Positions 1 through 64,000 of a stretch of 64,000 nt of DNA are shown here, in pieces. Under the pieces are notes generated by a model. The model worked only from the letters and a program-made list of their open reading frames with translations, was not told the origin of the DNA and did no database searches. Position 1 is the stretch's first letter; each line of letters starts with the position of its first letter. Where the stretch lies: the NCBI RefSeq assembly GCF_003148665.1, contig NZ_QGGQ01000004.1, positions 310,001 through 374,000 of the forward strand, read 5' to 3'. Both the position numbers and the translations under genes were made by a program. This DNA is from Maribacter polysiphoniae. Its GTDB lineage: Bacteria > Bacteroidota > Bacteroidia > Flavobacteriales > Flavobacteriaceae.

Positions 1-1
1 T

Positions 2-142
2 CAATTTATCGATGGTAAGATTGTGAGGGAATATGGATATTGGGATTCCTCGGTACTCGTGTTGGCATTTCAAGAAGCAGAGGCTCAAAAGAAAATGACC
101 AATCAAAAAGAATCCGATGAACACGGACATTCTGAGGAATAA
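2..142 (+). CDS. C-terminal end of an NTF2-like (SnoaL) protein, partial
   Basis: The window opens inside a reading frame that ends at a TAA at 140-142, so only the last 46 residues are visible. They begin QFIDGKIVREYGYWD, the 'DGKI-x-E-x-x-YWD' hairpin typical of the last strands of SnoaL / ketosteroid-isomerase-like proteins with the NTF2 fold, followed by a charged tail ending in HGHSEE. The next gene on the same strand carries two NTF2-like domains, which fits a run of related proteins. The family call rests on this short piece and is an inference; the substrate is unknown. Confidence 0.6.
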   Translation, partial: QFIDGKIVREYGYWDSSVLVLAFQEAEAQKKMTNQKESDEHGHSEE

Positions 143-162
143 CACTTTAGATTAAAAAAACC

Positions 163-226
163 AAACCCGGCAGATACATTTGCTAAACATATTTCGGGGG
201 AACAATGCTAGCACCCTGTCGGGTTT
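163..226 (+). terminator. possible long-loop terminator stem
   Basis: AAACCCGGCAG (163-173) pairs with CTGTCGGGTTT (216-226) over 11 positions with one G-U pair, and T residues follow. The 42-base loop contains a second small stem, TGCTA (181-185) with TAGCA (209-213). It lies between the partial gene ending at 142 and the ATG at 240, so it probably ends the upstream transcript. The loop is unusually long for a simple terminator. Confidence 0.45.
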
Positions 227-239
227 TAATCCTAATAAC

Positions 240-1121
240 ATGAGAAAATTACTTCCAATCCTATTCCTATTCATTGTGGTATGCTTTTTATCGTGTACTT
301 CGAAGGATAAACAAGTAGCTGAAAACATCAAAACATACTCCAATACCTGGGATGGAATCATTAATGCCGGAAAATTGGAATTGATCAATGACACCCATTT
401 TGACGAGCGTATAACGCTACTTATGAATCCTGAAAATATTGTTGGCATTAAAAACGTACAGGATTTTTACGCCAATTATCTGACCGGGTTCACCAATATC
501 GAATTCACCATCGTGGATATATTTGGGCAAGGTGATAAAATCGTAAAACACTGGAATTTCAAGGGAACCCATTCCGGTGATTTTTTTGGGATTCCCGCGA
601 CGGGAAAATCAGTGGATATCGATGGGGTAACCCTCGTTGCAATGAAGAACGGTAAAATTACCCAAGAGCAGGACTTTTTAGACAATATGGCCTTTATGCA
701 GCAATTGGGGGTTCTTTCCAACCCCAACAACATCGCTACCATAGATACCTTGTACAAAGCCTTTGCCGCAGGTGATATCCCCGCCGTCCTAGCCTCAATG
801 GATCCCAAAGTGGTGTGGCACGAGGCTGAGGGTAATGCCTATGCCGATGGCAACCCCTACAAAGGTCCAGAGGCAGTTTCAAACGGTGTTTTTGCCCGTA
901 TAGGAAAGGATTATGACTATTTTAACCTGGCCCAAATTCAACTGTATGAAATGGCTGGAAATCAAATCCTTGCCACCTTACGCTACCAAGCCAAGTCAAA
1001 GAAGAATGGGACCGTCATAGACGCCCAAGTAGCCCATCACTGGTTTCTTAAAAACGGAAAGGTTATCGGATTTCAGCAATATGTAGACACCAAACAATTA
1101 GCGAAAGCGGTAAATAAATAA
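240..1121 (+). CDS. lipoprotein with two tandem NTF2-like (SnoaL/ester-cyclase) domains
   Basis: A protein of 293 residues from the ATG at 240. The frame extends upstream to a TTG at 180, but only the ATG gives a proper lipoprotein signal: MRKLL, a hydrophobic stretch, then the lipobox FLSC with Cys19. Residues about 30-160 resemble the SnoaL/ester-cyclase type of NTF2-like domain (for example GTHSGDFFGIPATGKSVDI, with a 'KNGKI' hairpin). Residues about 165-290 form a second NTF2-like domain ('LYKAFAAGDIPAVLASMDPKVVWHE'-type start, ending 'LKNGKVIGFQQY'). The protein is probably anchored to the outer or inner membrane facing the periplasm. Such domains bind or isomerise small hydrophobic molecules, but the ligand cannot be read here. 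It heads a run of same-strand genes to 3635. Confidence 0.8.
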   Translation: MRKLLPILFLFIVVCFLSCTSKDKQVAENIKTYSNTWDGIINAGKLELINDTHFDERITLLMNPENIVGIKNVQDFYANYLTGFTNIEFTIVDIFGQGDKIVKHWNFKGTHSGDFFGIPATGKSVDIDGVTLVAMKNGKITQEQDFLDNMAFMQQLGVLSNPNNIATIDTLYKAFAAGDIPAVLASMDPKVVWHEAEGNAYADGNPYKGPEAVSNGVFARIGKDYDYFNLAQIQLYEMAGNQILATLRYQAKSKKNGTVIDAQVAHHWFLKNGKVIGFQQYVDTKQLAKAVNK

Positions 1122-1240
1122 AACAGGGACAACATCTTTATAAAAACTGACAATGACCCCTCTTTTATTTTCAATCATCGACTTGAAATGTAAACAACCA
1201 TAAAAGGAAGCAGCGGTAAAAGTCAAAACTATTAAACATC

Positions 1241-1555
1241 ATGATCAAACTAACAGTACTTTATGGCCATCCGACGGATATCATTGCTTTTGAGGAATAT
1301 TATGCCAACACGCATTTACCCAAAGCAGCGAAAATGAAGGGCCATACCAAACTCGAACTCACAAAATTTATAAGCACACCCGAAGGCAGTAAACCAGATT
1401 ATCACCGGATGGCTGAATTTTGGTTCTCCGACCCCGAAACGATGCAATCAAGCATGGAATCGACCGAAGGGAAGGCCACGGCTTCCGACCTTGCCAATTT
1501 TGCAACGGGTGGGGCGACACTTTTGGTAGGAACGGCATTGCTGAAAACCGTATAG
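1241..1555 (+). CDS. EthD family protein
   Basis: This 104-residue protein has the full length and pattern of the EthD family of small dimeric alpha/beta-barrel proteins: an N-terminal strand 'KLTVLYGHP', then the 'FEEYYANTHLPKA' helix with the conserved Tyr and His, a central 'HRMAEFWFSD' strand and a C-terminal 'ATGGATLLVGT' segment. Family members act in the breakdown or tailoring of aromatic and ether compounds, often of unknown chemistry. It is cytoplasmic (no signal peptide). It lies 119 bases after the tandem NTF2 lipoprotein and 29 bases before the next small gene, so an operon with 1585-2775 is likely. The family call is firm; the reaction is not known. Confidence 0.82.
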   Translation: MIKLTVLYGHPTDIIAFEEYYANTHLPKAAKMKGHTKLELTKFISTPEGSKPDYHRMAEFWFSDPETMQSSMESTEGKATASDLANFATGGATLLVGTALLKTV

Positions 1556-1584
1556 AGTAGGCGTAATTAATACATATACTAAAA

Positions 1585-1854
1585 ATGACGAAAACAATCG
1601 TAACCCGTCACAAAGTGGGAAATATTGATACTTGGTTGAAAGGACACCAAGACAGGCTTGATGTATTTGCCCCTGCCATAACAGATCTTAAAACATTTCA
1701 GGATACAGACGATTCAAATTCAGTGGTTATGGTTATGATGGTAACCGATATGGATAAGTTTCAAGCGATCTTAAATGACCCTACTACCGAGGCCTTAAAA
1801 AAGAAACATACGGTATTGGAACCCATAACCATCTCCATGCCGGTAGAAGTTTAA
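1585..1854 (+). CDS. small alpha/beta-barrel-like protein of unknown function
   Basis: An 89-residue cytoplasmic protein beginning MTKTIVTRHKVGNIDTWL. The pattern of a strand, an amphipathic helix around 'WLKGHQDRLDVFAPA', a hydrophobic strand 'SVVMVMMVTDMDKFQAIL' and a last helix 'EALKKKHTV' suggests the ferredoxin-like dimeric alpha/beta barrel shared by EthD and antibiotic-biosynthesis-monooxygenase-type proteins. I do not recognise the exact family. It sits between an EthD gene (29 bases upstream) and a short-chain dehydrogenase (42 bases downstream), so it probably takes part in the same small-molecule pathway. Confidence 0.7.
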   Translation: MTKTIVTRHKVGNIDTWLKGHQDRLDVFAPAITDLKTFQDTDDSNSVVMVMMVTDMDKFQAILNDPTTEALKKKHTVLEPITISMPVEV

Positions 1855-1896
1855 ATTTCAGAACATGGATGATATTAAACCTAAGGACAGTTTATT

Positions 1897-2775
1897 ATGA
1901 AAACAGTACTGATTACAGGAACCAGCAAAGGCATCGGCCTTGAAACCGCCTTCGCATTTGGGCGTGCCGGCTATAAGGTATTCGCGACGATGCGAAACCC
2001 GGAAAATGCTTCCGTATTTAAGCAAAAAATAAAGGAGGAATCTCTGGACATCACGATTTCCAAAATGGATGTGGACTCCGATTCTTCGGTCAAGCAATGT
2101 ACGGATGCCTTACTTGACCAACACGGAGCGATAGATGTTCTGGTCAACAATGCCGGAATAGAACGTCATGGCGCTATCGAAGAAATGTCCATGGACGATT
2201 TCCAAGCCATTATGAACACCAATTATTTGGGTGTGATTCGTTGCACAAAAGCAATGTTGCCACAAATGCGGAAAAACAAAAAGGGTTGTATCATCAATAT
2301 AGCATCTGTCTCCGGCCATATTGCCAATAGTCCATTAGGTGGTTATGCCGCTAGCAAACATGCGCTCGAAGCCATAAGTGAAGCCCTGGCACAGGAAGTA
2401 AAACCTTTTAATATCAAGGTTGCCATTGTAGAACCTGGGATAATCAATACACAAATGGCATCTGATATAGCTGTCGATGGCCAATCGATATATCCGCACT
2501 CCAAACGTTTTGCCGGCTTGTTTGCGGCCTCGTTACAAACACCAACACCACCAACACTTGTGGCGGAAAAGATTTTGGAAGTGGCGGAAAGCAATTCTTG
2601 GAAATTACGACACCCCGTTGGTCCTGATGCCGAGCCTTTTATATTATGGAGAGCTTCCATGACCGATGAACAATGGGTAGATTGGAATGCGTGCAGTGAT
2701 GAAGAATGGTATATGGCCGTGGAACAGGATTTTGGTCTGAATGCAAGGCCCATGGAACACCAGGCAAAGCATTAA
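1897..2775 (+). CDS. short-chain dehydrogenase/reductase (SDR)
   Basis: A 292-residue classical SDR oxidoreductase. The NAD(P)-binding loop TGTSKGIG is at residues 7-14, the 'NNAG' motif follows ('VLVNNAGIERHGAI'), and the catalytic Ser-Tyr-Lys triad is present ('NIASVSGHIA' and 'YAASKHALE'). The C-terminal part is longer than the minimal SDR and ends in a charged region that probably closes over the substrate. The enzyme would oxidise or reduce an alcohol/carbonyl with NAD(P)(H) in the cytoplasm. The start MKTVLITG puts the first strand directly at the N-terminus, as usual. It is 42 bases downstream of the 89-residue barrel-like gene, and operonic with it and EthD. The substrate is not predictable from sequence. 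Confidence 0.88.
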   Translation: MKTVLITGTSKGIGLETAFAFGRAGYKVFATMRNPENASVFKQKIKEESLDITISKMDVDSDSSVKQCTDALLDQHGAIDVLVNNAGIERHGAIEEMSMDDFQAIMNTNYLGVIRCTKAMLPQMRKNKKGCIINIASVSGHIANSPLGGYAASKHALEAISEALAQEVKPFNIKVAIVEPGIINTQMASDIAVDGQSIYPHSKRFAGLFAASLQTPTPPTLVAEKILEVAESNSWKLRHPVGPDAEPFILWRASMTDEQWVDWNACSDEEWYMAVEQDFGLNARPMEHQAKH

Positions 2776-2873
2776 GAAATGAAAACCATTATGGGAGAGG
2801 GCAAAATAAACTCCGATCCTAACAGAATAAGTAGGTTGAGAAACAGAATATTAACCAATTAAATATAGAACAA

Positions 2874-3635
2874 ATGAAAAAGTTAATGTGTACCCTATTG
2901 CTATTGCCCTTAATGGCCATGGCCCAAACCAATGAAACTTTGGTTATTGAAAATGTGATGCTTACGGTAAATCCGGAAAAAATCATGGAATTCGAGGCGG
3001 GCGTAGCCGCCCACAACAAAAAATTTCACGCCGACGGACCCTATGGTGCCCGGGTCTATAACGTATTGAATGGCAAAAATGCAGGCAAATATATGTTGAT
3101 TATGGGGCCCTTGCCATGGAGTGCCATGGATGGTAGACCTTCCAGTCAAGAACATACCGATGACAATAATACGAATATCAGCAAATACCTCACCCCGGAA
3201 GTTGAAGTGCGTTATATGAAAATGCATCCGGATCTTTCCAATTTCTCCAAGGATTTCGAAATCAACAAAGTATCGGTATTCATGATCGATGTAAAGCGTT
3301 TCAAGCAAAGTGAGTTTATTGATAAAGTATTGAAAAAGGTGGTCAAGGTATATAAGGAAAAAATGCCCGATCAGCTTTATGGCATTTACTCCAATGAGAT
3401 GAACAACATGGACGGAATGGATTTTGCCTGGGTAGATTTCTTCGATAGTTCCTCTTGGATGGCAAGGGAGAATAAATTTATGCAACAATTCGAAGAAGTC
3501 CATGGCTCTGGAAGTTTTAAACAATTCCTGGCCGATGTTGAAGCAACGACCGATGGCGACCGAACGGAAATATGGGTCCTCAGGAAAGACCTTAGCGGTG
3601 CCAATGCCAAAATTATGGCGGCAACCCCTAAGTGA
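2874..3635 (+). CDS. secreted protein of unknown function
   Basis: A 253-residue protein with a clear signal peptide (MKKLMCTLLLLPLMAMA, cleavage before Gln18), so it is exported to the periplasm or beyond. Two similar halves seem present: about 20-120 starting 'ETLVIENVMLTVNPEKIMEFEAGV' and about 130-245 starting 'INKVSVFMIDVKRFKQSEF', each with a strand-helix beginning like dimeric alpha/beta-barrel domains. This would make it a fused two-domain barrel, which is an inference. No catalytic motif is recognised. It is the last gene of the run from 240, and a strong hairpin terminator follows at 3678. Confidence 0.75.
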   Translation: MKKLMCTLLLLPLMAMAQTNETLVIENVMLTVNPEKIMEFEAGVAAHNKKFHADGPYGARVYNVLNGKNAGKYMLIMGPLPWSAMDGRPSSQEHTDDNNTNISKYLTPEVEVRYMKMHPDLSNFSKDFEINKVSVFMIDVKRFKQSEFIDKVLKKVVKVYKEKMPDQLYGIYSNEMNNMDGMDFAWVDFFDSSSWMARENKFMQQFEEVHGSGSFKQFLADVEATTDGDRTEIWVLRKDLSGANAKIMAATPK

Positions 3636-3677
3636 TTGATTATAATTAGCACCAAACATTTGCTGATCGATACTTGT

Positions 3678-3706
3678 AAAACCCGGTCATTACCGGGTTT
3701 TATTTT
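3678..3706 (+). terminator. hairpin terminator after the 1-3.6 kb run
   Basis: Perfect 10-base stem AAAACCCGGT / ACCGGGTTTT with a CATT loop, followed by ATTTT. It lies 43 bases past the stop of the secreted protein, marking the end of that transcription unit. Confidence 0.85.
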
Positions 3707-3955
3707 AAGTAGGCATTTTGCACCTTTATAGGTTTTATTCCTTTTAGGTCGGTTGATGCGATAAGGGGTAACGGTATCTTAAAATAGGTTTACAGTTACC
3801 TTACCTAAAACGCAGGCCTTCTTTCAAAATACAACCAGTGAAACAAAAACAATCTTGCCAACAATTACTGTTGCAACCATTGTGGGAATCAGTAGGAATA
3901 CTCCCTATGATATTTCCGCCAAAACGAAGATAACGAGCTTACTAAAACCATATCC
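3707..3955. other. intergenic, nothing recognised
   Basis: This AT-rich stretch separates the terminator at 3678 from the small gene at 3956. I see no open frame of note, repeat or RNA signature in it. Presumably it holds the promoter of the 3956 gene, but I could not assign -33/-7 elements with confidence. Confidence 0.4.
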
Positions 3956-4291
3956 ATGAAATCAAACGAAAACCATTGGTCAAAAACTGAACTGCAAATC
4001 TATATTTTGTTGCTCTGTGCAAATGCAGATTCAATTGAAACAGAGGAAGAAATGGAATTAATAAAATCGAAAACCAATATGCAGACGTTAAAAAAGTTGT
4101 ATAATGAGTATACCGGTGATTCGGAAGATGAGCGTCTGGAAAAAATTTCCAAAAATCTGCAATTTCACGATTTTACCCATATGGAACTTATGGAATTTCG
4201 AGAAGAAATAAATGAGGTTTTCCATGCGGACAAAAAATTTACGATGATGGAGCGCAATCTGGATCGAATATTGGATAATATAATTTATTAA
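3956..4291 (+). CDS. small helical protein, TerB-like
   Basis: A 111-residue, strongly charged, all-helical protein. The stretch 'LQIYILLLCANADSIETEEEMELI' resembles the first helices of TerB-like (tellurite resistance/co-chaperone-like) domains, where an Ala-Asp pair precedes acidic residues. The remainder ('FREEINEVFHADKKFTMMERNLDRIL') fits the later helices with the 'aDg.i...E' pattern. The resemblance is by pattern only. No signal peptide or membrane segment. It stands alone, between an intergenic stretch and a decayed glyoxalase fragment on the other strand. A longer TerB-like protein is encoded at 47356-47778. Confidence 0.6.
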   Translation: MKSNENHWSKTELQIYILLLCANADSIETEEEMELIKSKTNMQTLKKLYNEYTGDSEDERLEKISKNLQFHDFTHMELMEFREEINEVFHADKKFTMMERNLDRILDNIIY

Positions 4292-4351
4292 GGCCTTATA
4301 TGAGCTTACCCTGGATGTTCCTTATTACTACAACACAGTGATTTGACAACC

Positions 4352-4525
4352 TTATAGCTGAGGGTGTATGTCGATCGCATCTCGAATAACACCGGCATAG
4401 GTCAGCTTTTTACCATCATATCCGAAGGCAATCCTAAAATCTAAACGATTCATATAAAAATCGAACGCATTAACCACATCCTTCCCAAGAAGTACAGATT
4501 GGATTTGATGTAAATAGCCTTTCAT
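4352..4525 (-). pseudogene. truncated glyoxalase/bleomycin-resistance-like fragment
   Basis: On the minus strand an ATG at 4523-4525 opens a 57-codon frame ending at TAA (4352-4354). The product reads MKGYLHQIQSVLLGKDVV, then 'AFDFYMNRLDFRIAFGYDG' and 'YAGVIRDAIDIHPQL'. This is the N-terminal beta-alpha-beta half of a glyoxalase-superfamily (VOC) protein, where '.DV..A.DFY...L.F' and '.YAGV.RD.I.IH' are typical. A complete member has about 115-130 residues, so the second half of the metal-site module is missing. I read it as the remnant of a decayed gene, though a short functional protein cannot be excluded. Confidence 0.65.
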
Positions 4526-4590
4526 ATTTTAAAATTGAACATATATAAGTACCTTGTGTATTATTTTGTAAAATAATAAAATCCTATATT

Positions 4591-5427
4591 TTGAAAATTC
4601 ACTACACCCTCTTTTTTCTGATCCTTTTTATAGCTCAAGGAATACAAGGCCAAGACATTAATGTTATGACCTATAACATCAAATACGACAACACCAAGGA
4701 TACGGTAAACAACTGGAACGATCGTAAGGAAAGCATGATAAAACTGATCCAACATTATAACCCATCGGTTATCGGTATGCAAGAGGTCTTACACCACCAA
4801 ATCACCTATATCGATAGTGCATTAACTGATTTTTCCTATATTGGTGTAGGCCGCGATGACGGACAGCAAAAAGGGGAATACTCCCCAATAGTATACAACC
4901 ACACTAAATTAAAAGTCTTAAAAAGCAATACTTTTTGGCTTTCCCCTACGCCCGAAAAAGTATCCAAAGGTTGGGATGCCGCCTTGGAACGGATCTGTTC
5001 CTACGGACTTTTTGAAAACAAGGCCGATCAAAGTAAATTCTATTTTTTCAACACCCATTTTGACCACAGGGGTGCTATTGCCCGTGAAAAGTCGGCGGAA
5101 TTGATCCTTAAGAAAATCCAAGAAATAAATCTCCAAGGTTACCCCGTGGTATTAACAGGTGATTTTAACCTTAGCCCTGGGGAAAAACCAATAGTATTCC
5201 TGAAAAAGAACCTTCATGAGGGCAAGGACTATACACTTAAACCATTTTATGGGCCTAGTGGAACCTTCAGTGGTTTTGACCATAATAGAATATTGGACCT
5301 TAAAATCGATTACATCTTTGTGAAGGGTTTCAAGGTGCAATCATATATTCATATTGATGACCGCATGGAGAACAACAAACATATTTCCGATCATTTACCC
5401 ATTTTGGCCCATTTGACAAAAGAGTAA
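4591..5427 (+). CDS. secreted endonuclease/exonuclease/phosphatase (EEP) family protein
   Basis: A 278-residue member of the EEP (DNase I-like) superfamily. Diagnostic motifs are all there: 'MTYNIKYDN' (Asn), 'GMQEVL' (metal-binding Glu), 'FNTHFDHRG', 'TGDFNLSP' (Asp/Asn) and the C-terminal 'SDHLPI' (catalytic Asp-His). The best start is a TTG at 4591, giving the signal peptide LKIHYTLFFLILFIAQGIQG before Gln. No upstream ATG restores this signal. The enzyme would act in the periplasm on a phosphodiester or phosphomonoester; nucleic acid, lipid and sugar phosphates are all substrates in the family. The next gene starts two bases after its stop, so the two are co-transcribed. Confidence 0.85.
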   Translation: MKIHYTLFFLILFIAQGIQGQDINVMTYNIKYDNTKDTVNNWNDRKESMIKLIQHYNPSVIGMQEVLHHQITYIDSALTDFSYIGVGRDDGQQKGEYSPIVYNHTKLKVLKSNTFWLSPTPEKVSKGWDAALERICSYGLFENKADQSKFYFFNTHFDHRGAIAREKSAELILKKIQEINLQGYPVVLTGDFNLSPGEKPIVFLKKNLHEGKDYTLKPFYGPSGTFSGFDHNRILDLKIDYIFVKGFKVQSYIHIDDRMENNKHISDHLPILAHLTKE

Positions 5428-5429
5428 TA

Positions 5430-6032
5430 ATGTATATCCCCCATCAATATAAAAACGGGAATATTGCCGAAGTAAAAGACTTCCTTGCCAAAAACAGTTT
5501 CGGCATATTGGTAAACCAAGTCGATGGCAAACCTTGGGCTACCCATATTCCGTTGGAATTGGATACTACCGATGACGGTAAGGATGTTTTGGTAAGCCAT
5601 ATCTCAAAAGCCAATCCCCAATGGAAGCATTTTGAGGAAAACGATAATGTCCTCTGTATTTTCAACGGACCACACAGTTATATCTCCTCCTCCTGGTATA
5701 AAGAGGAGGAAGTCCCCACATGGAATTATATTGCCGTCCATGTATATGGTAAAATCAAGATTTTAACCGAGGAAGAAGTGATGGCATCCATGCACAAATT
5801 GGTTGACAAATACGAGGAGCATTCGGAAAATCCGATTTCCTTGGATCATTTATCGGAAAAGACCCTACGGCAGGTAAAAGGAGTGGTCGGTTTTCAAATC
5901 ACCATAGACAGCATTCAGGCGGCCTACAAACTTTCCCAGGGCAGGGAGCATGACCACGAACGCATAATAGAAGCATTGGAAAACACCAAAAACCCGAACT
6001 CGAAGGATATTGCCAAGAGGATGAAGGGTTAG
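5430..6032 (+). CDS. PaiB-family FMN-binding protein
   Basis: This 200-residue protein matches the PaiB family ('FMN-binding negative transcriptional regulator') throughout. It starts MYIPHQY, and continues with 'FGILVNQVDGKPWATHIPLEL' (split-barrel flavin site), 'GPHSYISSSWY' and 'VPTWNYIAVHVYGK', the most typical PaiB signature. Near the C-terminus 'GVVGFQITIDSIQAAYKLSQ' is also characteristic. In Bacillus PaiB takes part in repression of sporulation and degradative enzymes, but most homologues are uncharacterised flavin or heme split-barrel proteins. It is translated two bases after the EEP gene and ends only two bases before the convergent epimerase gene. Confidence 0.88.
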   Translation: MYIPHQYKNGNIAEVKDFLAKNSFGILVNQVDGKPWATHIPLELDTTDDGKDVLVSHISKANPQWKHFEENDNVLCIFNGPHSYISSSWYKEEEVPTWNYIAVHVYGKIKILTEEEVMASMHKLVDKYEEHSENPISLDHLSEKTLRQVKGVVGFQITIDSIQAAYKLSQGREHDHERIIEALENTKNPNSKDIAKRMKG

Positions 6033-6034
6033 CG

Positions 6035-7024
6035 CTATGCCTTTTTGGATGTATACTTTTCCAAAATACGATCGATCTTTTCGTTACTTTCAGGATTGAT
6101 GAATTTATTTTCTGGATTTTCATCCAACCATTGTAAAGTCCTTTTTATTCCCGTGGCAAAAGGAATGGTAGCCTTAAATTCGGGCACAAAAGTCTTTATT
6201 TTGGTATTGTCGAAAATAACGCTTTCGGCCTTATCGGCCAGCAGTGTACCGGTGAAGGAAGGTTCAATGGCACAGATAAATTCTGAAGCGATATGCACTA
6301 CGTGGGCCTCATGCCCTAAACTTTCGGCTAAAATCCCATAAATCATATTCCAACTTAAGATTTCATCGGAAGTAATGTGAAAGGCATGACCAATGGCCTG
6401 TGTCAATCCCAACAAACCAACGAATCCTTTTGCGAAATCATCGGAATGGGTAACCGTCCATAAAGAGGTACCATCGCCATGAATGATTATCTCCTTTCCC
6501 TTTAGTATCCTATCCGCTGTGGTATATTCATTAAACCCACCGATAGCTATAGGTATTACTGTGTCATACGTTAAGGAAGGGCGAACGATCACCATAGGGA
6601 ACCCCTCTTCGCGATAGGCCTTTTGCAAACGATCTTCACATTGTATCTTGTTAAAGGAATAATCCCACAGGTTATTGCAGAGCGGGGTGGATTCGGTAAT
6701 TACCGGGTAGCTTAAAGGCGTTTGGTAACAAGAAGCCGAACCAATAAAAATATATTGCTTTGTTTTTCCTTTAAAAAGTGCAATATCCCTTTCAATATCC
6801 TCAGGGGTAAAGGCTATCCAATTGACCACCACATCCCAATCATGTTTGGCCAATTCGGTTACTTCATTGGCCTTGCGGATATCGCCAAGGATATTCCTCA
6901 CCCCGGCTATTGGGACAGTAGCATTGCCTCGGTTCAAATGATAGAGGTCAATACCTTTTTTTATGGCCAATCGACTTGAGGCTGTGCTGATATTCCCGGT
7001 TCCCCCGATGAACAATACTTTCAT
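6035..7024 (-). CDS. NAD-dependent epimerase/dehydratase-like (atypical SDR)
   Basis: A 329-residue atypical SDR. It begins MKVLFIGGTGNISTASSRLA, with the extended-SDR nucleotide loop GGTGNIS in place of GxxGxxG. The region 'FIGSASCYQTP' and the following Tyr-rich stretch correspond to the active-site area, and 'IVRPSLTYD' is typical of this branch (similar to plant chloroplast stem-loop-binding / mRNA-binding-like SDRs and bacterial sugar-nucleotide epimerases). It probably binds NAD(P), but its substrate is unknown. The gene converges on paiB with two bases between the stops. Confidence 0.83.
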   Translation of the reverse strand: MKVLFIGGTGNISTASSRLAIKKGIDLYHLNRGNATVPIAGVRNILGDIRKANEVTELAKHDWDVVVNWIAFTPEDIERDIALFKGKTKQYIFIGSASCYQTPLSYPVITESTPLCNNLWDYSFNKIQCEDRLQKAYREEGFPMVIVRPSLTYDTVIPIAIGGFNEYTTADRILKGKEIIIHGDGTSLWTVTHSDDFAKGFVGLLGLTQAIGHAFHITSDEILSWNMIYGILAESLGHEAHVVHIASEFICAIEPSFTGTLLADKAESVIFDNTKIKTFVPEFKATIPFATGIKRTLQWLDENPENKFINPESNEKIDRILEKYTSKKA

Positions 7025-7346
7025 AAAAGCTGGTCTTTAATATAGAACCATGAATTTAGAAATAAAAGAACAAAAAGACTATTCCTTTGACCTAAAACCG
7101 TAAAAGAACCTGATGCCAAAAGGGATATAGGTTTGTAATTTGAAGAAGAACGAATTGGTATTCCATAAGCCTTCCCCGCATATGGTTACTTATAAAAGGG
7201 GACTTGAAGGACACTTTAAAACCAATGTGTTGACACCCCTAAAAAACCTTTGGCGACGGACTATAAAAATGCCCTACGGATACCAATGAAAATGATAAAA
7301 AGCACTAATTTTATAATCGTTTTATTTTCCAACTTAAATACACCAC
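7025..7346. other. divergent intergenic region, only a weak short frame
   Basis: The 322 bases between the divergent epimerase (minus) and MFS transporter (plus) hold both promoters. A plus-strand frame from TTG at 7140 to TGA at 7289 (49 codons, rich in Lys/Arg, reading ...PHMVTYKRGLEGHFKTN...) has no recognisable relative, and I do not call it a gene. No hairpin or repeat stands out. Confidence 0.4.
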
Positions 7347-8687
7347 ATGTCTCAAATTTCCATCGGTTCTAAAAAACCTAAGTTATCATTTTGGCAAATC
7401 TGGAATATGAGTTTCGGATTTCTAGGGATTCAATTTGGCTTTGCCTTACAAAATGCAAATGTCAGCCGAATTTTCGAAACCCTGGGCGCCTCGCAGGACG
7501 AACTACCCATCCTATGGCTTGCAGCCCCCGTCACGGGGCTGTTGGTACAACCCATTATTGGATATTACAGTGACCGGACCTGGCATAAAAAATGGGGCCG
7601 TCGTAGACCTTTTTTCGCGACTGGGGCAATTTTAGCCACCATCGCCCTATTCGTTATGCCCCATTCAACAGCTTTATGGATGGCGGTTATTATGCTTTGG
7701 TTGATGGATGCTTCAATAAATATCAGTATGGAACCATTTCGGGCCTTTGTTGGGGACATGTTGCCCAATGAACAACGAACCAGTGGTTTTGCCATGCAAA
7801 GTTTCTTTATCGGTGTTGGGGCCATTATTGCCTCTGCCCTGCCCTACATTTTCACCAATTGGTTCGGGATAAGCAATATAGCTCCTGATGGTGGTATTCC
7901 CGATGCCGTAAAATGGTCGTTTTATGTGGGTGGAATCGCATATTTCAGTGCTGTTATGTGGACCGTCTTCAATACAGAGGAATACCCTCCTGACGATTTG
8001 GAAAAACTTAAATTGGAAAACGCCCAAACAGGTGTTTTTACAGGATTGAAAGAATCTTTTATCGGTATTTTCAAAATGCCCAAAACCATGGTACAATTGG
8101 CCTTTGTGCAATTCTTTTCATGGTTCGCGCTATTCGCTATGTGGATTTATACCACTTCAGCAGTGACAAGCCACGTTTATGGCACCTCCGATACGGCTTC
8201 AGCCTTATATAATGAAGGGGCCGACTGGGTAGGCATTTGTTTTGCCATATATAACGGTATTGCGGCTGTCGTTGCCTTCCTACTACCTGTCATTGCCAAA
8301 AAGACCAGTAGACGAATCACCCATTTATTGGCTTTGGTCATTGGGGGTATCGGACTCATTTCAATCTATTTCATTACCGATCCGAATATGCTTTTGGTCT
8401 CAATGATAGGTGTCGGTATTGCATGGGCCAGTATCCTATCTATGCCTTATGCCATGCTTTCGAGCATTTTACCGGCAAACAAAATGGGCTATTACATGGG
8501 GGTTTTTAACTTTTTCATTGTAATTCCGCAAATAGTCGCTGCCGGTATCCTAGGCTTTATCTTGAAATCATTTTTTGAAAATGAGGCCATTTATGCGATG
8601 TTCATTGGGGGTGTTTCGTTTTTTATAGCCGGCTTGTTATGTTTGATCGTTCACGACAATGAAACTCCAATCAAAAGTGAGGATTAA
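7347..8687 (+). CDS. MFS sugar transporter, SLC45/GPH type
   Basis: A 446-residue integral membrane protein with about twelve hydrophobic segments. The N-terminal 'SFWQIWNMSFGFLGIQFGF' and 'NVSRIFETLGA' together with 'PIIGYYSDRTWHKKWGRRRPF' (the MFS loop 2-3 motif) are hallmarks of the bacterial maltose/sucrose-type SLC45 transporters found in Bacteroidetes and Xanthomonads. It probably takes up a disaccharide or related glycoside across the inner membrane by proton symport; the actual sugar is not known. No glycoside hydrolase or LacI regulator is adjacent, unlike classical maltose loci. It converges on a TonB-dependent receptor on the other strand, which could be the outer-membrane step for the same nutrient, but nothing proves this. 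Confidence 0.85.
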   Translation: MSQISIGSKKPKLSFWQIWNMSFGFLGIQFGFALQNANVSRIFETLGASQDELPILWLAAPVTGLLVQPIIGYYSDRTWHKKWGRRRPFFATGAILATIALFVMPHSTALWMAVIMLWLMDASINISMEPFRAFVGDMLPNEQRTSGFAMQSFFIGVGAIIASALPYIFTNWFGISNIAPDGGIPDAVKWSFYVGGIAYFSAVMWTVFNTEEYPPDDLEKLKLENAQTGVFTGLKESFIGIFKMPKTMVQLAFVQFFSWFALFAMWIYTTSAVTSHVYGTSDTASALYNEGADWVGICFAIYNGIAAVVAFLLPVIAKKTSRRITHLLALVIGGIGLISIYFITDPNMLLVSMIGVGIAWASILSMPYAMLSSILPANKMGYYMGVFNFFIVIPQIVAAGILGFILKSFFENEAIYAMFIGGVSFFIAGLLCLIVHDNETPIKSED

Positions 8688-8694
8688 CCGAACA

Positions 8695-10869
8695 TTAGAG
8701 GTTATCTAACTGATTGCTCTTTTTATCTGCACTGATCGTCCAAAAGATACCGACAAAAAAGAATGTATCGGCGGTTGGACGAATAGTCCTGCGATCAAAT
8801 TGCCCGTTGGAATTTGGTGCATCGGCATATTGATATCCATTGACATTTTTAAAACCCAATGCATTGCTCACAGAACAATATAAGATTTTCTGTGGGGAAA
8901 CCAGATAGGCCCAATTAAGGCTCAGGTTATTGTACGTCTTTGTTTTTTCTGCGAGAAAAGATCCTGTTGTATTCGGGTCGTCATACGGCCTTCCTGAAGC
9001 ATGGGTATAGGAAAGACCAACCTGCGAACGCAAATCGTTTATCCAATATTTGGTCACTATCGAGAGATTATGCTTGGGCGCAAAATTGGGTGTCGCCTGT
9101 TCTTCAAAATTCAAATAATCACGTTGGGTATCCAAATAAGAATACGAAATCCAATAATCCAGGTTCTTGATATTCTTATTGTCCCTCCAAAAAACATCCA
9201 ATCCTGCTGCATAGCCACTTCCCAAATTATTGAAAAGCGTATCAAATCCCGGTGTATCGGTATCAAACTTCACCAAATGATCATATTCCTTATAATAGGC
9301 TTCCGCCCTAAACGTCCTTCCATTCCCCATATACTGATAATTCAATATATAATGGGATGTTTTTTCAGTATTAAGTCCGTCACCATACTTCGCATATTCA
9401 ATAGCCGGATTTTGGTAAAAATCACCATAGGCCAAAGAAAACTGTCCTTTATCCCCACCCTTATAAGCCAAGGATACCCTTGGGGCCAAACTGAAATCTT
9501 CCACCGCCGTTGAATACTCCCCCCGCAATCCTACCTTCATCGCAAACCGGTTACTGAAGAAAATATCGCCTTCCGCAAAGGCAGCTGTTAGATCATCGTC
9601 GTAAACACTCTTATAAGTCCTATCATTTTCCGCCATAAGCACATCCTCATAATCCAACTTAAAATACGCTGCCCCAAAAGTCAATTGAAAACGACTGCTG
9701 AAGTTTTTCTTTAGTTTTAATTTGATATGGGCTCCTATTTCTTCGGTATCTATGGCATCTGTGAGCAAACCGATTTTGTTTTTATCTATGGAAACGCTGG
9801 CCCCTGTCGCCAATGTCCAGTCATTTTCCAAATAATGCTTATAGGTTGAATTTATATAGAGGTTATTGTTCTTTAATCGAAAACGAACCAAATCCTCATA
9901 ATTGATGTCTTTTTGATCTATATCCAAGGTACTATGGTTGAACCCTGTGTAAAATTTAAACATGTTGTGCGCTCCCTTACTCCTAAAAACGGCTTCCCCC
10001 GACAAAGATTCATAAGGTTTTCTCCAGCGTACATCCTGGTTTGAAGGTACCAAGGCCTGATAGGGGGCCAGATTTATATAGGACGTATTGATGCTTAAGG
10101 ATTTCGTTCCCCAAATTTCAGTATGGCCAAGTCCACCACCAACTGACATCACTGAAATATCGGTTTTTTCCTGTTCGGGGACATCTGTCGTATTCAATAA
10201 CAAAACACTGGAAAGCGCCTGACCGTATTCGGCGGAATAGCCCCCCGTACTAAAGGTAATTCCCTTAAAAAGAAAAGGGGAAAACCTTCCTCGGGTCGGA
10301 ATGTTGTTAACCGTGGCATTAAAGGGTTGGAAAACCCTAAGACCATCGATAAAGACTTGGGTCTCCCCAGCTGCACCCCCACGTACAAAAAGCCTACCAT
10401 CACCACCGACCGTCGAAGTACCCGGCAGGGTTTGTAAAGCCGCCACAAAATCACCGGCGGCACCCGCTGTCGTAACAATATCCAAAGGTTTCAAAACGGA
10501 AACTTTTGAATTGTCACCGGCTTCAAATGAACCCGCGGTTAAGGTTACCCCATTTAACTGGTTGATCGTTTCCCTGAGATGTATCGATAGGTTTTTAAAG
10601 TAGGAAACATCCCCAACTTCATAATGGGTCTCGTAAGCGATATTCGATATTACCAAGGTTTGCGACCCCTTCATGGTGGTTTCAAAAGAAAAATCCCCAT
10701 TTGCATCGCTCGAAGCCCCATCATATGTTCCTTCCAGATAGACATTGGCTCCACTTATTGGAATATTCTTTTCATCAACAACCTTCCCCGATATGGTTGT
10801 TTGCGCTACAAGTAGGCTTGTGCAAAGGAAAGCAAGGGATAATACATGATATTTTAGCATGACGTTCAT
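8695..10869 (-). CDS. TonB-dependent receptor
   Basis: A 724-residue outer-membrane receptor. After a signal peptide (cleavage near 'LLVAQ') comes a carboxypeptidase-regulatory-like beta-sandwich, about residues 25-105 ('ISGKVVDEKNIPISGANVYL', 'GDFSFET'). A plug domain follows, about 120-240 ('LQTLPGTSTVGGDGRLFVRGG', 'VFIDGLRV'), then the 22-strand barrel to the C-terminus. The start may be the ATG at 10869 or a second one at 10860. It is an orphan receptor with no SusD-like partner, so a starch-type glycan is less likely than a metal chelate, vitamin or small oligomer. The substrate is unknown. The stop lies eight bases from the end of the convergent MFS gene. Confidence 0.9.
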   Translation of the reverse strand: MNVMLKYHVLSLAFLCTSLLVAQTTISGKVVDEKNIPISGANVYLEGTYDGASSDANGDFSFETTMKGSQTLVISNIAYETHYEVGDVSYFKNLSIHLRETINQLNGVTLTAGSFEAGDNSKVSVLKPLDIVTTAGAAGDFVAALQTLPGTSTVGGDGRLFVRGGAAGETQVFIDGLRVFQPFNATVNNIPTRGRFSPFLFKGITFSTGGYSAEYGQALSSVLLLNTTDVPEQEKTDISVMSVGGGLGHTEIWGTKSLSINTSYINLAPYQALVPSNQDVRWRKPYESLSGEAVFRSKGAHNMFKFYTGFNHSTLDIDQKDINYEDLVRFRLKNNNLYINSTYKHYLENDWTLATGASVSIDKNKIGLLTDAIDTEEIGAHIKLKLKKNFSSRFQLTFGAAYFKLDYEDVLMAENDRTYKSVYDDDLTAAFAEGDIFFSNRFAMKVGLRGEYSTAVEDFSLAPRVSLAYKGGDKGQFSLAYGDFYQNPAIEYAKYGDGLNTEKTSHYILNYQYMGNGRTFRAEAYYKEYDHLVKFDTDTPGFDTLFNNLGSGYAAGLDVFWRDNKNIKNLDYWISYSYLDTQRDYLNFEEQATPNFAPKHNLSIVTKYWINDLRSQVGLSYTHASGRPYDDPNTTGSFLAEKTKTYNNLSLNWAYLVSPQKILYCSVSNALGFKNVNGYQYADAPNSNGQFDRRTIRPTADTFFFVGIFWTISADKKSNQLDNL

Positions 10870-11153
10870 TTTTTTGATGAAACAAAAGTGTCATACACAA
10901 AAGGATTCCCCCAATACAATTTTCCCAGTTGTAAAATTCCTGTACCCAACTGTAGCTATAGTGTATCCTTGTACCAATCGATGGTAAGCATTCCAATTTG
11001 GGTTAGAGACCTCTCCTATACCATGCCCCATAATCAAAAGGGTGACCATAAACACAATTCAGGACAGCAAAACCACAATTGGGTCATTGTGATTTTCAAT
11101 AAACAGGTAATAAACGGAGTTTTGACGCAGTACTAACAATTAAACCACTACAC
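10870..11153. other. divergent promoter region of the TonB receptor and DUF2141 gene
   Basis: 284 bases between divergent genes, without an open frame of note. An imperfect inverted repeat around CACAATTGGGTCATTGTG (about 11072-11090) could be an operator. I cannot assign the regulator. Confidence 0.3.
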
Positions 11154-11576
11154 ATGAAAACTATTGGACTTATTTTATCATTGGTATTTACAAGCTTTAT
11201 CGCTACTGCACAACAAGCCGAAGAAGGCGTTACGGTAACAGTGAACATTGAAAATGTATTGAATGCCAATGGCAAGATACTGGCTTCCCTACATAATTCG
11301 GAAACCTTTTTGAAAGGAGAAGGTTTGGACCATGTAGCCATGAAAAGTACCAAAGGCACACTTACCTTGACTTTTGAGGATGTTGTACCCGGAACATATG
11401 CCATTATGGTGTTACACGATGAAAACGACAATCAACGCATGGATTTTGAGGCCAATGGAATGCCCAAGGAAAACTATGCTACAACGGGAGTTATGGAAAT
11501 GTACGGACCGCCGAGCTTTGATGCCTCCAAATTTGGGGTATCCAACGAAAATCTCGAACTCAATATTCGGTTTTAG
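11154..11576 (+). CDS. DUF2141 secreted protein
   Basis: A 140-residue protein with a signal peptide (MKTIGLILSLVFTSFIATA, cleavage before QQAEE). The rest follows the DUF2141 pattern: 'VTVTVNIENVLNANGKILASLHNSE', 'FEDVVPGTYAIMVLHDENDNQRMDF' with its HDEN(D/G)N motif, and 'GMPKENYATT'. The fold is predicted to be a beta-sandwich located in the periplasm or on the outer membrane; function is unknown in all members. It often accompanies TonB receptors in Flavobacteria, and here it is divergent from one. A strong hairpin follows at 11601. Confidence 0.88.
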   Translation: MKTIGLILSLVFTSFIATAQQAEEGVTVTVNIENVLNANGKILASLHNSETFLKGEGLDHVAMKSTKGTLTLTFEDVVPGTYAIMVLHDENDNQRMDFEANGMPKENYATTGVMEMYGPPSFDASKFGVSNENLELNIRF

Positions 11577-11600
11577 CCCCTGACCATCAATAAAAAAACA

Positions 11601-11632
11601 AAAAAAAGGCTTCCTAAGGGAAGCCTTTTTTT
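11601..11632. terminator. bidirectional hairpin terminator
   Basis: A 14-base perfect stem (11601-11614 with 11619-11632) with loop TAAG, flanked by A7 on the left and T7 on the right. It lies between the convergent DUF2141 and dps genes and can end both transcripts. Confidence 0.92.
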
Positions 11633-11650
11633 ATACACTTTTGGTTCCTA

Positions 11651-12130
11651 CTATATATCTTCGGCCAACCATGCTTTCATCATCCAAACTGTTTTTTCCT
11701 GTTCAGAAATGAAATCGCTCATCATTGAATTGGTACCTTCATCATCAGCTTCATCGGAAGCCTTTAAAATTTTACGTTCGATCATCAATAATTGGGTCAA
11801 CGATTCCACAATAAGACGAATGGCATCCTCATCCTTGGTTATATTCTTACCAACAGGAACCTTTGAATTCGCGATATAATCCTCAAAGGTATGTAAGGGC
11901 ACCCCTCCCAAGGTCAAGATACGCTCTGCGATCTCATCAACCTTTATATTCGCGTCGTTGTACAAGTCTTCAAACTTTACATGAAGGTCAAAAAAACGTT
12001 TCCCTTTGATATTCCAATGGATACCCCTCAAATTTTGATAATATCTTTGTGAATTTGCCAATAATTCGTTTAAATCTTTACTTAAGGCCATTGATTTTTC
12101 GGCACTTAATCCTATACTATTGTAAGACAT
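11651..12130 (-). CDS. dps: Dps, DNA-protecting ferritin-like protein
   Basis: A 159-residue Dps/miniferritin. The ferroxidase residues at the dimer interface align with E. coli Dps: His38 and Trp39 ('RGIHWNIKG'), His50, Glu54, Asp65 and Glu69 ('VDEIAERI'). The protein stores iron in a dodecamer, consuming hydrogen peroxide, and may coat DNA in stationary phase. It lacks the Lys-rich N-terminal tail of E. coli Dps, so DNA binding is uncertain. The gene is divergent from oxyR with 102 bases between, the classic arrangement for peroxide control. Confidence 0.95.
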   Translation of the reverse strand: MSYNSIGLSAEKSMALSKDLNELLANSQRYYQNLRGIHWNIKGKRFFDLHVKFEDLYNDANIKVDEIAERILTLGGVPLHTFEDYIANSKVPVGKNITKDEDAIRLIVESLTQLLMIERKILKASDEADDEGTNSMMSDFISEQEKTVWMMKAWLAEDI

Positions 12131-12212
12131 ACTATTTGTTTTAATTATACTATAAAATTAATGAATATTCAGGTCTTCAAGGCCCGTTTTAATCGTTAGT
12201 TTTTATATTTTT

Positions 12213-12227
12213 ATAGGCTTAAACTAT
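12213..12227 (+). promoter_or_regulatory. candidate OxyR operator half
   Basis: ATAG-N7-CTAT at 12213-12227, six bases before the oxyR start. This is half of the OxyR consensus (ATAG-N7-CTAT repeated), and also a LysR-type dyad. The second half is not well preserved upstream. It lies in the oxyR-dps intergenic region, where autoregulation and dps activation are expected. Confidence 0.5.
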
Positions 12228-12232
12228 AATTC

Positions 12233-13171
12233 ATGACCATTACCCAATTACAATATGTATTGGCCGTTGCCGAACATAAGAATTTCACTTTGGCGGCCCA
12301 AAAAAGCTTTGTCACACAACCTACATTAAGCATGCAGGTACAGAAGCTTGAGGATGAATTGGACATTTTGATTTTTGACCGGGCAAAAAAACCAATCGCT
12401 ATTACCGAGGTTGGTAAAAAAATTGTGGAACAAGCAAAAAATATCGTTAATGAAGCCGACCGCATCAAGGATATCGTAGACCAGGAAAAAGGCTTTATCG
12501 GGGGTGATTATACCTTAGGGATCATTCCTACCATTATGCCAACGTTGTTACCGATGTTCTTAAAAACCTTTATCAAAAAATACCCCAAGGTCAACTTGAT
12601 CATCAAAGAACAGAATACTGAAAATCTAATTCGGAATATCCAAGATGGACATTTGGATGGCGCCATAGCCGCTACCCCCTTGGAAATTGAGTTCATTAAG
12701 GAACGTCCTTTATATTACGAACCTTTTGTAGGTTACGTGCCCCCGAACCATAGATTGGCACACAAGGAAAATCTTGAACCCTCCGATTTGGACATTGCCG
12801 ATATTCTCTTATTGAGGGATGGACACTGTTTTAGGGATGGGGTCATTAATATTTGTAATGCCACCAAAAATTATGGGGAAGAGCATTTTCAAATTCAAAG
12901 TGGTAGTTTTGAAACGTTGATCAACTTATCGAATGAAGGACTTGGCATGACGTTATTGCCGTATCTAAATACGATGGAATTGGATGATCTTAAAAAGAAG
13001 CACCTAAAATATTTCAATGCTCCCTCACCGGCTCGTGAAGTAAGCTTGATCTATCACAAAAGTGAATTGAAAATACAGATTACCGATGCATTAAAAGATG
13101 TGATTTCCGGGATTGTAAGGGGTGCAATAGCCTTCCAGGATGTTAAGATCATAAGTCCATTGGGCAAATAA
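12233..13171 (+). CDS. oxyR: OxyR, peroxide-sensing LysR-type regulator
   Basis: A 312-residue LysR-type regulator. The N-terminal winged helix-turn-helix is at about 1-60 ('TLAAQKSFVTQPTLSMQVQKLE'), and the effector domain about 90-305. The peroxide-sensing loop reads GHCFRDGVINIC, placing cysteines exactly at 199 and 208, the same numbering and spacing as in E. coli OxyR, where they form the regulatory disulfide. It should activate dps and other antioxidant genes on hydrogen peroxide. It is divergent from dps and convergent with the small lipoprotein at 13176 (four bases apart). Confidence 0.95.
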   Translation: MTITQLQYVLAVAEHKNFTLAAQKSFVTQPTLSMQVQKLEDELDILIFDRAKKPIAITEVGKKIVEQAKNIVNEADRIKDIVDQEKGFIGGDYTLGIIPTIMPTLLPMFLKTFIKKYPKVNLIIKEQNTENLIRNIQDGHLDGAIAATPLEIEFIKERPLYYEPFVGYVPPNHRLAHKENLEPSDLDIADILLLRDGHCFRDGVINICNATKNYGEEHFQIQSGSFETLINLSNEGLGMTLLPYLNTMELDDLKKKHLKYFNAPSPAREVSLIYHKSELKIQITDALKDVISGIVRGAIAFQDVKIISPLGK

Positions 13172-13175
13172 AAAA

Positions 13176-13571
13176 TCAATCCACCCGCTTGAATCGATAA
13201 GAGCATTCCTCGATGCAGCCTATGAAGCCCAATATGAGCTTTTTTTCCTCAACCAAAATGCGGTAAACGGGTTCATACAATTCGGAATTACAAAAAAATC
13301 TTAAATAGAGTTTTTCCTCGGCGATGGCGAAGGTACCATTGACCGGTGCCTTGCACCCATCCCATTTCGATAATTCGAGTGAACCATCGCCTTGAAAGTC
13401 ATAAATCGCACCATCATCAACACGGGTCCAATCCACAATTCCCCCCGGACTGATTTTTGTAGCTTCCAATTGCCACTGACCTATAATTTCGTGATCAATT
13501 TCCCCTCCCTTCAAATCATCATCGGCACATCCTAAAATCAACAGGAACAAAAACGGGAAAAAATACTTCAT
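13176..13571 (-). CDS. small lipocalin-like lipoprotein
   Basis: A 131-residue lipoprotein: MKYFFPFLFLLILGC with Cys15 as lipid anchor. The mature part has 'IIGQWQLEATKISPGG' and ends with Cys-containing strands ('FIGCIEECSYRFKRVD'), a beta-barrel pattern of the 'lipocalin-like' proteins common in Flavobacteria (first strand with Gly-x-Trp). Four mature cysteines could form two disulfides. Ligand unknown. It converges on oxyR, but there is no evidence it belongs to the peroxide response. Confidence 0.75.
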   Translation of the reverse strand: MKYFFPFLFLLILGCADDDLKGGEIDHEIIGQWQLEATKISPGGIVDWTRVDDGAIYDFQGDGSLELSKWDGCKAPVNGTFAIAEEKLYLRFFCNSELYEPVYRILVEEKKLILGFIGCIEECSYRFKRVD

Positions 13572-13656
13572 TTACTTCTCTACTTCTAATTGAGTACGGT
13601 ACATTATAACATATACGGTACAAATGATCCTGCGGTTCACGAAAACCCAAAAAAAA

Positions 13657-13673
13657 CCACCCTTTTAGGGTGG
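13657..13673 (-). terminator. hairpin terminator
   Basis: CCACCC / GGGTGG stem with a five-base loop, A-rich on the left (T-run on the minus strand) and TTTATT-containing on the right. It follows the stop of the 65-residue gene read on the minus strand, between that gene and the lipocalin-like gene. Confidence 0.75.
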
Positions 13674-13679
13674 CTTTAT

Positions 13680-13877
13680 TTATGCATTTAAATAAATGAG
13701 ACTTTCTTTTAATTGCGGTTTATCGGTTACGAACTGATATAACCAGTATTTTAGTTCCTCTATTTCGGCCGGCAGCAATCTATTTACCGCCTTTTTAAGC
13801 TCTTTACAAAATAGCTTTGTGTCAAAACTAACCTTTTTTAGTACTGTTTTAGTGTACTCAAGCATAGCTCTAGCCAT
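13680..13877 (-). CDS. conserved small flavobacterial protein
   Basis: A 65-residue protein starting MARAMLEYTKTVLKKVSFD and containing 'FCKELKKAVNRLLPAEIEELKYWL'. I recognise this as a small hypothetical protein strongly conserved across Flavobacteriaceae, of unknown function. It is helical and cationic with no signal peptide. It is a single-gene unit between the terminator at 13657 and the divergent PBP4-like gene. Confidence 0.82.
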   Translation of the reverse strand: MARAMLEYTKTVLKKVSFDTKLFCKELKKAVNRLLPAEIEELKYWLYQFVTDKPQLKESLIYLNA

Positions 13878-14022
13878 ATTACAAAATGTTTAATTAGTTG
13901 TTGTCTTTCCAAAGTTAACTATAAATCAATCAACAATATTGTTTGACAATCGTTAAATATTCGATAATTTCCTGTTAAAATAACACAGTTTAATTCAATT
14001 TGGTAAACTCTACGTTAAAGAT

Positions 14023-15291
14023 ATGAAAAAAATCGTTGTATTACTACTGTTAACTATCTTAACCACAGGATGTTCAAGTGTTAAAAAACAATTGAAGAAG
14101 ACCATTGACCCCCATTTGAAAACAGCGCTTTTCAGTGACCAGTTCACGGGTTTTTTATTGTTGAATGCAACGACCAGGGATACTTTGTACCAACACAACA
14201 GTTCCAAATATTTCACACCCGCCAGCAACACCAAGATCTTTACACTTTTCACTTCTTTAAAGTTATTGCCAGAACGAATTCCCTCACTTAAATATTCCTA
14301 TGTAAGGGACACCCTGTATATAGAAGGTACTGGTGACCCTTCGGTTTTACACCCCTATTTAAAAGACAGCACGGCCATTCGTTTTTTAAAATCCCATGAA
14401 AATATCGCCCTATACCTGAACAACTTCAAGGATGAAAAATTTGGCCCAGGGTGGTCATGGGATGATTATCAATATTATTATTCGCCCGAACGTAGTGGTT
14501 TTCCGCTTTATGGGAATGTGCTTACCATTGAGAATGGCGATAGCCTACGGATTTCGCCGGATTATTTTAAGGATAGTATATTTCCTTATGCAAATGCCGT
14601 ACAGCGAGATCCCATAAAGAATTTGTTCTATTTTGACCCTTCCCAAAAAGATACCCTTGAAATCCCCTTTGTTGTCGATAGCAGCTTGACCAAGAATTTG
14701 TTGGAAAAAGCACTTGGCAAGAAAATTAGGATATCGCCTACCATGCCCAATACAGCGCATAACGTTTTATATGGAATAGCTGCTGATTCCATCTATAGCC
14801 GAATGATGGAAGTGAGTGACAACTTCCTTGCCGAACAATTACTTTTTTTGGCATCCTCTACCCTATCGGATACCCTTAACAGTGCGAAGGCACGAAAATT
14901 TATACTTGAAAACCACTTGTCCGATCTAAAACAACCCCCAAGATGGGTAGATGGCTCGGGACTTTCCCGTTATAATTTGTTTACCCCGGAGTCTATGGTG
15001 CACGTGCTGTATAAACTGTATACTGAGATACCTAGAGAAAGGTTGTTCCGGTTTTTTCCGGTAGGTGGCGTTGCTGGAACCTTGGAAGACTGGTATCCGG
15101 GTAACCCAGAACCATACATATATGCAAAGACAGGTAGCTTAAGCAATAATCATTGCTTAAGTGGCTATTTACTGACCAAGTCGGGCAAAACATTGATTTT
15201 CAGCTTTATGAACAATCATTTTAGGGAGAGTCCATCGGAAATAAAAAAACAGATGCAAACCATTCTCGAGGAAATACGGGACACTTATTAA
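14023..15291 (+). CDS. dacB: D-Ala-D-Ala carboxypeptidase/endopeptidase, PBP4 (S13) type, lipoprotein
   Basis: A 422-residue penicillin-binding protein of peptidase family S13. Catalytic motifs: SxxK as SNTK at residues 68-71 ('FTPASNTKIFTLFTSL'), SxN as 'VSDNFLAEQLL', and KTG as 'AKTGSLSN'. It trims peptide stems and cross-links in the periplasm. Unlike E. coli PBP4, the N-terminus is a lipoprotein signal (LTTGC, Cys17), so the enzyme should be membrane-anchored. The usual large insertion between SxxK and SxN is present in shortened form. It is monocistronic, divergent from the 65-residue gene. Confidence 0.9.
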   Translation: MKKIVVLLLLTILTTGCSSVKKQLKKTIDPHLKTALFSDQFTGFLLLNATTRDTLYQHNSSKYFTPASNTKIFTLFTSLKLLPERIPSLKYSYVRDTLYIEGTGDPSVLHPYLKDSTAIRFLKSHENIALYLNNFKDEKFGPGWSWDDYQYYYSPERSGFPLYGNVLTIENGDSLRISPDYFKDSIFPYANAVQRDPIKNLFYFDPSQKDTLEIPFVVDSSLTKNLLEKALGKKIRISPTMPNTAHNVLYGIAADSIYSRMMEVSDNFLAEQLLFLASSTLSDTLNSAKARKFILENHLSDLKQPPRWVDGSGLSRYNLFTPESMVHVLYKLYTEIPRERLFRFFPVGGVAGTLEDWYPGNPEPYIYAKTGSLSNNHCLSGYLLTKSGKTLIFSFMNNHFRESPSEIKKQMQTILEEIRDTY

Positions 15292-15294
15292 ATC

Positions 15295-15315
15295 AAAAAA
15301 AGGACCGAACGTCCT
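15295..15315 (-). terminator. terminator of nudK
   Basis: AGGAC-CGAAC-GTCCT hairpin at 15301-15315 with six A residues on the left. On the minus strand this is a stem followed by a T-run, 25 bases beyond the nudK stop. Confidence 0.6.
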
Positions 15316-15339
15316 GATGGAATTCCTGAGGAAATAGGT

Positions 15340-15921
15340 TTAAAGCAACTTATTTATCTGTGCATACTGCAATAACATGATGGTCTTGGCATCTTTTATT
15401 TCTCCCGATTTGATCATAGCAATCGCTTCTTTGAACGGCATCTCCAAAACTTCAATATTCTCGGTTTCATCCTCGGCACCACCACCTTCACTGATTTTCA
15501 TGGTTTCCTCATATTCGGCAACGAAAAAATGCAAGATTTCGGTCACGGAGCCGGGGGACATAAATGATTCGAAAACCTTCTGTACATTCTCGATCTTATA
15601 TCCTGTTTCTTCCTCTGCCTCCTTCTTTATGCAATCCACTGGATTATCCCCATCCAACAAACCAGCACAGACTTCAACCAACATTCCGTCTGTATTGCCA
15701 TTTACATAGGTAGCCATACGAAACTGCCTCGTCAAAACCACAGTACCCTTCTTGCCATTGTACAATAAGATGGCTGCCCCGTTACCACGATCATAAACCT
15801 CCCGCATTTGGGTTTCCCATGTACCATCTTCTTTTTCATAATCGAAAGTGATTTTTTTGAGGATATACCAATTATCGGACAACAACTCGGTTTTGATATT
15901 CTTTACACGACCTTTTTCCAA
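15340..15921 (-). CDS. nudK: NudK-like Nudix pyrophosphatase
   Basis: A 193-residue Nudix hydrolase, close to E. coli NudK (GDP-mannose pyrophosphatase) along its whole length: '[15 protein letters not shown]', '[16 protein letters not shown]', '[16 protein letters not shown]', 'AGLLDGDNP', 'KEAEEETGY', '[19 protein letters not shown]', '[15 protein letters not shown]'. The Nudix box carries the same deviations as NudK itself (Ala for the first Gly, Asp for the first Glu, Lys for Arg). It would cut GDP-mannose or a similar nucleotide sugar to GMP and sugar phosphate, needing Mg2+. Divergent from the M81 lipoprotein gene. Confidence 0.92.
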
Positions 15922-16111
15922 GATAGATTTATTTTGGGTTACTACTAATTTTTAACATCGAATTTACGTTCATTCTAAATAGCCAAAGAGCTCCGTACAC
16001 AAAAGTCGAAAATGAAAATTAAATGCTACTTTTAAGCAACGAATGAAAACGATTTCAATTATATTCCAAGACAAATTTCAGGGATTTAAACCAAACCAAA
16101 TAACAAACTAC

Positions 16112-17686
16112 ATGAAAAAGTCGATTGCACTCCTTATTATTTCATTTTTCCTGGTATTAAGTTGCAAACAGGTAAAGAAAGAAGACAATAATGTAAAAAA
16201 TCTTCCCAGGGTAGCCATTGCAGGTCTGGGTATAGAATCGAGTACCTTTTCACCCGCCCAAAGTCATGAAGAAGCCTTTCATGCCCGAATCGGGGATTCT
16301 ATTTTTGGAAAATATCCCTTTTTTGCTGAAGGAAGTGAAATTCGCAAAAGGGCAGATTGGGTACCAACCCTCTTGGGCAAAGCATTGCCCGGTGGTATTA
16401 CGACGAGGGAGGCTTATGAAAGTATGGTTGATAAAACCTTGAAAATGCTGAAGGAAAACGGTCCATACGACGGTTTGTTCTTTGATATTCATGGAGCAAT
16501 GAGTGTTGTAGGGTTGCAAGATGCCGAAGGTGACCTAATTAAACGAATCAGGGAAGTGGTCGGACCGGATGTCCTGATTTCCACTTCAATGGATTTACAC
16601 GGTAATGTTTCCGAAACCTTGGCAGAACAAAGTGATCTGATCACCTGTTATCGGATGGCCCCCCATGAAGATGCCTTGGAATCGAAGGCAAGGGCGATCA
16701 CCAACCTATTGGATCGTTTGGAAAATGGCAAGGGCAAACCCAAATACAAGGCATGGATCCCTGTTCCCATTTTGCTGCCGGGCGAAAAAACAAGTACCCG
16801 CATAGAACCTGGCAAAAGCCTATATGCCAAAATACCGGCTATAGAAAAACAAGAAGGGGTTATCGATGCGGCCATTTGGATTGGTTATGCATGGGCTGAT
16901 GAGCCCCGAAACCATGCCGTGGTTATGGTCACCGGTGACAACAAAGAACAGGTAACACAGGGAGCTGAAGCGTTGGCCAATGCTTTCTGGGATGTACGTA
17001 ATGAATTTGAGTTCGTAGCCCCTGTAGCAACTTTTGACGAGAGTCTAAAGAAAGCCCTCAACAGTAAAAAACATCCGTTCATCATCAGTGATATGGGTGA
17101 TAACCCTACCGCTGGAGGTGCAGGTGATGTGACTTGGACCTTACGGGAACTTTTATCGCGTCCTGAATTCAAGACCAGCAAAGGCCCTTCCTTGATCTAT
17201 GCTTCCATACCTGGTCCCAAATTGATCCAGGAAGCTTTAAAAGTGGGTGTCGGTGGAAAAGTTTCCGCAATGGCAGGTGCCGAAGTTGACGATCGTTTCG
17301 CCCCTCCCTTAAAACTTACCGGTACGGTAACGGCCATTAAAGAAGGGGACCGTGATGCGGAAGTCGAGGTAGTCGTACAGATAGGCAGTATACAAGTGAT
17401 CGTCACCAATAAAAGAAAGCCATACCACTATAAAGCTGATTTCACGGATTTGGATTTGAATCCGGAGGAGACCGATATTGTCGTGGTAAAAATCGGTTAC
17501 TTGGTTCCTGAACTGTACAATATGCGAGGGGATTGGATCATGGCCCTGACCCCTGGTGGGGTTGACCAAGATTTGGAACGTTTGGGTTACAAACACATAA
17601 AACGCCCTATGTTTCCTTTGGATAAGGATATGGAGACCCCGGATTTAAGTGCCCGTTTAATAAAGGCTTCCGACAAACTAAATTAA
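16112..17686 (+). CDS. M81-family (MlrC/microcystinase C-like) metallopeptidase, lipoprotein
   Basis: A 524-residue protein from the ATG at 16112. A longer frame starts at 16043, but only the inner start gives the lipoprotein signal MKKSIALL...LVLSC with Cys18. The body matches peptidase family M81 (MlrC): an N-terminal domain with 'VAIAGLGIESSTFSPA', metal-site segments 'FDIHGAMSV' and 'SMDLHGNVS', 'CYRMAPHEDA', and a C-terminal domain with 'DMGDNPTAGGAGDVTWTL'. MlrC hydrolyses linearised microcystin; homologues in other bacteria have unknown natural substrates. Most MlrC relatives are cytoplasmic, so membrane anchoring in the envelope is notable. A strong terminator follows. Confidence 0.88.
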   Translation: MKKSIALLIISFFLVLSCKQVKKEDNNVKNLPRVAIAGLGIESSTFSPAQSHEEAFHARIGDSIFGKYPFFAEGSEIRKRADWVPTLLGKALPGGITTREAYESMVDKTLKMLKENGPYDGLFFDIHGAMSVVGLQDAEGDLIKRIREVVGPDVLISTSMDLHGNVSETLAEQSDLITCYRMAPHEDALESKARAITNLLDRLENGKGKPKYKAWIPVPILLPGEKTSTRIEPGKSLYAKIPAIEKQEGVIDAAIWIGYAWADEPRNHAVVMVTGDNKEQVTQGAEALANAFWDVRNEFEFVAPVATFDESLKKALNSKKHPFIISDMGDNPTAGGAGDVTWTLRELLSRPEFKTSKGPSLIYASIPGPKLIQEALKVGVGGKVSAMAGAEVDDRFAPPLKLTGTVTAIKEGDRDAEVEVVVQIGSIQVIVTNKRKPYHYKADFTDLDLNPEETDIVVVKIGYLVPELYNMRGDWIMALTPGGVDQDLERLGYKHIKRPMFPLDKDMETPDLSARLIKASDKLN

Positions 17687-17693
17687 GTGTAAA

Positions 17694-17727
17694 AAAGGGA
17701 AAATGGTCCTAGGACCATTTTCCCTTT
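17694..17727 (+). terminator. strong hairpin terminator
   Basis: A 15-base perfect stem (17694-17708 with 17713-17727), loop CTAG, right after the M81 gene. T-rich on the right side and A-rich on the left, so it may also serve the convergent AIM24-like gene. Confidence 0.9.
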
Positions 17728-17792
17728 CTTGTTTTTCCTTATCGACCAATACCATTGATCTTCCCTAATACTACGACTTGGAAAAATCTGGG

Positions 17793-18590
17793 TTAAAATC
17801 GATTGTCTCCACCAACGATATCCCCTAGTGTACCCAAAATGCTTCCTTCCCCTTTGTCCTTACCTCCTCTGGGAATCGATGCCACTATCCTTCCGGCCAA
17901 TCTACTAAAGGGTAAGGATTGTATATAAACCGTTCCTGGGCCTCGAAGCGTGGCAAAGAACAAGCCCTCTCCACCAAAGACCGTGTTTTTTATACCTCCC
18001 ACAAATTGAATGTCATAATCGACATCCTTGGTGAAACCGACAATACAACCGGTATCTACCTTTAATACTTCCCCTGGCGCCAATACTTTTTTTGCCAATG
18101 TTCCACCGGCATGTACAAAAGCCATTCCGTCACCTTCCAACTTTTGCATAATGAATCCTTCCCCACCAAAAAGGCCTCTGCCCAATCGCTTGGAGAATTC
18201 GATACCCACGGAAACCCCTTTGGCTGCGCAAAGGAATGCATCTTTTTGACAGATGAACTTCCCATCCTTTTCAGAAAGGTCAATAGGCAGTATTTTTCCT
18301 GGGTAGGGTGAAGCAAAGCTTACCTGTTTTTTTCCTTGTCCCACATTCAAAAAGGCGGTCATAAACAGACTTTCCCCTGTGAGCACCCGCTTTCCTGCTG
18401 AAAAAATCTTTCCCAGTACACTATTGTCCTGATTGGAACCATCCCCGAAAATGGTATCCATCTTAATATCGGAATCCATCATCATAAAACTTCCCGCTTC
18501 GGCCACAACGGCCTCTTGGGGATCGAGTTCTATTTCGACATACTGCATTTCTTCCCCATAAATTTCGTAGTCTATTTCGTGTGCGTTCAT
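17793..18590 (-). CDS. TIGR00266/AIM24-family protein
   Basis: A 265-residue protein of the AIM24 (TIGR00266) family, a beta-rich protein with a two-layer core and many glycines. Typical segments are 'IYGEEMQYVEIELDPQEAVVAEAGSFM', 'GRGLFGGEGFIMQKLEGDG', 'FVHAGGTL' and 'GVKNTVFGGEGLFFATLRGPG'-type repeats near the end. Bacterial members are cytoplasmic proteins of unknown role; the yeast relative AIM24 works at the mitochondrial inner membrane. It is a single gene, convergent with the M81 gene. Confidence 0.9.
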   Translation of the reverse strand: MNAHEIDYEIYGEEMQYVEIELDPQEAVVAEAGSFMMMDSDIKMDTIFGDGSNQDNSVLGKIFSAGKRVLTGESLFMTAFLNVGQGKKQVSFASPYPGKILPIDLSEKDGKFICQKDAFLCAAKGVSVGIEFSKRLGRGLFGGEGFIMQKLEGDGMAFVHAGGTLAKKVLAPGEVLKVDTGCIVGFTKDVDYDIQFVGGIKNTVFGGEGLFFATLRGPGTVYIQSLPFSRLAGRIVASIPRGGKDKGEGSILGTLGDIVGGDNRF

Positions 18591-18816
18591 TTTTTATATT
18601 TTTTTGTTGATGCCAATTAGTTGACGGATTGACTGTTTTGTTACAACCAACCATAGTTTTCCATGTGAATATAAAAAAAGGAATAAAACAAAAAAACAGA
18701 TACCTCGAAGAAGTTTTGATTCTTTTCAACCATAAAGGGAAAAGGGCAATATATCAACAAGGATAATAACGGAGTGGCTTAGATTGGAGCTAGGGCTATT
18801 TGCCAAACGGATAAAA
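18591..18816. other. intergenic, nothing recognised
   Basis: 226 AT-rich bases upstream of the AIM24-like gene and downstream of the beta-barrel gene. It must hold the promoter of the former. No hairpin, repeat or small gene stands out. Confidence 0.4.
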
Positions 18817-19716
18817 CTAGTAAGGACTTTTGACCTTGGCTTTCTTATTAAAATTATACTTTAATCCGAAATTATAGTATAAACCATTCTTCATATCAAA
18901 GTCGTAAATCCGATCTGAATCATAATCTTGGACTTCCATCGTATTAAAATCCGAATAACCGGCTTTGGCATTGAATTCAAAAGCTTTCAGGAAGGAAATG
19001 TTATACCCCAAACCACCAACCAAATAGGTGTTTTTCAACTTACCTGTATAATCTTCTTTGTAAATCTCGATCTCATCATTGATGTTTCCGGCAAAACCAT
19101 CCAAGGTGGTAAAGGCTTCAAAATTATGGTTATCGTGAAAAGACCATTTTAACCTACTATCGGGAAAACCTATTTTATATGCCCATTGATCATCTATTCT
19201 TTTGGTATAGGCAATGACGGGAATCGGGATATCCAATCCGTTTTGGGCATCGTATGCTACCCCAAAACTCCACATCGATTTATTTTCCGCGTTTAATTTA
19301 TCAAAAACCAAGGTACCATTAACAAAGATATCCTCGTTACCCAATTCCTCTACATCAAAATTAGAGGATATCTGGGGAGCCACTTTTAAGGAAAAACCCC
19401 ATCCATTATCAAGGATTCGATTATATAATAGCCCTAAACTAAAGGTCTGGAAGTTATCGATTTGATAGGTTTCAAAAGGCACGTCCTCATCGACATAACC
19501 AATGTTCAAATTTTGATATTCCCCGATCAAGCTGATACTTTCCTTACTTGAAAAGTTTTTTATGGGAAAATCGAACCCAACGCTATTCTTTTTAAAAGTT
19601 GCCACCTCGGAATTAGGTAAGAATTGAGTGTTGAAATAAACACTCCCGGTTTCCTGTGAAAAGCCCTCACTTACCGCACTTAAAATAAAGATAATCACCA
19701 ATTTTCGCATTTTCAT
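18817..19716 (-). CDS. outer-membrane beta-barrel protein, DUF6268-like
   Basis: A 299-residue protein with a signal peptide (MRKLVIIFILSAVSEGFSQ; the start may be ATG 19716 or 19710) and a chain of amphipathic beta strands ('SLGLLYNRILDNGWGFSLKVAPQ', 'WSFGVAYDAQN', 'AYKIGFPDSRLKWSF', 'TYLVGGLGYNISFL'). It ends 'GLYYNFGLKYNFNKKAKVKSPY'. The layout fits the DUF6268 family of flavobacterial outer-membrane barrels. Role unknown. Monocistronic. Confidence 0.78.
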   Translation of the reverse strand: MKMRKLVIIFILSAVSEGFSQETGSVYFNTQFLPNSEVATFKKNSVGFDFPIKNFSSKESISLIGEYQNLNIGYVDEDVPFETYQIDNFQTFSLGLLYNRILDNGWGFSLKVAPQISSNFDVEELGNEDIFVNGTLVFDKLNAENKSMWSFGVAYDAQNGLDIPIPVIAYTKRIDDQWAYKIGFPDSRLKWSFHDNHNFEAFTTLDGFAGNINDEIEIYKEDYTGKLKNTYLVGGLGYNISFLKAFEFNAKAGYSDFNTMEVQDYDSDRIYDFDMKNGLYYNFGLKYNFNKKAKVKSPY

Positions 19717-19888
19717 TTCTATTTTTAAGATTATTCATCCGGTCCTGATTACTATAGACTAGTTCCAAGACCAATTAGAAACGAAATTGCTGATTATATA
19801 AACAAACGACAAAGCAAATAGATCTGCGGGGGTTTTAAGTATACCAAACAGGGGTATTTATCTACGGAATGCTTTTAAAGCGTAAAAT

Positions 19889-20353
19889 TTATTTCTTTTT
19901 TAACTTAACCGTCCACTCAAATTCAAAGGTAGAGACCACTACCCCATCCTCATTGACGCCAACCGATTTCATCCAAACGGTTTGCCCTTCCCCTGTGGCA
20001 ATGGTTTTGTCCAAGGCTTCCTTGATCTTATGACCATCTTCACAGGTAAACGTAATTCTACCGGTTGCTTTTTTTGAAAAATTGGCCGTGTTGTTCAACA
20101 CCAGCATCGAAATCCTTTTACCACTTTCCTTTATCTGATCAATGACCATCGTACCCGTACTAAATTCTGCGGCCATACCCTGTACGGCCCAAAACATCGA
20201 GTTAAAAGGGTTCTGATTGAACCATTTATGCTTTACTGTAACGATGGCTTTTTGCTTATCTATATATTTTAATCGCACACCACACCACCAAGCCGATGGT
20301 AATTTAAAAAAGGAAAATGTATTGAATTTTCGTACTGAAGTACCCATAATCAT
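19889..20353 (-). CDS. DUF4442 protein (hot-dog thioesterase-like)
   Basis: A 154-residue cytoplasmic protein. 'FSFFKLPSAWWCGVRLKYID', 'KHKWFNQNPFNSMFWAVQGMAAEFSTG' and the final beta strands follow the DUF4442 family, which has the hot-dog fold of acyl-CoA thioesterases. The central 'N-P-F-N-S-M-F-W-A' helix is the family's most conserved part. Thioesterase activity is plausible but unproven. The start could be 20353 or the next Met at 20347. Divergent from the DUF4870 gene. Confidence 0.82.
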   Translation of the reverse strand: MIMGTSVRKFNTFSFFKLPSAWWCGVRLKYIDKQKAIVTVKHKWFNQNPFNSMFWAVQGMAAEFSTGTMVIDQIKESGKRISMLVLNNTANFSKKATGRITFTCEDGHKIKEALDKTIATGEGQTVWMKSVGVNEDGVVVSTFEFEWTVKLKKK

Positions 20354-20428
20354 TATAATTTCCCCTAAATGTATGCAAAATAGTTGAAGTGATAAATGTT
20401 AATTCTATGTTAATTTTTAGTACTATGT

Positions 20429-20461
20429 TTTGCAAAGTACCTGTCTTTAGCCATATATTTG
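20429..20461 (+). promoter_or_regulatory. Bacteroidetes-type promoter of the DUF4870 gene
   Basis: A -33 element TTTG (20429-20432) and a perfect -7 element TATATTTG (20454-20461; consensus TAnnTTTG), 21 bases apart. Transcription would start about 20467, 14 bases before the ATG. It shows which -7 element this genome uses, for comparison with the regulon promoters at 28-59 kb. Confidence 0.65.
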
Positions 20462-20480
20462 TATAAGAAAATAATAGGCC

Positions 20481-20963
20481 ATGACAGACACCATAACAAA
20501 ACACGAACGAAATCTATCAGCGATCATACATGCATCGACCTTTAGTAAATTCTTTATTCCCTTCGGTAATTTCATTATTCCATTGGTATTATGGACCGCG
20601 AATAAAAAGGAATATGAATTCGTAGACTACAATGGCAAGCAGGCGTTGAACTTTCAGATAAGCATGCTTTTATATTCGATAATCCTAGGTATGGTAAGCA
20701 TTCCATTTTTTATTGGTTTCCTACCCAATCTTTTTGATCATGGTTTTTTCGGGTTCGACGGCTTAAACAGTTATAACAATTTCAATATCGATATAGACTT
20801 GGACGGTTTCCCCTTTAACAAATGGATATTCCCCATTGGCATCGCAAGTCTATTGCACGGGGCACTTTTTATCGTGAATGTCGTATACACCATTTTAGCC
20901 ACAATGAGAACCAATGAAGGACAAACCTTTCAATATCCATTTACCATTAAATTCATCAAGTAA
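20481..20963 (+). CDS. DUF4870 membrane protein
   Basis: A 160-residue inner-membrane protein with the DUF4870 pattern: 'HASTFSKFFIPFGNFIIPLVLW' (first membrane helix), 'EFVDYNGKQALNFQIS' (the conserved N-x-K-Q-A-L-N-F motif), then two more hydrophobic helices. An Asn/Asp/Phe-rich loop (about 88-112) between helices is larger than usual. Function unknown; in Flavobacteria DUF4870 genes often sit next to PadR/PspC operons, as here. Its TAA overlaps the ATG of the next gene by one base (TAATG), so translation is coupled. Confidence 0.88.
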   Translation: MTDTITKHERNLSAIIHASTFSKFFIPFGNFIIPLVLWTANKKEYEFVDYNGKQALNFQISMLLYSIILGMVSIPFFIGFLPNLFDHGFFGFDGLNSYNNFNIDIDLDGFPFNKWIFPIGIASLLHGALFIVNVVYTILATMRTNEGQTFQYPFTIKFIK

Positions 20964-21457
20964 TGAAAAACAGCAATCAAAATAAGCGAAATCAATCCAT
21001 ACTTATCATTATGGTCATTGGGCTATCGCTGCTTTCATTCAGGCCTATTGATAATCCGGGACCACAAATTGGCCTGGGTGACACGGACCTTTATGATGCT
21101 ATTGTAGCCATGGACGACATCTACTTTACCGCCTATAATTCATGTGATATGGAAACCCAATCCAAGATCTACGATGAAAATCTTGAATTTTACCACGATA
21201 AAGGAGGCTTATCAACATCAAAAAAGGAAATCCTGGAAAGTTTAGAAAGGAATATTTGCGGTAAGGTTACCCGGGAACTCATAGAAGATAGTATTGAAGT
21301 CTATCCCATTGCAGGATTTGGGGCGGTGGAAATAGGCTTGCACAAGTTCCATAACAATCAGGAACCCAATGCAATCGTTGAACCAAGTAAGTTCATCATC
21401 ATATGGAAACAGGTAGACCAAAGCTATAAAATAACCCGGGTCATAAGTTTACATTGA
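20963..21457 (+). CDS. exported NTF2-like (DUF4440-type) protein
   Basis: A 164-residue protein with an N-terminal hydrophobic segment ('QSILIIMVIGLSLLSFRP') serving as signal or anchor. The mature part 'LYDAIVAMDDIYFTAYNSCDMETQSKIYDENLEFYHDKGG' is the start of an NTF2-like DUF4440 domain, and 'KFIIIWKQVDQSYKITRVISLH' its last strand pair. It probably faces the periplasm. Ligand or enzymatic role unknown. Translation is coupled to the DUF4870 gene upstream by a one-base overlap. Confidence 0.82.
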   Translation: MKNSNQNKRNQSILIIMVIGLSLLSFRPIDNPGPQIGLGDTDLYDAIVAMDDIYFTAYNSCDMETQSKIYDENLEFYHDKGGLSTSKKEILESLERNICGKVTRELIEDSIEVYPIAGFGAVEIGLHKFHNNQEPNAIVEPSKFIIIWKQVDQSYKITRVISLH

Positions 21458-21617
21458 CACTAAAGTACAGTCGGTACCCATCATGCCGGTTTGGAGTTTA
21501 ATCATCAATCAAAACTGTCCTGGTCCTTGTTCATAAACATCTTAATCACATGTTGTAAAACTGAGTAAGGCCCAGAACAGAAAAAACGAACAGTTAAATT
21601 AATAGAATCATGAAATT

Positions 21618-21956
21618 ATGAATGTAGAAAACACAAAAGCACAAATGCGCAAGGGGGTTTTGGAGTACTGCATACTGTCTATCCTTAACGGAGAGGACAA
21701 ATATGCCTCCGAAATTCTTAGTACCCTCAAAGACGCTAAGATGCTCGTCGTTGAAGGCACCATATACCCATTATTGACCCGGCTAAAGAATGCTGGCCTA
21801 CTCAACTACCGATGGGAGGAATCGACTTCTGGACCACCACGAAAATATTATACGTTGACCGAAACCGGAAAACTATTCCTGAAAGAATTGGATACTACCT
21901 GGGATGAATTAAGAATGGCCACAAATGTGGTAACCAACAAAAAAAACAAAAAATAA
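21618..21956 (+). CDS. PadR-family transcriptional regulator
   Basis: A 112-residue PadR regulator with the winged-helix signature 'AQMRKGVLEYCILSILNGEDKYASEIL' and 'MLVVEGTIYPLLTRLKNAGLLNYRWEESTSGPPRKYYTLTETGK'. It is the short PadR-s2 type without a long C-terminal dimerisation domain. Its TAA overlaps the ATG of the PspC gene by one base, and head-GIN follows, a standard flavobacterial operon in which PadR probably represses its own envelope-stress-like unit. Confidence 0.93.
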   Translation: MNVENTKAQMRKGVLEYCILSILNGEDKYASEILSTLKDAKMLVVEGTIYPLLTRLKNAGLLNYRWEESTSGPPRKYYTLTETGKLFLKELDTTWDELRMATNVVTNKKNKK

Positions 21957-23782
21957 TGAACAAGACAGTAAACATAAATCTCGCGAATAGGCTCTTTCAC
22001 ATGGATGAAGAAGCGTACAACAAAATGCGTCGATATTTGGAGGCTATTAAACGTTCATTCGCCAACACCCCGGGCAGTGATGAAATTCAGGCCGACATCG
22101 AAGCGAGAATTGCAGAGCTCTTTTACGAAAAATTGGAAAATGAGCGGCAGGTAATCACCCTAAAGGAAGTAGATCACATTATTTCTGTCATGGGCCAGCC
22201 TGAGGATTATATGATCGATGAGGATATTTTTGAGGATGAACCCATTAACAAATCAAAAAGTGCATCAAGTGCAAATACCAGGGTCAAGAAACTATATAGA
22301 GATCGTGAGCATAGATATGTGGCTGGGGTATGCTCTGGTTTAGAACATTATCTTGGTCTCGATGCCTTATGGATCCGTATCATATTCATTCTCTTGGCGG
22401 TGACCACTGGTTTCGGATTCATTGCCTACATTCTTCTGTGGATATTGGTTCCTGAAGCTGTTACCACCGCGCAAAAGTTGGATATGACGGGGAAGCCCGT
22501 CAATATCAGCAATATAGAGCGTAAGGTTAAAGAAGGGATTGACGACGTTGCCGATAGGGTAAAAAGTGTAGACTATGAAAAAGTAGGAAACACGGTTAAG
22601 AGCAGTAGCAAAACTTTTTTCGATACCATAGGCGAAATATTCATGTTCCTTTTTAAGGTCTTTGGGAAGTTCATAGGCATTATATTGATCCTTATAGGTG
22701 CTGCTACCTTGATCGGATTATTTGTGGGTCTCTTTACTGTAGGTATAATGGATATGATACATATACCCGGTGTGGATTTTTACAATATGGTCAACTCCAC
22801 GAATGCACCCGTTTGGCTCGTTTCCTTATTGGCATTCTTTGTCGTCGGCATTCCTTTCTTTTTTGTCCTTTACCTAGGATTAAAGATATTGGTGAACAAC
22901 TTAAAATCAATTGGGAATATCGCTAAATTCTCTTTATTGGGATTATGGCTGATCTCACTGATAACCTTAGTGGTACTAGGAATCCGCCAAGCTGCGGCCC
23001 ATGCCTATTCGGATAGTATATCCGTGGAACAGTCCATAAAATTCGAAGTCCCCAATGACACCTTGCTCATTAGTATGCAACCTTCCGAATATTTTGAAAA
23101 AAGAAGGAATATGTCCATCGATGGTGTTATGGTCACTGCAACGGATGAAGGTGAGGAAATCTTGGTCTCGGATGACGTACGTCTTTCCTTAAAAAAGTCC
23201 AAAGACAGTATCGTACGGGTAAAAATACGTAAGGATGCCAATGGTAGCTCCTTTAACGAGGCGAAGGAAATCGCCAGAAACATCGAATATTCCTATAGCG
23301 TGGAAGGCAATTCAATTGTATTCGATGATTTTCTCATCAGTGCCATGCAATATAAATTCCGGGATCAGGAAGTTTGGATTACACTCTATGTTCCTGAAGG
23401 CAAAACGATTCAATTCGATAGTGAATCGAAACGATGTATCCCTATAAGTGCAAGGAATGACATGGATATGGGACGATGTGATCTTTCCAAACACATTTGG
23501 GCCATGGGAACCGATGGGGAATTAAAATGTCAGGACTGTCCGGAAGTCATTGAAGACGAAAAAGGTAATGACCGCATTATCATCAACGAGGATGGTATCG
23601 ATATCGATATTAAGGACAATGGGGATTCGTTCAAAATGAAAATCGATGGGAACGGTGTTAAGATACAAGCCGATGACGAAACTGATGGGGAAGTTTTGAA
23701 CATTGACTTAAATGACCAAGGTGAAGGCCTTAAAATGAATATAGACGAGGACGGGGTAGTCATCAAAAACGAGAATAGTTAG
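21956..23782 (+). CDS. PspC-domain membrane protein with large C-terminal region
   Basis: A 608-residue protein. Residues 1-90 form an N-terminal helical region ('INLANRLFHMDEEAYNKMRRYLEAIK', 'EIQADIEARIAELF'). Residues about 113-175 form a PspC domain ('LYRDREHRYVAGVCSGLEHYLGLD', then the helix 'ALWIRIIFILLAVTTGFG'). Four further membrane helices lie between about 215 and 345. The last 260 residues are a soluble domain rich in Asp/Glu with beta-strand pattern and repeated 'GDSFKMKIDGNGVKI' and 'GEGLKMNIDEDGVVI' motifs near the end. It presumably senses or stabilises the cell envelope, like phage-shock proteins. Coupled to padR upstream. Confidence 0.88.
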   Translation: MNKTVNINLANRLFHMDEEAYNKMRRYLEAIKRSFANTPGSDEIQADIEARIAELFYEKLENERQVITLKEVDHIISVMGQPEDYMIDEDIFEDEPINKSKSASSANTRVKKLYRDREHRYVAGVCSGLEHYLGLDALWIRIIFILLAVTTGFGFIAYILLWILVPEAVTTAQKLDMTGKPVNISNIERKVKEGIDDVADRVKSVDYEKVGNTVKSSSKTFFDTIGEIFMFLFKVFGKFIGIILILIGAATLIGLFVGLFTVGIMDMIHIPGVDFYNMVNSTNAPVWLVSLLAFFVVGIPFFFVLYLGLKILVNNLKSIGNIAKFSLLGLWLISLITLVVLGIRQAAAHAYSDSISVEQSIKFEVPNDTLLISMQPSEYFEKRRNMSIDGVMVTATDEGEEILVSDDVRLSLKKSKDSIVRVKIRKDANGSSFNEAKEIARNIEYSYSVEGNSIVFDDFLISAMQYKFRDQEVWITLYVPEGKTIQFDSESKRCIPISARNDMDMGRCDLSKHIWAMGTDGELKCQDCPEVIEDEKGNDRIIINEDGIDIDIKDNGDSFKMKIDGNGVKIQADDETDGEVLNIDLNDQGEGLKMNIDEDGVVIKNENS

Positions 23783-23918
23783 CATATTTTACGACTCAGT
23801 AGCAATCATCAACAACTGGGTATCTATAAATGGTTTAATCACCAAATAAGTACGAAGTTTATTCATCAATTAACAACAATCAAATGGCCCGATTTGGGTC
23901 CATCTAAAAAAAACGATC

Positions 23919-24650
23919 ATGACAACACTAGTAAGGATTACCATCGCATTGATTTTGACTTTATTCCTGTCATCCTGTGGATTTGACATCAACTTTGGGG
24001 ACTTTGGCAATGGCCAAAAAGGCAATGGCGTAGTTACCTCGGAAACCAGGGAGATTACAGAAGAGTTCACAGAGGTTTCCGCTTCGGAAGGCCTTGATGT
24101 ATATGTTACAAATGGAACTGAATTTGAAATTACGGTTGAGGCCGATGAAAACATCATAGACCTTATCGCAACCGACATTAAGAATGACCGATTGAGAATC
24201 CATGCCGTGGAGAATATTGGAAGGGCTACCAAGAAAGTTTTTGTAACCCTACCGGAAATTACCGGACTAAAGAGTTCTAGCGGTGCCCATTTGAGTACGG
24301 AAAACCTAGTCAAATCCGATAAACTGGAAATAGATGCCAGCAGTGGGGCCAACATCAATATTCAAATGGATGTAAATGAGGTCGATATTGATGCCAGTAG
24401 CGGGGCCAATCTCAATCTATCGGGCGATGCCCATACGGTTTATGTAGATGCCAGTTCAGGTGCCAACATCAACGCTAAAAAACTGATTTCCAAAGTATGC
24501 CATGCCGATGCCAGTAGTGGGGGGAACCTATCTGTATATGTTTCTGAAGACCTCACGGCAGATGCCAGTAGCGGTGGTAACATTTCCTATTCGGGTGAGG
24601 CCTCGGTTACCAAAAAGAAATCGGTATCGGGCAGTGTACACAAGAACTAA
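23919..24650 (+). CDS. head-GIN domain lipoprotein with DASSGAN repeats
   Basis: A 243-residue lipoprotein (MTTLVRITIALILTLFLSSC, Cys20). The body belongs to the head-GIN/DUF2807 family, a right-handed beta-helix-like fold: 'FTEVSASEGLDVYVTNGTEFEITVEADENI' is the family's typical beginning. From about residue 119 a short motif recurs: SSSGAHL at 119, then DASSG(A/G)N at 139, 158, 177, 197 and 214, one copy per predicted coil. It probably sits on the periplasmic face of the outer membrane. Third gene of the padR-pspC unit. Confidence 0.9.
   Translation: MTTLVRITIALILTLFLSSCGFDINFGDFGNGQKGNGVVTSETREITEEFTEVSASEGLDVYVTNGTEFEITVEADENIIDLIATDIKNDRLRIHAVENIGRATKKVFVTLPEITGLKSSSGAHLSTENLVKSDKLEIDASSGANINIQMDVNEVDIDASSGANLNLSGDAHTVYVDASSGANINAKKLISKVCHADASSGGNLSVYVSEDLTADASSGGNISYSGEASVTKKKSVSGSVHKN
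24273..24590 (+). repeat. five to six DASSG(A/G)N coding repeats
   Basis: Within the head-GIN gene, GATGCCAG(C/T)AG(T/C)GG-type units recur with periods of 57, 57, 60 and 51 bases, encoding DASSGAN three times and DASSGGN twice. SSSGAHL at the start is a decayed copy. Codon use differs between copies, so the repeat is kept at protein level. Confidence 0.8.
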
Positions 24651-24724
24651 CCTATCCTGATTTTAGGAATAATTGAAAGTCCTTTTGCAAAAAAAACAAG
24701 CAATATAAACGGGATTGAAAACAC

Positions 24725-24756
24725 AAAAAAGCCACCGAAATTTCGGTGGCTTTTTT
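24725..24756 (+). terminator. strong hairpin terminator
   Basis: A perfect 32-base inverted repeat: AAAAAAGCCACCGAAA followed directly by its reverse complement, giving a GC-rich stem and a T6 tail. It ends the padR-pspC-head-GIN unit. Confidence 0.92.
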
Positions 24757-24803
24757 AGTATTAGTCCCATGGCTTTAGTTATCTTAGTATAAACATTTGA
24801 CGC

Positions 24804-25814
24804 ATGCAATTACAGTTGAAAAAATACACCTTAGCATTAAAACACACCTTTAGCATTTCCAGGGAATCACATGACTATCAAGACACTATGATTGTCAGTC
24901 TCACTTTGAATGGGCAAACGGGATATGGTGAGGCAACCTCAAACCCCTACTACAGGATTACCACTGAAAGTATGATTGATGAAATTGAAACGATACGGGA
25001 AGCCATTGAATCCTTTGAATTTACCATCCCCGAAACCTTTCACCAATTTCTTGTTGATAAAGGACTAAGTAATTTTACCATCTGTGCCTTGGACCTTGCC
25101 GCCAATGACCTATATGGCAAACTATTGGGGAAACCCCTATACGAAATTTGGGGTACTACCACAGACCATTACCCTACCTCGAACTATACCATCGGACTCG
25201 CCGATATACCTACCATGGTAAAAAAAATGGAAGAAAAACCATGGCCCATCTATAAGGTAAAATTAGGGACGGAAAATGATGTGGAAATTATACGTGAATT
25301 ACGAAAACACACTGATGCCGTTTTCCGAATCGATGCCAATTGCGCATGGACAGCGGAACAGACCATCGCATATGCCCCACAACTTAAGGAATTAGGGGTC
25401 GAGTTTTTGGAACAACCCTTAAAGGCTGATGACTGGGCTGGTATGGAGAAGGTTGCCCATGACTGTGTTCTACCTGTTATCGCCGATGAAAGTTGCATCG
25501 TTGAATCCGACGTTGAAAAATGCGCTTTGTTCTTTAATGGTATCAACATAAAGCTTACCAAATGCGGTGGCCTAACCCCGGCGCTGCGCATGATAAAAAA
25601 AGGAAAGGACTTAGGTTTGAAGGTGATGGTTGGCTGTATGACAGAATCTACCGTCGGGATCTCATCCATTGCGCAATTGGCTCCCCAATTGGATTATGTT
25701 GATATGGATGGCGCTATGTTATTAAAAGGGGATATAGCCGATGGTATTCGAATAAATGAAGATGCAACCTTAGATTACCCTAAGTTGGGCGGTAGTGGCA
25801 TAACCCTAAAATAA
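24804..25814 (+). CDS. dipeptide epimerase (L-Ala-D/L-Glu type), enolase superfamily
   Basis: A 336-residue enolase-superfamily enzyme of the muconate-lactonising subgroup. Active-site residues: KxK as 'YKVKLGT', the metal ligands Asp in 'RIDANCAW', Glu in 'FLEQPL' and Asp in 'IADESC', the second acid/base Lys in 'NIKLTKCGG', and the final 'DMDGAMLL' Asp-x-Asp that binds the dipeptide amino group. This set defines L-Ala-D/L-Glu epimerases, which recycle murein dipeptides. Cytoplasmic. Its TAA overlaps the ATG of the PLP enzyme by one base. Confidence 0.9.
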   Translation: MQLQLKKYTLALKHTFSISRESHDYQDTMIVSLTLNGQTGYGEATSNPYYRITTESMIDEIETIREAIESFEFTIPETFHQFLVDKGLSNFTICALDLAANDLYGKLLGKPLYEIWGTTTDHYPTSNYTIGLADIPTMVKKMEEKPWPIYKVKLGTENDVEIIRELRKHTDAVFRIDANCAWTAEQTIAYAPQLKELGVEFLEQPLKADDWAGMEKVAHDCVLPVIADESCIVESDVEKCALFFNGINIKLTKCGGLTPALRMIKKGKDLGLKVMVGCMTESTVGISSIAQLAPQLDYVDMDGAMLLKGDIADGIRINEDATLDYPKLGGSGITLK

Positions 25815-26860
25815 TGGCATATTATATCGATGGTTTTCCAGGGCGTAAAATCAAAATTCATGGGAAAAACTACCTCTATTTTGGTGGAACCTCCTATTTA
25901 GGACTTCAAACAGACAAGAATTTCCAAGACCTGTTCATAAACAACATCAGGAAGTATGGCACAAACTATGGCGCTTCAAGAAAATCGAATGTACGCATTT
26001 CGGTTTATGGAAAAGCGGAAACACTTTTGGCCAATATTGTGGGAAGTGATGCTGCCCTAACCATGTCTTCAGGCTACTTGGCCGGACAGTTCATTGCCCA
26101 AAATTTCAACAAACCGGGGTATAAGCTATTTTATGCACCCAATACCCACTCGGCATTATATAACAATTACAACAAGCCTTATCCCGACTTCAAGACGTTA
26201 AACCTTGCCATAACAGAACATCTCGGTCTAAAGGACGATATTGTCCCTGTACTGTTCTTGGATTCAATCGACTTTAACGGATATAATTATCCCGAATTCA
26301 AGGAACTTGCAAACCTGCCATTGGACAAAATCATTTTAATCGTTGATGACTCCCATGGGATAGGGATCATTGGCAAGAATGGTGAAGGTGTTTTTAGGAC
26401 ATTGCAAAAATTCAACGCCAAGGAGCTGATTATTTGCTGTTCATTGGGAAAGGGTTATGGCATACAGGGAGGAGCCGTACTGGGATCAAACGAAAGAGTG
26501 AAACAACTTAGTGGAACTGCCTTTTTTGGGGGTGCAAGCCCGGCCGCACCTTCCGGGATGGCTACATTCATTGAGGCCCAATCCATTTATGCCTCAAAAA
26601 GATCACAATTGTACAGAAACATGGCTTATTTTGAGCAATCAATTGACCAAATTGATTTTTTCCATCATTTAAACGGACACCCCACCTACACCTTTTCATC
26701 CCCGGAAATGGCAGATTATATTGAAAAAAAAGGATTTATCCTTACCAACTTCAAATATCCGGCAGAAAGCTCTTCCGTAATGAGTCGTGTTGTACTGGGC
26801 AGTCACCATTCCCTAAAGGACATTGAAGGCTTATGCAAGTGCATAAATGCTTTTCTTTAA
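25814..26860 (+). CDS. PLP-dependent acyltransferase/aminotransferase (AONS-like)
   Basis: A 348-residue fold-type I PLP enzyme resembling 8-amino-7-oxononanoate synthase and related alpha-oxoamine synthases, but shorter at the N-terminus. The opening 'NYLYFGGTSYLGLQTD' matches the AONS 'N.YLGL' segment. 'VDDSHGIGIIG' holds the PLP-binding Asp and His, and 'CCSLGKGYGIQGG' the Schiff-base Lys. Co-translated with the dipeptide epimerase, so its substrate may be an amino acid or dipeptide released in peptidoglycan recycling rather than a biotin precursor; this is inference. Confidence 0.82.
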   Translation: MAYYIDGFPGRKIKIHGKNYLYFGGTSYLGLQTDKNFQDLFINNIRKYGTNYGASRKSNVRISVYGKAETLLANIVGSDAALTMSSGYLAGQFIAQNFNKPGYKLFYAPNTHSALYNNYNKPYPDFKTLNLAITEHLGLKDDIVPVLFLDSIDFNGYNYPEFKELANLPLDKIILIVDDSHGIGIIGKNGEGVFRTLQKFNAKELIICCSLGKGYGIQGGAVLGSNERVKQLSGTAFFGGASPAAPSGMATFIEAQSIYASKRSQLYRNMAYFEQSIDQIDFFHHLNGHPTYTFSSPEMADYIEKKGFILTNFKYPAESSSVMSRVVLGSHHSLKDIEGLCKCINAFL

Positions 26861-26923
26861 AAGATTTTCACACCAGATTGTATTTCATTGTAAGATTCAC
26901 AATTACAGATACTTAAAATTATG

Positions 26924-26950
26924 TTGTTATTATAATTTTTTGTAACTTTT
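26924..26950 (+). promoter_or_regulatory. candidate promoter of the 26982 gene
   Basis: TTG (26924-26926) and TAACTTTT (26943-26950), 16 bases apart, fit the Bacteroidetes -33/-7 pattern with shorter spacing. The leader to the ATG at 26982 would be about 25 bases. Confidence 0.4.
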
Positions 26951-26981
26951 ATACAATTATTAATCCCTAAAACACACCACT

Positions 26982-27452
26982 ATGAAAAAATCAATCTACT
27001 TGGTTTTATTGCTGTCCGTTTTTGTTACCATTGTTGCCTTCACAAGCGATAAACCTGAAACTTACCACAGCATAGAAGGCACTTGGGAACTTGAGAATTT
27101 TTATAATTTTGATGGTGGGAATATCACAGATACCTTACCGACTTCAGAAGGTTATAGACAGGTAAAAATGTATTATAATGGTAAAGTCATGTGGTCCCGG
27201 ACAACACAGAAGTATATTAAGGATGCCGATGGCAACAACGTAAAGGGCAGATTTGGTTATGGCACCTACAAGATTACCATGAATGAATTGATAGAAAACA
27301 TTGAATATGGCGATATTGGAATGATGACAGAACTTGATACCTTACGCAATTTTAAATTTGAATTGTGGTTGGGTGAAGATAGATACAGCCAAATCACCCT
27401 TGATGAGGAAGGAAACCGTACTTTTTCTGAAAACTACAAACGAATTGATTGA
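26982..27452 (+). CDS. exported lipocalin-like protein of unknown function
   Basis: A 156-residue protein with a signal peptide (MKKSIYLVLLLSVFVTIVAF). The mature part 'IEGTWELENFYNFDGG', 'GYRQVKMYYNGKVMWSR' and 'GRFGYGTYKIT' shows the alternating strands and the N-terminal Gly-x-Trp of lipocalin-like barrels common in Flavobacteria. It probably binds a hydrophobic ligand in the periplasm, by inference only. No partner gene; a bidirectional terminator follows, before trxB. Confidence 0.78.
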   Translation: MKKSIYLVLLLSVFVTIVAFTSDKPETYHSIEGTWELENFYNFDGGNITDTLPTSEGYRQVKMYYNGKVMWSRTTQKYIKDADGNNVKGRFGYGTYKITMNELIENIEYGDIGMMTELDTLRNFKFELWLGEDRYSQITLDEEGNRTFSENYKRID

Positions 27453-27470
27453 TTCGTTACTTTAAAGCAT

Positions 27471-27505
27471 AAAAAAAGACCGCTGCAATGCAGCGGTCTT
27501 TTTTT
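27471..27505. terminator. bidirectional hairpin terminator
   Basis: A7-GACCGCTGC, loop AAT, then the reverse complement GCAGCGGTC-T7. It lies between the convergent lipocalin-like gene and trxB, and can stop transcription from both sides. Confidence 0.92.
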
Positions 27506-27518
27506 ATATCCATTTATT

Positions 27519-28484
27519 TTAAGCTACCTCTTCGGCTGATTCCACCATGGCCAAATAACGCTCGGCATCCAAAGCGGCCATACAACCGGTTCCTGCGGCA
27601 GTAACCGCTTGTCTGTATTCCTTATCCTGGGCATCACCACAGGCAAAAACCCCTGGAAGATTGGTCTTGGTTGATTTTCCCTTGGTAATGATATACCCGG
27701 TTTCATCCATATCAATCTGACCCTTGAAAATATCGGTATTCGGTTTATGTCCGATAGCGATAAAAAGTCCGGTTATCGCAATTTCCTCTTTTTCCTTGGT
27801 TTGGTTATTCACCATTCTAAGACCTTCGACCACTTGATCGCCCAATACCTCATCAACTTCAGTATTGTATCTAATCTCCAAATTCGAAAGACTGTTTACA
27901 CGATGTTGCATGGCTTTAGAAGCCCTCATATGGTCTTTCCGAACCAACATGGTCACCTTATTGCAGATATTGGCCAAATAAGAGGCCTCTTCCGCTGCGG
28001 TATCACCAGCACCTACGATAGCAACATCCTGTCCCTTATAGAAAAATCCATCACAAACCGCACAGGCAGAAACTCCACCACCCCTTAAACGTTGTTCGCT
28101 AGGAAGGTTCAAATACTTTGCTGTTGCCCCTGTAGAAATAATAATGGTTTTTGCCTCAATGATCTTATCATCATCGATTGTAACCTTATGGGTTCCCCCC
28201 TCTTCCTTACTCAATTCAACCGCAGTCACCATACCTATTCGTACATCGGTACCAAAGCGTTCGGCTTGTTGTTGCAACTGCATCATCATCGTTGGTCCAG
28301 TAATGCCTTCAGGATACCCCGGAAAATTATCAACCTCAGTTGTGGTCGTTAACTGTCCACCTGGTTCCATACCCGTATAAACAACTGGTTTGAGGTCTGC
28401 CCGGGCAGCATAAATAGCCGCTGTATATCCTGCAGGACCGGAACCAATGATCAATGTTTTTATTTGTTCTACTTTCTCAGACAT
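27519..28484 (-). CDS. trxB: thioredoxin-disulfide reductase
   Basis: A 321-residue flavoprotein from the ATG at 28484 (MSEKVEQIKTLIIGSGPAGY). The frame continues 42 codons upstream, but that part is not conserved-looking and lies before the FAD loop GSGPAGYTAA. Redox-active cysteines are in 'SACAVCDGFF'. The NADPH domain has 'VAIVGAGDTAAEEASYL', and 'GVFACGDAQDKEYRQAVTAAGTG' closes the FAD site. It reduces thioredoxin with NADPH in the cytoplasm. A thioredoxin gene is at 40148-40453. Confidence 0.96.
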   Translation of the reverse strand: MSEKVEQIKTLIIGSGPAGYTAAIYAARADLKPVVYTGMEPGGQLTTTTEVDNFPGYPEGITGPTMMMQLQQQAERFGTDVRIGMVTAVELSKEEGGTHKVTIDDDKIIEAKTIIISTGATAKYLNLPSEQRLRGGGVSACAVCDGFFYKGQDVAIVGAGDTAAEEASYLANICNKVTMLVRKDHMRASKAMQHRVNSLSNLEIRYNTEVDEVLGDQVVEGLRMVNNQTKEKEEIAITGLFIAIGHKPNTDIFKGQIDMDETGYIITKGKSTKTNLPGVFACGDAQDKEYRQAVTAAGTGCMAALDAERYLAMVESAEEVA

Positions 28485-28620
28485 ATTTATATTCTTCAAT
28501 AAGTTTATTATTACAAAAGTAGGTTTTTTGTAAAAAACCTTACAGCTAAAGTTATCAAAAGTTATTGATGATGAGCCCAATTGAAAGTAAAACCAACGAT
28601 GATAGGCCATGTACCTATAC

Positions 28621-28662
28621 TGACACCCGTCATAAAATAATTCCCTGTGTTTTGTATTTTTA
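28621..28662 (+). promoter_or_regulatory. FNR/CRP-type site and -7 element of cls
   Basis: TGACACCCGTCA (28621-28632), a TGAC-N4-GTCA palindrome, then 22 bases, then TATTTTTA (28655-28662) as -7 element. The spacing is one less than in most sites of the set. The ATG of cls follows 23 bases after. Confidence 0.6.
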
Positions 28663-28685
28663 AGTAATATTCAAAAGAGCCCACT

Positions 28686-30113
28686 ATGTATTGGACAATC
28701 GCCTTGATCATTTATGTGATTATAGCCATGGGAATGGTTATAAGTTTATTGGTCAATGGTATAAAACCAGCTAAAACACTGGCTTGGTTATTGGCCATTT
28801 TCACCATTCCGGTAGCGGGAATCCTTCTTTATTGGATGATAGGCAGAAATCGAAGGAAATATTCATGGAAAGACATTCAGGAAGATATTGCCATTAACAA
28901 TTACCTCAAGAAAATACAACGCAACCAGGATTCCGTGGAAACGTTGGATATGGACTCCAAAGGGTTTGCCAAACTTACCCGTCTTATTGAAAAAAACAAT
29001 GGCTTTAAGCCCACCAAAAACAATGACGTCACAATCTTAAAGGATGGCAAAGCCACATTTGATGCTATTTTCGAAGCCCTTGAGGCTGCCGACAAATACA
29101 TCTATCTACTCTATTACATATTTGAGGAAGGAGAACTCGCCGATCGCTTAATTGCCCTATTCAAAAAAAAGGTAAAAAAAGGTGTCAAGGTTAAGATTAT
29201 CTACGATGGGGTCGGTAGCTATTCCTTGAGCAAAAAATACATCTCCAAATTAAAATCAATAGGGGTTGAAGTCTATCCGTTCCTGCCATTTAAATTGGGA
29301 AGGTTTTTGGCCTCGATCAATTACAGGAACCATAGAAAGATCATTATCGTAGACGGAAAAGTGGCCTTTACAGGCGGCATCAACATCTCGGATAAATACT
29401 TGAAGGGTGATTTGGTATTGGGAAAATGGCACGACATGCATTTGCGATTAAGGGGGGCTTCCGTCCGGGAGTTGCAGGTGGTATTTGAAATTGATTGGTT
29501 TTTGGTCTCTGGTGACAATTCCGAATTTGACAGGGAATTACCCCCTTTACGGGAAAAGGTAGGAAACCAGATTGTACAGATCGTTTATGGCGGCCCTGAC
29601 GATTACTTTTCCCCCATTGGGCAGACCTATTTTGCCATGATCAATAATGCAAAAAAATACATTTATATCACCAACCCCTATATCATTCCGGGTACAGCGA
29701 TTCTCAAGTCCCTCGAAGTAGCCGCCAATAGTGGCATCGACGTTAGACTTCTGGTATCGGCCAATGCGGATAGTGTCCTGGTGAATTGGAGTGTGCGGTC
29801 TTACTTTGAATCCTTTTTATTGGCCGGAGTAAAGATTTACCTATTCCCCGAAGGTTTTTTACACAGTAAGATCATTGTTTCCGATGATAATTTAGTTTCC
29901 ATCGGTACTGCCAATATGGACATTCGAAGTTTTGAGCAGAATTATGAAGTAAATGCCATGGTATATGACTCCAAAACCGCGCTACTGCTCAAACAGGAAT
30001 TCTTGAATGAAATAGAGCACAGTATTCCCTTAGACTATAAATCGTTTAAAAACAGGCCCTATATAGAGCGACTGAAAGAAGGTTTTGCCAAGATATTCAG
30101 TCCCTTGTTATAG
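28686..30113 (+). CDS. cls: cardiolipin synthase
   Basis: A 475-residue phospholipase D-superfamily enzyme. Two N-terminal membrane helices (about 1-60: 'ALIIYVIIAMGMVISLLV', 'LAWLLAIFTIPVAGILLYWMIG') are followed by two HKD motifs: 'NHRKIIIVDGKVAFTGG' and 'HSKIIVSDDNLVSIGTANMD'. Both catalytic His-Lys pairs are intact. It joins two phosphatidylglycerols into cardiolipin on the inner membrane; cardiolipin increases in stationary phase. A palindrome of the island's regulon stands upstream. Its 3' end overlaps the convergent dehydrogenase gene by six bases. Confidence 0.94.
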   Translation: MYWTIALIIYVIIAMGMVISLLVNGIKPAKTLAWLLAIFTIPVAGILLYWMIGRNRRKYSWKDIQEDIAINNYLKKIQRNQDSVETLDMDSKGFAKLTRLIEKNNGFKPTKNNDVTILKDGKATFDAIFEALEAADKYIYLLYYIFEEGELADRLIALFKKKVKKGVKVKIIYDGVGSYSLSKKYISKLKSIGVEVYPFLPFKLGRFLASINYRNHRKIIIVDGKVAFTGGINISDKYLKGDLVLGKWHDMHLRLRGASVRELQVVFEIDWFLVSGDNSEFDRELPPLREKVGNQIVQIVYGGPDDYFSPIGQTYFAMINNAKKYIYITNPYIIPGTAILKSLEVAANSGIDVRLLVSANADSVLVNWSVRSYFESFLLAGVKIYLFPEGFLHSKIIVSDDNLVSIGTANMDIRSFEQNYEVNAMVYDSKTALLLKQEFLNEIEHSIPLDYKSFKNRPYIERLKEGFAKIFSPLL

Positions 30114-31115
30114 AACAAGGGTTTCATACCCCAATTCATTGGGACAAGGCTTACCTTGCTCCCAGTAATCCAGGTTATCAAATGTTATCTCTGCAATTCG
30201 GGTAAGTGCCTCCTTGGTAACATACGCCTGGTGCGGGGTCAACAAAACATTGGGGAATGAAAGTAAGGTCTTTAAATTTTCATCTTTAATGTCATGGGGG
30301 GCGTTATTCTTAAAGAACAGTCCTTTTTCCTTTTCATAAACATCAGCAGCATAAAATCCGATTTTTTTGGTTCCTATCGCCTTGATCAAGGCTTTGGTTT
30401 CTACAATGGCCCCCCTCGCCGTATTCAAAAGGACTACACCTGGTTTCATCTGTTCAAAGGCCTGTCCGTTCAGCATATGGTGGCTTACAGAAGTCAATGG
30501 TAAGTGAAGGCTAATGATATCAGCTTGCGCATATAACTGCGCCAAATCAACATATGCCACACCGTATTTGTCAACCAAGTCTTGATTCTCAATTAAATCA
30601 TGGGCCAGGATCCTACAGCCAAAACCATGCATGATCTTAACCATTACCGAACCAATGCGTCCCGTACCAACAATGCCTATGGTCTTACCCACCAAATCGA
30701 ACCCCAACAATTTCTGTTGTTCAAAGTTATAACGATGTACTTGACGGTCCGCTATATGTGTTTTCCGATTGACGGTCATTAACAAGGCCACTGCGTGCTC
30801 GGCAATGGCATGGGGTGAATAATCAGGGGCATTGGCGACTTTGAACCCGAAACGTTTTGCCCCCTTTATCTGGATGTTATTATACCCCGCCGACCGCAAG
30901 GTGATATATTTCACCCCTAGATCCCTTAATTTCTCAAGGACGATCAAACAGGCATCATCACCGGAAAATATACTGACAGCGTCATGACCCACTGCTTTTA
31001 ACGCGGTATTCGTATCCAAGGCCTCCGGTATAAAGGTAACCTTATGTCGAAGTCTGTTGGCCTTTTCAAGAAAAGGTATCTCGAAATCCTGTGCACTATA
31101 GACCAGTAACTTCAT
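30108..31115 (-). CDS. D-lactate-type 2-hydroxyacid dehydrogenase
   Basis: A 335-residue D-isomer-specific 2-hydroxyacid dehydrogenase. The NAD-binding region is 'GLVGKTIGIVGTGRIGSVMVKIMHGFG'-like (here 'GFDLVGKTIGIVGTGRIGS'). The catalytic Arg is in 'LLNTARGAIVETK', the Glu in 'VYEKEKGLFF' and the His in 'LTPHQAYVTKEAL'. N-terminal 'LVYSAQDFEIPFLEKAN' and 'ITLRSAGYNNI' resemble fermentative LdhA. It probably reduces pyruvate to D-lactate with NADH, useful when respiration is limited. The start overlaps the upstream lipoprotein gene by 20 bases; the three genes 32227-30108 look like one operon. Confidence 0.88.
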   Translation of the reverse strand: MKLLVYSAQDFEIPFLEKANRLRHKVTFIPEALDTNTALKAVGHDAVSIFSGDDACLIVLEKLRDLGVKYITLRSAGYNNIQIKGAKRFGFKVANAPDYSPHAIAEHAVALLMTVNRKTHIADRQVHRYNFEQQKLLGFDLVGKTIGIVGTGRIGSVMVKIMHGFGCRILAHDLIENQDLVDKYGVAYVDLAQLYAQADIISLHLPLTSVSHHMLNGQAFEQMKPGVVLLNTARGAIVETKALIKAIGTKKIGFYAADVYEKEKGLFFKNNAPHDIKDENLKTLLSFPNVLLTPHQAYVTKEALTRIAEITFDNLDYWEQGKPCPNELGYETLVL

Positions 31116-31758
31116 TTGTGCTTTTTTTTCTGAAAATTAAATCTTGATCTTCCATGGCCATAATGACCAGGCCTATGTAATCGTCTATTGATTTTTCCAT
31201 ATCAACGGGATCATTGATATCTATGGATCCCCGCCAAATCAATTCCCTATCCTTATCCGGACAAATGCAGTACAAGGAGGTTTCAGCATGATAAATCGTG
31301 AAATCCTGTTTATCCTCTGGCATAAAATAGATATTCTGGTTACTAATGTAATCCTCTTCAAAACCTGCATCGTAACGGTCGATGGTATTCAACAATCTTC
31401 TATTCGCTTCAATACTCTCTATCCCGGTCACCTTGGTAAATAGAATGGCATCGAAATCCTTATCCAACAATTGCTGTTCAACCTCGCCCAACTCCTGTTC
31501 TGAACGTTCTGAGGATGTGAACTCCACATCGAAAAGGTCAATACTTCGCATGGCTTCCACCCCCCTCTTTTCAAATTCATCCCTCAATTTGGTTTCATAC
31601 TGTACACGGGCTTCCTCATTATAAGTCATACCTACGACCAGTACTTTGTCCGCATCGAAGATCACAATGTCAGGATTCTTCCAATTTTCAACCAATTCGG
31701 CCGAAGAGCATCCCATTATCATAAACAAAATAAGTACTGATAAAGTCAACTTTCCCAT
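31096..31758 (-). CDS. lipoprotein of unknown function
   Basis: A 220-residue lipoprotein (MGKLTLSVLILFMIMGC, Cys17). After 'SSAELVENWKNPDIV' comes an alpha/beta region 'DKVLVVGMTYNEEARVQYETKLRDEFEKRGVEAMRS', which looks like a small Rossmann-like or DUF4136-type envelope domain. 'ILFTKVTGIESIE' and 'AETSLYCICPDKDRELIWRGSIDI' follow. Not recognised at family level. It lies between the helical family gene (19 bases upstream) and the dehydrogenase (20-base overlap), so it belongs to the same stress operon. Confidence 0.78.
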   Translation of the reverse strand: MGKLTLSVLILFMIMGCSSAELVENWKNPDIVIFDADKVLVVGMTYNEEARVQYETKLRDEFEKRGVEAMRSIDLFDVEFTSSERSEQELGEVEQQLLDKDFDAILFTKVTGIESIEANRRLLNTIDRYDAGFEEDYISNQNIYFMPEDKQDFTIYHAETSLYCICPDKDRELIWRGSIDINDPVDMEKSIDDYIGLVIMAMEDQDLIFRKKSTNEVTGL

Positions 31759-31777
31759 GATTTCCAGTTTTATAGCC

Positions 31778-32227
31778 TCAATTAAGGAGCCTTTTTTGTT
31801 TTTCTTTTTTCATTATCTTCGAAATAAATTGGAATAAACTTCCTTTTAGTTTTCGATAGCTTACCAAATACGTATCAATGGTATAGATCATATCCCTATG
31901 ACTTTCCGTATAGGCTTTCTCCATTTTAGGTTGATCAATGTCGTCCAACATAATGGATAATTGATTCTCATGTACCATAGCCTTTTTCAAGAGCTTTTCG
32001 GCCTCTAATTCCGAATTGGAGATTGCGGTAACCAATTCCTTACTCTCCTCATACAAGCCAAGACTTGTGATTTGAAGTGTATAGGACTTGATCAAATCAT
32101 TTAGGAACAATTGTTCATCCTTAACGAATTTCAACTGGGAAATCCATTCTAATGAAGTTTCGTGCATTTCTTCTGGGCTTTTCCATTCCAAATACCTGTA
32201 AATCTGTTTTTTAGTTTTCATGTTCAT
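31778..32227 (-). CDS. helical stress-island family protein, copy A
   Basis: A 149-residue, fully helical, charged protein (MNMKTKKQIYRYLEWKS...). It is one of four divergent relatives in this window (A here; B 33265-33696; C 43852-44304; D 45819-46268). Shared pattern: a Trp/Leu start helix ('EWISQLKFVKDEQLFLNDLIKSY'), a middle helix ending 'VxHExxLxxML', and a last helix with aromatic-Lys-Leu ('SYRKLKGSLFQFI'). No signal peptide or catalytic motif, and I know of no named family. It is the first gene of the operon with the lipoprotein and the D-lactate dehydrogenase, and carries a regulon-type promoter. A bundle binding another macromolecule is a reasonable guess, nothing more. Confidence 0.72.
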   Translation of the reverse strand: MNMKTKKQIYRYLEWKSPEEMHETSLEWISQLKFVKDEQLFLNDLIKSYTLQITSLGLYEESKELVTAISNSELEAEKLLKKAMVHENQLSIMLDDIDQPKMEKAYTESHRDMIYTIDTYLVSYRKLKGSLFQFISKIMKKEKQKRLLN

Positions 32228-32288
32228 ATACTTTTAAATTGATATCGACTTGTTTTACCCTTTAAGGCAGTACACCATATTACTACTC

Positions 32289-32331
32289 CCAAGGTATCCC
32301 TTTTATAGCTTTGTATAAATGATTTAGATCA
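32289..32331 (-). promoter_or_regulatory. FNR/CRP-type site and -7 element of operon A
   Basis: On the minus strand: TGATCTAAATCA (32331-32320), 23 bases, then TACCTTGG (32296-32289), a near-consensus -7 element. No TTTG -33 element is present at the usual place, as expected when an activator replaces it. Confidence 0.75.
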
Positions 32332-32463
32332 GTCGTAGCAGTATGTTCCGGGGTATATGCCACTAAGGTCCACCTTATACAACCTGACGTGTTACCCTAA
32401 TACCAAAGGTTGGTTTTTATGTCTCATATTTTTGAAGCTAACTAAATTTGTCTAGATTCGTAC

Positions 32464-32488
32464 TTGTAACGGATTTTCCATGTTACAA
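32464..32488. promoter_or_regulatory. palindrome upstream of the LytTR gene
   Basis: TTGTAAC (32464-32470) and GTTACAA (32482-32488) form perfect 7-base arms with an 11-base spacer, 54 bases before the LytTR-regulator ATG. A second pair, ACGACG / CGTCGT, lies just downstream around 32491-32524. Candidates for autoregulation by the LytTR protein. Confidence 0.45.
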
Positions 32489-32541
32489 AAACGACGAACA
32501 ATGAATACCAGTCATAGAACGTCGTAATAAAGAACACCCAA

Positions 32542-33246
32542 ATGACCTATAAAACCCTGAACACCATAGTAGTTGAAGATTCTGACACCCAAAGGGCAGT
32601 AATTTCCAAATTAGCCAAAGAACACCCCCAACTGAATGTTTTGGGTGATTATTCAAATGGCATACTCGCCTTGAACGCCATTCAAAAAAACAAGGTTGAT
32701 CTAATTTTGCTCGATATTGAAATGCCTGTTGTCAATGGTTTTGACTTGCTCGATTCTTTGGAGACCCCTCCACAGATCATCCTCATATCAAACAAAAGTG
32801 ATTATGCGTTAAAAGCATTTGAATATCCCAATATCACAGATTATCTACAGAAGCCTATTGAAAAGGCCCGTTTTGCAACGGCTATAGGCCGAGTGGTCAA
32901 AACACACAACCAAATTAGGAAGAGCAATAAAAATCAGGATTTTGTGTATGTGAATGTCGATCTTCAAAAGAAAAAAATATATCTAAATACCATCAAATGG
33001 ATTGAGGCCCTCGGCGATTACATTAAAATCGTGACGACTGAGGACAATTATATTGTCCTTTCCACAATGAAAGCGTTTCTAACACAAGTACCCGGCAAAA
33101 AACTCATTAGAATACACAAATCTTATATCGTTAATGCCAAAAAGGTTGATAACTGGAGTAGTACCAAGGTCGAAGTGGCCGGCACAAAATTACCCATGAG
33201 CAGAACGCATAAAGAGGCTTTGGAGAAAATACTCATCACCACATAA
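32542..33246 (+). CDS. LytTR-family response regulator
   Basis: A 234-residue response regulator. Receiver domain about 8-125: acidic pocket Glu12-Asp13, phosphoacceptor Asp58 ('LILLDIEMPVVNGFDL'), and Lys in 'LQKPIEKA'. LytTR DNA-binding domain about 135-232: 'FVYVNVDLQKKKIYLNTIKWIEALGDYIKIVT' and 'LIRIHKSYIVNAKKVD'. No histidine kinase gene is adjacent, so its partner is elsewhere or is the PAS kinase at 42448. It is divergent from operon A and convergent with copy B. Placement suggests a second regulator for the island. Confidence 0.92.
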   Translation: MTYKTLNTIVVEDSDTQRAVISKLAKEHPQLNVLGDYSNGILALNAIQKNKVDLILLDIEMPVVNGFDLLDSLETPPQIILISNKSDYALKAFEYPNITDYLQKPIEKARFATAIGRVVKTHNQIRKSNKNQDFVYVNVDLQKKKIYLNTIKWIEALGDYIKIVTTEDNYIVLSTMKAFLTQVPGKKLIRIHKSYIVNAKKVDNWSSTKVEVAGTKLPMSRTHKEALEKILITT

Positions 33247-33264
33247 TTGCATCATTCCCAAGGA

Positions 33265-33696
33265 TTATTTGCTGGGTTTATTTTTTTTTAAAATACCTCC
33301 CGCATATTCAAATATCTCGGATTTAAGGTCTTTGAAGCTTTCCATATAACTGACCGTCTCGGCTTTTAGCAATTCATGTTTTTGATGATAGAACTTATCA
33401 CATGTCCGATCGGAACTTTCAAGGATTCCCCCGATACTATTCTCATGGCTTACGACTTGTTTGGAAAGCGTGTTCCAGTCGGCCTTTGATTTTTTTATAC
33501 GTGACTGGTAATTCTGTAAACGCTCGAACAAATTAGGGGTATTGGGTTCAAAAACATACGAATTAAGTAAGTGTTGTATGAAGGTAAGTTCATCAAATAC
33601 GAGCTGTAAGTAGGATTTCCATTGCTGGGATTCCCTATACATCTGCTCGACTTTCTCGGACAGGACCTTCTTTGCTGTTTTTTTCTGGGAAACCAT
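33265..33696 (-). CDS. helical stress-island family protein, copy B
   Basis: A 143-residue relative of copies A, C and D. It has 'QQWKSYLQLVFDELTFIQHLLNSYVF', the middle 'VVSHENSIGGILES' (compare 'MVHENQLSIMLDD' in A) and the end 'ESFKDLKSEIFEYAGGIL', with a Lys-rich tail. The Trp-x-x-x-Leu helix, the His-Glu pair and the last aromatic helix are the common skeleton. All-helical, cytoplasmic, unknown function. It has its own regulon promoter with the best -7 element of the set (TAGCTTTG) and lies 69 bases downstream of the beta-CASP gene on the same strand. Confidence 0.72.
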   Translation of the reverse strand: MVSQKKTAKKVLSEKVEQMYRESQQWKSYLQLVFDELTFIQHLLNSYVFEPNTPNLFERLQNYQSRIKKSKADWNTLSKQVVSHENSIGGILESSDRTCDKFYHQKHELLKAETVSYMESFKDLKSEIFEYAGGILKKNKPSK

Positions 33697-33713
33697 GGTC
33701 TTTAAATTTTAAA

Positions 33714-33756
33714 CAAAGCTATCCATGCCTACCGGGTTTTACAATGACGAATATCA
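33714..33756 (-). promoter_or_regulatory. FNR/CRP-type site and -7 element of copy B
   Basis: Minus strand: TGATATTCGTCA (33756-33745), 23 bases, then TAGCTTTG (33721-33714), a perfect TAnnTTTG. The ATG at 33696 follows 17 bases after the -7 element. Confidence 0.82.
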
Positions 33757-33765
33757 GTAAGGATA

Positions 33766-35136
33766 TTAAACCATGAGTTCTATCGTCTCATGTAGTTTGG
33801 GAATATGTACCTGCCAATTGAATTTATCGTTCAACTTGCTTCTAAACGCATCCAATGCCGTTGGTTCGCCGTGGACTAAAAATACCCGCTCAGGGATATT
33901 CTTCAAGCCTGACAGCCAATCGAGCAATCCTGATTGGTCCGCATGGGCCGAGAGACTTTCCAAATGCCTGATTTCCGCTTTAACCGGGTAATACTTGCCA
34001 AAAAGTTTCAATTCATGCGCCCCTTCCAAAAGTTGTTTTCCACGAGTACCTTCCGCTTGGTATCCGACAAGTAAGACTATGGTACCTTCAACATCAATCA
34101 ACTGCTTCAAATACGTAAGTACCCTTCCACCGGTGACCATACCACTACCCGCAATCACAATTTTTGGTCTTGGGTCATCAATGGTTTCCCAAGTTTCCTT
34201 GTACGAGCTTATGATATTCACATGATCACACATGGCGTTGTATTCCTTTAAGGAAAGTTTATGCCAATCGGGAAACTGCTGAAATACCGACAAAACATTA
34301 TTGCCCATTGGGCTGTCTACAAAAATCGGGATATTCGGTATTTTGTTCTTTTTATAAAGCAGCCATAATTGATACATCAAGGATTGTAATCGCTCCACCG
34401 CAAAGGAGGGAATAATGAGATTACCCCTTTGCTGTATCGTCTTATTGACCAATTCCGTTAAAATACCCTCAACGTCTTCTTTGGGGTGGTTTTTATTGCC
34501 ATAGGTACTTTCGACAAATAGAAAGTCCGCCCATTCAGGGCGTTCCGGTGGTTCCAACAGAAAATCCTCCTGACGGCCAATATCCCCGGAAAACACAAAT
34601 CGCTTTCCGAAAATCTCCAATTCAATAAATGTGGCGCCAATGATATGTCCATTGTATTTTGTCCTAAACCGTATATTCGGGGAAAGGGTTTCCCATTCAT
34701 CTTTCTCTATGGATGAAAACAAGGAAATCGTCTCTTTAGCCTCCTCAACGGTATAGAACGGAAGGGCGGGTTTATGCTTGGAATACCCTTCCTTATTCGC
34801 TTTTTCAGCTTCTTCTTCGTGAATTTTAGCGCTATCCTTCAGAATGATCGAGGTAATGGCAAGCGTAGGTGCGGTTCCCAAAATCCTACCCTTAAAACCT
34901 TCTTTCAATAACCTGGGTAAATATCCCGTATGGTCTAAATGCCCATGGGTAAGCAATACATAGTCGAGTTCATTAACCGGTATAGGAAGTGGCTCCCAAT
35001 TACTCATCCTTAGTTCCTTTAAACCTTGGAACATACCACAATCGACCATGAGTTTGAGTTCAGGTGTTTCCAAATAGTATTTGGACCCCGTAACGGTACC
35101 GGCAGCACCTAAGAATTGTATTTTTACTGTATTCAT
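33766..35136 (-). CDS. MBL-fold/beta-CASP ribonuclease-like enzyme
   Basis: A 456-residue metallo-beta-lactamase-fold protein with a beta-CASP domain, of the bacterial 'exonuclease involved in RNA processing' group. Zinc motif THGHLDH at residues 63-69 (His64, His66, Asp68, His69), 'FSGDIGR' (Asp), beta-CASP segments 'IPSFAVERLQSLMYQL' and 'IVIAGSGMVTGGRVL', and the RMMBL end 'LESLSAHADQSGLLDWL' with 'VFLVHGEP'. It probably processes or degrades RNA. Its start is six bases downstream of the ATP-cone nuclease gene, so the two form one unit. Similar pairs are known in anaerobic/stationary-phase clusters of other bacteria. Confidence 0.92.
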   Translation of the reverse strand: MNTVKIQFLGAAGTVTGSKYYLETPELKLMVDCGMFQGLKELRMSNWEPLPIPVNELDYVLLTHGHLDHTGYLPRLLKEGFKGRILGTAPTLAITSIILKDSAKIHEEEAEKANKEGYSKHKPALPFYTVEEAKETISLFSSIEKDEWETLSPNIRFRTKYNGHIIGATFIELEIFGKRFVFSGDIGRQEDFLLEPPERPEWADFLFVESTYGNKNHPKEDVEGILTELVNKTIQQRGNLIIPSFAVERLQSLMYQLWLLYKKNKIPNIPIFVDSPMGNNVLSVFQQFPDWHKLSLKEYNAMCDHVNIISSYKETWETIDDPRPKIVIAGSGMVTGGRVLTYLKQLIDVEGTIVLLVGYQAEGTRGKQLLEGAHELKLFGKYYPVKAEIRHLESLSAHADQSGLLDWLSGLKNIPERVFLVHGEPTALDAFRSKLNDKFNWQVHIPKLHETIELMV

Positions 35137-35142
35137 ATAGAT

Positions 35143-35988
35143 TCAACAATTACATAATTGGTGTAGTTCCTTCATTATTTTTTCCTTTCTCGGCGCATTG
35201 ATCTCTAGATGATCCAGGAAAAAACTATCATTCAACAATTGTCGGCATAAAACAATATCCCGGCTTAACAGGAATTGCTTTTCCCTTTGGCTCAACAAGG
35301 TTGATACGGTTATGGGGTATAATCCCAATCGGTCAATTCGGTCCCGCAGACCATCGCCTTTGGGAACATCCCAACTCAACAGATAAAGGCCAACGCATTT
35401 ACCATAGACAAGGGCATCTTCAGTAAAACGGGTGTTTGTGACCACCCAACCTTTATCCAAGGTCCCCGAATTAGAGCTTTTACCTTCCCAATGCGTTTTA
35501 ATATCGTTATATCTGGATTGGATGTACAAGGGTACTTTTACATTACAATTACGCCCTTCATCACTATGGAACTTACATTCAATGACCACAACATTACCAT
35601 TTTTCTTGGCCAATACATCAACCTCGTGACTAACGCAATGGCCCTGCATAATCTTACCAACCTCTGTTGTATAGCCTGAATAACGCAAGATAGCGGCCAC
35701 AAATTTTTCAAAGGGAAAACCAGTGGGACCCAATTCATAAATAGCCTTCTTCAACTTGTATTTAGAGGCAAATACCGATTTTTTCTTTTTCAATAATGCA
35801 AAGGCCCGATTATAAATTTCCCGTGTTGAAATTCCTTGGTACAACTCATCCCGAACTTGATTTACGATTTGCTCTACCAAAACGTCATCAGCTCCACTTC
35901 GCTGAAGGGAACTTCGCAATTTAGTAAGTGAAAACCTCACCTTGTCACCGGATGATTTAATGATTTCAATTGCTTTTTGTTCTTCCAT
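35143..35988 (-). CDS. ATP-cone plus Mrr-like restriction-endonuclease domain protein
   Basis: A 281-residue protein from the ATG at 35988; a TTG three codons upstream is possible but less likely. The first 80 residues are an ATP-cone domain ('VRFSLTKLRSSLQRSGADD', 'IYNRAFALLKK'), a nucleotide-sensing module known from ribonucleotide reductases and NrdR. Residues about 90-200 carry a PD-(D/E)xK nuclease core: Asp124 in 'HEVDVLAKK' and Glu137-x-Lys139 in 'VVVIECKFH'. The C-terminus may be a second helical domain. The enzyme would cut or bind nucleic acid depending on ATP/dATP state. Co-transcribed with the beta-CASP gene. Confidence 0.88.
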   Translation of the reverse strand: MEEQKAIEIIKSSGDKVRFSLTKLRSSLQRSGADDVLVEQIVNQVRDELYQGISTREIYNRAFALLKKKKSVFASKYKLKKAIYELGPTGFPFEKFVAAILRYSGYTTEVGKIMQGHCVSHEVDVLAKKNGNVVVIECKFHSDEGRNCNVKVPLYIQSRYNDIKTHWEGKSSNSGTLDKGWVVTNTRFTEDALVYGKCVGLYLLSWDVPKGDGLRDRIDRLGLYPITVSTLLSQREKQFLLSRDIVLCRQLLNDSFFLDHLEINAPRKEKIMKELHQLCNC

Positions 35989-36043
35989 TTGATTCAATTT
36001 TCGATGTACTTTATAAATAATGGCATCCTTGGATTATCCCATA

Positions 36044-36055
36044 TGATTGGCACAA
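36044..36055 (-). promoter_or_regulatory. degenerate FNR/CRP-type site before the ATP-cone gene
   Basis: TGATTGGCACAA at 36044-36055 keeps one good half (TGAT) and a poor other half (ACAA). A weak -7 candidate (TATTTATA on the minus strand) lies 24 bases downstream. Low confidence. Confidence 0.3.
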
Positions 36056-36069
36056 GACCGCTTTCACCT

Positions 36070-36966
36070 TTATTTCACAGCCACGTCAACCTCAGGGATT
36101 TTCAACAATTGTAAGGTGGTCGAAGCCAAGACAACCTTGCCCTTTGTCGCTAAAATCGATTGCCCGATACTTTCAAACAACTTGTGCTTGGTACTTCTCC
36201 TTAATTTATAATCGGTAATATACCTTAGATTGAGTTCAACCCAATTATCTGTTAAGCGCATGGCAATGGTTGGGTCTAATTTTGCGTTTTCTATATAATA
36301 TCGTTCAACCATTTTTTCCCAATTGGCCTTTGACTTATCCACATAATCGGCCAATAGGTCATTGGAACAGTCCATGATGATATTTTTAGCCAATTCGACA
36401 TCAGAATCAAAAGTGACAAGGATATTAAGTTCATCCCATACAAATGGAAAATCCATGGAGTAGTTTTTTATTGGCCCCTTAAAAACAAAAGCATTACTTA
36501 TTTTCACAATCCTCCCGGAGTAGTTATCACTACTTACCCACTCCCCCATTTCCATTATTGTGGTGTAAATACTATCAATGTCGATTACATCGCCCATGAT
36601 GTTATTGATCTCTATACGATCCCCAGGCTTATAGACCCTCACAAAAAAGATGTAGAAAGACCCTGCAATGCTTAAAATCAATTCCTGAAGGGTAAATGTG
36701 AGTCCGGCCGTAAAAAGGCCTATTATGATTGTATAATCCTTGACGCTTTCCATCGTAAACGTCACCAGTATGAGAATGGCGATAAGCAAATACCCTATGA
36801 CTTCTATCCCTTTTTGGGCCTTATATCTAAAATTGACGTTTTCTATGCGCCTTTTGGCCCATTTCCTAAGGAACCCAATACATAAGACTATAAAAATAAT
36901 CCATATTAAAAACCGAAGGCCCTTAAGAATTAAGGGGTCCCCCAAGAAGTCTTCCCAAATTTGCAT
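36070..36966 (-). CDS. MscS-like mechanosensitive channel
   Basis: A 298-residue inner-membrane protein. Three to four membrane helices occupy about 12-120, the last being the pore-like helix 'GLFTAGLTFTLQELILSIAGSFYIFF'. It is followed by the MscS beta domain 'VRVYKPGDRIEINNIMGDVIDIDSIYTTIMEMGEW' and an alpha/beta cytosolic domain. It would open on membrane tension to release solutes. The pore helix keeps only part of the Gly/Ala pattern of E. coli MscS. Same-strand neighbour of the 36987 gene (20 bases). Confidence 0.9.
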   Translation of the reverse strand: MQIWEDFLGDPLILKGLRFLIWIIFIVLCIGFLRKWAKRRIENVNFRYKAQKGIEVIGYLLIAILILVTFTMESVKDYTIIIGLFTAGLTFTLQELILSIAGSFYIFFVRVYKPGDRIEINNIMGDVIDIDSIYTTIMEMGEWVSSDNYSGRIVKISNAFVFKGPIKNYSMDFPFVWDELNILVTFDSDVELAKNIIMDCSNDLLADYVDKSKANWEKMVERYYIENAKLDPTIAMRLTDNWVELNLRYITDYKLRRSTKHKLFESIGQSILATKGKVVLASTTLQLLKIPEVDVAVK

Positions 36967-36986
36967 GTCATTCGTGTTTTAAAAAC

Positions 36987-37394
36987 CTAGGTTTTAAAAA
37001 AATCGCGAACCAATTTCTTAACCTGGTTATGTGTCATACTATCGGCTTTAGTCACCGTTTTTACCTTGGTGGCAGTAAGTGGATGCTTTTTATCCAGATA
37101 CTTCTTAAACCGTGCCGCCGTTTCCGCAGGACCAAATAATGCCAAGCTCTCAGCTTTCCCTATGGCTTTAACCAAGTTTTCAAAATACAATTTGTACTGA
37201 TGGTTTTCCCGTTCTAGATATTTACTATCCTGTACAACGTCTTGGGGCCCCCATTTCGCCGATTTTGTACCCGAACCTCCTGAAGGCCTATAGTTCTCTA
37301 TTTCAGAAACAACCGTGTTAAACGTTTCGGAATCATTCTTAAGCGATACAATGTGCGCTTTCTCCTTATCAAGCCAAATACCAATATTTTCCAT
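36987..37394 (-). CDS. release-factor-like (baeRF-type) domain protein, tentative
   Basis: A 135-residue cytoplasmic protein: 'IGIWLDKEKAHIVSLKN' at the start, then 'YFENLVKAIGKAESLALFGPAETAARFKKYLDK' and the end 'VKTVTKADSMTHNQVKKLVRDFF'. The last two segments look like the eRF1-domain-like fold of bacterial release-factor-related (baeRF / 'translational machinery') proteins, in which an alpha/beta sandwich carries 'G.aE....l' patterns. A role on stalled or idle ribosomes would suit the hibernation genes nearby. The resemblance is by pattern and the call is tentative. First gene of a unit with mscS. Confidence 0.6.
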   Translation of the reverse strand: MENIGIWLDKEKAHIVSLKNDSETFNTVVSEIENYRPSGGSGTKSAKWGPQDVVQDSKYLERENHQYKLYFENLVKAIGKAESLALFGPAETAARFKKYLDKKHPLTATKVKTVTKADSMTHNQVKKLVRDFFKT

Positions 37395-37417
37395 AATTCA
37401 CGTTTTGATTATTATAT

Positions 37418-37460
37418 TGAATATCTCGAAAAAAAACGCATGGTACAATGACCAAAATCA
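37418..37460 (-). promoter_or_regulatory. FNR/CRP-type site of the 37394/mscS unit
   Basis: Minus strand: TGATTTTGGTCA (37460-37449), 23 bases, then GATATTCA (37425-37418), a weak -7 match. The first three bases of the site are the stop codon of the preceding universal stress gene. Confidence 0.55.
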
Positions 37461-38318
37461 GGACTTACCGGGTATGACCAAGAAAGGGATATCTATATTG
37501 AAGGTCAATTTCTTAATAATGGGCTCTTTCAATAAATTCTCCAAAAATCCGTGTTCATAGTTCACCATCGTTAGCATTCCTATACCCAGTTCATCCAAAA
37601 AAACCTGTATGGCCTTGGTTTTACTCGTAAAACTCGGCATCCAATGAACCGTGTTTGGGGTGGTTTCCAAATAAGCCCTCAATGTTTTTAGATTGCTTTC
37701 CTGGACTTTTGACAAACGTTCCTCCTCATTAATATGCAAAATACGTACGGCAGATCCGCAATGTGTCGCCATTGATTTCAAGGGTTCGAGTACCTTGGCA
37801 TTGTAATGCCTTTTATAATCGGTGGCAAAGGCGATTTCATAGGGCACCTGAAAATCGGCATTCATAGGTACAGCCAAAATGGGACAATTTTTAACCGAAG
37901 CCAAAACTTTGGTAGTACTACTTCCCAAAAATACCCCTAAACCATTGGACCCTCCTTTGTTTCCCATAATCACGAGATCTATATGGTATTCGTCTATGGT
38001 TTTGGAAACCGCTTCGGTCAAATCCCTTTTCATTGGAATCAACTTATAGGTATGGTTCGGGCACTTATGATCTAAATTGATTCTATGGAAGGTGCGTTTC
38101 AATTCTTCACAGGATTCGTCATTGAGTTGCTCCAGTAATCCTTTACGATGCCCTTTAACATCAAGTGCATTTGTATTTCTGCTTACTAATGGAGTATTCT
38201 CATTATAAGCATTCAAAAGATAAAAATTACAGGTTTTGGACTTAAAAAGTTTTGAAGCGTAAAAGAGGGCATTGTACGCATCATTCGAAAAATCTGTTGG
38301 AATTAAAATATTCTGCAT
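37458..38318 (-). CDS. tandem universal stress protein
   Basis: A 286-residue protein with two UspA domains; start ATG at 38318 (MQNILIPTDFSNDAY), two bases after the upstream USP stop (a TTG at 38324 is less likely). The first domain has the ATP-binding pattern G-x2-G-x9-G(S/T) in 'MGNKGGSNGLGVFLGSST'. The second (from about 140, 'PYEIAFATDYKRHYNA') has lost it and ends in 'FLENLLKEPIIKKLTF', 'FLVIP'. Such proteins help cells survive starvation and oxygen limitation, often binding ATP. Third gene of a three-USP operon (40032-37458). Confidence 0.92.
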   Translation of the reverse strand: MQNILIPTDFSNDAYNALFYASKLFKSKTCNFYLLNAYNENTPLVSRNTNALDVKGHRKGLLEQLNDESCEELKRTFHRINLDHKCPNHTYKLIPMKRDLTEAVSKTIDEYHIDLVIMGNKGGSNGLGVFLGSSTTKVLASVKNCPILAVPMNADFQVPYEIAFATDYKRHYNAKVLEPLKSMATHCGSAVRILHINEEERLSKVQESNLKTLRAYLETTPNTVHWMPSFTSKTKAIQVFLDELGIGMLTMVNYEHGFLENLLKEPIIKKLTFNIDIPFLVIPGKS

Positions 38319-38320
38319 GG

Positions 38321-39169
38321 TCAATTATTTTGATGTGGTGGAATTACCAAAAATGGAATGGTCTGATGGAATCCCAATTTCTTAATTACTGGCTCTATGA
38401 ACAATCGTTCCAAAAATGTATGGCGGTTCTGGATCATGACCAGCATATTGATCTGTTTCTTTTCTTGAAAAGCGTTGATTGCCGTCATAATCCCTTGATT
38501 GGGTTCTTCATGGAATAGATGAGGGATTTCCCCTAAGAGTCCATCCAATTTGGCCTTATTCTGCAACTGGGAACTGGTTAGGTCGTACCCAGAGGATACG
38601 TGCATTACCTGAATATTGGAATGATGAAGTTCGGCCAATTGTATTACTTCCTGTAATTGCCCCTTTTGATAATCGATTTCAAAATCGGTGGGAAACAATA
38701 TTTCCTTAGGCTGCTCAAATTTAAAATCAGGAGGTATGGCCAAAATAGGACAACAGCCCCTTTTTATGACATGGACGGTATTGGTTCCAATAAAAATCTC
38801 CTTGGCCCCCGTAGCCCCTTGGGTACCCATAATCACCAAATCAGCACCTTCTTTTTGGGATGTTTCCACTATTTCATCAACCAAGATATTAAAAGCCGAA
38901 TGCACGATGAAGGTGTGTTTCTTGTTATTGAACTCCGAAATCAACTGCTTCTTCAATGCATTCAATTGGGTCAATGCATTTTCTTGATAAATATCACCCA
39001 GACCAATCTGTCCAGGGCTATGCAACACATATTCCGCCTGATAAATAGCCGGTGTATAGGTATGTAAAAGGTAAAATGTACACGTTACATCCTTAAAAAG
39101 GTCAATGGCATAATTTATGGCATTATGGGCGTTTTCAGAAAAATCGGTAGGAAGGATTATACGTTTCAT
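38321..39169 (-). CDS. tandem universal stress protein
   Basis: A 282-residue tandem UspA protein starting MKRIILPTDFSENAHNAINYA. The first domain has the intact nucleotide motif 'MGTQGATGAKEIFIGTNT'. The second, from about residue 147 ('PKEILFPTDFEIDY'), lacks it and ends 'RHTFLERLFIEPVIKKLGF', 'PFLVIPP'. Middle gene of the three-USP operon, 17 bases after the first and two bases before the third start. The C-terminal pattern is shared by four of the five USPs here. Confidence 0.93.
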   Translation of the reverse strand: MKRIILPTDFSENAHNAINYAIDLFKDVTCTFYLLHTYTPAIYQAEYVLHSPGQIGLGDIYQENALTQLNALKKQLISEFNNKKHTFIVHSAFNILVDEIVETSQKEGADLVIMGTQGATGAKEIFIGTNTVHVIKRGCCPILAIPPDFKFEQPKEILFPTDFEIDYQKGQLQEVIQLAELHHSNIQVMHVSSGYDLTSSQLQNKAKLDGLLGEIPHLFHEEPNQGIMTAINAFQEKKQINMLVMIQNRHTFLERLFIEPVIKKLGFHQTIPFLVIPPHQNN

Positions 39170-39186
39170 GTTCCATTTTTTTAAAA

Positions 39187-40032
39187 TTATCTAAACAAAT
39201 TCTGCATCACCAAAAACGGGATCTTAATATGCAACCCTATTTTATCCAAAGTTGATTTTGTCAGCATATCCTCTACAAACGAATGCCGGGTGTTGACCAA
39301 GACCAGCATATCAATGTTTTTGTGCACAATGTACTTGGTAATGGCAATGGTCTTATCTTTCTCCTCGGTTGTCTCAAATACCAATCTGGCCTTGGGAAGG
39401 CACTCCTTAAGAAATTGCTGGTTGTCCTCTTGTCTAAGCGTTAATTTTTTAATGGGGTCTATGTACAGCATATGGATGGTCGACCTAAAGGAACCGGACA
39501 TTTCGCACAGCAATTTTAATTCACGTCTTTTGTAGGGCACCAAATAATTGGTGGGGAAAAGCAACTCTTTTGGCGCATGATAGGTATAACCTTCAGGTAT
39601 GGCCAAGACCGGACAACTTATATACTTCAACACTTGCAATGTATTACTGCCAAAGGTTAGACTTCGATCATTGGTCGCCCCTCTTGTTGCCATAACGACA
39701 ATATCCAGGTTTTCCAAATTGACCAAGTCATTTACTTCGTCGATCAAGGAACCAAATGCGGATATTGTTTTGTACTTGTGATGGGGGTTTGGATATTCAT
39801 GTCTAATCCTTTCCAATACCTCATTAAGCTTTTCTTCAGACTTTCGTTGTGTTTTTTCCTTAAGCTCGTCCAAAAGGCTTCTTTTTGTTAAGCGATCCTG
39901 TTGGTAGACCTCATCGGCATAAGCATGCATAATGAAAATCTCGCTTTTTTCGTACTTGAATACATGGCAGGCATATTTCAAGGCATTAAAGGCATTATCT
40001 GAAAAATCCGTAGGAACCAATATCTTTCTCAT
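39187..40032 (-). CDS. tandem universal stress protein
   Basis: A 281-residue tandem UspA protein from the ATG at 40032 (MRKILVPTDFSDNAFNALKYA). The open frame reaches back to 40074, but the promoter inferred from the palindrome has its -7 element at 40063-40056, so the transcript would start near 40050, inside the longer frame. This favours the inner start, which also gives the standard USP beginning. The nucleotide motif is slightly changed: first Gly replaced by Ala in 'MATRGATNDRSLTFGSNT'. The second domain is degenerate. First gene of the three-USP operon. Confidence 0.93.
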   Translation of the reverse strand: MRKILVPTDFSDNAFNALKYACHVFKYEKSEIFIMHAYADEVYQQDRLTKRSLLDELKEKTQRKSEEKLNEVLERIRHEYPNPHHKYKTISAFGSLIDEVNDLVNLENLDIVVMATRGATNDRSLTFGSNTLQVLKYISCPVLAIPEGYTYHAPKELLFPTNYLVPYKRRELKLLCEMSGSFRSTIHMLYIDPIKKLTLRQEDNQQFLKECLPKARLVFETTEEKDKTIAITKYIVHKNIDMLVLVNTRHSFVEDMLTKSTLDKIGLHIKIPFLVMQNLFR

Positions 40033-40055
40033 GGCACAAGATGTTTTCGTTTTAT

Positions 40056-40098
40056 CAAATTTAACTTTTAACAAAGTTTAAAACCATGACATTAATCA
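40056..40098 (-). promoter_or_regulatory. FNR/CRP-type site and -7 element of the three-USP operon
   Basis: Minus strand: TGATTAATGTCA (40098-40087), 23 bases, then TAAATTTG (40063-40056), a perfect TAnnTTTG. On the plus strand the same palindrome stands 22 bases before TTACTTTG (40121-40128), ahead of trxA, so one site may serve both directions. Confidence 0.82.
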
Positions 40099-40147
40099 GT
40101 TGAATAATTTTGTCTTTGTATTACTTTGCAGTGTTAAATAATTTCCT

Positions 40148-40453
40148 ATGAAAAGTAGTTTTACAAATATCATCAATTCAGAAACCCCGGTTCTTGTAGA
40201 TTTTTTCGCTGATTGGTGTGGCCCTTGTAAAATGTTGGCGCCAATCCTCAAGGAGGTAAAGAAAGAATTGGGCGATGCGATCAAGATCATTAAAATCGAT
40301 GTGGACAAAAATCAATCAATAGCTTCCCAATACCAGGTACGGGGCGTACCTACCATGATCTTATTCCAAAACGGCAAACAATTATGGCGGCAATCGGGTG
40401 TGCTCCAAAAAAGGGATATCGTGCAAGTGATACAATCAAAAAGCCAATCATAA
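40148..40453 (+). CDS. trxA: thioredoxin
   Basis: A 101-residue thioredoxin with the active site WCGPCK (Cys24, Cys27), cis-Pro in 'RGVPTMILFQNG' and normal length. It reduces protein disulfides in the cytoplasm and is recharged by TrxB. It is probably a secondary, stress-linked thioredoxin because it stands inside the USP cluster, divergent from a USP operon and sharing its regulatory palindrome. It converges on another USP gene with five bases between the stops. Confidence 0.94.
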   Translation: MKSSFTNIINSETPVLVDFFADWCGPCKMLAPILKEVKKELGDAIKIIKIDVDKNQSIASQYQVRGVPTMILFQNGKQLWRQSGVLQKRDIVQVIQSKSQS

Positions 40454-40458
40454 AGCAC

Positions 40459-41298
40459 TTACTCATGCAGTATTAGGAAAGGAATATCCGTGTGGTAACT
40501 GATTTTTTCCACTTTTGGCCGAAATAGGATACGCTGGAAAAAATTAAGGTTTTTGGCCACCATAGTAATCATATCTATATCCCTGGATTCCGTAAAACAC
40601 TGTACCGAAGTCTCTAGGTCCTCCCCTGTCAACGAATGGAAACTATGGTTCACATCTTGTAGGTAATCATTCAGGAATTCCTTGTTTTCCAATTGTTCGT
40701 CACTTAGTTTCTCACCTTTCTTTGAAATATGTAGGATACGCAAATCCGATTTATTCAAGTTGACCATTTCTATAAGCGTATCGAGTACATTCAAATCATA
40801 ACCCAAATGGTAATCCGTAGGAAAGGCAATTTCCCTAGGTGTTTTATAAATGGTATTCTCTGGCACAGCCAAAAGCGGGCATTTGACTTTGGTAAGTACA
40901 TCACCGGTATTACTGCCCAAGGTTACTTTCTTTAAGCCCGAAGCCCCTTTCGTTCCCATGATGATCAGATCTATTTTCTTATTCTCAACTTGGCGTTTGA
41001 TCGCCTCAACAAAAAAATTATGTGAGGCAATGGTGGTATAGGAATGTTTGGTGCTAGAATCGAATTTTTCAATCTGGAACAATAGCTTTTCCAGACTTGC
41101 CTTACTTTCTATCAAAACATTTCCTTCTGCCATCTTAGAAGAAACCCGTACGGATGTTCCCGCTCCTGTATAGGCAGGAATCGGGTTAATATGCAGCAAA
41201 TAGAATGTACATTGGACGTCTTTGTATAATTGAACCCCATACTTAAGGGCATTCCAGGCATTTTCAGAAAAATCGGTTGGGACTAAAATGTGCATCAT
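40459..41298 (-). CDS. tandem universal stress protein
   Basis: A 279-residue tandem UspA protein (MMHILVPTDFSENAWNALKYG). Nucleotide motif intact in the first domain: 'MGTKGASGLKKVTLGSNT'. Second domain from about 147 ('PREIAFPTDYHLGYDL') is degenerate and ends 'FQRILFRPKVEKISYHTDIPFLIL'. It is transcribed alone from a regulon promoter lying between it and the receiver-CRP gene, and converges on trxA. Confidence 0.93.
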   Translation of the reverse strand: MMHILVPTDFSENAWNALKYGVQLYKDVQCTFYLLHINPIPAYTGAGTSVRVSSKMAEGNVLIESKASLEKLLFQIEKFDSSTKHSYTTIASHNFFVEAIKRQVENKKIDLIIMGTKGASGLKKVTLGSNTGDVLTKVKCPLLAVPENTIYKTPREIAFPTDYHLGYDLNVLDTLIEMVNLNKSDLRILHISKKGEKLSDEQLENKEFLNDYLQDVNHSFHSLTGEDLETSVQCFTESRDIDMITMVAKNLNFFQRILFRPKVEKISYHTDIPFLILHE

Positions 41299-41323
41299 TA
41301 TGTAAACATTTTGGTTTAGGCCC

Positions 41324-41366
41324 TAAAATTAAATCGTTATCCCCAATTAGTAAATGACCAGCATCA
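41324..41366 (-). promoter_or_regulatory. FNR/CRP-type site and -7 element of usp 41298
   Basis: Minus strand: TGATGCTGGTCA (41366-41355), 23 bases, then TAATTTTA (41331-41324). It lies just past the 3' end of the receiver-CRP gene, so the proposed regulator gene is directly followed by one of its targets. Confidence 0.78.
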
Positions 41367-41388
41367 TGTATCGTTATTCCGATACGCT

Positions 41389-42444
41389 TCAATAAATTCG
41401 GCTTAAGGACTCTTGATCCAGAATTCGTATGTTATGGTCTTCCATAGCAATCAATCCTTCCTTTTTAAAGCTTGACAGGGTGCGGATCAGGGTTTCTGTG
41501 GCCATCCCTGCAACGCTGGCGAGATCGCTACGTAAGATCTGTATATTCCCTTGTTTATCGCGCTCAAGCTTATCGGCAAACTTCAAGAGGGTACTTGCCG
41601 TCTTCTTGCGTACGGACCCATAGGCCATTTCCAATAATTGTTTTTTGGCATCGGTAAGGTTTTCTGCCAGGACATGCATTAACTCAAGGGCAAGGCTGTG
41701 GTTCTCCTGTAAGACCACCCGTAACTTATCCTTGTTTACCCCAACCAATTTGGTATCTTCCATAGCGGTAGCATATTCCTCATAAACTTCGTGGGCCGAC
41801 AGGGATGAAAAACCGAAGAAATCATCCTCTTTATAAATCGCAGTAATCAGTTCCTTTCCATTTTCATCCAGTTTATGGGTCTTTACAATCCCTTTTATGA
41901 TTAAATAGATCATATGCACATTACCTCCCTCATGATAGATCTGCTCGCCTTGGGCGAATTCCAATTCATCCCCATTGTCATCCAAATAATTCTTGAATTC
42001 ATGAATAGAGCAGATTCCCAAATCTATTTCCTCTTCCTTTTCAGGTTTTGAATTTTGGATTTCCTTTAAAATGGCAGCCCTGGCCAACCTACTCTCAATC
42101 GCACCAATGAGATCGGATTCTTCAAAAGGTTTTGTCAAGTAATCATCAGCCCCGAGGTTCATTCCTTTACGAATATCCTTTCGTTCCGTTTTGGCCGATA
42201 GGAAAATGAAAGGAATGTGCTTGGTCGATTGATCTTCTGCCAACTGTTCCAAAACACCATACCCATCCAGTTCGGGCATCATGATGTCGCAGATGATCAC
42301 ATCGGGTAAAACCTCTTTTGCAATCTTAACCCCTTTCTTCCCATTGGACGCCGTAAACATTTCATAATCTGAAAGTTCCAATAATTCAGCTGTATTATCC
42401 CTAAGCACGGGATCATCCTCTATCAATAATACTTTACTCATCAT
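41389..42444 (-). CDS. response regulator fused to a CRP/FNR-type DNA-binding module
   Basis: A 351-residue regulator with three parts. Residues 1-125 are a receiver domain: Asp10-Asp11 pocket, phosphoacceptor Asp53 in 'VIICDIMMPELDGYGVL', Ser83, Lys105 in 'LTKPF'. Residues about 150-265 form a cyclic-nucleotide-binding-like beta roll ('FAQGEQIYHEGGNVHMIYLIIKG', 'FFGFSSLSAHEVYEEYATAMED'). The last 80 form a CRP-type winged helix ('LRSDLASVAGMATETLIRTLSSFKKEGLI'). The recognition helix has E-T-x-x-R, the residues that read T-G-A half-sites in FNR and CRP. There is no FNR-type cysteine cluster, so it is probably controlled by phosphorylation from the PAS kinase three bases upstream. Proposed reader of the TGAY-N4-RTCA sites. 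Confidence 0.92.
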   Translation of the reverse strand: MMSKVLLIEDDPVLRDNTAELLELSDYEMFTASNGKKGVKIAKEVLPDVIICDIMMPELDGYGVLEQLAEDQSTKHIPFIFLSAKTERKDIRKGMNLGADDYLTKPFEESDLIGAIESRLARAAILKEIQNSKPEKEEEIDLGICSIHEFKNYLDDNGDELEFAQGEQIYHEGGNVHMIYLIIKGIVKTHKLDENGKELITAIYKEDDFFGFSSLSAHEVYEEYATAMEDTKLVGVNKDKLRVVLQENHSLALELMHVLAENLTDAKKQLLEMAYGSVRKKTASTLLKFADKLERDKQGNIQILRSDLASVAGMATETLIRTLSSFKKEGLIAMEDHNIRILDQESLSRIY

Positions 42445-42447
42445 TAC

Positions 42448-43692
42448 CTAGTTTAATCCTGTATCTATTCGATTGTTGATGGGAAGCTCAACCGTAAAGG
42501 TCGTTCCCTCATTTTGTTTGCTTATAAAATAAATCTTTCCTTCAAGGTTTTCTATATGATCCTTTATAATATTTAGACCAATGCCCGTTCCTTGGTTCAA
42601 AAGGGCATTCTCTGCCCTAAAATAACGTTCAAAAATATGTTTTTGATCCTTCGCTGGTATGCCGATACCTTGGTCCTGGATCTTTAGTACCATCTGACTT
42701 TCCACAATCTCAATCGAAATATCTATATCGCTATCCTCGGGGGAATATTTTATTGAATTATAGAGCAAGTTAGTCAATATTAAGGTTACGATCTTCTCGT
42801 CTTGATGAATGATAATATCATCTATATTCTGGGGGTAATTGATATGTTGGCCTATCTTCAACAACATGTTGGCGTTGTATACTACCTCATTGACAATTTT
42901 ACTTAGGGAAAACGTAGTGAACCCATAAATTTCTTTTCCTTTTTCCAGCCTTTCCATGGATAGAAAATCGGTCAGAATACTATTTAAGTGCCTAACCTCC
43001 CCAATGATTGTATTGATGTGTTTTAGGCGCTTTTCCTGATGGTGGGCTTCCTTATACTTGCCCACAAGTGTGGCAGAGGAAAGTATCCCGCTCAGTGGCG
43101 TCTTGAATTCATGGGAAACCAGTGACAGGAATTTTGTCTTCAATGCCCCCAGTTCACGTTCGCGTTCCAATGCTGATTTCATCCTGATTTCGGCCTCTTC
43201 CCTCCTCTTGACTTCTTTTCTCAATTTGGCAACGGTCTCCCTCAATTCATAGGTTCTGGTCTTGATCTTTTTCTCGAGATGTTCATTCAATTCCTGGATT
43301 TGCAAATCCCTATTACTAAGCTCGGTCTTATCGAATACCAAGGCAAAAACATAATGGGAACCATCCGTTTCAAAAGGATTAAGGCTTATTTGTATCGGAA
43401 ATTCCACCCGATCCTTTCGCAGGCCAAAGAGCAGGCGATCAACCATCATTTTACTGGACCTATGCGTGTTAAAAAACCTATTTACATTAAAATCGTGATT
43501 ATTGCGATGGGAATCTGGTACCAAGATGTGTATAGGCTTCCCAATAAGTTCCTGTTCCCCATAACCGAACATTTGATCCGCTTTGGAATTCGTGGCCACA
43601 ATAACATGCTCTCGATTAATAACCAATATCCCTTCTGAAACCGCTTCGGAAAGCAAGTTGAAAATAGTATTGTTTTGCGCGAAATTCTTCAT
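42448..43692 (-). CDS. soluble PAS-domain histidine kinase
   Basis: A 414-residue histidine kinase with no membrane helix, hence a cytoplasmic sensor. A PAS domain spans about 10-125 ('ILVINREHVIVATNSKADQMFGYGEQELIGKPI', 'LVPDSHRNNHDFN', 'GLRKDRVEFPIQISLNPF'), then a coiled coil about 126-180 ('LNEHLEKKIKTRTYELRETVAKL'), the H-box His194 in 'SLVSHEFKTPLSG', and an HATPase with 'NLLYNSIKYSPE', 'DQGIGIP' and 'GTGIGLNI'. His66 and Arg86 have the same 20-residue spacing as the heme ligand His200 and distal Arg220 of FixL, but ordinary PAS domains can share this, so heme is only a possibility. Same operon as the receiver-CRP protein. Confidence 0.92.
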   Translation of the reverse strand: MKNFAQNNTIFNLLSEAVSEGILVINREHVIVATNSKADQMFGYGEQELIGKPIHILVPDSHRNNHDFNVNRFFNTHRSSKMMVDRLLFGLRKDRVEFPIQISLNPFETDGSHYVFALVFDKTELSNRDLQIQELNEHLEKKIKTRTYELRETVAKLRKEVKRREEAEIRMKSALERERELGALKTKFLSLVSHEFKTPLSGILSSATLVGKYKEAHHQEKRLKHINTIIGEVRHLNSILTDFLSMERLEKGKEIYGFTTFSLSKIVNEVVYNANMLLKIGQHINYPQNIDDIIIHQDEKIVTLILTNLLYNSIKYSPEDSDIDISIEIVESQMVLKIQDQGIGIPAKDQKHIFERYFRAENALLNQGTGIGLNIIKDHIENLEGKIYFISKQNEGTTFTVELPINNRIDTGLN

Positions 43693-43792
43693 TCCTCTTA
43701 CTAGAATTGCCTCAATTTGCCATTAGTCCTGAAAGCAAATATAACCTTCTATAATTATAAAGTAAGTTACCCCATAAGCCATTTCGGGGTTA

Positions 43793-43835
43793 TGATAAAA
43801 ATCATATTATAAAATTATTTATAAGTTTAATTTTA
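43793..43835 (+). promoter_or_regulatory. FNR/CRP-type site and -7 element of the copy C-cbpA-cbpM operon
   Basis: TGATAAAAATCA (43793-43804; extended palindrome ATGATAAAAATCAT), 23 bases, then TAATTTTA (43828-43835); the ATG of copy C follows 16 bases later. In the other direction TAACTTAC stands 23 bases from the same palindrome, ahead of the kinase gene, suggesting the pair also controls itself. Confidence 0.82.
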
Positions 43836-43851
43836 GTCAAAATAATCTATT

Positions 43852-44304
43852 ATGGGAAAACTGATTTCTTCTTTGGATATTTTGAACACAAGGGGTACAT
43901 GGAACACCTACCTAAAGGAATGTGAACAATTAAAATCGAAATTGGAGGTACAAACCAAGGATATCCGGTTTTTACAACAACTATTGGATCGTTATTTCGA
44001 TGAGATAGTACAAAATGAAAATTTGGATGAAGTACGCGAAAGCCTCATGCGCTTCCAAGATCTATGTTATACCTGCGGCCGTTTAAAAAAGCGCTTGAAA
44101 GACCATCAAAATCGATTGGGTGGTATTATCAAGGGAGCATCGGACTATGACCCTAGAGCTATTTACAAAGAGCAATCTTGGATCAAAAAAAATATCACAT
44201 CACTCATAACGGATTTTGTTGCAGTGGAAAAGGAGATTTTGATCATTGCCGACGGTGTCATCCAAGTTGGGAAAGATAACAGAAATGTACTTTATCAAGC
44301 CTAA
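43852..44304 (+). CDS. helical stress-island family protein, copy C
   Basis: A 150-residue relative of copies A, B and D: 'LKECEQLKSKLEVQTKDIRFLQQLLDRYFDEIV', the middle 'RLKKRLKDHQNRLGGIIKGA' (compare 'VVSHENSIGGIL' in B), and a last helix 'DFVAVEKEILIIADGVIQV'. The 'F-L-x-x-L-L-x-x-Y' helix is the best kept feature between copies. All-helical, cytoplasmic, function unknown. It precedes the DnaJ-like and CbpM genes by 53 bases in one transcription unit under a regulon promoter, which suggests action near the chaperone system. Confidence 0.72.
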   Translation: MGKLISSLDILNTRGTWNTYLKECEQLKSKLEVQTKDIRFLQQLLDRYFDEIVQNENLDEVRESLMRFQDLCYTCGRLKKRLKDHQNRLGGIIKGASDYDPRAIYKEQSWIKKNITSLITDFVAVEKEILIIADGVIQVGKDNRNVLYQA

Positions 44305-44357
44305 TATCGAACCCTTCGGTTTAACGATATAGAAACCTTACAAAGTGAACGTGGAAA

Positions 44358-45257
44358 ATGGAATACATTGACTATTATAGTGTACTGGGTGTTTCAAAAA
44401 ATGCCTCTGCAAGCGATATCAAGAAGGCATACCGCAAACTTGCCCGCAAATACCACCCCGATGTAAACCCCAATGACTCTGAGGCTGAACGCAAGTTTAA
44501 ACAGATCAATGAGGCGAACGAGGTTTTGGGCAATGCCGACAACAGAAAAAAATATGATGAATATGGAAAGGACTGGCAGCATGCCGATGAAATAGAAAAA
44601 GCAAGAAAAGCCCAACAACAAAGAGGCCCACAATCCCATAGTACCGGTGGCTTTGGGGAACATGATTTTTCAGACTTTTTCGAATCCATGTTCGGGGGAA
44701 GAACCTCCCAAGGTTTCTCCAGTGGTCGTAAAGTCAAGTATCGGGGACAAGACTATAATGCGGAACTTAAATTGTATTTAAAGGATGTATACACGCCCCA
44801 TAAGAGGACTTTGACGGTCAACGGGAAGAATATTCGTATAACCATTCCTGCGGGTATAGAAAATGGCCAAACCATAAAAATCAAAGGACATGGTGGTCCT
44901 GGACGTAATGGCGGACCCAAAGGGGATCTGTTCATCACCTTCTCCATAGAAAACAATACACCCTTCAAACGCGATGGCAATAACCTGTACAAAACAGTAG
45001 ATTTGGATTTCTATACCGCTGTTTTAGGAGGGGAAATTACCGTAACCACCTTTGATGGCAAAGCCAAACTAAAAGTGAAACCTGAGACGCAAAGCGGAAC
45101 ACAGGTGAAATTGAAAGGCAAAGGCTTCCCCGTATATAAAAAAGAAGGGCAGTTTGGTGACTTATACATTACCTATACCGTTAAAACACCCACAGGCTTA
45201 TCTGTCAAGGAAAAGGAACTTTTTAAGGAGCTCGCCAATTTAAAAGCTACGAAATGA
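44358..45257 (+). CDS. cbpA: DnaJ-type chaperone (CbpA-like)
   Basis: A 299-residue CbpA-type J protein. J domain at 1-70 with the HPD motif at residues 33-35 ('[10 protein letters not shown]'). A Gly/Phe-rich linker about 75-125 ('[17 protein letters not shown]'), then two C-terminal beta domains ('[31 protein letters not shown]', '[30 protein letters not shown]'). It lacks the zinc-finger repeats of DnaJ. It hands unfolded proteins to DnaK; in E. coli CbpA works in stationary phase and binds the nucleoid. Followed by CbpM with a 4-base ATGA overlap. Confidence 0.95.
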
Positions 45258-45547
45258 TGGAACAATATAACTATATTGACGTAAAGGAATTTTGCTACAG
45301 TCATGGGGTCCCTACGCAATTCATCATACAATTGCAGGATTTCGGTTTGATTGAAGTCGTCAAAAAAGAGGATACCGAATATATTCCTTTTGAGGAACTC
45401 CCAAAAGTGGAAAAAATAGTTCGTCTGCATGATGACCTGAATATCAATCTTGAGGGAATCGAGGTCATTCACCAACTATTGGATCGTATCGCGCAAATGC
45501 AAAACGAAATCATTTCCCTAAAGAACAAACTCGACTTTTACCAATAG
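45254..45547 (+). CDS. cbpM: CbpM-family chaperone modulator
   Basis: A 97-residue protein overlapping the cbpA stop (ATGA). It has the MerR-like helix-turn-helix look of CbpM ('[30 protein letters not shown]', '[36 protein letters not shown]'), with a coiled-coil C-terminus. In E. coli CbpM binds the J domain of CbpA and holds it inactive. The conserved pairing makes the call secure. Start could be the first or second of two adjacent ATGs. Confidence 0.92.
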
Positions 45548-45627
45548 CAGGCGATACCGCACCTGCATGCACTCCACCTCCCCTAGCATTCATTTTATTT
45601 GGTAGGGTACTATTAAACGAAAGTCAG

Positions 45628-45659
45628 GAAAGCGCTTTCTTGGTTTGGCTTAAAACCAA
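45628..45659 (+). terminator. palindrome plus hairpin after cbpM
   Basis: GAAAGCGCTTTC (45628-45639), a 12-base palindrome, is followed immediately by TTGGTTT / AAACCAA (45640-45646 with 45653-45659, loop of six). One of the two probably ends the C-cbpA-cbpM transcript, though no long T-run follows. Confidence 0.45.
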
Positions 45660-45740
45660 ACCCTTCCGCCATGGGTTCGATAATTTAACTAAATGTTATG
45701 TTATCGGCCATATTTAAACCCTTAATTTCATGGGACTTCA

Positions 45741-45783
45741 TGATAAAAATCATAAAAAATACAAGTGATAGAAGGTAACTTTA
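45741..45783 (+). promoter_or_regulatory. FNR/CRP-type site and -7 element of copy D
   Basis: TGATAAAAATCA (45741-45752), identical to the site before copy C including the outer A/T pair, 23 bases, then TAACTTTA (45776-45783). Confidence 0.82.
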
Positions 45784-45818
45784 AGTAATGGCACAATGCC
45801 GATTAAAACAATACGCTC

Positions 45819-46268
45819 ATGGAAAATTATAGAACTAGACCAAAGGGTGATTATATTCAACAGACAGATTGGAATGAATTATATGTTTTGACCAAGCATT
45901 GGAAATCCGATTTGACCTTCTACCAACAAGACCTGAAATTTCTCCTTAAATTATTGGATAAATATTTTATCTGGATTACAAAAAAGGAGAATCTGGATGC
46001 TGTCAAAAAAATTGGGGAGGGCATATTAAAGGACAAAAAAACGGGGGACCAGCTCTTAAATAGGGTCGACGGACATCTTACCCATATTGCCCAAACCATA
46101 GAAGATCCATTTAAGCATGATACCCGATTATTCCGTGAGGAACATCAGGAACTTGAAGACGATATCGCAAAATTTTATAAAACAGTACGCAGTAACAGAA
46201 AACAAGTGTTCGCCATAACGGAACACATCGTTGACGTGGAGAACCTGGAACATTTACTTGAGGAATAA
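45819..46268 (+). CDS. helical stress-island family protein, copy D
   Basis: A 149-residue relative of A, B and C: 'LYVLTKHWKSDLTFYQQDLKFLLKLLDKYFIWI' (compare 'QQWKSYLQLVFDELTFIQHLL' in B), the middle 'RVDGHLTHIAQTI', then 'HDTRLFREEHQELEDDIAKFYKTV' and an end helix. It shares the W-K-S-x-L start with B and the F-L-x-x-L-L-x-x-Y-F helix with C. Function unknown. Single gene with its own regulon promoter, convergent with the ROK kinase gene (four bases apart). Confidence 0.72.
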   Translation: MENYRTRPKGDYIQQTDWNELYVLTKHWKSDLTFYQQDLKFLLKLLDKYFIWITKKENLDAVKKIGEGILKDKKTGDQLLNRVDGHLTHIAQTIEDPFKHDTRLFREEHQELEDDIAKFYKTVRSNRKQVFAITEHIVDVENLEHLLEE

Positions 46269-46272
46269 AACC

Positions 46273-47223
46273 TTATGAAACATAGGACCATGCCAATGCC
46301 GCTGGCCCCAATATGGCCGCATCCCTAGGCGCATCGGAAAGGTATACTTTTATCTTTCCCTTATAGGCGACAAAAAGGTTTTTCTCCATGCTTGCCTTAA
46401 CAGGTTTTAAAAGAATATCGCCTGCTTTGCTTAGTCCCCCTGCAAGAATAAAAGCCTCAGGGTCTAAATGAGCCACTGTATCGGCCATTTTACGGCCTAA
46501 AATCTCTGCCGTGATATCAAAAGCCCTAATGGCCAAAGCATCGCCTTCCAGCGCAGCCTTAGCGATAGCTTCCCCTGTCAAGTCCTCAAAACTAATACTG
46601 CGTAGCGGGGATGCCTCACGCATTTCCGCAATGAGCTCAAAAACCGTACGCTTTATTCCGGTGACCGATGCATAGGTCTCCAAACACCCCTGTAAGCCAC
46701 AATTGCAATACCTGCCATTGGGATCCACATTCACATGGCCTATCTCACCTGCCTGGGCGTGTTCCCCCAATAAAAGTTCGCCATTCACAATGATACCACT
46801 GCCTAGCCCCGTTCCCAAAGTCAAAACCACAAAATTGCGCATGCCTTGCCCCAAACCAAATCTCAACTCGCCCAAGGCAGAGGCATTGGCATCATTCGCA
46901 ATGTAAACAGGTAGTCCTAATGCCTCATTGATTGCTTTTACGATAGGGGTTTCCTTTCCCCAATTCAGATTGGGCGGATTCTCAACCTTTCCCGTCAACG
47001 AATTGGCATTGGGAGCACCTATTCCAATGGCCATAGGCTTATCCTGGGTATTCAAGGAACCCAGTAATTGTTTTATATTGGATATTAATTCCTTTAGATA
47101 AATAGCAAAGGGTTCTTTTGATTTTGTACTAAAAACCGCGGAATCAAGAATACCCCCATTTTTATCCACAATACCGATTTTTGTATAAGTACCTCCGATA
47201 TCAATAGCCAATACAGTATTCAT
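46273..47223 (-). CDS. ROK-family sugar kinase (glucokinase-like)
   Basis: A 316-residue ROK protein without a DNA-binding domain, hence a kinase rather than a repressor. ATP loop 'LAIDIGGTYTKIGIVD', catalytic Asp in 'YIANDANASALGE', 'LTLGTGLGSGIIVNGELL', and the ROK zinc motif 'CNCGLQGCLETYAS'. It phosphorylates glucose or a related hexose with ATP in the cytoplasm. It converges on copy D and is divergent from the TerB-like gene, sharing an intergenic region that contains a regulon palindrome. Confidence 0.93.
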   Translation of the reverse strand: MNTVLAIDIGGTYTKIGIVDKNGGILDSAVFSTKSKEPFAIYLKELISNIKQLLGSLNTQDKPMAIGIGAPNANSLTGKVENPPNLNWGKETPIVKAINEALGLPVYIANDANASALGELRFGLGQGMRNFVVLTLGTGLGSGIIVNGELLLGEHAQAGEIGHVNVDPNGRYCNCGLQGCLETYASVTGIKRTVFELIAEMREASPLRSISFEDLTGEAIAKAALEGDALAIRAFDITAEILGRKMADTVAHLDPEAFILAGGLSKAGDILLKPVKASMEKNLFVAYKGKIKVYLSDAPRDAAILGPAALAWSYVS

Positions 47224-47274
47224 AAGTCATAATTTTAACGATACAATTTACATTAAAAAGATTGATTTATGAAC

Positions 47275-47317
47275 TGATACAAATCAGCCTGAACATTAAA
47301 AATTAAACGTATAATTA
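47275..47317 (+). promoter_or_regulatory. FNR/CRP-type site and -7 element of the TerB-like gene
   Basis: TGATACAAATCA (47275-47286), 23 bases, then TATAATTA (47310-47317), one mismatch from TAnnTTTR. The minus-strand side has a weaker match (TAAATTGT at 24 bases) toward the ROK kinase. Confidence 0.7.
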
Positions 47318-47355
47318 CCTCTTGAAAGTACATCCCAAAATGAATTGGAACGACC

Positions 47356-47778
47356 ATGGAAAATAGCAAGGACTCCCTGAATCATCACCTAGGTATCTTA
47401 TTTTATGCCGTTGCCATGGCGGATAAAAAAGTGCATGAAAAAGAACATGAAATGCTTAAAAAAAAACTATCCGAAGCATTGACACAACAAGGGGAAAATC
47501 CAGAGGACCTTACCCGAAATGACGCTCTTACCATTGAAGGGGTTTTTACCCGTATGCAAAAAATCAACGCGGAAAGCAGTACCTGTTTTAAACAGTTTTG
47601 TGACTATTTCGATAAGAACCCATCGCGCTTTACCCCTAGATTGAGAAAATGGGTGTGGAACATCGCACAGGCCATTGCATCATCATCTGCCCAAAAGAAC
47701 AAATCGGAATTAATTCTTCTGGGCAAACTTAGATTACTTTTTGAAACCCAATCACACCCGGAAAGTGATAACGGGTAA
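47356..47778 (+). CDS. TerB-like helical protein
   Basis: A 140-residue all-helical protein: 'LGILFYAVAMADKKVHEKEHEMLKKKLSEAL' is close to the first TerB-domain helices ('...A.ADg.v...E...l...l'), and 'IEGVFTRMQKINAESSTCFKQFCDYFDKNP' and 'WNIAQAIASSSAQKNKSELILLGKLRLLF' fit the later ones. TerB-like proteins take part in membrane-linked stress responses. The C-terminal 27 bases overlap the end of the convergent USP gene. Carries a regulon promoter. Compare the shorter relative at 3956. Confidence 0.72.
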   Translation: MENSKDSLNHHLGILFYAVAMADKKVHEKEHEMLKKKLSEALTQQGENPEDLTRNDALTIEGVFTRMQKINAESSTCFKQFCDYFDKNPSRFTPRLRKWVWNIAQAIASSSAQKNKSELILLGKLRLLFETQSHPESDNG

Positions 47779-48588
47779 GTCAGCCCTATTCGCAATATCC
47801 TCCCCTACACTGCCTTTAAAAAAGTGTGCAAGCCCTTTTCTTCCACGGGTAGGAAGTGCGATAATATCGGCATTTATGGTTTGGGCGTAATTATAAATAC
47901 CCTGTTCTATACTATAATCATTGAGAATGGTGACATTTTCCTTGGCGGGTATTTTACCGTGATGCGCCACACCCATAAAAACATCTATTTGTTCCTTGAT
48001 TTCCTCGGTACTTTTAAAATATTGATTGGGCCTGTTTATATAGACTTTATGGACTTCAACATCCAACATGTCGAAAAACTTCAAGGCCTTATGGTACACT
48101 TCCTTATGTTCAAGCCCAAAATCACTGGCGAACACCGCTTTCTTAATGTCAAAATCGGTTCTTTTCTTTTTGATGACAAGCACAGGCACCTCACAATTTC
48201 TAACCACCTTTTCGGTATTTGACCCTACGAACAGTCCACTGAGACCTGTTGCCCCATGGGACCCCATGACCACAAGGTCTATTCCATGTTCCTTTACAAC
48301 GTTGTTCAATTCGTTGAAATCCTTGTAGTTCTGTACGATCTCAAACATCCTCACCCCCTTGAGAAAGGGCTTATCCAAAAATTCATTGAATCTTTTCTTC
48401 GCCAATTTCATATAATATTGGGCCTCCATAAACTCCTGGGCTTCATCTTTTGTGAAAATAGCCTCAGAAAGGCCCAGCATGTGCAATAAGATTAAATCGG
48501 CATCAATTTTTTTAGCCAAATGGGCTGCAACCTCCAAGGCATTTTCAGAGAATTCAGAAAAGTCAACCGGTACGAGTATTTTCTTCAT
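47752..48588 (-). CDS. tandem universal stress protein, divergent type
   Basis: A 278-residue tandem UspA protein (MKKILVPVDFSEFSENALEVA). The first domain has an intact nucleotide motif ('MGSHGATGLSGLFVGSNT'). Unlike the other four, the second domain (from about 150, 'FDIKKAVFASDF') keeps a recognisable USP end ('LPTRGRKGLAHFFKGSVGE', 'LPVITF'). It follows hpf by 32 bases on the same strand, so the two are probably co-expressed. Confidence 0.93.
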   Translation of the reverse strand: MKKILVPVDFSEFSENALEVAAHLAKKIDADLILLHMLGLSEAIFTKDEAQEFMEAQYYMKLAKKRFNEFLDKPFLKGVRMFEIVQNYKDFNELNNVVKEHGIDLVVMGSHGATGLSGLFVGSNTEKVVRNCEVPVLVIKKKRTDFDIKKAVFASDFGLEHKEVYHKALKFFDMLDVEVHKVYINRPNQYFKSTEEIKEQIDVFMGVAHHGKIPAKENVTILNDYSIEQGIYNYAQTINADIIALPTRGRKGLAHFFKGSVGEDIANRADLPVITFRV

Positions 48589-48620
48589 AAGAAATAATAT
48601 TAAGGTTTATACAATTGGTA

Positions 48621-48920
48621 TTAACGCTTATTCATAACGGCTTTTCTCTTGTTCAATTGTTTTTCAAGGTCTTTAATGGTATTTGCTGCCGCTTTCTCAA
48701 AATCATCCTCATTAGATCTTGCAAAAATCCGGGGTCCAGGGGCACTGAGTTCCATTTCACATATTTTACCCTTACCCGTGGGATCATTTTCTTGCTTAAA
48801 ATAAACTTCCGCCCGTATTACCCATTCAAATTTTGCAGCAAGGCGATTCAATTTAACGGTTATTAATTCATTCATTGCTTCACTGGTAGGCATTTGAACA
48901 TATTGAATGTTGATTGTCAT
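48621..48920 (-). CDS. hpf: short hibernation-promoting factor (HPF/RaiA)
   Basis: A 99-residue ribosome hibernation factor, close in size to short HPF (E. coli 95 residues). It runs from MTINIQYVQMPTSEAMNELIT through 'VYFKQENDPTGKGKICEMELSAPGPRIFARSNEDDFEKAAANTIKDLEKQL', the standard beta-alpha-beta-beta-beta-alpha layout, with a basic end. It binds the 30S decoding centre and keeps ribosomes idle in starvation or anoxia. It is the first gene of the hpf-usp unit, under a well-formed regulon promoter. Confidence 0.93.
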   Translation of the reverse strand: MTINIQYVQMPTSEAMNELITVKLNRLAAKFEWVIRAEVYFKQENDPTGKGKICEMELSAPGPRIFARSNEDDFEKAAANTIKDLEKQLNKRKAVMNKR

Positions 48921-48945
48921 AGTATATATGGTTTTAAGATTTACA

Positions 48946-48988
48946 TAAAGCTATGATTTTTACAAAAATGAAACCATGACAAATATCA
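48946..48988 (-). promoter_or_regulatory. FNR/CRP-type site and -7 element of hpf-usp
   Basis: Minus strand: TGATATTTGTCA (48988-48977), 23 bases, then TAGCTTTA (48953-48946). Leader to the ATG about 20 bases. Confidence 0.82.
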
Positions 48989-49235
48989 TTATACCAAAAT
49001 AAAACACAAGGTATACTTAATGATTTCCGTCCAATTGGTACCCTGCCTGGTTTACATTGTGCCTATGATCACACACAAATCATTTTCGCCCTGTAAAGAG
49101 GAGTTTCCAGCTTCGTTTGTCCGTATTCCCTAAAAAATCCTCCGGTGGGTCATGGACCAAAAATATACTTGAGCCCCAGCATTTTAAGGGTTATTTAAAT
49201 GGAATCCGTAGACATCATCCCAGCCACAAAAAAGA
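48989..49235. other. intergenic, island boundary
   Basis: Between the hpf promoter and the terminator of the Gfo/Idh gene. No open frame of note, hairpin or repeat; TGATTTCCGTCC around 49033 is a one-mismatch relative of the regulon site but has no gene downstream in either direction at suitable distance. Confidence 0.4.
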
Positions 49236-49262
49236 ATTGTCCCTACCAAAAGCAGGGACAAT
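49236..49262 (-). terminator. terminator of the Gfo/Idh/MocA gene
   Basis: ATTGTCCCT / AGGGACAAT stem (9 bases, loop of nine). On the minus strand it is followed by a T-rich run (TCTTTTTTG), 35 bases after the stop of the dehydrogenase gene. Confidence 0.8.
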
Positions 49263-49297
49263 CGTAACATTTTACAGCATATAGGATGATGGTTACC

Positions 49298-50644
49298 CTA
49301 CATTACAACAGTCTTGCCTGGCATAGGTATATTGTAACTGCCGTCTGCATTCGGCAGTACCGGTGCAGGTGAGGCCCAGGTCAATTCGTCGGGAACCAAT
49401 TTCAATTCTGATTTCATAGCCTCTTCCCATGTGATAATCTGTCCGGAATAAGTGGCCATTCGTCCTATGATGGCACTCATGGTACTGTTCGCCCCATTTT
49501 CGGCATTACTGATTACCCCTCCACTCCTAATGGATGCAAACAACTTATCATGTTCCACTTGGTAAGGATTGGGATCGTCCTTGCCCCTATGGTTGAATAT
49601 AGCGTTCCCGTCCCAATCTTTCATTTCCACATTATCACCTGCCGTTGAAACAGTTCCTTTCGTTCCTTGGAAGAACTCTGCGACCCTTCGCATCGTATCA
49701 GGTTGATGCCTGCACTGACTTGCGACCACAGCCCCACTTGGATAGGTATATTCAACAAAATGATGGTCAAAAATCTCCCCATGGTCTTTACCGGTCCTTA
49801 CCTGTCTTCCTCCCATACCTTGGGCAGAAATAGGGGTTTCCCCAATGAACCAATTTGCCACATCAATATTATGTATATGTTGCTCCAGAATATGATCCCC
49901 ACACAACCAATTAAAATAATACCAATTACGCATTTGATATTCCAATTCGGATTGCCCAGGTTGTCGCTCCCGTACCCAAACGCCAGAACTGTTCCAATAT
50001 ACTTGCCCGGAAACTATCTTACCTATCTTGTTTTGTTTCAATTGCTCTAAAGCGGCCAAATAACTCGATTGGTAATGTCTTTGAAGGCCAACGACCACGT
50101 TCAACTTATTCGCTTTAGCTTTTTTTGCCGCTGCCAAGACCTTGCGAACACCGGGTACATCGGTAGCCACAGGTTTTTCCATAAATACATGTTTACCTGC
50201 ATCAATGGCATACTCAAAATGTTGGGGCCTAAATCCAGGAGGTGTGGCCAAGATAACCACATCGGCAAGATCAATTGCCTTTTTGGCTGCGTCAAAACCC
50301 ACAAATTGATGTTCTTCCTTTACATTAACCTTTTTGGTCTCTCCCATTTCCTTGGAAATATTCATGAGACTACTTTTAAGCCTATCCTCAAAAGCGTCTG
50401 CCATGGCAACCAACTCAATATTTTCATCTGCTCTCAGTGCCTGTACAGCGGCCCCTGTTCCACGGCCACCACATCCTACCAAGGCAATTTTCAATTTCTT
50501 TTCATTGAATACATTCACCATGGCATCCATCTGAAACGTCGGCAATACCAATGCTCCGGAAATCAAAGCGGTGTTTTTGACAAAAGTTCTCCTAGAATTC
50601 GTACTACTTAGCATTGTTTTCTTTTGGCTACTTGTTTTTTTCAT
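49298..50644 (-). CDS. Tat-exported Gfo/Idh/MocA-family oxidoreductase
   Basis: A 448-residue NAD(P)-dependent oxidoreductase. The N-terminus carries a twin-arginine signal ('NSRRTFVKNTALISGALVLP'), so the folded, cofactor-loaded enzyme is sent to the periplasm. Rossmann part: 'KIALVGCGGRGTGAAVQAL', 'VILATPPGFRPQHFEYAIDAGKHVFMEKP' (Glu-Lys-Pro, with the catalytic Lys). The C-terminal part has 'GQVYWNSSGVW' and 'QHIHNIDVANWFIGETP'. The start is ATG 50644 or 50614; both give the signal. The sugar-like substrate is unknown. Similar proteins are frequent in polysaccharide-using marine Flavobacteria. Confidence 0.9.
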   Translation of the reverse strand: MKKTSSQKKTMLSSTNSRRTFVKNTALISGALVLPTFQMDAMVNVFNEKKLKIALVGCGGRGTGAAVQALRADENIELVAMADAFEDRLKSSLMNISKEMGETKKVNVKEEHQFVGFDAAKKAIDLADVVILATPPGFRPQHFEYAIDAGKHVFMEKPVATDVPGVRKVLAAAKKAKANKLNVVVGLQRHYQSSYLAALEQLKQNKIGKIVSGQVYWNSSGVWVRERQPGQSELEYQMRNWYYFNWLCGDHILEQHIHNIDVANWFIGETPISAQGMGGRQVRTGKDHGEIFDHHFVEYTYPSGAVVASQCRHQPDTMRRVAEFFQGTKGTVSTAGDNVEMKDWDGNAIFNHRGKDDPNPYQVEHDKLFASIRSGGVISNAENGANSTMSAIIGRMATYSGQIITWEEAMKSELKLVPDELTWASPAPVLPNADGSYNIPMPGKTVVM

Positions 50645-50764
50645 ACTATCGGTTTAATTAATACGGTCGGTAATGCTTTTATAAAGCATTGTTCAATTTA
50701 ATCATAAAAAGCTTTGAAATGAACATATTAGCCCTGTTTTTTAAAGGCTTTACCTCAAAAAACA

Positions 50765-51586
50765 TCATATCTCCATATTATTCTTTTTGTAAATAAATGG
50801 CACTTTCAATTGATACAGGATATCATTTGATTTATCGTCATCCAAAATATCCAAGCCATATACGATGTCTTTGGGATTATGGTACACAAAGGTGCCAAAT
50901 GCCCTATCCCAGAGTGAGAAGATGTTACCGTAATTGGTATCGGTCCAAGGCACTTTATGATGGTGGTGGAATTTATGCGTATTTGGTGAAATAAAAACCA
51001 GGCTAATAATCTTATCCAACCAAATCGGTAGGCTTATGTTGGCGTGGGAAAAGTACGTGAACAAAATAGTCAACACCCGGTATATCACATAATACGCCAA
51101 GGGTAACCCCGCGATCACAATAGCCAGCAAGGCAAAAGTCTCCCTCATGACAAAATCTATCGGGTGATGCCGTGTACCCGATGTCACATCGATGTTGGTA
51201 TCACTATGGTGCACCATATGAAACCGCCACATAAACCGTACTTTATGCAGCATAAAATGCACGACATATTGCGCTAAAAAATCCAACAGCATAATGGCCA
51301 GGACCAATTCTACCCATACAGGGAATTCGACCAAGTTCAATAATCCGAATTCATTTTCCTCCAACCAGTTGAAAACACCCAGGGTGGCCAGACCGAAGAG
51401 AACATTGATCAAAATCGTTGAAGAGAGTAAAATTAAATTTGGCATAGCATGCGCCCATTTTTTATAATGGAATCTCCTGAGGGGATAAGCCCCTTCAAAC
51501 AGCCAGAAAACCGTTAACAGACCTATAATCCAAATCAATTTCTGGAGGCTGGTCAAATGGGTGAAAAAATCTATGAATGCATCCAT
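50765..51586 (-). CDS. sterol desaturase / fatty acid hydroxylase-family membrane protein
   Basis: A 273-residue integral membrane protein with about four to five helices and the histidine clusters of the fatty-acid-hydroxylase superfamily: 'YVVHFMLHKVRFMWRFHMVHHSD', 'GTRHHPIDF' and 'SPNTHKFHHHHKVPWTDTNYG'. These bind a di-iron centre that hydroxylates or desaturates lipid chains with oxygen. Bacterial substrates (carotenoids, fatty acids, sterol-like lipids) are usually unknown. Monocistronic on the minus strand, no lipid genes adjacent. Confidence 0.92.
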   Translation of the reverse strand: MDAFIDFFTHLTSLQKLIWIIGLLTVFWLFEGAYPLRRFHYKKWAHAMPNLILLSSTILINVLFGLATLGVFNWLEENEFGLLNLVEFPVWVELVLAIMLLDFLAQYVVHFMLHKVRFMWRFHMVHHSDTNIDVTSGTRHHPIDFVMRETFALLAIVIAGLPLAYYVIYRVLTILFTYFSHANISLPIWLDKIISLVFISPNTHKFHHHHKVPWTDTNYGNIFSLWDRAFGTFVYHNPKDIVYGLDILDDDKSNDILYQLKVPFIYKKNNMEI

Positions 51587-51742
51587 ATTTGCGATGATAT
51601 AGTATTGAATATTTAATTTTTAGCCTCAATATAATTCAAAAAACCAAAAAAATAATCAATTTACTGCATATTAATAGATACACATACCTTATCCGCATTA
51701 GAAATAGCCCATACCCCTAAAAAAATGAAATAGGAAACAAAA

Positions 51743-51775
51743 AAAGCGGCCTGGATTTATGATCCAAGCCGCTTT
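51743..51775 (-). terminator. terminator of tkt
   Basis: AAAGCGGC-C-TGGAT / ATCCA-A-GCCGCTTT, a 14-position stem on the minus strand with one G-U pair, followed there by TTTTG. 44 bases past the tkt stop. Confidence 0.88.
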
Positions 51776-51818
51776 ACAATTATATTTCCTGATTTTTAGG
51801 GCGATATACGCTTTAGGA

Positions 51819-53852
51819 TTACTTCTTCAAGAAGTCCAAAACTTCGTTATATACCTTTTCCCCCGTGAATCCGAATTTATCATCCAACACTTTTGCAGGT
51901 GCCGAATATCCGAAATGGTCCAATCCGAAAACCTTACCATTGGGACCAACCAAAGCCTCTAGGTTTACGGGTAATCCGGCTGTAAGTCCAAAAACAGGAA
52001 CCCCCTCAGGAATAACACTGCTTTGGTAAGCCTTAGGCTGTAGTCTAAAAATACCTTCAGACGGAATGGATGCTATGTTTATTTTTAAATTCTTTCTTTC
52101 TTCCAGCAATTGCGCAGCTTCGATCAATGTGGATACTTCCGAACCATTGGCTACCAAAACCACATCCGGGTTTGGTGTTTCCTTCACCAAATACCCTCCT
52201 TTTTCAGCTTCCAATGCCTCGGTATATCGAGATCCCGTTTGGGCAGGTACATCCTTGATCCCTTGTCTGGAAAGGATCAACCCTGTAGGTGTTTTTGAGT
52301 TTTCCATAGCCATTTTCCAAGCAACGCTGGTTTCTTGGGAATCGGCTGGACGCAAAGCAACAAAACTAGGGTCACCACTATGGTTTTTCAATTTTTCCAA
52401 TAAACGAATCTGGGCCTCTTGTTCAACAGGTTGGTGTGTTGGACCGTCTTCCCCTACCCTGAAGGCATCATGGGTCCATACGAACTTCACAGGCAACTCC
52501 TGGATACAACTTAATCGTATTGCGGGTTTCATATAATCCGAGAATACAAAGAAGGTAGCCACGACAGGAATAACCCCACCATGTAAGGCTATACCGTTTG
52601 CCAAGGAGGTCATGGTCAACTCTGCCACCCCGGCTTGTAAGAACGCCCCTGAGAAATCCCCTTTTTTCAAGGCATAGGATTTCTTCAAGAACCCATCGGT
52701 CTTATCACTATTCGATAAATCCGCGGAAGAAACGATCATATTCTCAACATTTTCAGCCAAATAAGCCAAAACATTTGAAGATGCTGCCCGTGTAGCGAGT
52801 CCGTCTTTATGTGCAACCGATTCAAAATCCAACTTTGGCAATTCACCGGAAAGAAAACGATCCAATTTAGCGGCCAATTCCTTATTCTCCTTTCTCCATG
52901 CGTCGATTTCACTCTTTTTCTCCTGGGCATCGGCTTTCTTTCTGGCCACTATACCCTTATAAAACTCTTTTACCTCAGCTTTTATCTCAAAAGGATCGCT
53001 GGGATCGACACCGAGATTCAACAATGTCTTTTCATAATCCGCACCAGTGTGTCCGATGGGCTGTCCGTGTAATTCGCAATGGCCTTCGAACATACTACCG
53101 TCAGCCGTAACGCAACCTTTGCCCATTATTGTTTTACCAATGATCAAAGTAGGCCGCTCAGTTTCGGCATTTGCCTCAGTCAATGCTTTTCTGATCGCAT
53201 CGTGGTCGTGACCGTCAATAGTGATTACTTTCCAACCCCACGCCTTATATTTCATTTCGGTATCCTCTGAGGTTACCTGATCGGTCATTGTGGATAATTG
53301 AACATCATTGGAGTCATAGAACATAATAAAGTTATTCAGGCCTAAATGCCCTGCAATCCTACCTGCTCCTTGGGAAATCTCTTCTTGTACCCCCCCATCG
53401 GAAATAAAACCATATATTTTATGGTTCATCCAATTGCCAAAACGGGCCTGAAGGAACTTCGCAGCCACAGCTGCCCCAACACCCATGGTATGCCCCTGTC
53501 CCAATGGACCGGATGTGTTTTCTATACCTCTTGCAACATCAACTTCAGGGTGTCCTGGAGTAATCGAACCCCACTGTCTGAAATTCGCGACATCATCCTT
53601 ACCATAATTACCCAACAAATAGTATTGGGCATACATTAGGGTTGACAAATGACCTGCATCCATAAAGAAACGATCTCTAAAGGGCCAAGTCATATCACTT
53701 GGGTCATAGTTGAAAAACTCTGAATATAGGATATGCATGAAATCGGCGCCTCCCATTGGACCACCTGGGTGTCCCGAATTTGCCTTTTCAACCATAGCCA
53801 CTGCCAGAGCCCTTATATTATCAGCCGATTGCAGATTAATTTCTTTGTCCAT
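51819..53852 (-). CDS. tkt: transketolase
   Basis: A 677-residue full-length transketolase (not the split archaeal-like form). 'AVAMVEKANSGHPGGPMGGADF' with the conserved His, thiamine-diphosphate motif 'GGVQEEISQGAGRIAGHLGL...FMFYDSN'-type region (here 'ISDGGVQEEIS' to 'NNFIMFYDSND'), pyrimidine-domain 'FVWTHDAFRVGEDGPTHQPVEQ' and 'HFGYSAP' near the end. It moves two-carbon units in the pentose phosphate pathway. Monocistronic with its own terminator. Confidence 0.96.
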   Translation of the reverse strand: MDKEINLQSADNIRALAVAMVEKANSGHPGGPMGGADFMHILYSEFFNYDPSDMTWPFRDRFFMDAGHLSTLMYAQYYLLGNYGKDDVANFRQWGSITPGHPEVDVARGIENTSGPLGQGHTMGVGAAVAAKFLQARFGNWMNHKIYGFISDGGVQEEISQGAGRIAGHLGLNNFIMFYDSNDVQLSTMTDQVTSEDTEMKYKAWGWKVITIDGHDHDAIRKALTEANAETERPTLIIGKTIMGKGCVTADGSMFEGHCELHGQPIGHTGADYEKTLLNLGVDPSDPFEIKAEVKEFYKGIVARKKADAQEKKSEIDAWRKENKELAAKLDRFLSGELPKLDFESVAHKDGLATRAASSNVLAYLAENVENMIVSSADLSNSDKTDGFLKKSYALKKGDFSGAFLQAGVAELTMTSLANGIALHGGVIPVVATFFVFSDYMKPAIRLSCIQELPVKFVWTHDAFRVGEDGPTHQPVEQEAQIRLLEKLKNHSGDPSFVALRPADSQETSVAWKMAMENSKTPTGLILSRQGIKDVPAQTGSRYTEALEAEKGGYLVKETPNPDVVLVANGSEVSTLIEAAQLLEERKNLKINIASIPSEGIFRLQPKAYQSSVIPEGVPVFGLTAGLPVNLEALVGPNGKVFGLDHFGYSAPAKVLDDKFGFTGEKVYNEVLDFLKK

Positions 53853-54090
53853 TTGATGTTTTTTCTAAGAATTATCAGTTTATCTTTTTATCTCAAATTT
53901 TTGCTAAAAAATTCGCACAAATCTAACTTTTTTTATTGTTTTACTGATTAATATACCCGTAAAAACTGTTTTTTTTAATATTCACAACAAGAGCCTCTTT
54001 TTTTGTGCAATCCGTAGGCCTATAGTTTATTATGCCTTTGGCCGTTCGCCCCAATCCATGGATTTCATATAACGATTTCGTATTTTTATG
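53853..54090. other. tkt promoter region
   Basis: AT-rich bases upstream of tkt. Several T-runs are present but no clear hairpin. The region must hold the tkt promoter; I could not assign its elements with confidence. Confidence 0.35.
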
Positions 54091-54110
54091 TATTACCTAA
54101 ATAGGTAATA
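54091..54110. promoter_or_regulatory. 20-base perfect palindrome
   Basis: TATTACCT-AAAT-AGGTAATA, a perfect palindrome with 8-base arms, between the tkt and TonB receptor genes (both on the minus strand). It could be an operator for a distant tkt promoter or a structured end of the TonB transcript. Confidence 0.5.
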
Positions 54111-54171
54111 AGGTAAAAGCTTGGTATTCGGTATATTGTGGTACAGGAAAGCTATTCACTTTTGTGGTGAA

Positions 54172-54229
54172 GGTCTTTACCTCCCCTTGGGACCCATGGG
54201 GTATTCAACGTGAAACTGATGTAAAGACC
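54172..54229. repeat. nested inverted repeats downstream of the TonB receptor
   Basis: GGTCTTTAC (54172-54180) and GTAAAGACC (54221-54229) are perfect 9-base arms; inside, CCCCTTGGG and CCCATGGGG pair with one mismatch. It lies 56 bases past the TonB receptor stop on the minus strand. No T-run, so not a classic terminator. Confidence 0.5.
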
Positions 54230-54285
54230 GGCCATATGAAAATCCGATGTTCCTTGATAACCCCTTATTAGACCACCAGCAAAAC

Positions 54286-57102
54286 CTAGAACTTATAATC
54301 CAAGCTCAAATAAGTACCCCTGGGCAATACCGGAACAACAATAAAACTTGCATCTGGATTCGCTTGAATATAGTCCGCAGTAGCGCTATTGGCACTAGCC
54401 CCAAAATTATTGGGACCATAGAAATTGGCAAGCCCCCCAGAATTGAAAAGATTGTTGACCTCTAGGTGTGCAGAAAGGTTGTTGTTGATTTGAAAGCCCA
54501 CTCCTGTATTAAAAATACTATAAGCAGGTAATTGAAAGGCATTTGCAACGTTTCCTTCCCGTTCCCCCATAAAATGCCACCTATAATAGCCGTTCCATTT
54601 ATCCTTGTTATACGCAACCCCTAAGTTGAACATTATTTTGGGATTGAATGCCAAGGTGTTCCCCGAATAATCCAAAACAACATCATCTGACCTATCCACG
54701 GAATCCGAAGCGTCATAAACCGTCCATTGCGTAGCTTTTGCATTTTGCAACGCCCCATTAAAAGTGAATGCAAGATATGAAAGTGGTGTATAGGCACTTT
54801 CCCATTCTATACCAACCGTACGTGAATCATTGAACTGTACCGGGGCGTAAAACACACTACCATCATCGGGGTCAAATTGAAAATCCGCAATACCTATGTT
54901 CCTCAATTGGCTCCAAAATGCTGTTGCCATAACGGAAAATTGGTTGGTTTGCCCCTTAAAGCCCATTTCCAACTGGTTGATTTCCTGCACCTGTCCTTTT
55001 TGATTGATGGGCACCCCGGAAAAATTATTGAAATAATAATTCAATTCCGGTGCCTTATTACCCGAAGAGAAACGGCCGAAAATACTGGTATGGTCATTGA
55101 CCGCATAATTCAATGCCGTTGAATAGGACAAATAATCATACTTAAAATCGAAACTATCCCGTTCGCCCGAAGGCATTAAAATACCATTGTCATAATCCGT
55201 TATTGGATTACCGTCATATCCGCCTTCCCTTTCAAAAGGAACCGCCTGATCTTTGCTTCCTTTATGACCCATGGATTCATATCGCAATCCGATATCAATA
55301 TGTAAACGATCGGACAATTTCCATCGGTCATTCGCAAAAAATGCGACCTGCGCCACGTCAGCCCTGGCATTATCGAAAAATAAGCCCCCGTAATTGCTTA
55401 ACCCATTTGAATCGGAAAGGGCAATCACAGGTTGACCTGGATTTTCAAGGGTTACCTGTAACATCCGGGGATTGGGTTCATAGGTCACATAACCAAAACT
55501 GCCTTGGGTAAAAAGGGATGTATTGGAGAACCCCAATCCCAAACCAAAGGTAATATCATGATTATCAGTCAATTTACGAATGGTCATTTTATTCATCCAT
55601 TCATCACTCTTGTTCTGTTTCAACCAAGAAGCCGTACCCATAATCGCATCATAAGGCAATGTGCCTGTTCCTATATATGCAAAGGATTCCCCCGATAAAA
55701 TGCCACTATTGTCCAAACGCGCCAATTCCTCTTCAGAAACCGCATCATTAAAAACCACCTGACCTACCGGAAATTGGGCTCCTGAAATGAAATACGCCAA
55801 AGGATCGTCCAAAGAAACGAATGCATTGCTAATGGCCGTTTGCCAATTGGCACTCTTATGGGAATATTTTAGATTGAAACGTACGGACCAATCCATTCCT
55901 AAATCCTGTAAAAATTCAACACCGAAGGCCTTATCCTGGGCATGAACACCTTGGGAAGGGTCAAAACGATTCGTAGCGCCCTCACTCAATCTTCTTCCAT
56001 CGGGAACATCGGCAGAAAAGGCAGGCATCAATAGAGCCGTAGTATTAAAATCCTGACCATAGGCTGCTACGGGGTCATCCCAATTCTTAGCGGCCACCCC
56101 AGTATATCTGTTTGTAAAATCATCCAACAACTTACCGTAGAATTTAATAAATCCTTTTTCATGTTTTTTCATAAGGTTGAATCGCAATTGTCCACCTTTA
56201 CTGAAAGTGAAGTCGGTATTCCTGGCCCCTTCATCCTTACGGTAATGCCCACCAATATTGAAAAACCAATGGTTACCCATCGGCCCTCCAAACCTACCAT
56301 CGATCCTGGACATGGGATTATTGTCCCCTTGTAGTCCCCCCTGAATTCGAATTTCACCTCCAAAAACATCACTAGGGCCTTTTGAAATAAAGTTATAAAT
56401 ACCTCCAGGGGCATTTAGGGCCGTTATTGCGGCACTCCCCCCCCGTATGGCCTCTACCCTATCGGTATAAATATCCGTTCGATGAAAGATATCAGGTCCG
56501 TAATAGGAATGTTGCACCAAACTTACCGGTAACCCGTCTTCTTGAAGCGAAACATAATACCATCCCATATCATCCTCCGCAGAAGCCGATATACCCCTTG
56601 TATAGACCTTGGTGAAAACTTCTCCTGCAGACGCATCTGTAAAAGTCCCTGGAATTGCCTGTAATAAATTTGCTGTCCCCCCTAAAACCCTATGTTTTAA
56701 ACCATCGGCTTCCAAGGTGCTAATCGCTGTAGAAGAGGAAAGCTTGCTACGGGGTTCAAAAGTTCCGGTTACCACAACCGTTCGTAGGGCCAGAATATCG
56801 TCTTTCAATACGATGTCTACATGAACATCATCCGTATTTATCCCTATTTTTTCTACATAGCCCTTCGTTCCCAAATAAGATATAGACAACAGATATTCGC
56901 CGGATTTCAAGTTGGATAATTCAAATTCACCCTGGTCATTCGTAGTGGTGGAATAACTCCCTGGAACAAGTTTAACATGAGCCCCTACATAGGGCTGACC
57001 CGCTTTATCTTCCACTACCCCCCTAATACTGTATTGGGCGGATACCCTGTTGTGGGCCAATAATACCACGAATAAAAAAAAAGGAAATAAGACTTTAGGC
57101 AT
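54286..57102 (-). CDS. TonB-dependent receptor
   Basis: A 938-residue outer-membrane receptor. Signal peptide to about residue 22 ('AHNRVSAQ'). Carboxypeptidase-regulatory-like domain about 23-105 ('IRGVVEDKAGQPYVGAHVKL', 'GEYLLSISYLG'). Plug about 110-260 ('TVVVTGTFEPRSKLSSSTAISTLE', 'VEAIRGGSAAITALNAPGGIYNFIS'), then the long barrel ending in 'GTYLSLDYKF'. The plug resembles iron-siderophore/'vitamin B12-type' receptors more than SusC, and no SusD gene follows. The ligand is unknown. Monocistronic. Confidence 0.92.
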   Translation of the reverse strand: MPKVLFPFFLFVVLLAHNRVSAQYSIRGVVEDKAGQPYVGAHVKLVPGSYSTTTNDQGEFELSNLKSGEYLLSISYLGTKGYVEKIGINTDDVHVDIVLKDDILALRTVVVTGTFEPRSKLSSSTAISTLEADGLKHRVLGGTANLLQAIPGTFTDASAGEVFTKVYTRGISASAEDDMGWYYVSLQEDGLPVSLVQHSYYGPDIFHRTDIYTDRVEAIRGGSAAITALNAPGGIYNFISKGPSDVFGGEIRIQGGLQGDNNPMSRIDGRFGGPMGNHWFFNIGGHYRKDEGARNTDFTFSKGGQLRFNLMKKHEKGFIKFYGKLLDDFTNRYTGVAAKNWDDPVAAYGQDFNTTALLMPAFSADVPDGRRLSEGATNRFDPSQGVHAQDKAFGVEFLQDLGMDWSVRFNLKYSHKSANWQTAISNAFVSLDDPLAYFISGAQFPVGQVVFNDAVSEEELARLDNSGILSGESFAYIGTGTLPYDAIMGTASWLKQNKSDEWMNKMTIRKLTDNHDITFGLGLGFSNTSLFTQGSFGYVTYEPNPRMLQVTLENPGQPVIALSDSNGLSNYGGLFFDNARADVAQVAFFANDRWKLSDRLHIDIGLRYESMGHKGSKDQAVPFEREGGYDGNPITDYDNGILMPSGERDSFDFKYDYLSYSTALNYAVNDHTSIFGRFSSGNKAPELNYYFNNFSGVPINQKGQVQEINQLEMGFKGQTNQFSVMATAFWSQLRNIGIADFQFDPDDGSVFYAPVQFNDSRTVGIEWESAYTPLSYLAFTFNGALQNAKATQWTVYDASDSVDRSDDVVLDYSGNTLAFNPKIMFNLGVAYNKDKWNGYYRWHFMGEREGNVANAFQLPAYSIFNTGVGFQINNNLSAHLEVNNLFNSGGLANFYGPNNFGASANSATADYIQANPDASFIVVPVLPRGTYLSLDYKF

Positions 57103-57332
57103 TTTTATGTTTTCTAAGAAGCCAAATATAGTATAAACCTTAACTATTTTCTAAAGAAACAACGCCTTAAAGAGGGAGTCAACCGATGACGTCCCAATCG
57201 CTAAAACCCCTTTAGTTTTTCCATCCCTTTTGCCCTTTTTCCAAAAAGCAATCGTTGGCAACCCTAAATCAGCATCGTTGCCAACCACCAATAGGAGGTT
57301 TTTCGGATTTTCTTTTCTTTGGATAACCTTTT

Positions 57333-58514
57333 TTATTTGATTCCGAACTTAAAGTAGGTAGCCGTGGAATATTTTTCTCCCGGATTCAAGGTTACGGAAG
57401 GAAAATCGGGCTGGTTTGGTGAATCGGGATAATGTTGGGTTTCCAAACAAAGTCCACTTCTTTTACCGAAAGTACCCCCATCCGGTCTTGGAAGTGTGCC
57501 ATCCAAGAAATTTCCTGTGTACAATTGAACCCCTGGTTCGGTAGTGGCCACTTCCATAACCCTTCCCGTTTCCGGATCATATACTTTAGCCACTGTTCTT
57601 AAACCTGTATCTTGACCCTTTAACACCCAGCAATGGTCATATCCGCCACCTTTGTTAATTTGATCATTATCAGCATTGATATCCCTTCCTATTGGCTTGG
57701 GGGACCTGAAATCAAATGGTGTCCCAGCTACATCCATAAGTTCCCCTGTAGGAATCAGGTTTTCATCGACAGGAACCAGTTGATCCGCTTCCAATGAAAC
57801 TTCATGATCCATTATGGTTTTTGAGAAATCCCCAGAGAGGTTAAAATAGGAATGTTGGGTCAGGTTCACCACAGTAGGTTGATCCGTAGTAGCCTCATAA
57901 GCTACTTGCAAGGTATTGTCTTTGGTAAGTGTATAGGTGACGGTAGTCTTGAGATTCCCCGGGAAGCCCTCTTCCATATCCGTACTCAGATAACCCAATT
58001 TTAATATCGCATTTTCATTTTCAGCCGTTGCTTCCTCTTTCCAAACCACTTTATCAAATCCTTTTAGCCCCCCGTGCAAATTGTTTGGGCCATTATTTGC
58101 TGCCAAGTTATATTCCTTTCCATTCAATGAAAATTTGGCGTTTGCGATTCTGTTACCATATCTACCGACCAATGCCCCAAAAAAAGGATTTTCCTTTTCG
58201 TACTGTTCCAAAGTATCAAACCCCAAGACCACATTACTAAACTTTCCATCTCGATCCGGAACGGACAATCCCGTAATCCGGCCACCATAGGTTATGATAT
58301 CCACTTCCATTCCATTTGTATTCCTTAACGTATAAAGCTCTACGGTCTTACCCTCCGAGGTAGTGCCATAATCCTTTTTAGTGACGGTAGCTTTTGATTT
58401 CTGTTCCATAGGATCTTTTATGTTTTCTTTTTGGATTTTATTCTTACAACTTACACCAACAAAGGTCATTGCTATAGTCAACAAAAGGAAATAAATACAT
58501 TTTGATTTTCTCAT
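57333..58514 (-). CDS. galM: aldose 1-epimerase (mutarotase), lipoprotein
   Basis: A 393-residue galactose mutarotase-like enzyme from the ATG at 58514. The open frame begins at 58577, but the inner start gives the lipoprotein signal MRKSKCIYF...GVSC with Cys23. The catalytic region is present: 'GRYGNRIANAKFSLNG', 'NLHGGLKGFDKVVW', 'NLTQHSYFNLSG' (His), and 'SGLCLETQHYPDSPNQPDFP' (Glu base). It interconverts alpha and beta anomers of hexoses. Envelope anchoring is common in Bacteroidetes, where sugars are processed in the periplasm. Confidence 0.92.
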   Translation of the reverse strand: MRKSKCIYFLLLTIAMTFVGVSCKNKIQKENIKDPMEQKSKATVTKKDYGTTSEGKTVELYTLRNTNGMEVDIITYGGRITGLSVPDRDGKFSNVVLGFDTLEQYEKENPFFGALVGRYGNRIANAKFSLNGKEYNLAANNGPNNLHGGLKGFDKVVWKEEATAENENAILKLGYLSTDMEEGFPGNLKTTVTYTLTKDNTLQVAYEATTDQPTVVNLTQHSYFNLSGDFSKTIMDHEVSLEADQLVPVDENLIPTGELMDVAGTPFDFRSPKPIGRDINADNDQINKGGGYDHCWVLKGQDTGLRTVAKVYDPETGRVMEVATTEPGVQLYTGNFLDGTLPRPDGGTFGKRSGLCLETQHYPDSPNQPDFPSVTLNPGEKYSTATYFKFGIK

Positions 58515-59045
58515 AACTTTTTGTCCATTATACACAGTTGACCTTGCGGAGACTGGGGGCCATAAACCCGGTCCCAATCCTTAAGCTATTCGTGAATAGC
58601 CCAAAAAAACACCCGTATCCCAAATAAGGATGTTTTCAAGGAATCCTCAGTTTCCTCCGGTTGCAATAAAGAAAAGATCGCAGCTTAAACTGCAATCTTT
58701 TCCAAACAAATTCCAAATTACAGTTATGTAATTTTAATTCAGCAACTCTTAAAAAGTGTATTTGTTACACATTTAAAAGTAATAAAGTTTTCTATATGAA
58801 CAAGTATCGAATCGATAATATTTTTATTTCCGGTTATTTTATGATGAGCTTTAAATAAACTAAATACAATTCCATAATTTTGTCCTTTAATTAAAAAATA
58901 GGGATGATTATTCCTTAAGGGGACAAAAAACCAATAACCGTTACCAACCGGACCTTATACTTACCCTCATTATGAAGACCCCCGTATATTAGGGTATCAA
59001 GACATATTCTTATATGGAAGGATAATCAAAAAACTAGAATTTTTA
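58515..59045. other. long divergent intergenic region
   Basis: Between galM (minus) and the TolC-like gene (plus). It holds an orphan terminator-like hairpin (58671-58702) and a palindrome AAATTAC-N6-GTAATTT (58715-58734) that could be an operator of galM. No open frame longer than about 20 codons with sense. The right edge is the regulon-type palindrome at 59046. Confidence 0.5.
58671..58702. terminator. orphan hairpin
   Basis: GAAAAGAT-C-GCAG / CTGC-A-ATCTTTTC with a six-base loop: shaped like the bidirectional terminators elsewhere in the window, yet it lies upstream of both flanking genes, with no transcript to end. It could be the remnant of a lost gene or end a short unannotated RNA. 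Confidence 0.55.
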
Positions 59046-59088
59046 TGACTTATGTCATAAATAGTACTAGCATATCGAGGGAACTTTG
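59046..59088 (+). promoter_or_regulatory. FNR/CRP-type site and -7 element of the efflux operon
   Basis: TGACTTATGTCA (59046-59057), within the 16-base perfect palindrome TATGACTTATGTCATA, then 23 bases, then GAACTTTG (59081-59088), one mismatch from TAnnTTTG. Same geometry as in the 32-49 kb island. Confidence 0.75.
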
Positions 59089-59123
59089 TATCGAAAATTT
59101 TAGATATACATTTTTACTGTCAG

Positions 59124-60605
59124 ATGAGTATTTGGATGAAAAAAATATCGAACATCCCATTCAAAATAATCATGATGTTAATCATCGTGATTCCCTTTAC
59201 CTCTTATGTGAACGGACAAGAACGGGAAATCAGTCTTTCCGAGGCATTGGATTTAAGCTACAACAACAATGAGCAAATCAAGCGTTACTCGGAACGCGTA
59301 AAGCAAAAAACCTATGAGGACAATGCGGCTAAGGGCAATTTTATGCCGTCTGTAAATCTTATAGGTGGCTATACGTACCTTAGTGAGAATATAGAGGTGA
59401 ACTCTTCCCAAATGTCGAGCTCTTTAGACCAATTGGGTGGTAAATACAATGCGGCTTTTGTGCAAGCCTATGGCGAACAGATCGGTCTGTCGGGTGTTAG
59501 TGCCGAAAGTGCATTCAGCACTATGGTCAGTGTTTTAGGACAATTCCCTGATTACACCAATATGATTATCGATAATCAGGAATATGTGACCGCAGCATTG
59601 ACCGCTACCCAACCTTTATTTACGGGAGGAAAAATAATAGCTGCAAAAAAATATGCCAAAGCCGAATTACAATCTGCCGATATAGAGCTTAAACAGGTTA
59701 AGGATGAAATAGCCAATGAACTTATTGAGCGCTATCTGAATGTAGTATTGCTCAAACAGGTTATCAAAGTACGTGAGCAGGTTTATGACGGTATGCTAAA
59801 ACACAAAGAACAAGCTGAACGCGCCATACAGCTAGAGATTCTTCCCAAACATGTTTTATTACGGGCACAGGTTGCCGTGGCCGATGCTGAGAAAGACCTA
59901 AATAATGAGCGTAATAAAATGCAATTGGCAGAAATGGCGTTGCGTTCCACAATGAACGTACCCGATTCGGTTCAATTCAAGGTTATGGACAGTATCGCAT
60001 ATCGGGATATTTACCTCGATTTTGATGCCCTCTTAAATACCGCATATGCCCAACAGCCCATATTGGAATTGATCAATCAGAAGGAAGTAATGGCCAAACA
60101 GGCCCATGCTATTGAAAAATCAAAGTTTATGCCCAATGTGGCGGCATTTGGTAGCTATAATATGTTTCGAGAGGATTTACCCATAATTCCACCTAAATTT
60201 ATGGTCGGTGTACAGGCGCAGATCAATATTTTCAATGGGTTTAAGGACATCAACAAGCTTAAAGCCAGTAAACATCTGCAAATGGAAGTGGCAAACGCAA
60301 AAGAATACGCTACACAGCAAATCCACTTACTGGTAAAAAGCAACTATACCAACGCCCTGAATCAGCAAAAACTCTACAATAGCCATATCACCACGGTTGA
60401 GCTGGCCAAGGAGAACCTAAGGATAAACAAACGACGGTTTGAAGAAGGCATTGGCAAGTCCATTGATGTTATCGATGCCTCTTTATTATATGAAAAATCG
60501 AAAGTGGAACAATTGGTGGCCTTGGATGGTTATTTTAAAGCCATTGCCAATCTATATACAGCCATAGGGGAGCCAGAAAAAGTAATTCAAATCATTAGTA
60601 AATAA
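59124..60605 (+). CDS. TolC-family outer-membrane efflux protein
   Basis: A 493-residue TolC-type protein (start 59124 or the Met at 59136; either gives a signal peptide cleaved near 'SYVNGQ'). Two long helical repeats typical of the alpha-barrel: 'ISLSEALDLSYNNNEQIKRYSERV' to about 250 and a second from about 300 ('DFDALLNTAYAQQPILELI') ending 'DASLLYEKSKVEQLVALDGYFKAIANLYTAIG'. It forms the outer-membrane channel of an export system. First gene of an operon with HlyD and two ABC-2 permeases (8 bases to the next start). Confidence 0.92.
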   Translation: MSIWMKKISNIPFKIIMMLIIVIPFTSYVNGQEREISLSEALDLSYNNNEQIKRYSERVKQKTYEDNAAKGNFMPSVNLIGGYTYLSENIEVNSSQMSSSLDQLGGKYNAAFVQAYGEQIGLSGVSAESAFSTMVSVLGQFPDYTNMIIDNQEYVTAALTATQPLFTGGKIIAAKKYAKAELQSADIELKQVKDEIANELIERYLNVVLLKQVIKVREQVYDGMLKHKEQAERAIQLEILPKHVLLRAQVAVADAEKDLNNERNKMQLAEMALRSTMNVPDSVQFKVMDSIAYRDIYLDFDALLNTAYAQQPILELINQKEVMAKQAHAIEKSKFMPNVAAFGSYNMFREDLPIIPPKFMVGVQAQINIFNGFKDINKLKASKHLQMEVANAKEYATQQIHLLVKSNYTNALNQQKLYNSHITTVELAKENLRINKRRFEEGIGKSIDVIDASLLYEKSKVEQLVALDGYFKAIANLYTAIGEPEKVIQIISK

Positions 60606-60613
60606 GCATCATC

Positions 60614-61588
60614 GTGAAAAAAGCACATATCACATTAGCCATTCCGGTACTTGTCATCCTGTTTTCAATTGTATACTTTATCATTCGCGCAAGTTCTTCC
60701 AATCCTGAAATATATACAGGTATCTTGGAAACCACAGAGGTAAATGTGTCTTCCGAAATTCCGGGAAGGGTAAATACCATTGTGGTCGAGAAAGGGCAAA
60801 CAGTTGATAAAGGTCAGTTATTGGCCACCTTGGAGCCCGACGTCCTCGACGCGAAAAAAGGTCAGGCCGAGGGTATGGTAAAGGCTGCCCGCTCTTTGGT
60901 TGAAAAAGCGGAATTCGGTGCAAGGACAGAGGAAATAAATGCTCTAAAAAACCAGTATCAAATGGCTAAAAGCCAATTTGATTTTGCCGAAAAAACCTAT
61001 AAAAGATATAAAGCCCTATACGCGGACAGTATTATTTCCAAACAGGAAATGGACGAGCTTCAATTTAAATATGACGCCGCCAAGGAACAAATGAACGCCG
61101 CCAAATCCATATGGGAAATGGCCAAAAGCGGTGCCCGTAAGGAGGACATTAAAGCGGCCTACGGAAGTTATGAAAGTGCCAAGGGTGCTTATCAGGAAGT
61201 TGAGGCTTTCTACGATGAACTAAAAATCATCGCCCCCACTGCAGGAATCATCAGTAACCAGATAGCTGAGGAAGGAGAGGTTATGGCGGCCGGTTACCCC
61301 ATACTGACCATACAAAGACCGGAAAAAATCTATGCGATTTTCAATGTAAGGGAAGATGATCTGGCCGATTTTAAGAAAGACAATATATATACGGCAAAAG
61401 TACCTGGTTTGGGTAACGAGGAAGTCAAATTCAAAGTGACCTATATCTCGCCTATGGCAGATTTTGCCACTTGGGTTCCTGTAAAGGCCAAGGGGGAATA
61501 TGAGCTGAAGACCTTTGAAGTACACCTGAAACCCCAAGACCGTATAGAAGAGCTTCGCCCAGGTATGTCCATTCAGATTTACAAATAA
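60614..61588 (+). CDS. HlyD-family periplasmic adaptor
   Basis: A 324-residue membrane-fusion protein with a GTG start (VKKAHITLAIPVLVILFSIVYFII), one N-terminal membrane helix, a lipoyl-like half ('GILETTEVNVSSEIPGRVNTIVVEKGQTVDKGQLLATLEPD'), a coiled coil about 75-195 and the second lipoyl half with 'IIAPTAGIISNQIAEEGEVMAAGYPIL'. It bridges the permeases and the TolC-like channel. Same operon. Confidence 0.92.
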   Translation: MKKAHITLAIPVLVILFSIVYFIIRASSSNPEIYTGILETTEVNVSSEIPGRVNTIVVEKGQTVDKGQLLATLEPDVLDAKKGQAEGMVKAARSLVEKAEFGARTEEINALKNQYQMAKSQFDFAEKTYKRYKALYADSIISKQEMDELQFKYDAAKEQMNAAKSIWEMAKSGARKEDIKAAYGSYESAKGAYQEVEAFYDELKIIAPTAGIISNQIAEEGEVMAAGYPILTIQRPEKIYAIFNVREDDLADFKKDNIYTAKVPGLGNEEVKFKVTYISPMADFATWVPVKAKGEYELKTFEVHLKPQDRIEELRPGMSIQIYK

Positions 61589-61593
61589 TCAAT

Positions 61594-62781
61594 ATGCTCA
61601 AGAATTGGCCTGTATATCGTGTTTTTAAACGTGAAATGCTGCGGTTGGCACGGCTGAAATCAGCACGGAATCTATTTATCATTATTCCGTTGGTCGTGTT
61701 TCTTCTACTCGGTTCAATTTACTATAAAGGAGCACTTAGGGAGGTTCCCGTTGCGGTATACGATAACGACAATAGCACTTTGAGTCGTACGTATATCCGT
61801 TTTTTGGAGTCTTCCCCCAATCTAAAGGTCACCCATTACCTATCATCATCTGACGCCATTGAGAATGCCTTTGTTGAAAAAGGGGTTCAGGGTGTGTTTT
61901 ATATCCCTAAGGATTTCCATAAAAACATCCTAAAAAACGTACCTACACAGATACGGATATATACGAATTCCACAAACATTGTTTTCGGGAACCTGTTGTA
62001 CAAAACCGCATTACAGGTTACCCAAACCCTAAGTGGGGCCATCGTGGCTAAACGAATTGCCCCTTTGGGCATAAATCCGAACAAAATTCTAGGTACCGTA
62101 TTGCCCATTAACATAAATACAAGGGTTTTGGGAAACCCGCAATATAATTATGTGTATTATCTGTTACCCGGCTTAACCACCGTTTTATTACAAATGATCA
62201 TTTTCCTAGCCGCCGCCAGGGCTTTCAACCTCGAATGGAAAAACAACACTTATCAGGAATTGTTTACCCTCGCCAGAGGAAGCATCCCTAGCATGATATT
62301 GGGCAAATATTTTGCTTTTATGGTATATTCCCTCGGTTTGTCCGGATTGACATTCGCCATCATATTCCCTATTTTTGGGATTCCCATCTACGGGAACATA
62401 GGCTCACTACTTCTATTATTATTGCTTTTTATCACCGTTAGTATTATAATGGGATTCGGATTGTCCCTAATGGTCAAGGATGAAATCATCGCCCTTGATG
62501 CGGCCATATTCTACAATTCGCCCGCCTTTGTGTTCAGCGGATTCACCTTTCCGATCTGGGCAATGCCTTGGCCCAATACCGTGTATGCCGAAATAATACC
62601 CTATACCCATTTCCTTACGGCTTTTCTAAAGTTATATCAACTGGATACGTCACTGAACTTTATTTTACCAGAGGTTTTGAAACTCCTATTATTCCTATTC
62701 TGTGGGATACTCATGATCGCGATAGGACTCTTGATCAATAGAAAATCTATTTTTCTTTCCCCAAAGACTGCTGCGTTATGA
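61594..62781 (+). CDS. ABC-2 type permease
   Basis: A 395-residue ABC-2 membrane protein: one N-terminal helix ('NLFIIIPLVVFLLLGSIYY'), a large periplasmic domain ('VPVAVYDNDNSTLSRTYIRFLESSPNL', 'GVFYIPKDF'), then five helices ('PGLTTVLLQMIIFLAAARAF', 'LLLLLLLFITVSIIMGFGLSLM'). It resembles YhhJ/YbhR-type permeases of drug exporters. Its stop overlaps the next start by four bases (ATGA). No ATP-binding subunit gene is in the window. Confidence 0.9.
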   Translation: MLKNWPVYRVFKREMLRLARLKSARNLFIIIPLVVFLLLGSIYYKGALREVPVAVYDNDNSTLSRTYIRFLESSPNLKVTHYLSSSDAIENAFVEKGVQGVFYIPKDFHKNILKNVPTQIRIYTNSTNIVFGNLLYKTALQVTQTLSGAIVAKRIAPLGINPNKILGTVLPININTRVLGNPQYNYVYYLLPGLTTVLLQMIIFLAAARAFNLEWKNNTYQELFTLARGSIPSMILGKYFAFMVYSLGLSGLTFAIIFPIFGIPIYGNIGSLLLLLLLFITVSIIMGFGLSLMVKDEIIALDAAIFYNSPAFVFSGFTFPIWAMPWPNTVYAEIIPYTHFLTAFLKLYQLDTSLNFILPEVLKLLLFLFCGILMIAIGLLINRKSIFLSPKTAAL

Positions 62782-63983
62782 ACCTAAGACTTATTTTGAC
62801 ATTAATTATAAAGGAAGCTGAACAGGTTATCAAAGACCATAGTATCCTTTTGGTTTTATTCATTGCACCCATACTCTATTTTGTGATGATGGGGTCAACC
62901 TACATCAAGAAGGATGAGGAAAAAGTCAGTGTGGGGGTTGTGGACATGGACCTGACAAAGAGTAGTAAGTCATTCCTGAATAAGGTCAATGCGACACAAA
63001 AGGTCGATATCACCCATGTGTACAACAGTCTTCCCGAAGCCAAGATCGGAATGTCAAAATTTGAGATTCAGGGAATCATTAGTATACCCCGTGATTTTGA
63101 AAAAAAACTCAAAAAGAACGAAAGCTCCCCTATTGGACTAATTCTGAACAATACGAAATTCCTGTCCTCAAACGACATTAACAAGGCGGTGAATCTTGTG
63201 ACAATGGATTACGCCCTAGAATCGCGACAAAAGTATTTTGAGTCCAAAGGCATAAATCCGACGTTTGCTGAAATAAAGGCCAATCCGATAACCACACAGG
63301 TAAATGGGGTGTACAATCCGACCAATAATTATGGGAACTTTCTATTGCCTGCCCTTTTGGTGCTTATTCTACACCAAACATTACTCATTGGGCTATCGGA
63401 AAGTATCGCTTCAGACCGTAAGAAAGGCTTGATGAAGGTTGGCTTTGAAACGAGTAAGAATAACTTTCTAACTTATATCACAGGTAAATTAGGCTTTCAT
63501 CTATTCTTATATTCGGCATATTTGCTGTTTACTTTTTTAGTTGCCTTTCCATATTTCGACCTACCCATCAAAGGTGATTTCCTCACGCTGATTTTTGTTT
63601 CGCTGGTCTTCTTCATGGCAACACTTCTGTACGGCTGGTTTATCTCGACTTTCTTCAGTTCACAAGCCGTTGCGATGGAAATTATGGCCTTTACATCTTA
63701 TCCTGTATTCTTGGTTACGGGTATTACGTGGTCTATAAGTGATATGCCCCTGTTTCTACAGTTCATCTCGAACCTTCTCCCTCTAAAACCTTTTTTTGTT
63801 TTTATAAAAAGACATGCCATTATGGGAGTGGATGCCTACCTGTATAGCCATGAGGTCATTCAACTATTGCTCCTCTTACTACTTGGATACGTAGCAGCAT
63901 TTTTAAGGTTCCGATATCTTCAGAAAAAATCAATGCAGATAAAACCTATGGTTTCTGGCACCCTTGATCAAAACGGGATATAA
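62778..63983 (+). CDS. ABC-2 type permease
   Basis: A 401-residue paralogue of the preceding permease with the same layout: first helix 'HSILLVLFIAPILYFVMMGSTYI', extracytoplasmic domain ('VSVGVVDMDLTKSSKSFLNKVN', 'IQGIISIPRDFEKKLK'), then membrane helices ('LPALLVLILHQTLLIGLSESI', 'LTLIFVSLVFFMATLLYGWFI'). The two probably form a heterodimer. Translationally coupled to the first permease. It ends 17 bases before the window edge, so an ATPase gene further downstream cannot be excluded. Confidence 0.9.
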   Translation: MNLRLILTLIIKEAEQVIKDHSILLVLFIAPILYFVMMGSTYIKKDEEKVSVGVVDMDLTKSSKSFLNKVNATQKVDITHVYNSLPEAKIGMSKFEIQGIISIPRDFEKKLKKNESSPIGLILNNTKFLSSNDINKAVNLVTMDYALESRQKYFESKGINPTFAEIKANPITTQVNGVYNPTNNYGNFLLPALLVLILHQTLLIGLSESIASDRKKGLMKVGFETSKNNFLTYITGKLGFHLFLYSAYLLFTFLVAFPYFDLPIKGDFLTLIFVSLVFFMATLLYGWFISTFFSSQAVAMEIMAFTSYPVFLVTGITWSISDMPLFLQFISNLLPLKPFFVFIKRHAIMGVDAYLYSHEVIQLLLLLLLGYVAAFLRFRYLQKKSMQIKPMVSGTLDQNGI

Positions 63984-64000
63984 ATATTCAAGTACAACCG

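Follow-up and report, generated by a model that had tools for sequence, protein, structure and literature searches.

The cluster cysteines of Escherichia coli FNR stand at positions 20, 23, 29 and 122, and its sites follow the consensus TTGAT-N4-ATCAA. Among two-component systems, FixJ has a LuxR/NarL-type output domain and DosR is a NarL-type regulator. To our knowledge, Bacteroidota have few regulons that are described at the promoter level. The sigma-A promoters of Flavobacterium psychrophilum, in the available text of their description, carry a TAnnTTTG -7 box at -12 to -5, and the main text contains no occurrence of Crp, Fnr or palindrom (PMC9723704). CRP/FNR homologues of some Flavobacteriales are predicted to be sensors of carbon sources, a different signal, and are to be searched with the Bacteroides MalR matrix; the text examined contains no receiver fusion or fixed-spacing operator (PMC8510549). 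In the open-access literature covered, mostly titles and abstract openings with few subscription papers, no description of the regulon presented below was recognised.

The locus lies in a 64,000-nt stretch of DNA, here called the window, in which the palindrome TGAY-N4-RTCA precedes genes at a fixed distance from an octamer of the form TAnnTTTR (Table 1). Its sequence features make it likely that the genes form a CRP/FNR class II regulon, in which a response regulator with a CRP-type output (REC-CRP) would be the main reader within this island, and sister systems and an FNR homologue would share the operator.

Table 1. Palindromes, operators and regulators, with the share of homologous promoters that keep each site
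Feature	Positions	Strand	Spacing and octamer	Gene or context	Homologous promoters with site
Palindrome (28621)	28621..28662	+	22 bp, TATTTTTA, perfect	before PLD-domain gene 28686-30113	0/5
Operator (32320)	32289..32331	-	23 bp, TACCTTGG, one mismatch	before 149-aa gene 31778-32227	11/25
Operator (33745)	33714..33756	-	23 bp, TAGCTTTG, strict	before 143-aa gene 33265-33696	2/2
Palindrome (37449)	37418..37460	-	weak -7 GATATTCA, two mismatches, at 23	before 135-aa gene 36987-37394	4/25
Operator (40087)	40056..40098	-	23 bp, TAAATTTG, strict	before Usp gene 39187-40032 (from its ATG); possibly also serving thioredoxin gene 40148-40453, opposite strand	71/77 Usp (paralogues included); 14/34 thioredoxin
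Operator (41355)	41324..41366	-	23 bp, TAATTTTA, strict	before Usp gene 40459-41298	68/78 (paralogues included)
Operator (43793)	43793..43835	+	23 bp, TAATTTTA, strict	before 150-aa gene 43852-44304	1/1
Operator (45741)	45741..45783	+	23 bp, TAACTTTA, strict	before 149-aa gene 45819-46268	4/4
Operator (47275)	47275..47317	+	23 bp, TATAATTA, one mismatch	before 140-aa gene 47356-47778	19/20
Operator (48977)	48946..48988	-	23 bp, TAGCTTTA, strict	before S30AE gene 48621-48920 (ribosome hibernation-type), then Usp 47752-48588	15/19
Palindrome (59046)	59046..59088	+	23 bp, GAACTTTG, one mismatch	before outer-membrane efflux gene 59124-60605	no homologue in 80 related loci
Response regulator: receiver, cNMP-binding fold, Crp-type helix-turn-helix	41389..42444	-		candidate operator reader	
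Sensor histidine kinase, FixL-like PAS	42448..43692	-		just upstream of regulator, same direction	
FNR homologue	G000:C5:132511-133215			outside window	

Operator and promoter sequences

The window contains 17 copies of TGAY-N4-RTCA, whereas 100 dinucleotide shuffles give a mean of 4.8 and a maximum of 10. Eleven of these are the sites listed in a preliminary description, which had named nine spacings of exactly 23 bases; all nine are present, six with a strict TAnnTTTR and three with one mismatch. Its two exceptions, a spacing of 22 at 28621 and a weak -7 element at 37449, are likewise as claimed. The background frequency of octamers with 0-1 mismatch, taken 30-199 bases away from the window sites, is 65 in 3740 positions (1.7%). 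The remaining six palindromes (6939, 38476, 38985, 57661, 59173 and 60805) lie inside ORFs, and at spacings of 22-24 none has an octamer with 0-1 mismatch to TAnnTTTR; their number is about that expected by chance.

Genome-wide, TGAYN4RTCA-N22-24-TAnnTTTR yields 66 matches versus 2 for the reversed pattern, and 59 of the 66 have a spacing of exactly 23; the proposed scan with the combined motif thereby returned a wider pattern than had been claimed. In a sample of 80 related loci (1.56 Mb in total), which were selected via the REC-CRP regulator so that regulator-adjacent sites are not an independent sample, exactly 23 bases occur 332 times versus 0-10 times, about three each, for other spacings from 5 to 45, and six scrambled palindromes give 0-1 matches at spacing 23. 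The shuffles, the reversed pattern and the spacing peak all argue against chance as the origin, which is rejected.

The sites are located upstream of genes. By a simple ORF-based call, 3 of the 66 sites in the genome (spacing 22-24) fall within genes, and the 80 related loci, with a coding fraction of 0.834, have 323 of 327 distinct 23-bp sites in intergenic positions and 4 in genes, so that the check on gene position suggested earlier left the motif standing. The distance from octamer to start codon has a median of 22 nt in the same loci. The half-sites TGA...TCA show two-fold symmetry at CRP/FNR spacing. Their outer neighbours are C/A (position -48) and T (position -35); the search pattern left this T open, yet 96% of 331 sites carry it. 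The 23-bp peak, combined with the -7 position in the available text of PMC9723704, places the palindrome centre at -41.5.

Conservation at homologous promoters is found for 8 of the 11 window sites. Comparison across relatives upholds these members of the earlier list and goes against two others: the sites at 28621 and 37449 are doubtful because none and only a few, respectively, of their homologous promoters carry the site. A control gene for an RNase (33766-35136) has a site at 0/32 homologues, and shared neighbourhood alone is rejected as an explanation on this count. The operator at 43793 is divergent from the kinase-regulator operon and has a two-mismatch octamer, TAACTTAC, on the operon side, where homologues carry the octamer in 12/68 cases and the palindrome in 49/68. 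At the site at 47275, the divergent ROK gene (46273-47223) has the palindrome in 3/3 homologues and the octamer in 1/3. Because the 23 bp are fixed, the centre is at -41.5, the sites stand upstream of genes and homologous promoters conserve them, a class II FNR/CRP-type activation module, the geometry named in the preliminary description, is a well-supported prediction.

Among the predicted targets in the window are genes for Usp proteins, a hibernation factor and thioredoxin; outside it they include cbb3 oxidase, PFOR, PPDK and a HemN-like gene. The number of predicted targets per genome ranges from a few to several dozen. A Pfam search with the small proteins encoded at 31778, 33265, 36987, 43852, 45819 and 47356 returned nothing above cut-off.

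Candidate regulators

The REC-CRP regulator, encoded amid the genes of the island, is most likely the local reader of the island operators. It matches the Pfam families Response_reg (7e-29), cNMP_binding (1e-15) and HTH_Crp_2 (2e-12). All 80 relatives retain the receiver residues E9, D10, D53, S83 and K105 (acidic pocket, phospho-Asp, Ser/Thr and Lys), and the recognition-helix residues E317 and R321 are identical in 80/80. In cAMP-binding CRP, cAMP is contacted by a Glu and an Arg-Ser of the cNMP domain. Aligned to 3h3u, a solved CRP/FNR-family protein that binds cAMP, the regulator has Gly-Phe in place of Gly-Glu and does not retain the Arg-Thr/Ser stretch.

A relative of the kinase is directly upstream of the regulator in 80/80 loci. 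The kinase PAS domain matches the solved FixL haem-PAS at 2e-14, followed by DosP at 5e-5 and weaker matches that include CitA, and in the alignment its His66 and Arg86 take the places of the FixL proximal His and oxygen-sensing Arg. The FixL-type His is present in 49/57 aligned kinases and the Arg in 39/58, with 22-23 of the 80 not alignable in this PAS. The FixL-type His pattern is shared by PAS domains for which haem binding is not known. Because His and Arg are incomplete, CitA is among the matches and the pattern extends to non-haem PAS domains, the sensor is regarded as variable and haem as only putative. The NCBIfam model for rhizobial FixL (NF041777) scores 96.6 bits with the kinase against a cut-off of 850 bits, and NCBIfam matches of the regulator (best 25 of 106) and kinase (best 25 of 86) are far below their cut-offs. 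Among 74 loci with a placed kinase start, 56 have the palindrome no more than 260 bp upstream of the kinase, but only 11 have an octamer that points towards the kinase, against 41 in which it points the other way; autoregulation is therefore not general.

Three REC-CRP response regulators and one FNR homologue are encoded in the genome, all with nearly the same recognition helix, and a kinase ORF lies beside each REC-CRP gene. In an alignment with solved FNR, three of the four FNR cysteines have counterparts in the FNR homologue (C28, C31 and C130). The column of the third cysteine is Asn or Ser in 21/21 sequences, with a Cys three residues later in 8/20 relatives, and C77 is kept in 20/21; the FNR homologue thus lacks the complete four-cysteine set of oxygen-labile [4Fe-4S] FNR.

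Possible readers of the operator

Across 247 genomes drawn from the class, with REC-CRP called present at E below 1e-60 (124/247 genomes), raw counts that ignore kinship give 2.91 matches per Mb with both regulators, 1.10 with REC-CRP only, 1.28 with the FNR homologue only and 0.43 with neither, compared with 0.08-0.10 for the reversed control. Genomes with neither regulator at the cut-offs have 81 matches versus 17 reversed, and many of the genomes scored as without the FNR homologue have weaker CRP/FNR matches.

The FNR homologue might be the sole reader, with the REC-CRP protein merely nearby and binding something else. It shares the recognition helix, the 59 genomes with it and without REC-CRP have 245 matches versus 19 reversed, and among 26 downstream ORFs of such FNR-only genomes two start like CcoN and one like a HemN-like protein. 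This explanation is nevertheless unlikely, since the sites are dense around REC-CRP genes, the helix residues of the regulator are invariant, and the 81 genomes with REC-CRP and without an FNR homologue at the cut-off show 333 matches versus 24 reversed. The target genes hint at a division in which Usp genes are under REC-CRP and respiration is under FNR, but the numbers in the FNR-only and REC-CRP-only genomes are too small to carry it. The base after TCA was dropped as a discriminator of the regulators: it is T at 20/30 sites in FNR-only and 16/30 in REC-CRP-only genomes, counted at the first 30 loci each from 12/59 and 12/81 genomes chosen for high counts. As both values fall short of the 96% seen across the 80 loci, part of the matches in distant genomes is probably due to chance or diverged.

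Control of all 66 sites by the REC-CRP regulator of the window alone would fit the single motif and single main spacing found genome-wide, and the preliminary description had proposed one activator for all units. That proposal is not supported, because the recognition helix is nearly common to the three REC-CRP paralogues and the FNR homologue and because motif density is raised with either regulator type and highest with both; sole control by this one protein is very unlikely. The chance is slimmer still that the palindrome is a repressor operator blocking the -33 region: the site does overlap the expected -33 element, but repression would tolerate shifts, yet other spacings are near background, and class II activation requires just such a fixed distance, here 23 bp, with the centre placed at -41.5. 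An extended promoter element recognised by the sigma factor alone, to which the T at -35 could point, is barely credible given the two-fold symmetry of the half-sites with CRP/FNR spacing and an abundance that tracks CRP/FNR-type regulators across genomes.

Proposed mechanism

In the class II regulon with shared readers that is preferred here, an FNR-like dimer would bind TGAY-N4-RTCA centred at -41.5, over the usual position of the Bacteroidota -33 element, and would recruit RNA polymerase to TAnnTTTR. The FixL-like kinase may sense low oxygen or redox state and would phosphorylate D53 in the receiver of the regulator. The REC-CRP regulator would then activate the Usp proteins, the hibernation factor, thioredoxin and several small unnamed proteins, and a DnaJ-type chaperone is probably among the genes switched on. 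The two sister REC-CRP systems and the FNR homologue, all encoded elsewhere, probably read the same operator, and with several probable readers, several signals would feed one promoter code.

A broader proposal, with in our judgement a somewhat better than even chance, is that Bacteroidia have a one-code, many-input stress/oxygen regulon in which receiver-fused CRP/FNR proteins, of which this genome has three with a kinase apiece, and a one-component FNR with rearranged cysteines act on a single rigid module of TGAY-N4-RTCAT, 23 bp and TAnnTTTR, and in which one protein takes both the FixJ and the FixK part. The locus provides an operator code that can be read directly and keeps a fixed geometry, together with a named regulator-kinase pair. 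If the mechanism is true, it would help explain how Bacteroidia change over to survival under low oxygen or starvation. It would also be a case of a two-component system whose direct output is an FNR-type activator.

Comparison with known systems

The locus resembles FNR/CRP class II promoters in its TGA half-sites, N4 centre, CRP-fold regulator and position of -41.5, and in having a cbb3 oxidase and a HemN-like gene as targets. Unlike the sites of E. coli FNR, the palindromes have C/A (-48) and T (-35) as outer bases in place of TTGAT..ATCAA, the -7 box is the TAnnTTTR of Bacteroidota, and the candidate protein of the window bears a receiver domain. The -7 box is of the same type as in the sigma-A promoters of F. 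psychrophilum (available text of PMC9723704), and the MalR-like homologues are CRP/FNR-family proteins from the same order (available text of PMC8510549).

The available text of PMC6127331 describes the Burkholderia lxa locus and the mycobacterial DosR regulon, which share with the predicted regulon an abundance of Usp genes, a heat-shock protein and a link to low oxygen, whereas operator, phylum and promoter are all different here. The FixL-FixJ-FixK system of Burkholderia, in the available text of PMC5234846 and PMC6127331, likewise has a FixL-like PAS kinase, a two-component signal, a final step of CRP/FNR type and a low-oxygen gene set. In contrast to FixJ, the regulator has an output of cNMP_binding and HTH_Crp_2. 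The receiver, in the FixJ role, and the CRP/FNR activator, in the FixK role, are here combined in one protein, and the transcriptional step between them is therefore absent.

The operator and its spacing

The window contains 17 matches to the palindrome TGAYN4RTCA, whereas 100 shuffled sequences averaged 4.8 and never exceeded 10. Of the 17, 11 are the sites named in the preliminary description. The other six (6939, 38476, 38985, 57661, 59173 and 60805), about as many as expected by chance, are located inside ORFs and have no usable -7 box. Rechecking the sequence bore out all nine of the spacings claimed to be exactly 23 bases; their octamers are strict TAnnTTTR in six cases and carry one mismatch in three. 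It also confirmed that the gap at site 28621 is 22 and that the -7 box of site 37449 is weak. Octamers with at most one mismatch occupy 65 of 3740 positions near the eleven sites (1.7%).

The whole genome (5.13 Mb in 30 contigs) was scanned with TGAYN4RTCA-N22-24-TANNTTTR, which gave 66 matches versus 2 for the reversed pattern; widening the gap to N8-38 gave 96 versus 15. The spacing is 23 at 59 of the 66 sites, 22 at five and 24 at two, and T follows TCA in 55. Only three of the 66 are intragenic by a simple ORF-based gene call, in agreement with the upstream placement that had been proposed for checking by such a scan.

Relative loci were collected by a profile scan of genome contigs using an alignment of the genome's three REC-CRP proteins (receiver-fused CRP/FNR-type regulators), and the best 80 of at least 574 passing candidates were kept. 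Their sources are flavobacteria or unclassified Bacteroidia, and the closest relative among these best 80 of at least 574 is Maribacter arenosus (82% identity). Across the 80 loci (1.56 Mb), 332 octamers stand exactly 23 bases from the palindrome. Every other distance between 5 and 45 has between 0 and 10 octamers (about 3 on average), and six scrambled palindromes of like composition have 0 or 1 at 23. At least one site at 22-24 is present in 79 of the 80 loci, L125 being the sole locus with none. Because the loci were picked by regulator, this result describes the regulator's neighbourhood. Of the 327 distinct sites at 23, 323 are intergenic in DNA that is 83.4% coding, and the start codon lies at a median distance of 22 from the octamer.

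Geometry and base preferences

The sigma-A box of Flavobacterium psychrophilum is placed at -12 to -5 in PMC9723704. With a box at these positions and a gap of 23, the palindrome spans -47 to -36 and is centred at -41.5. CRP and FNR occupy this position at class II promoters. Bases outside the search pattern are also conserved across the 331 distinct sites, and the operator in the relative loci (L058-L137) is asymmetric beyond the palindrome: towards the promoter, 96% of sites have T at -35, and on the opposite flank 89% have C or A at -48. A at -50 is found in 67%.

Five neighbouring operators elsewhere in the genome (G000:C4:467246-478022; L043:7746-18522) have near-identical cores, TGAYYYARRTCAG, and carry G instead of T after TCA. 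They precede a YflT-like gene, an unknown gene, enolase, DUF308 and a ferritin-like gene, and perhaps represent a second specificity.

Conservation at homologous promoters

An operator was counted at a homologous promoter in the 80 loci when the 200 bp before the gene contained the palindrome and, 22-24 bases further on, T[A/G]NNTT. The counts leave out site 59046, which has no homologue in these loci. Half-sites and the -7 box are retained across homologues, while N4 and the spacer often differ. The RNase gene 33766, used as a negative control, has the operator at 0 of 32 homologous promoters.

Operator retention at homologous promoters and the candidate regulatory pair
Feature	Window position	Operator kept	Remarks
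Usp genes		71/77 and 68/78	paralogues included
Hibernation factor gene		15/19	
140-aa gene		19/20	
Unnamed gene	45819	4/4	
Unnamed gene	33265	2/2	
Unnamed gene	43852	1/1	
Gene 31778	31778	11/25	
Thioredoxin gene		14/34	
Kinase side of site	43793	12/68	
ROK side of site	47275	1/3	
Gene 36987	36987	4/25	site 37449
Gene 28686	28686	0/5	site 28621
Response regulator	41389-42444		receiver, cNMP-binding and Crp-type HTH domains; between window sites
PAS histidine kinase	42448-43692		between window sites

Of the 74 loci for which the kinase start was placed, 56 have a palindrome in the 260 bp preceding the kinase. The octamer points towards the divergent gene in 41 of the 74 and towards the kinase in only 11, so autoregulation of the kinase-regulator pair is possible but not general.

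Predicted target genes

Genes downstream of the genome's own and related sites number 387 in 87 groups, which are labelled by the own-genome member where present. Usp is represented by 161 genes from 82 loci or stretches, and an unnamed 135-aa group by 43 genes from 42 loci. Further groups are a second unnamed one of about 145 aa (20 members), S30AE (14), the kinase operon (11), CcoNO (11) and MlaE (9). A Pfam run on 40 own-genome downstream genes identified, among others, Usp, CcoNO, PFOR, PPDK, lactate/malate dehydrogenase, enolase, pyruvate kinase, E1 dehydrogenase, Hsp20, ScdA_N, Rrf2 and RseC. The run also identified a ferritin-like protein, which we read as Dps-like, and a radical-SAM protein read as HemN. 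An FtsH gene was included too, but 396 bp and a smaller ORF separate its start from the site. We take this list to be a low-oxygen and stress gene set.

The unnamed 135-140-aa family behind the operator (window 47356-47778; e.g. L065:8002-8409 in a relative) is divergent from the kinase-regulator operon in many loci, and the Pfam search of the window copy gave only a sub-threshold TerB match. The family of about 145 aa (WKSxLxFxxDELxFL) has three diverged window copies (33265-33696, 43852-44304 and 45819-46268), each behind its own operator copy and with no Pfam match above cut-off. Site 43793 is followed in the same direction by a DnaJ-type protein (DnaJ and DnaJ_C) and a MerR_2 protein (window 44358-45547), which resemble a CbpA-CbpM pair.

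Candidate readers

A relative of the kinase is directly upstream of the regulator in all 80 loci, where receiver residues E9, D10, D53, S83 and K105 and recognition-helix residues E317 and R321 are identical throughout. The best solved relatives of the kinase's PAS domain are FixL (2e-14) and next DosP (5e-5), both haem oxygen sensors; weaker matches include the CitA PAS domain. The FixL His and Arg line up in this domain. Among relatives aligned there, 49 of 57 kinases have the His and 39 of 58 the Arg, and the remainder have another residue or a PAS domain that cannot be aligned, indicating that the sensor is not fixed.

HTH_Crp_2 has seven matches in the genome: six in CRP/FNR-family ORFs and one, below cut-off, in an ORF read as GntR-like. 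The three REC-CRP proteins (both sisters 44% identical to that of the window) and an FNR homologue share the recognition helix ATE[ST]xIRxxSxFK; the two other family ORFs differ there (YSKESVINTL and TSRVVISRLL). Each sister is adjoined by a kinase ORF of about 1,080-1,110 aa. PAS and GAF domains are present in the kinase on contig C5, which is preceded by an operator at 30 bp; for the kinase ORF on C18, the operator lies ~430 bp upstream.

A sample of 247 genomes of the class was grouped by regulator type at chosen E-value cut-offs, with the counts transcribed by hand. Motif matches per Mb number 2.91 in the 43 genomes with both types, 1.10 in the 81 with REC-CRP alone, 1.28 in the 59 with the FNR homologue alone and 0.43 in the 64 with neither (81 matches versus 17 reversed); the reversed control gives 0.08-0.10 in all four groups. 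Mann-Whitney comparisons between groups, which ignore the kinship of genomes, give P <=7e-6.

The FNR homologue (G000:C5:132511-133215; L032:976-1734) aligns with FNR at three of the four cysteines. At the position of the third classical cysteine, all 21 homologues (G000 and L138-L157) have Asn or Ser, 8 of the 20 relatives have Cys three residues after it, and C77 is retained in 20 of 21. The four cysteines at own positions 28, 31, 77 and 130 are kept together in 20 of the 21 Bacteroidia homologues; the exception, L153, lacks all four.

Proposed mechanism and comparison with known systems

These sequence data are best read as promoters that FNR-like dimers activate in class II fashion; in the island, the dimers would mainly be phosphorylated REC-CRP. 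The steps of binding, phosphorylation and activation are inferred, as is the signal. CRP/FNR homologues of some Flavobacteriales are predicted to sense carbon sources, according to PMC8510549, and oxygen is therefore not the sole candidate signal.

Searching the open-access literature yielded no recognised description of a receiver-fused flavobacterial CRP/FNR regulator or of the promoter module described here. The proposed regulon is like those of FNR or FixK in its mode of working and half-site core. It is not a FixLJ-K system, because the response regulator's output domain is CRP-type and the score of the kinase falls far short of the curated cut-off for rhizobial FixL. The gene content of the island is similar to that of the lxa locus of Burkholderia and to that of the DosR regulon (PMC6127331).
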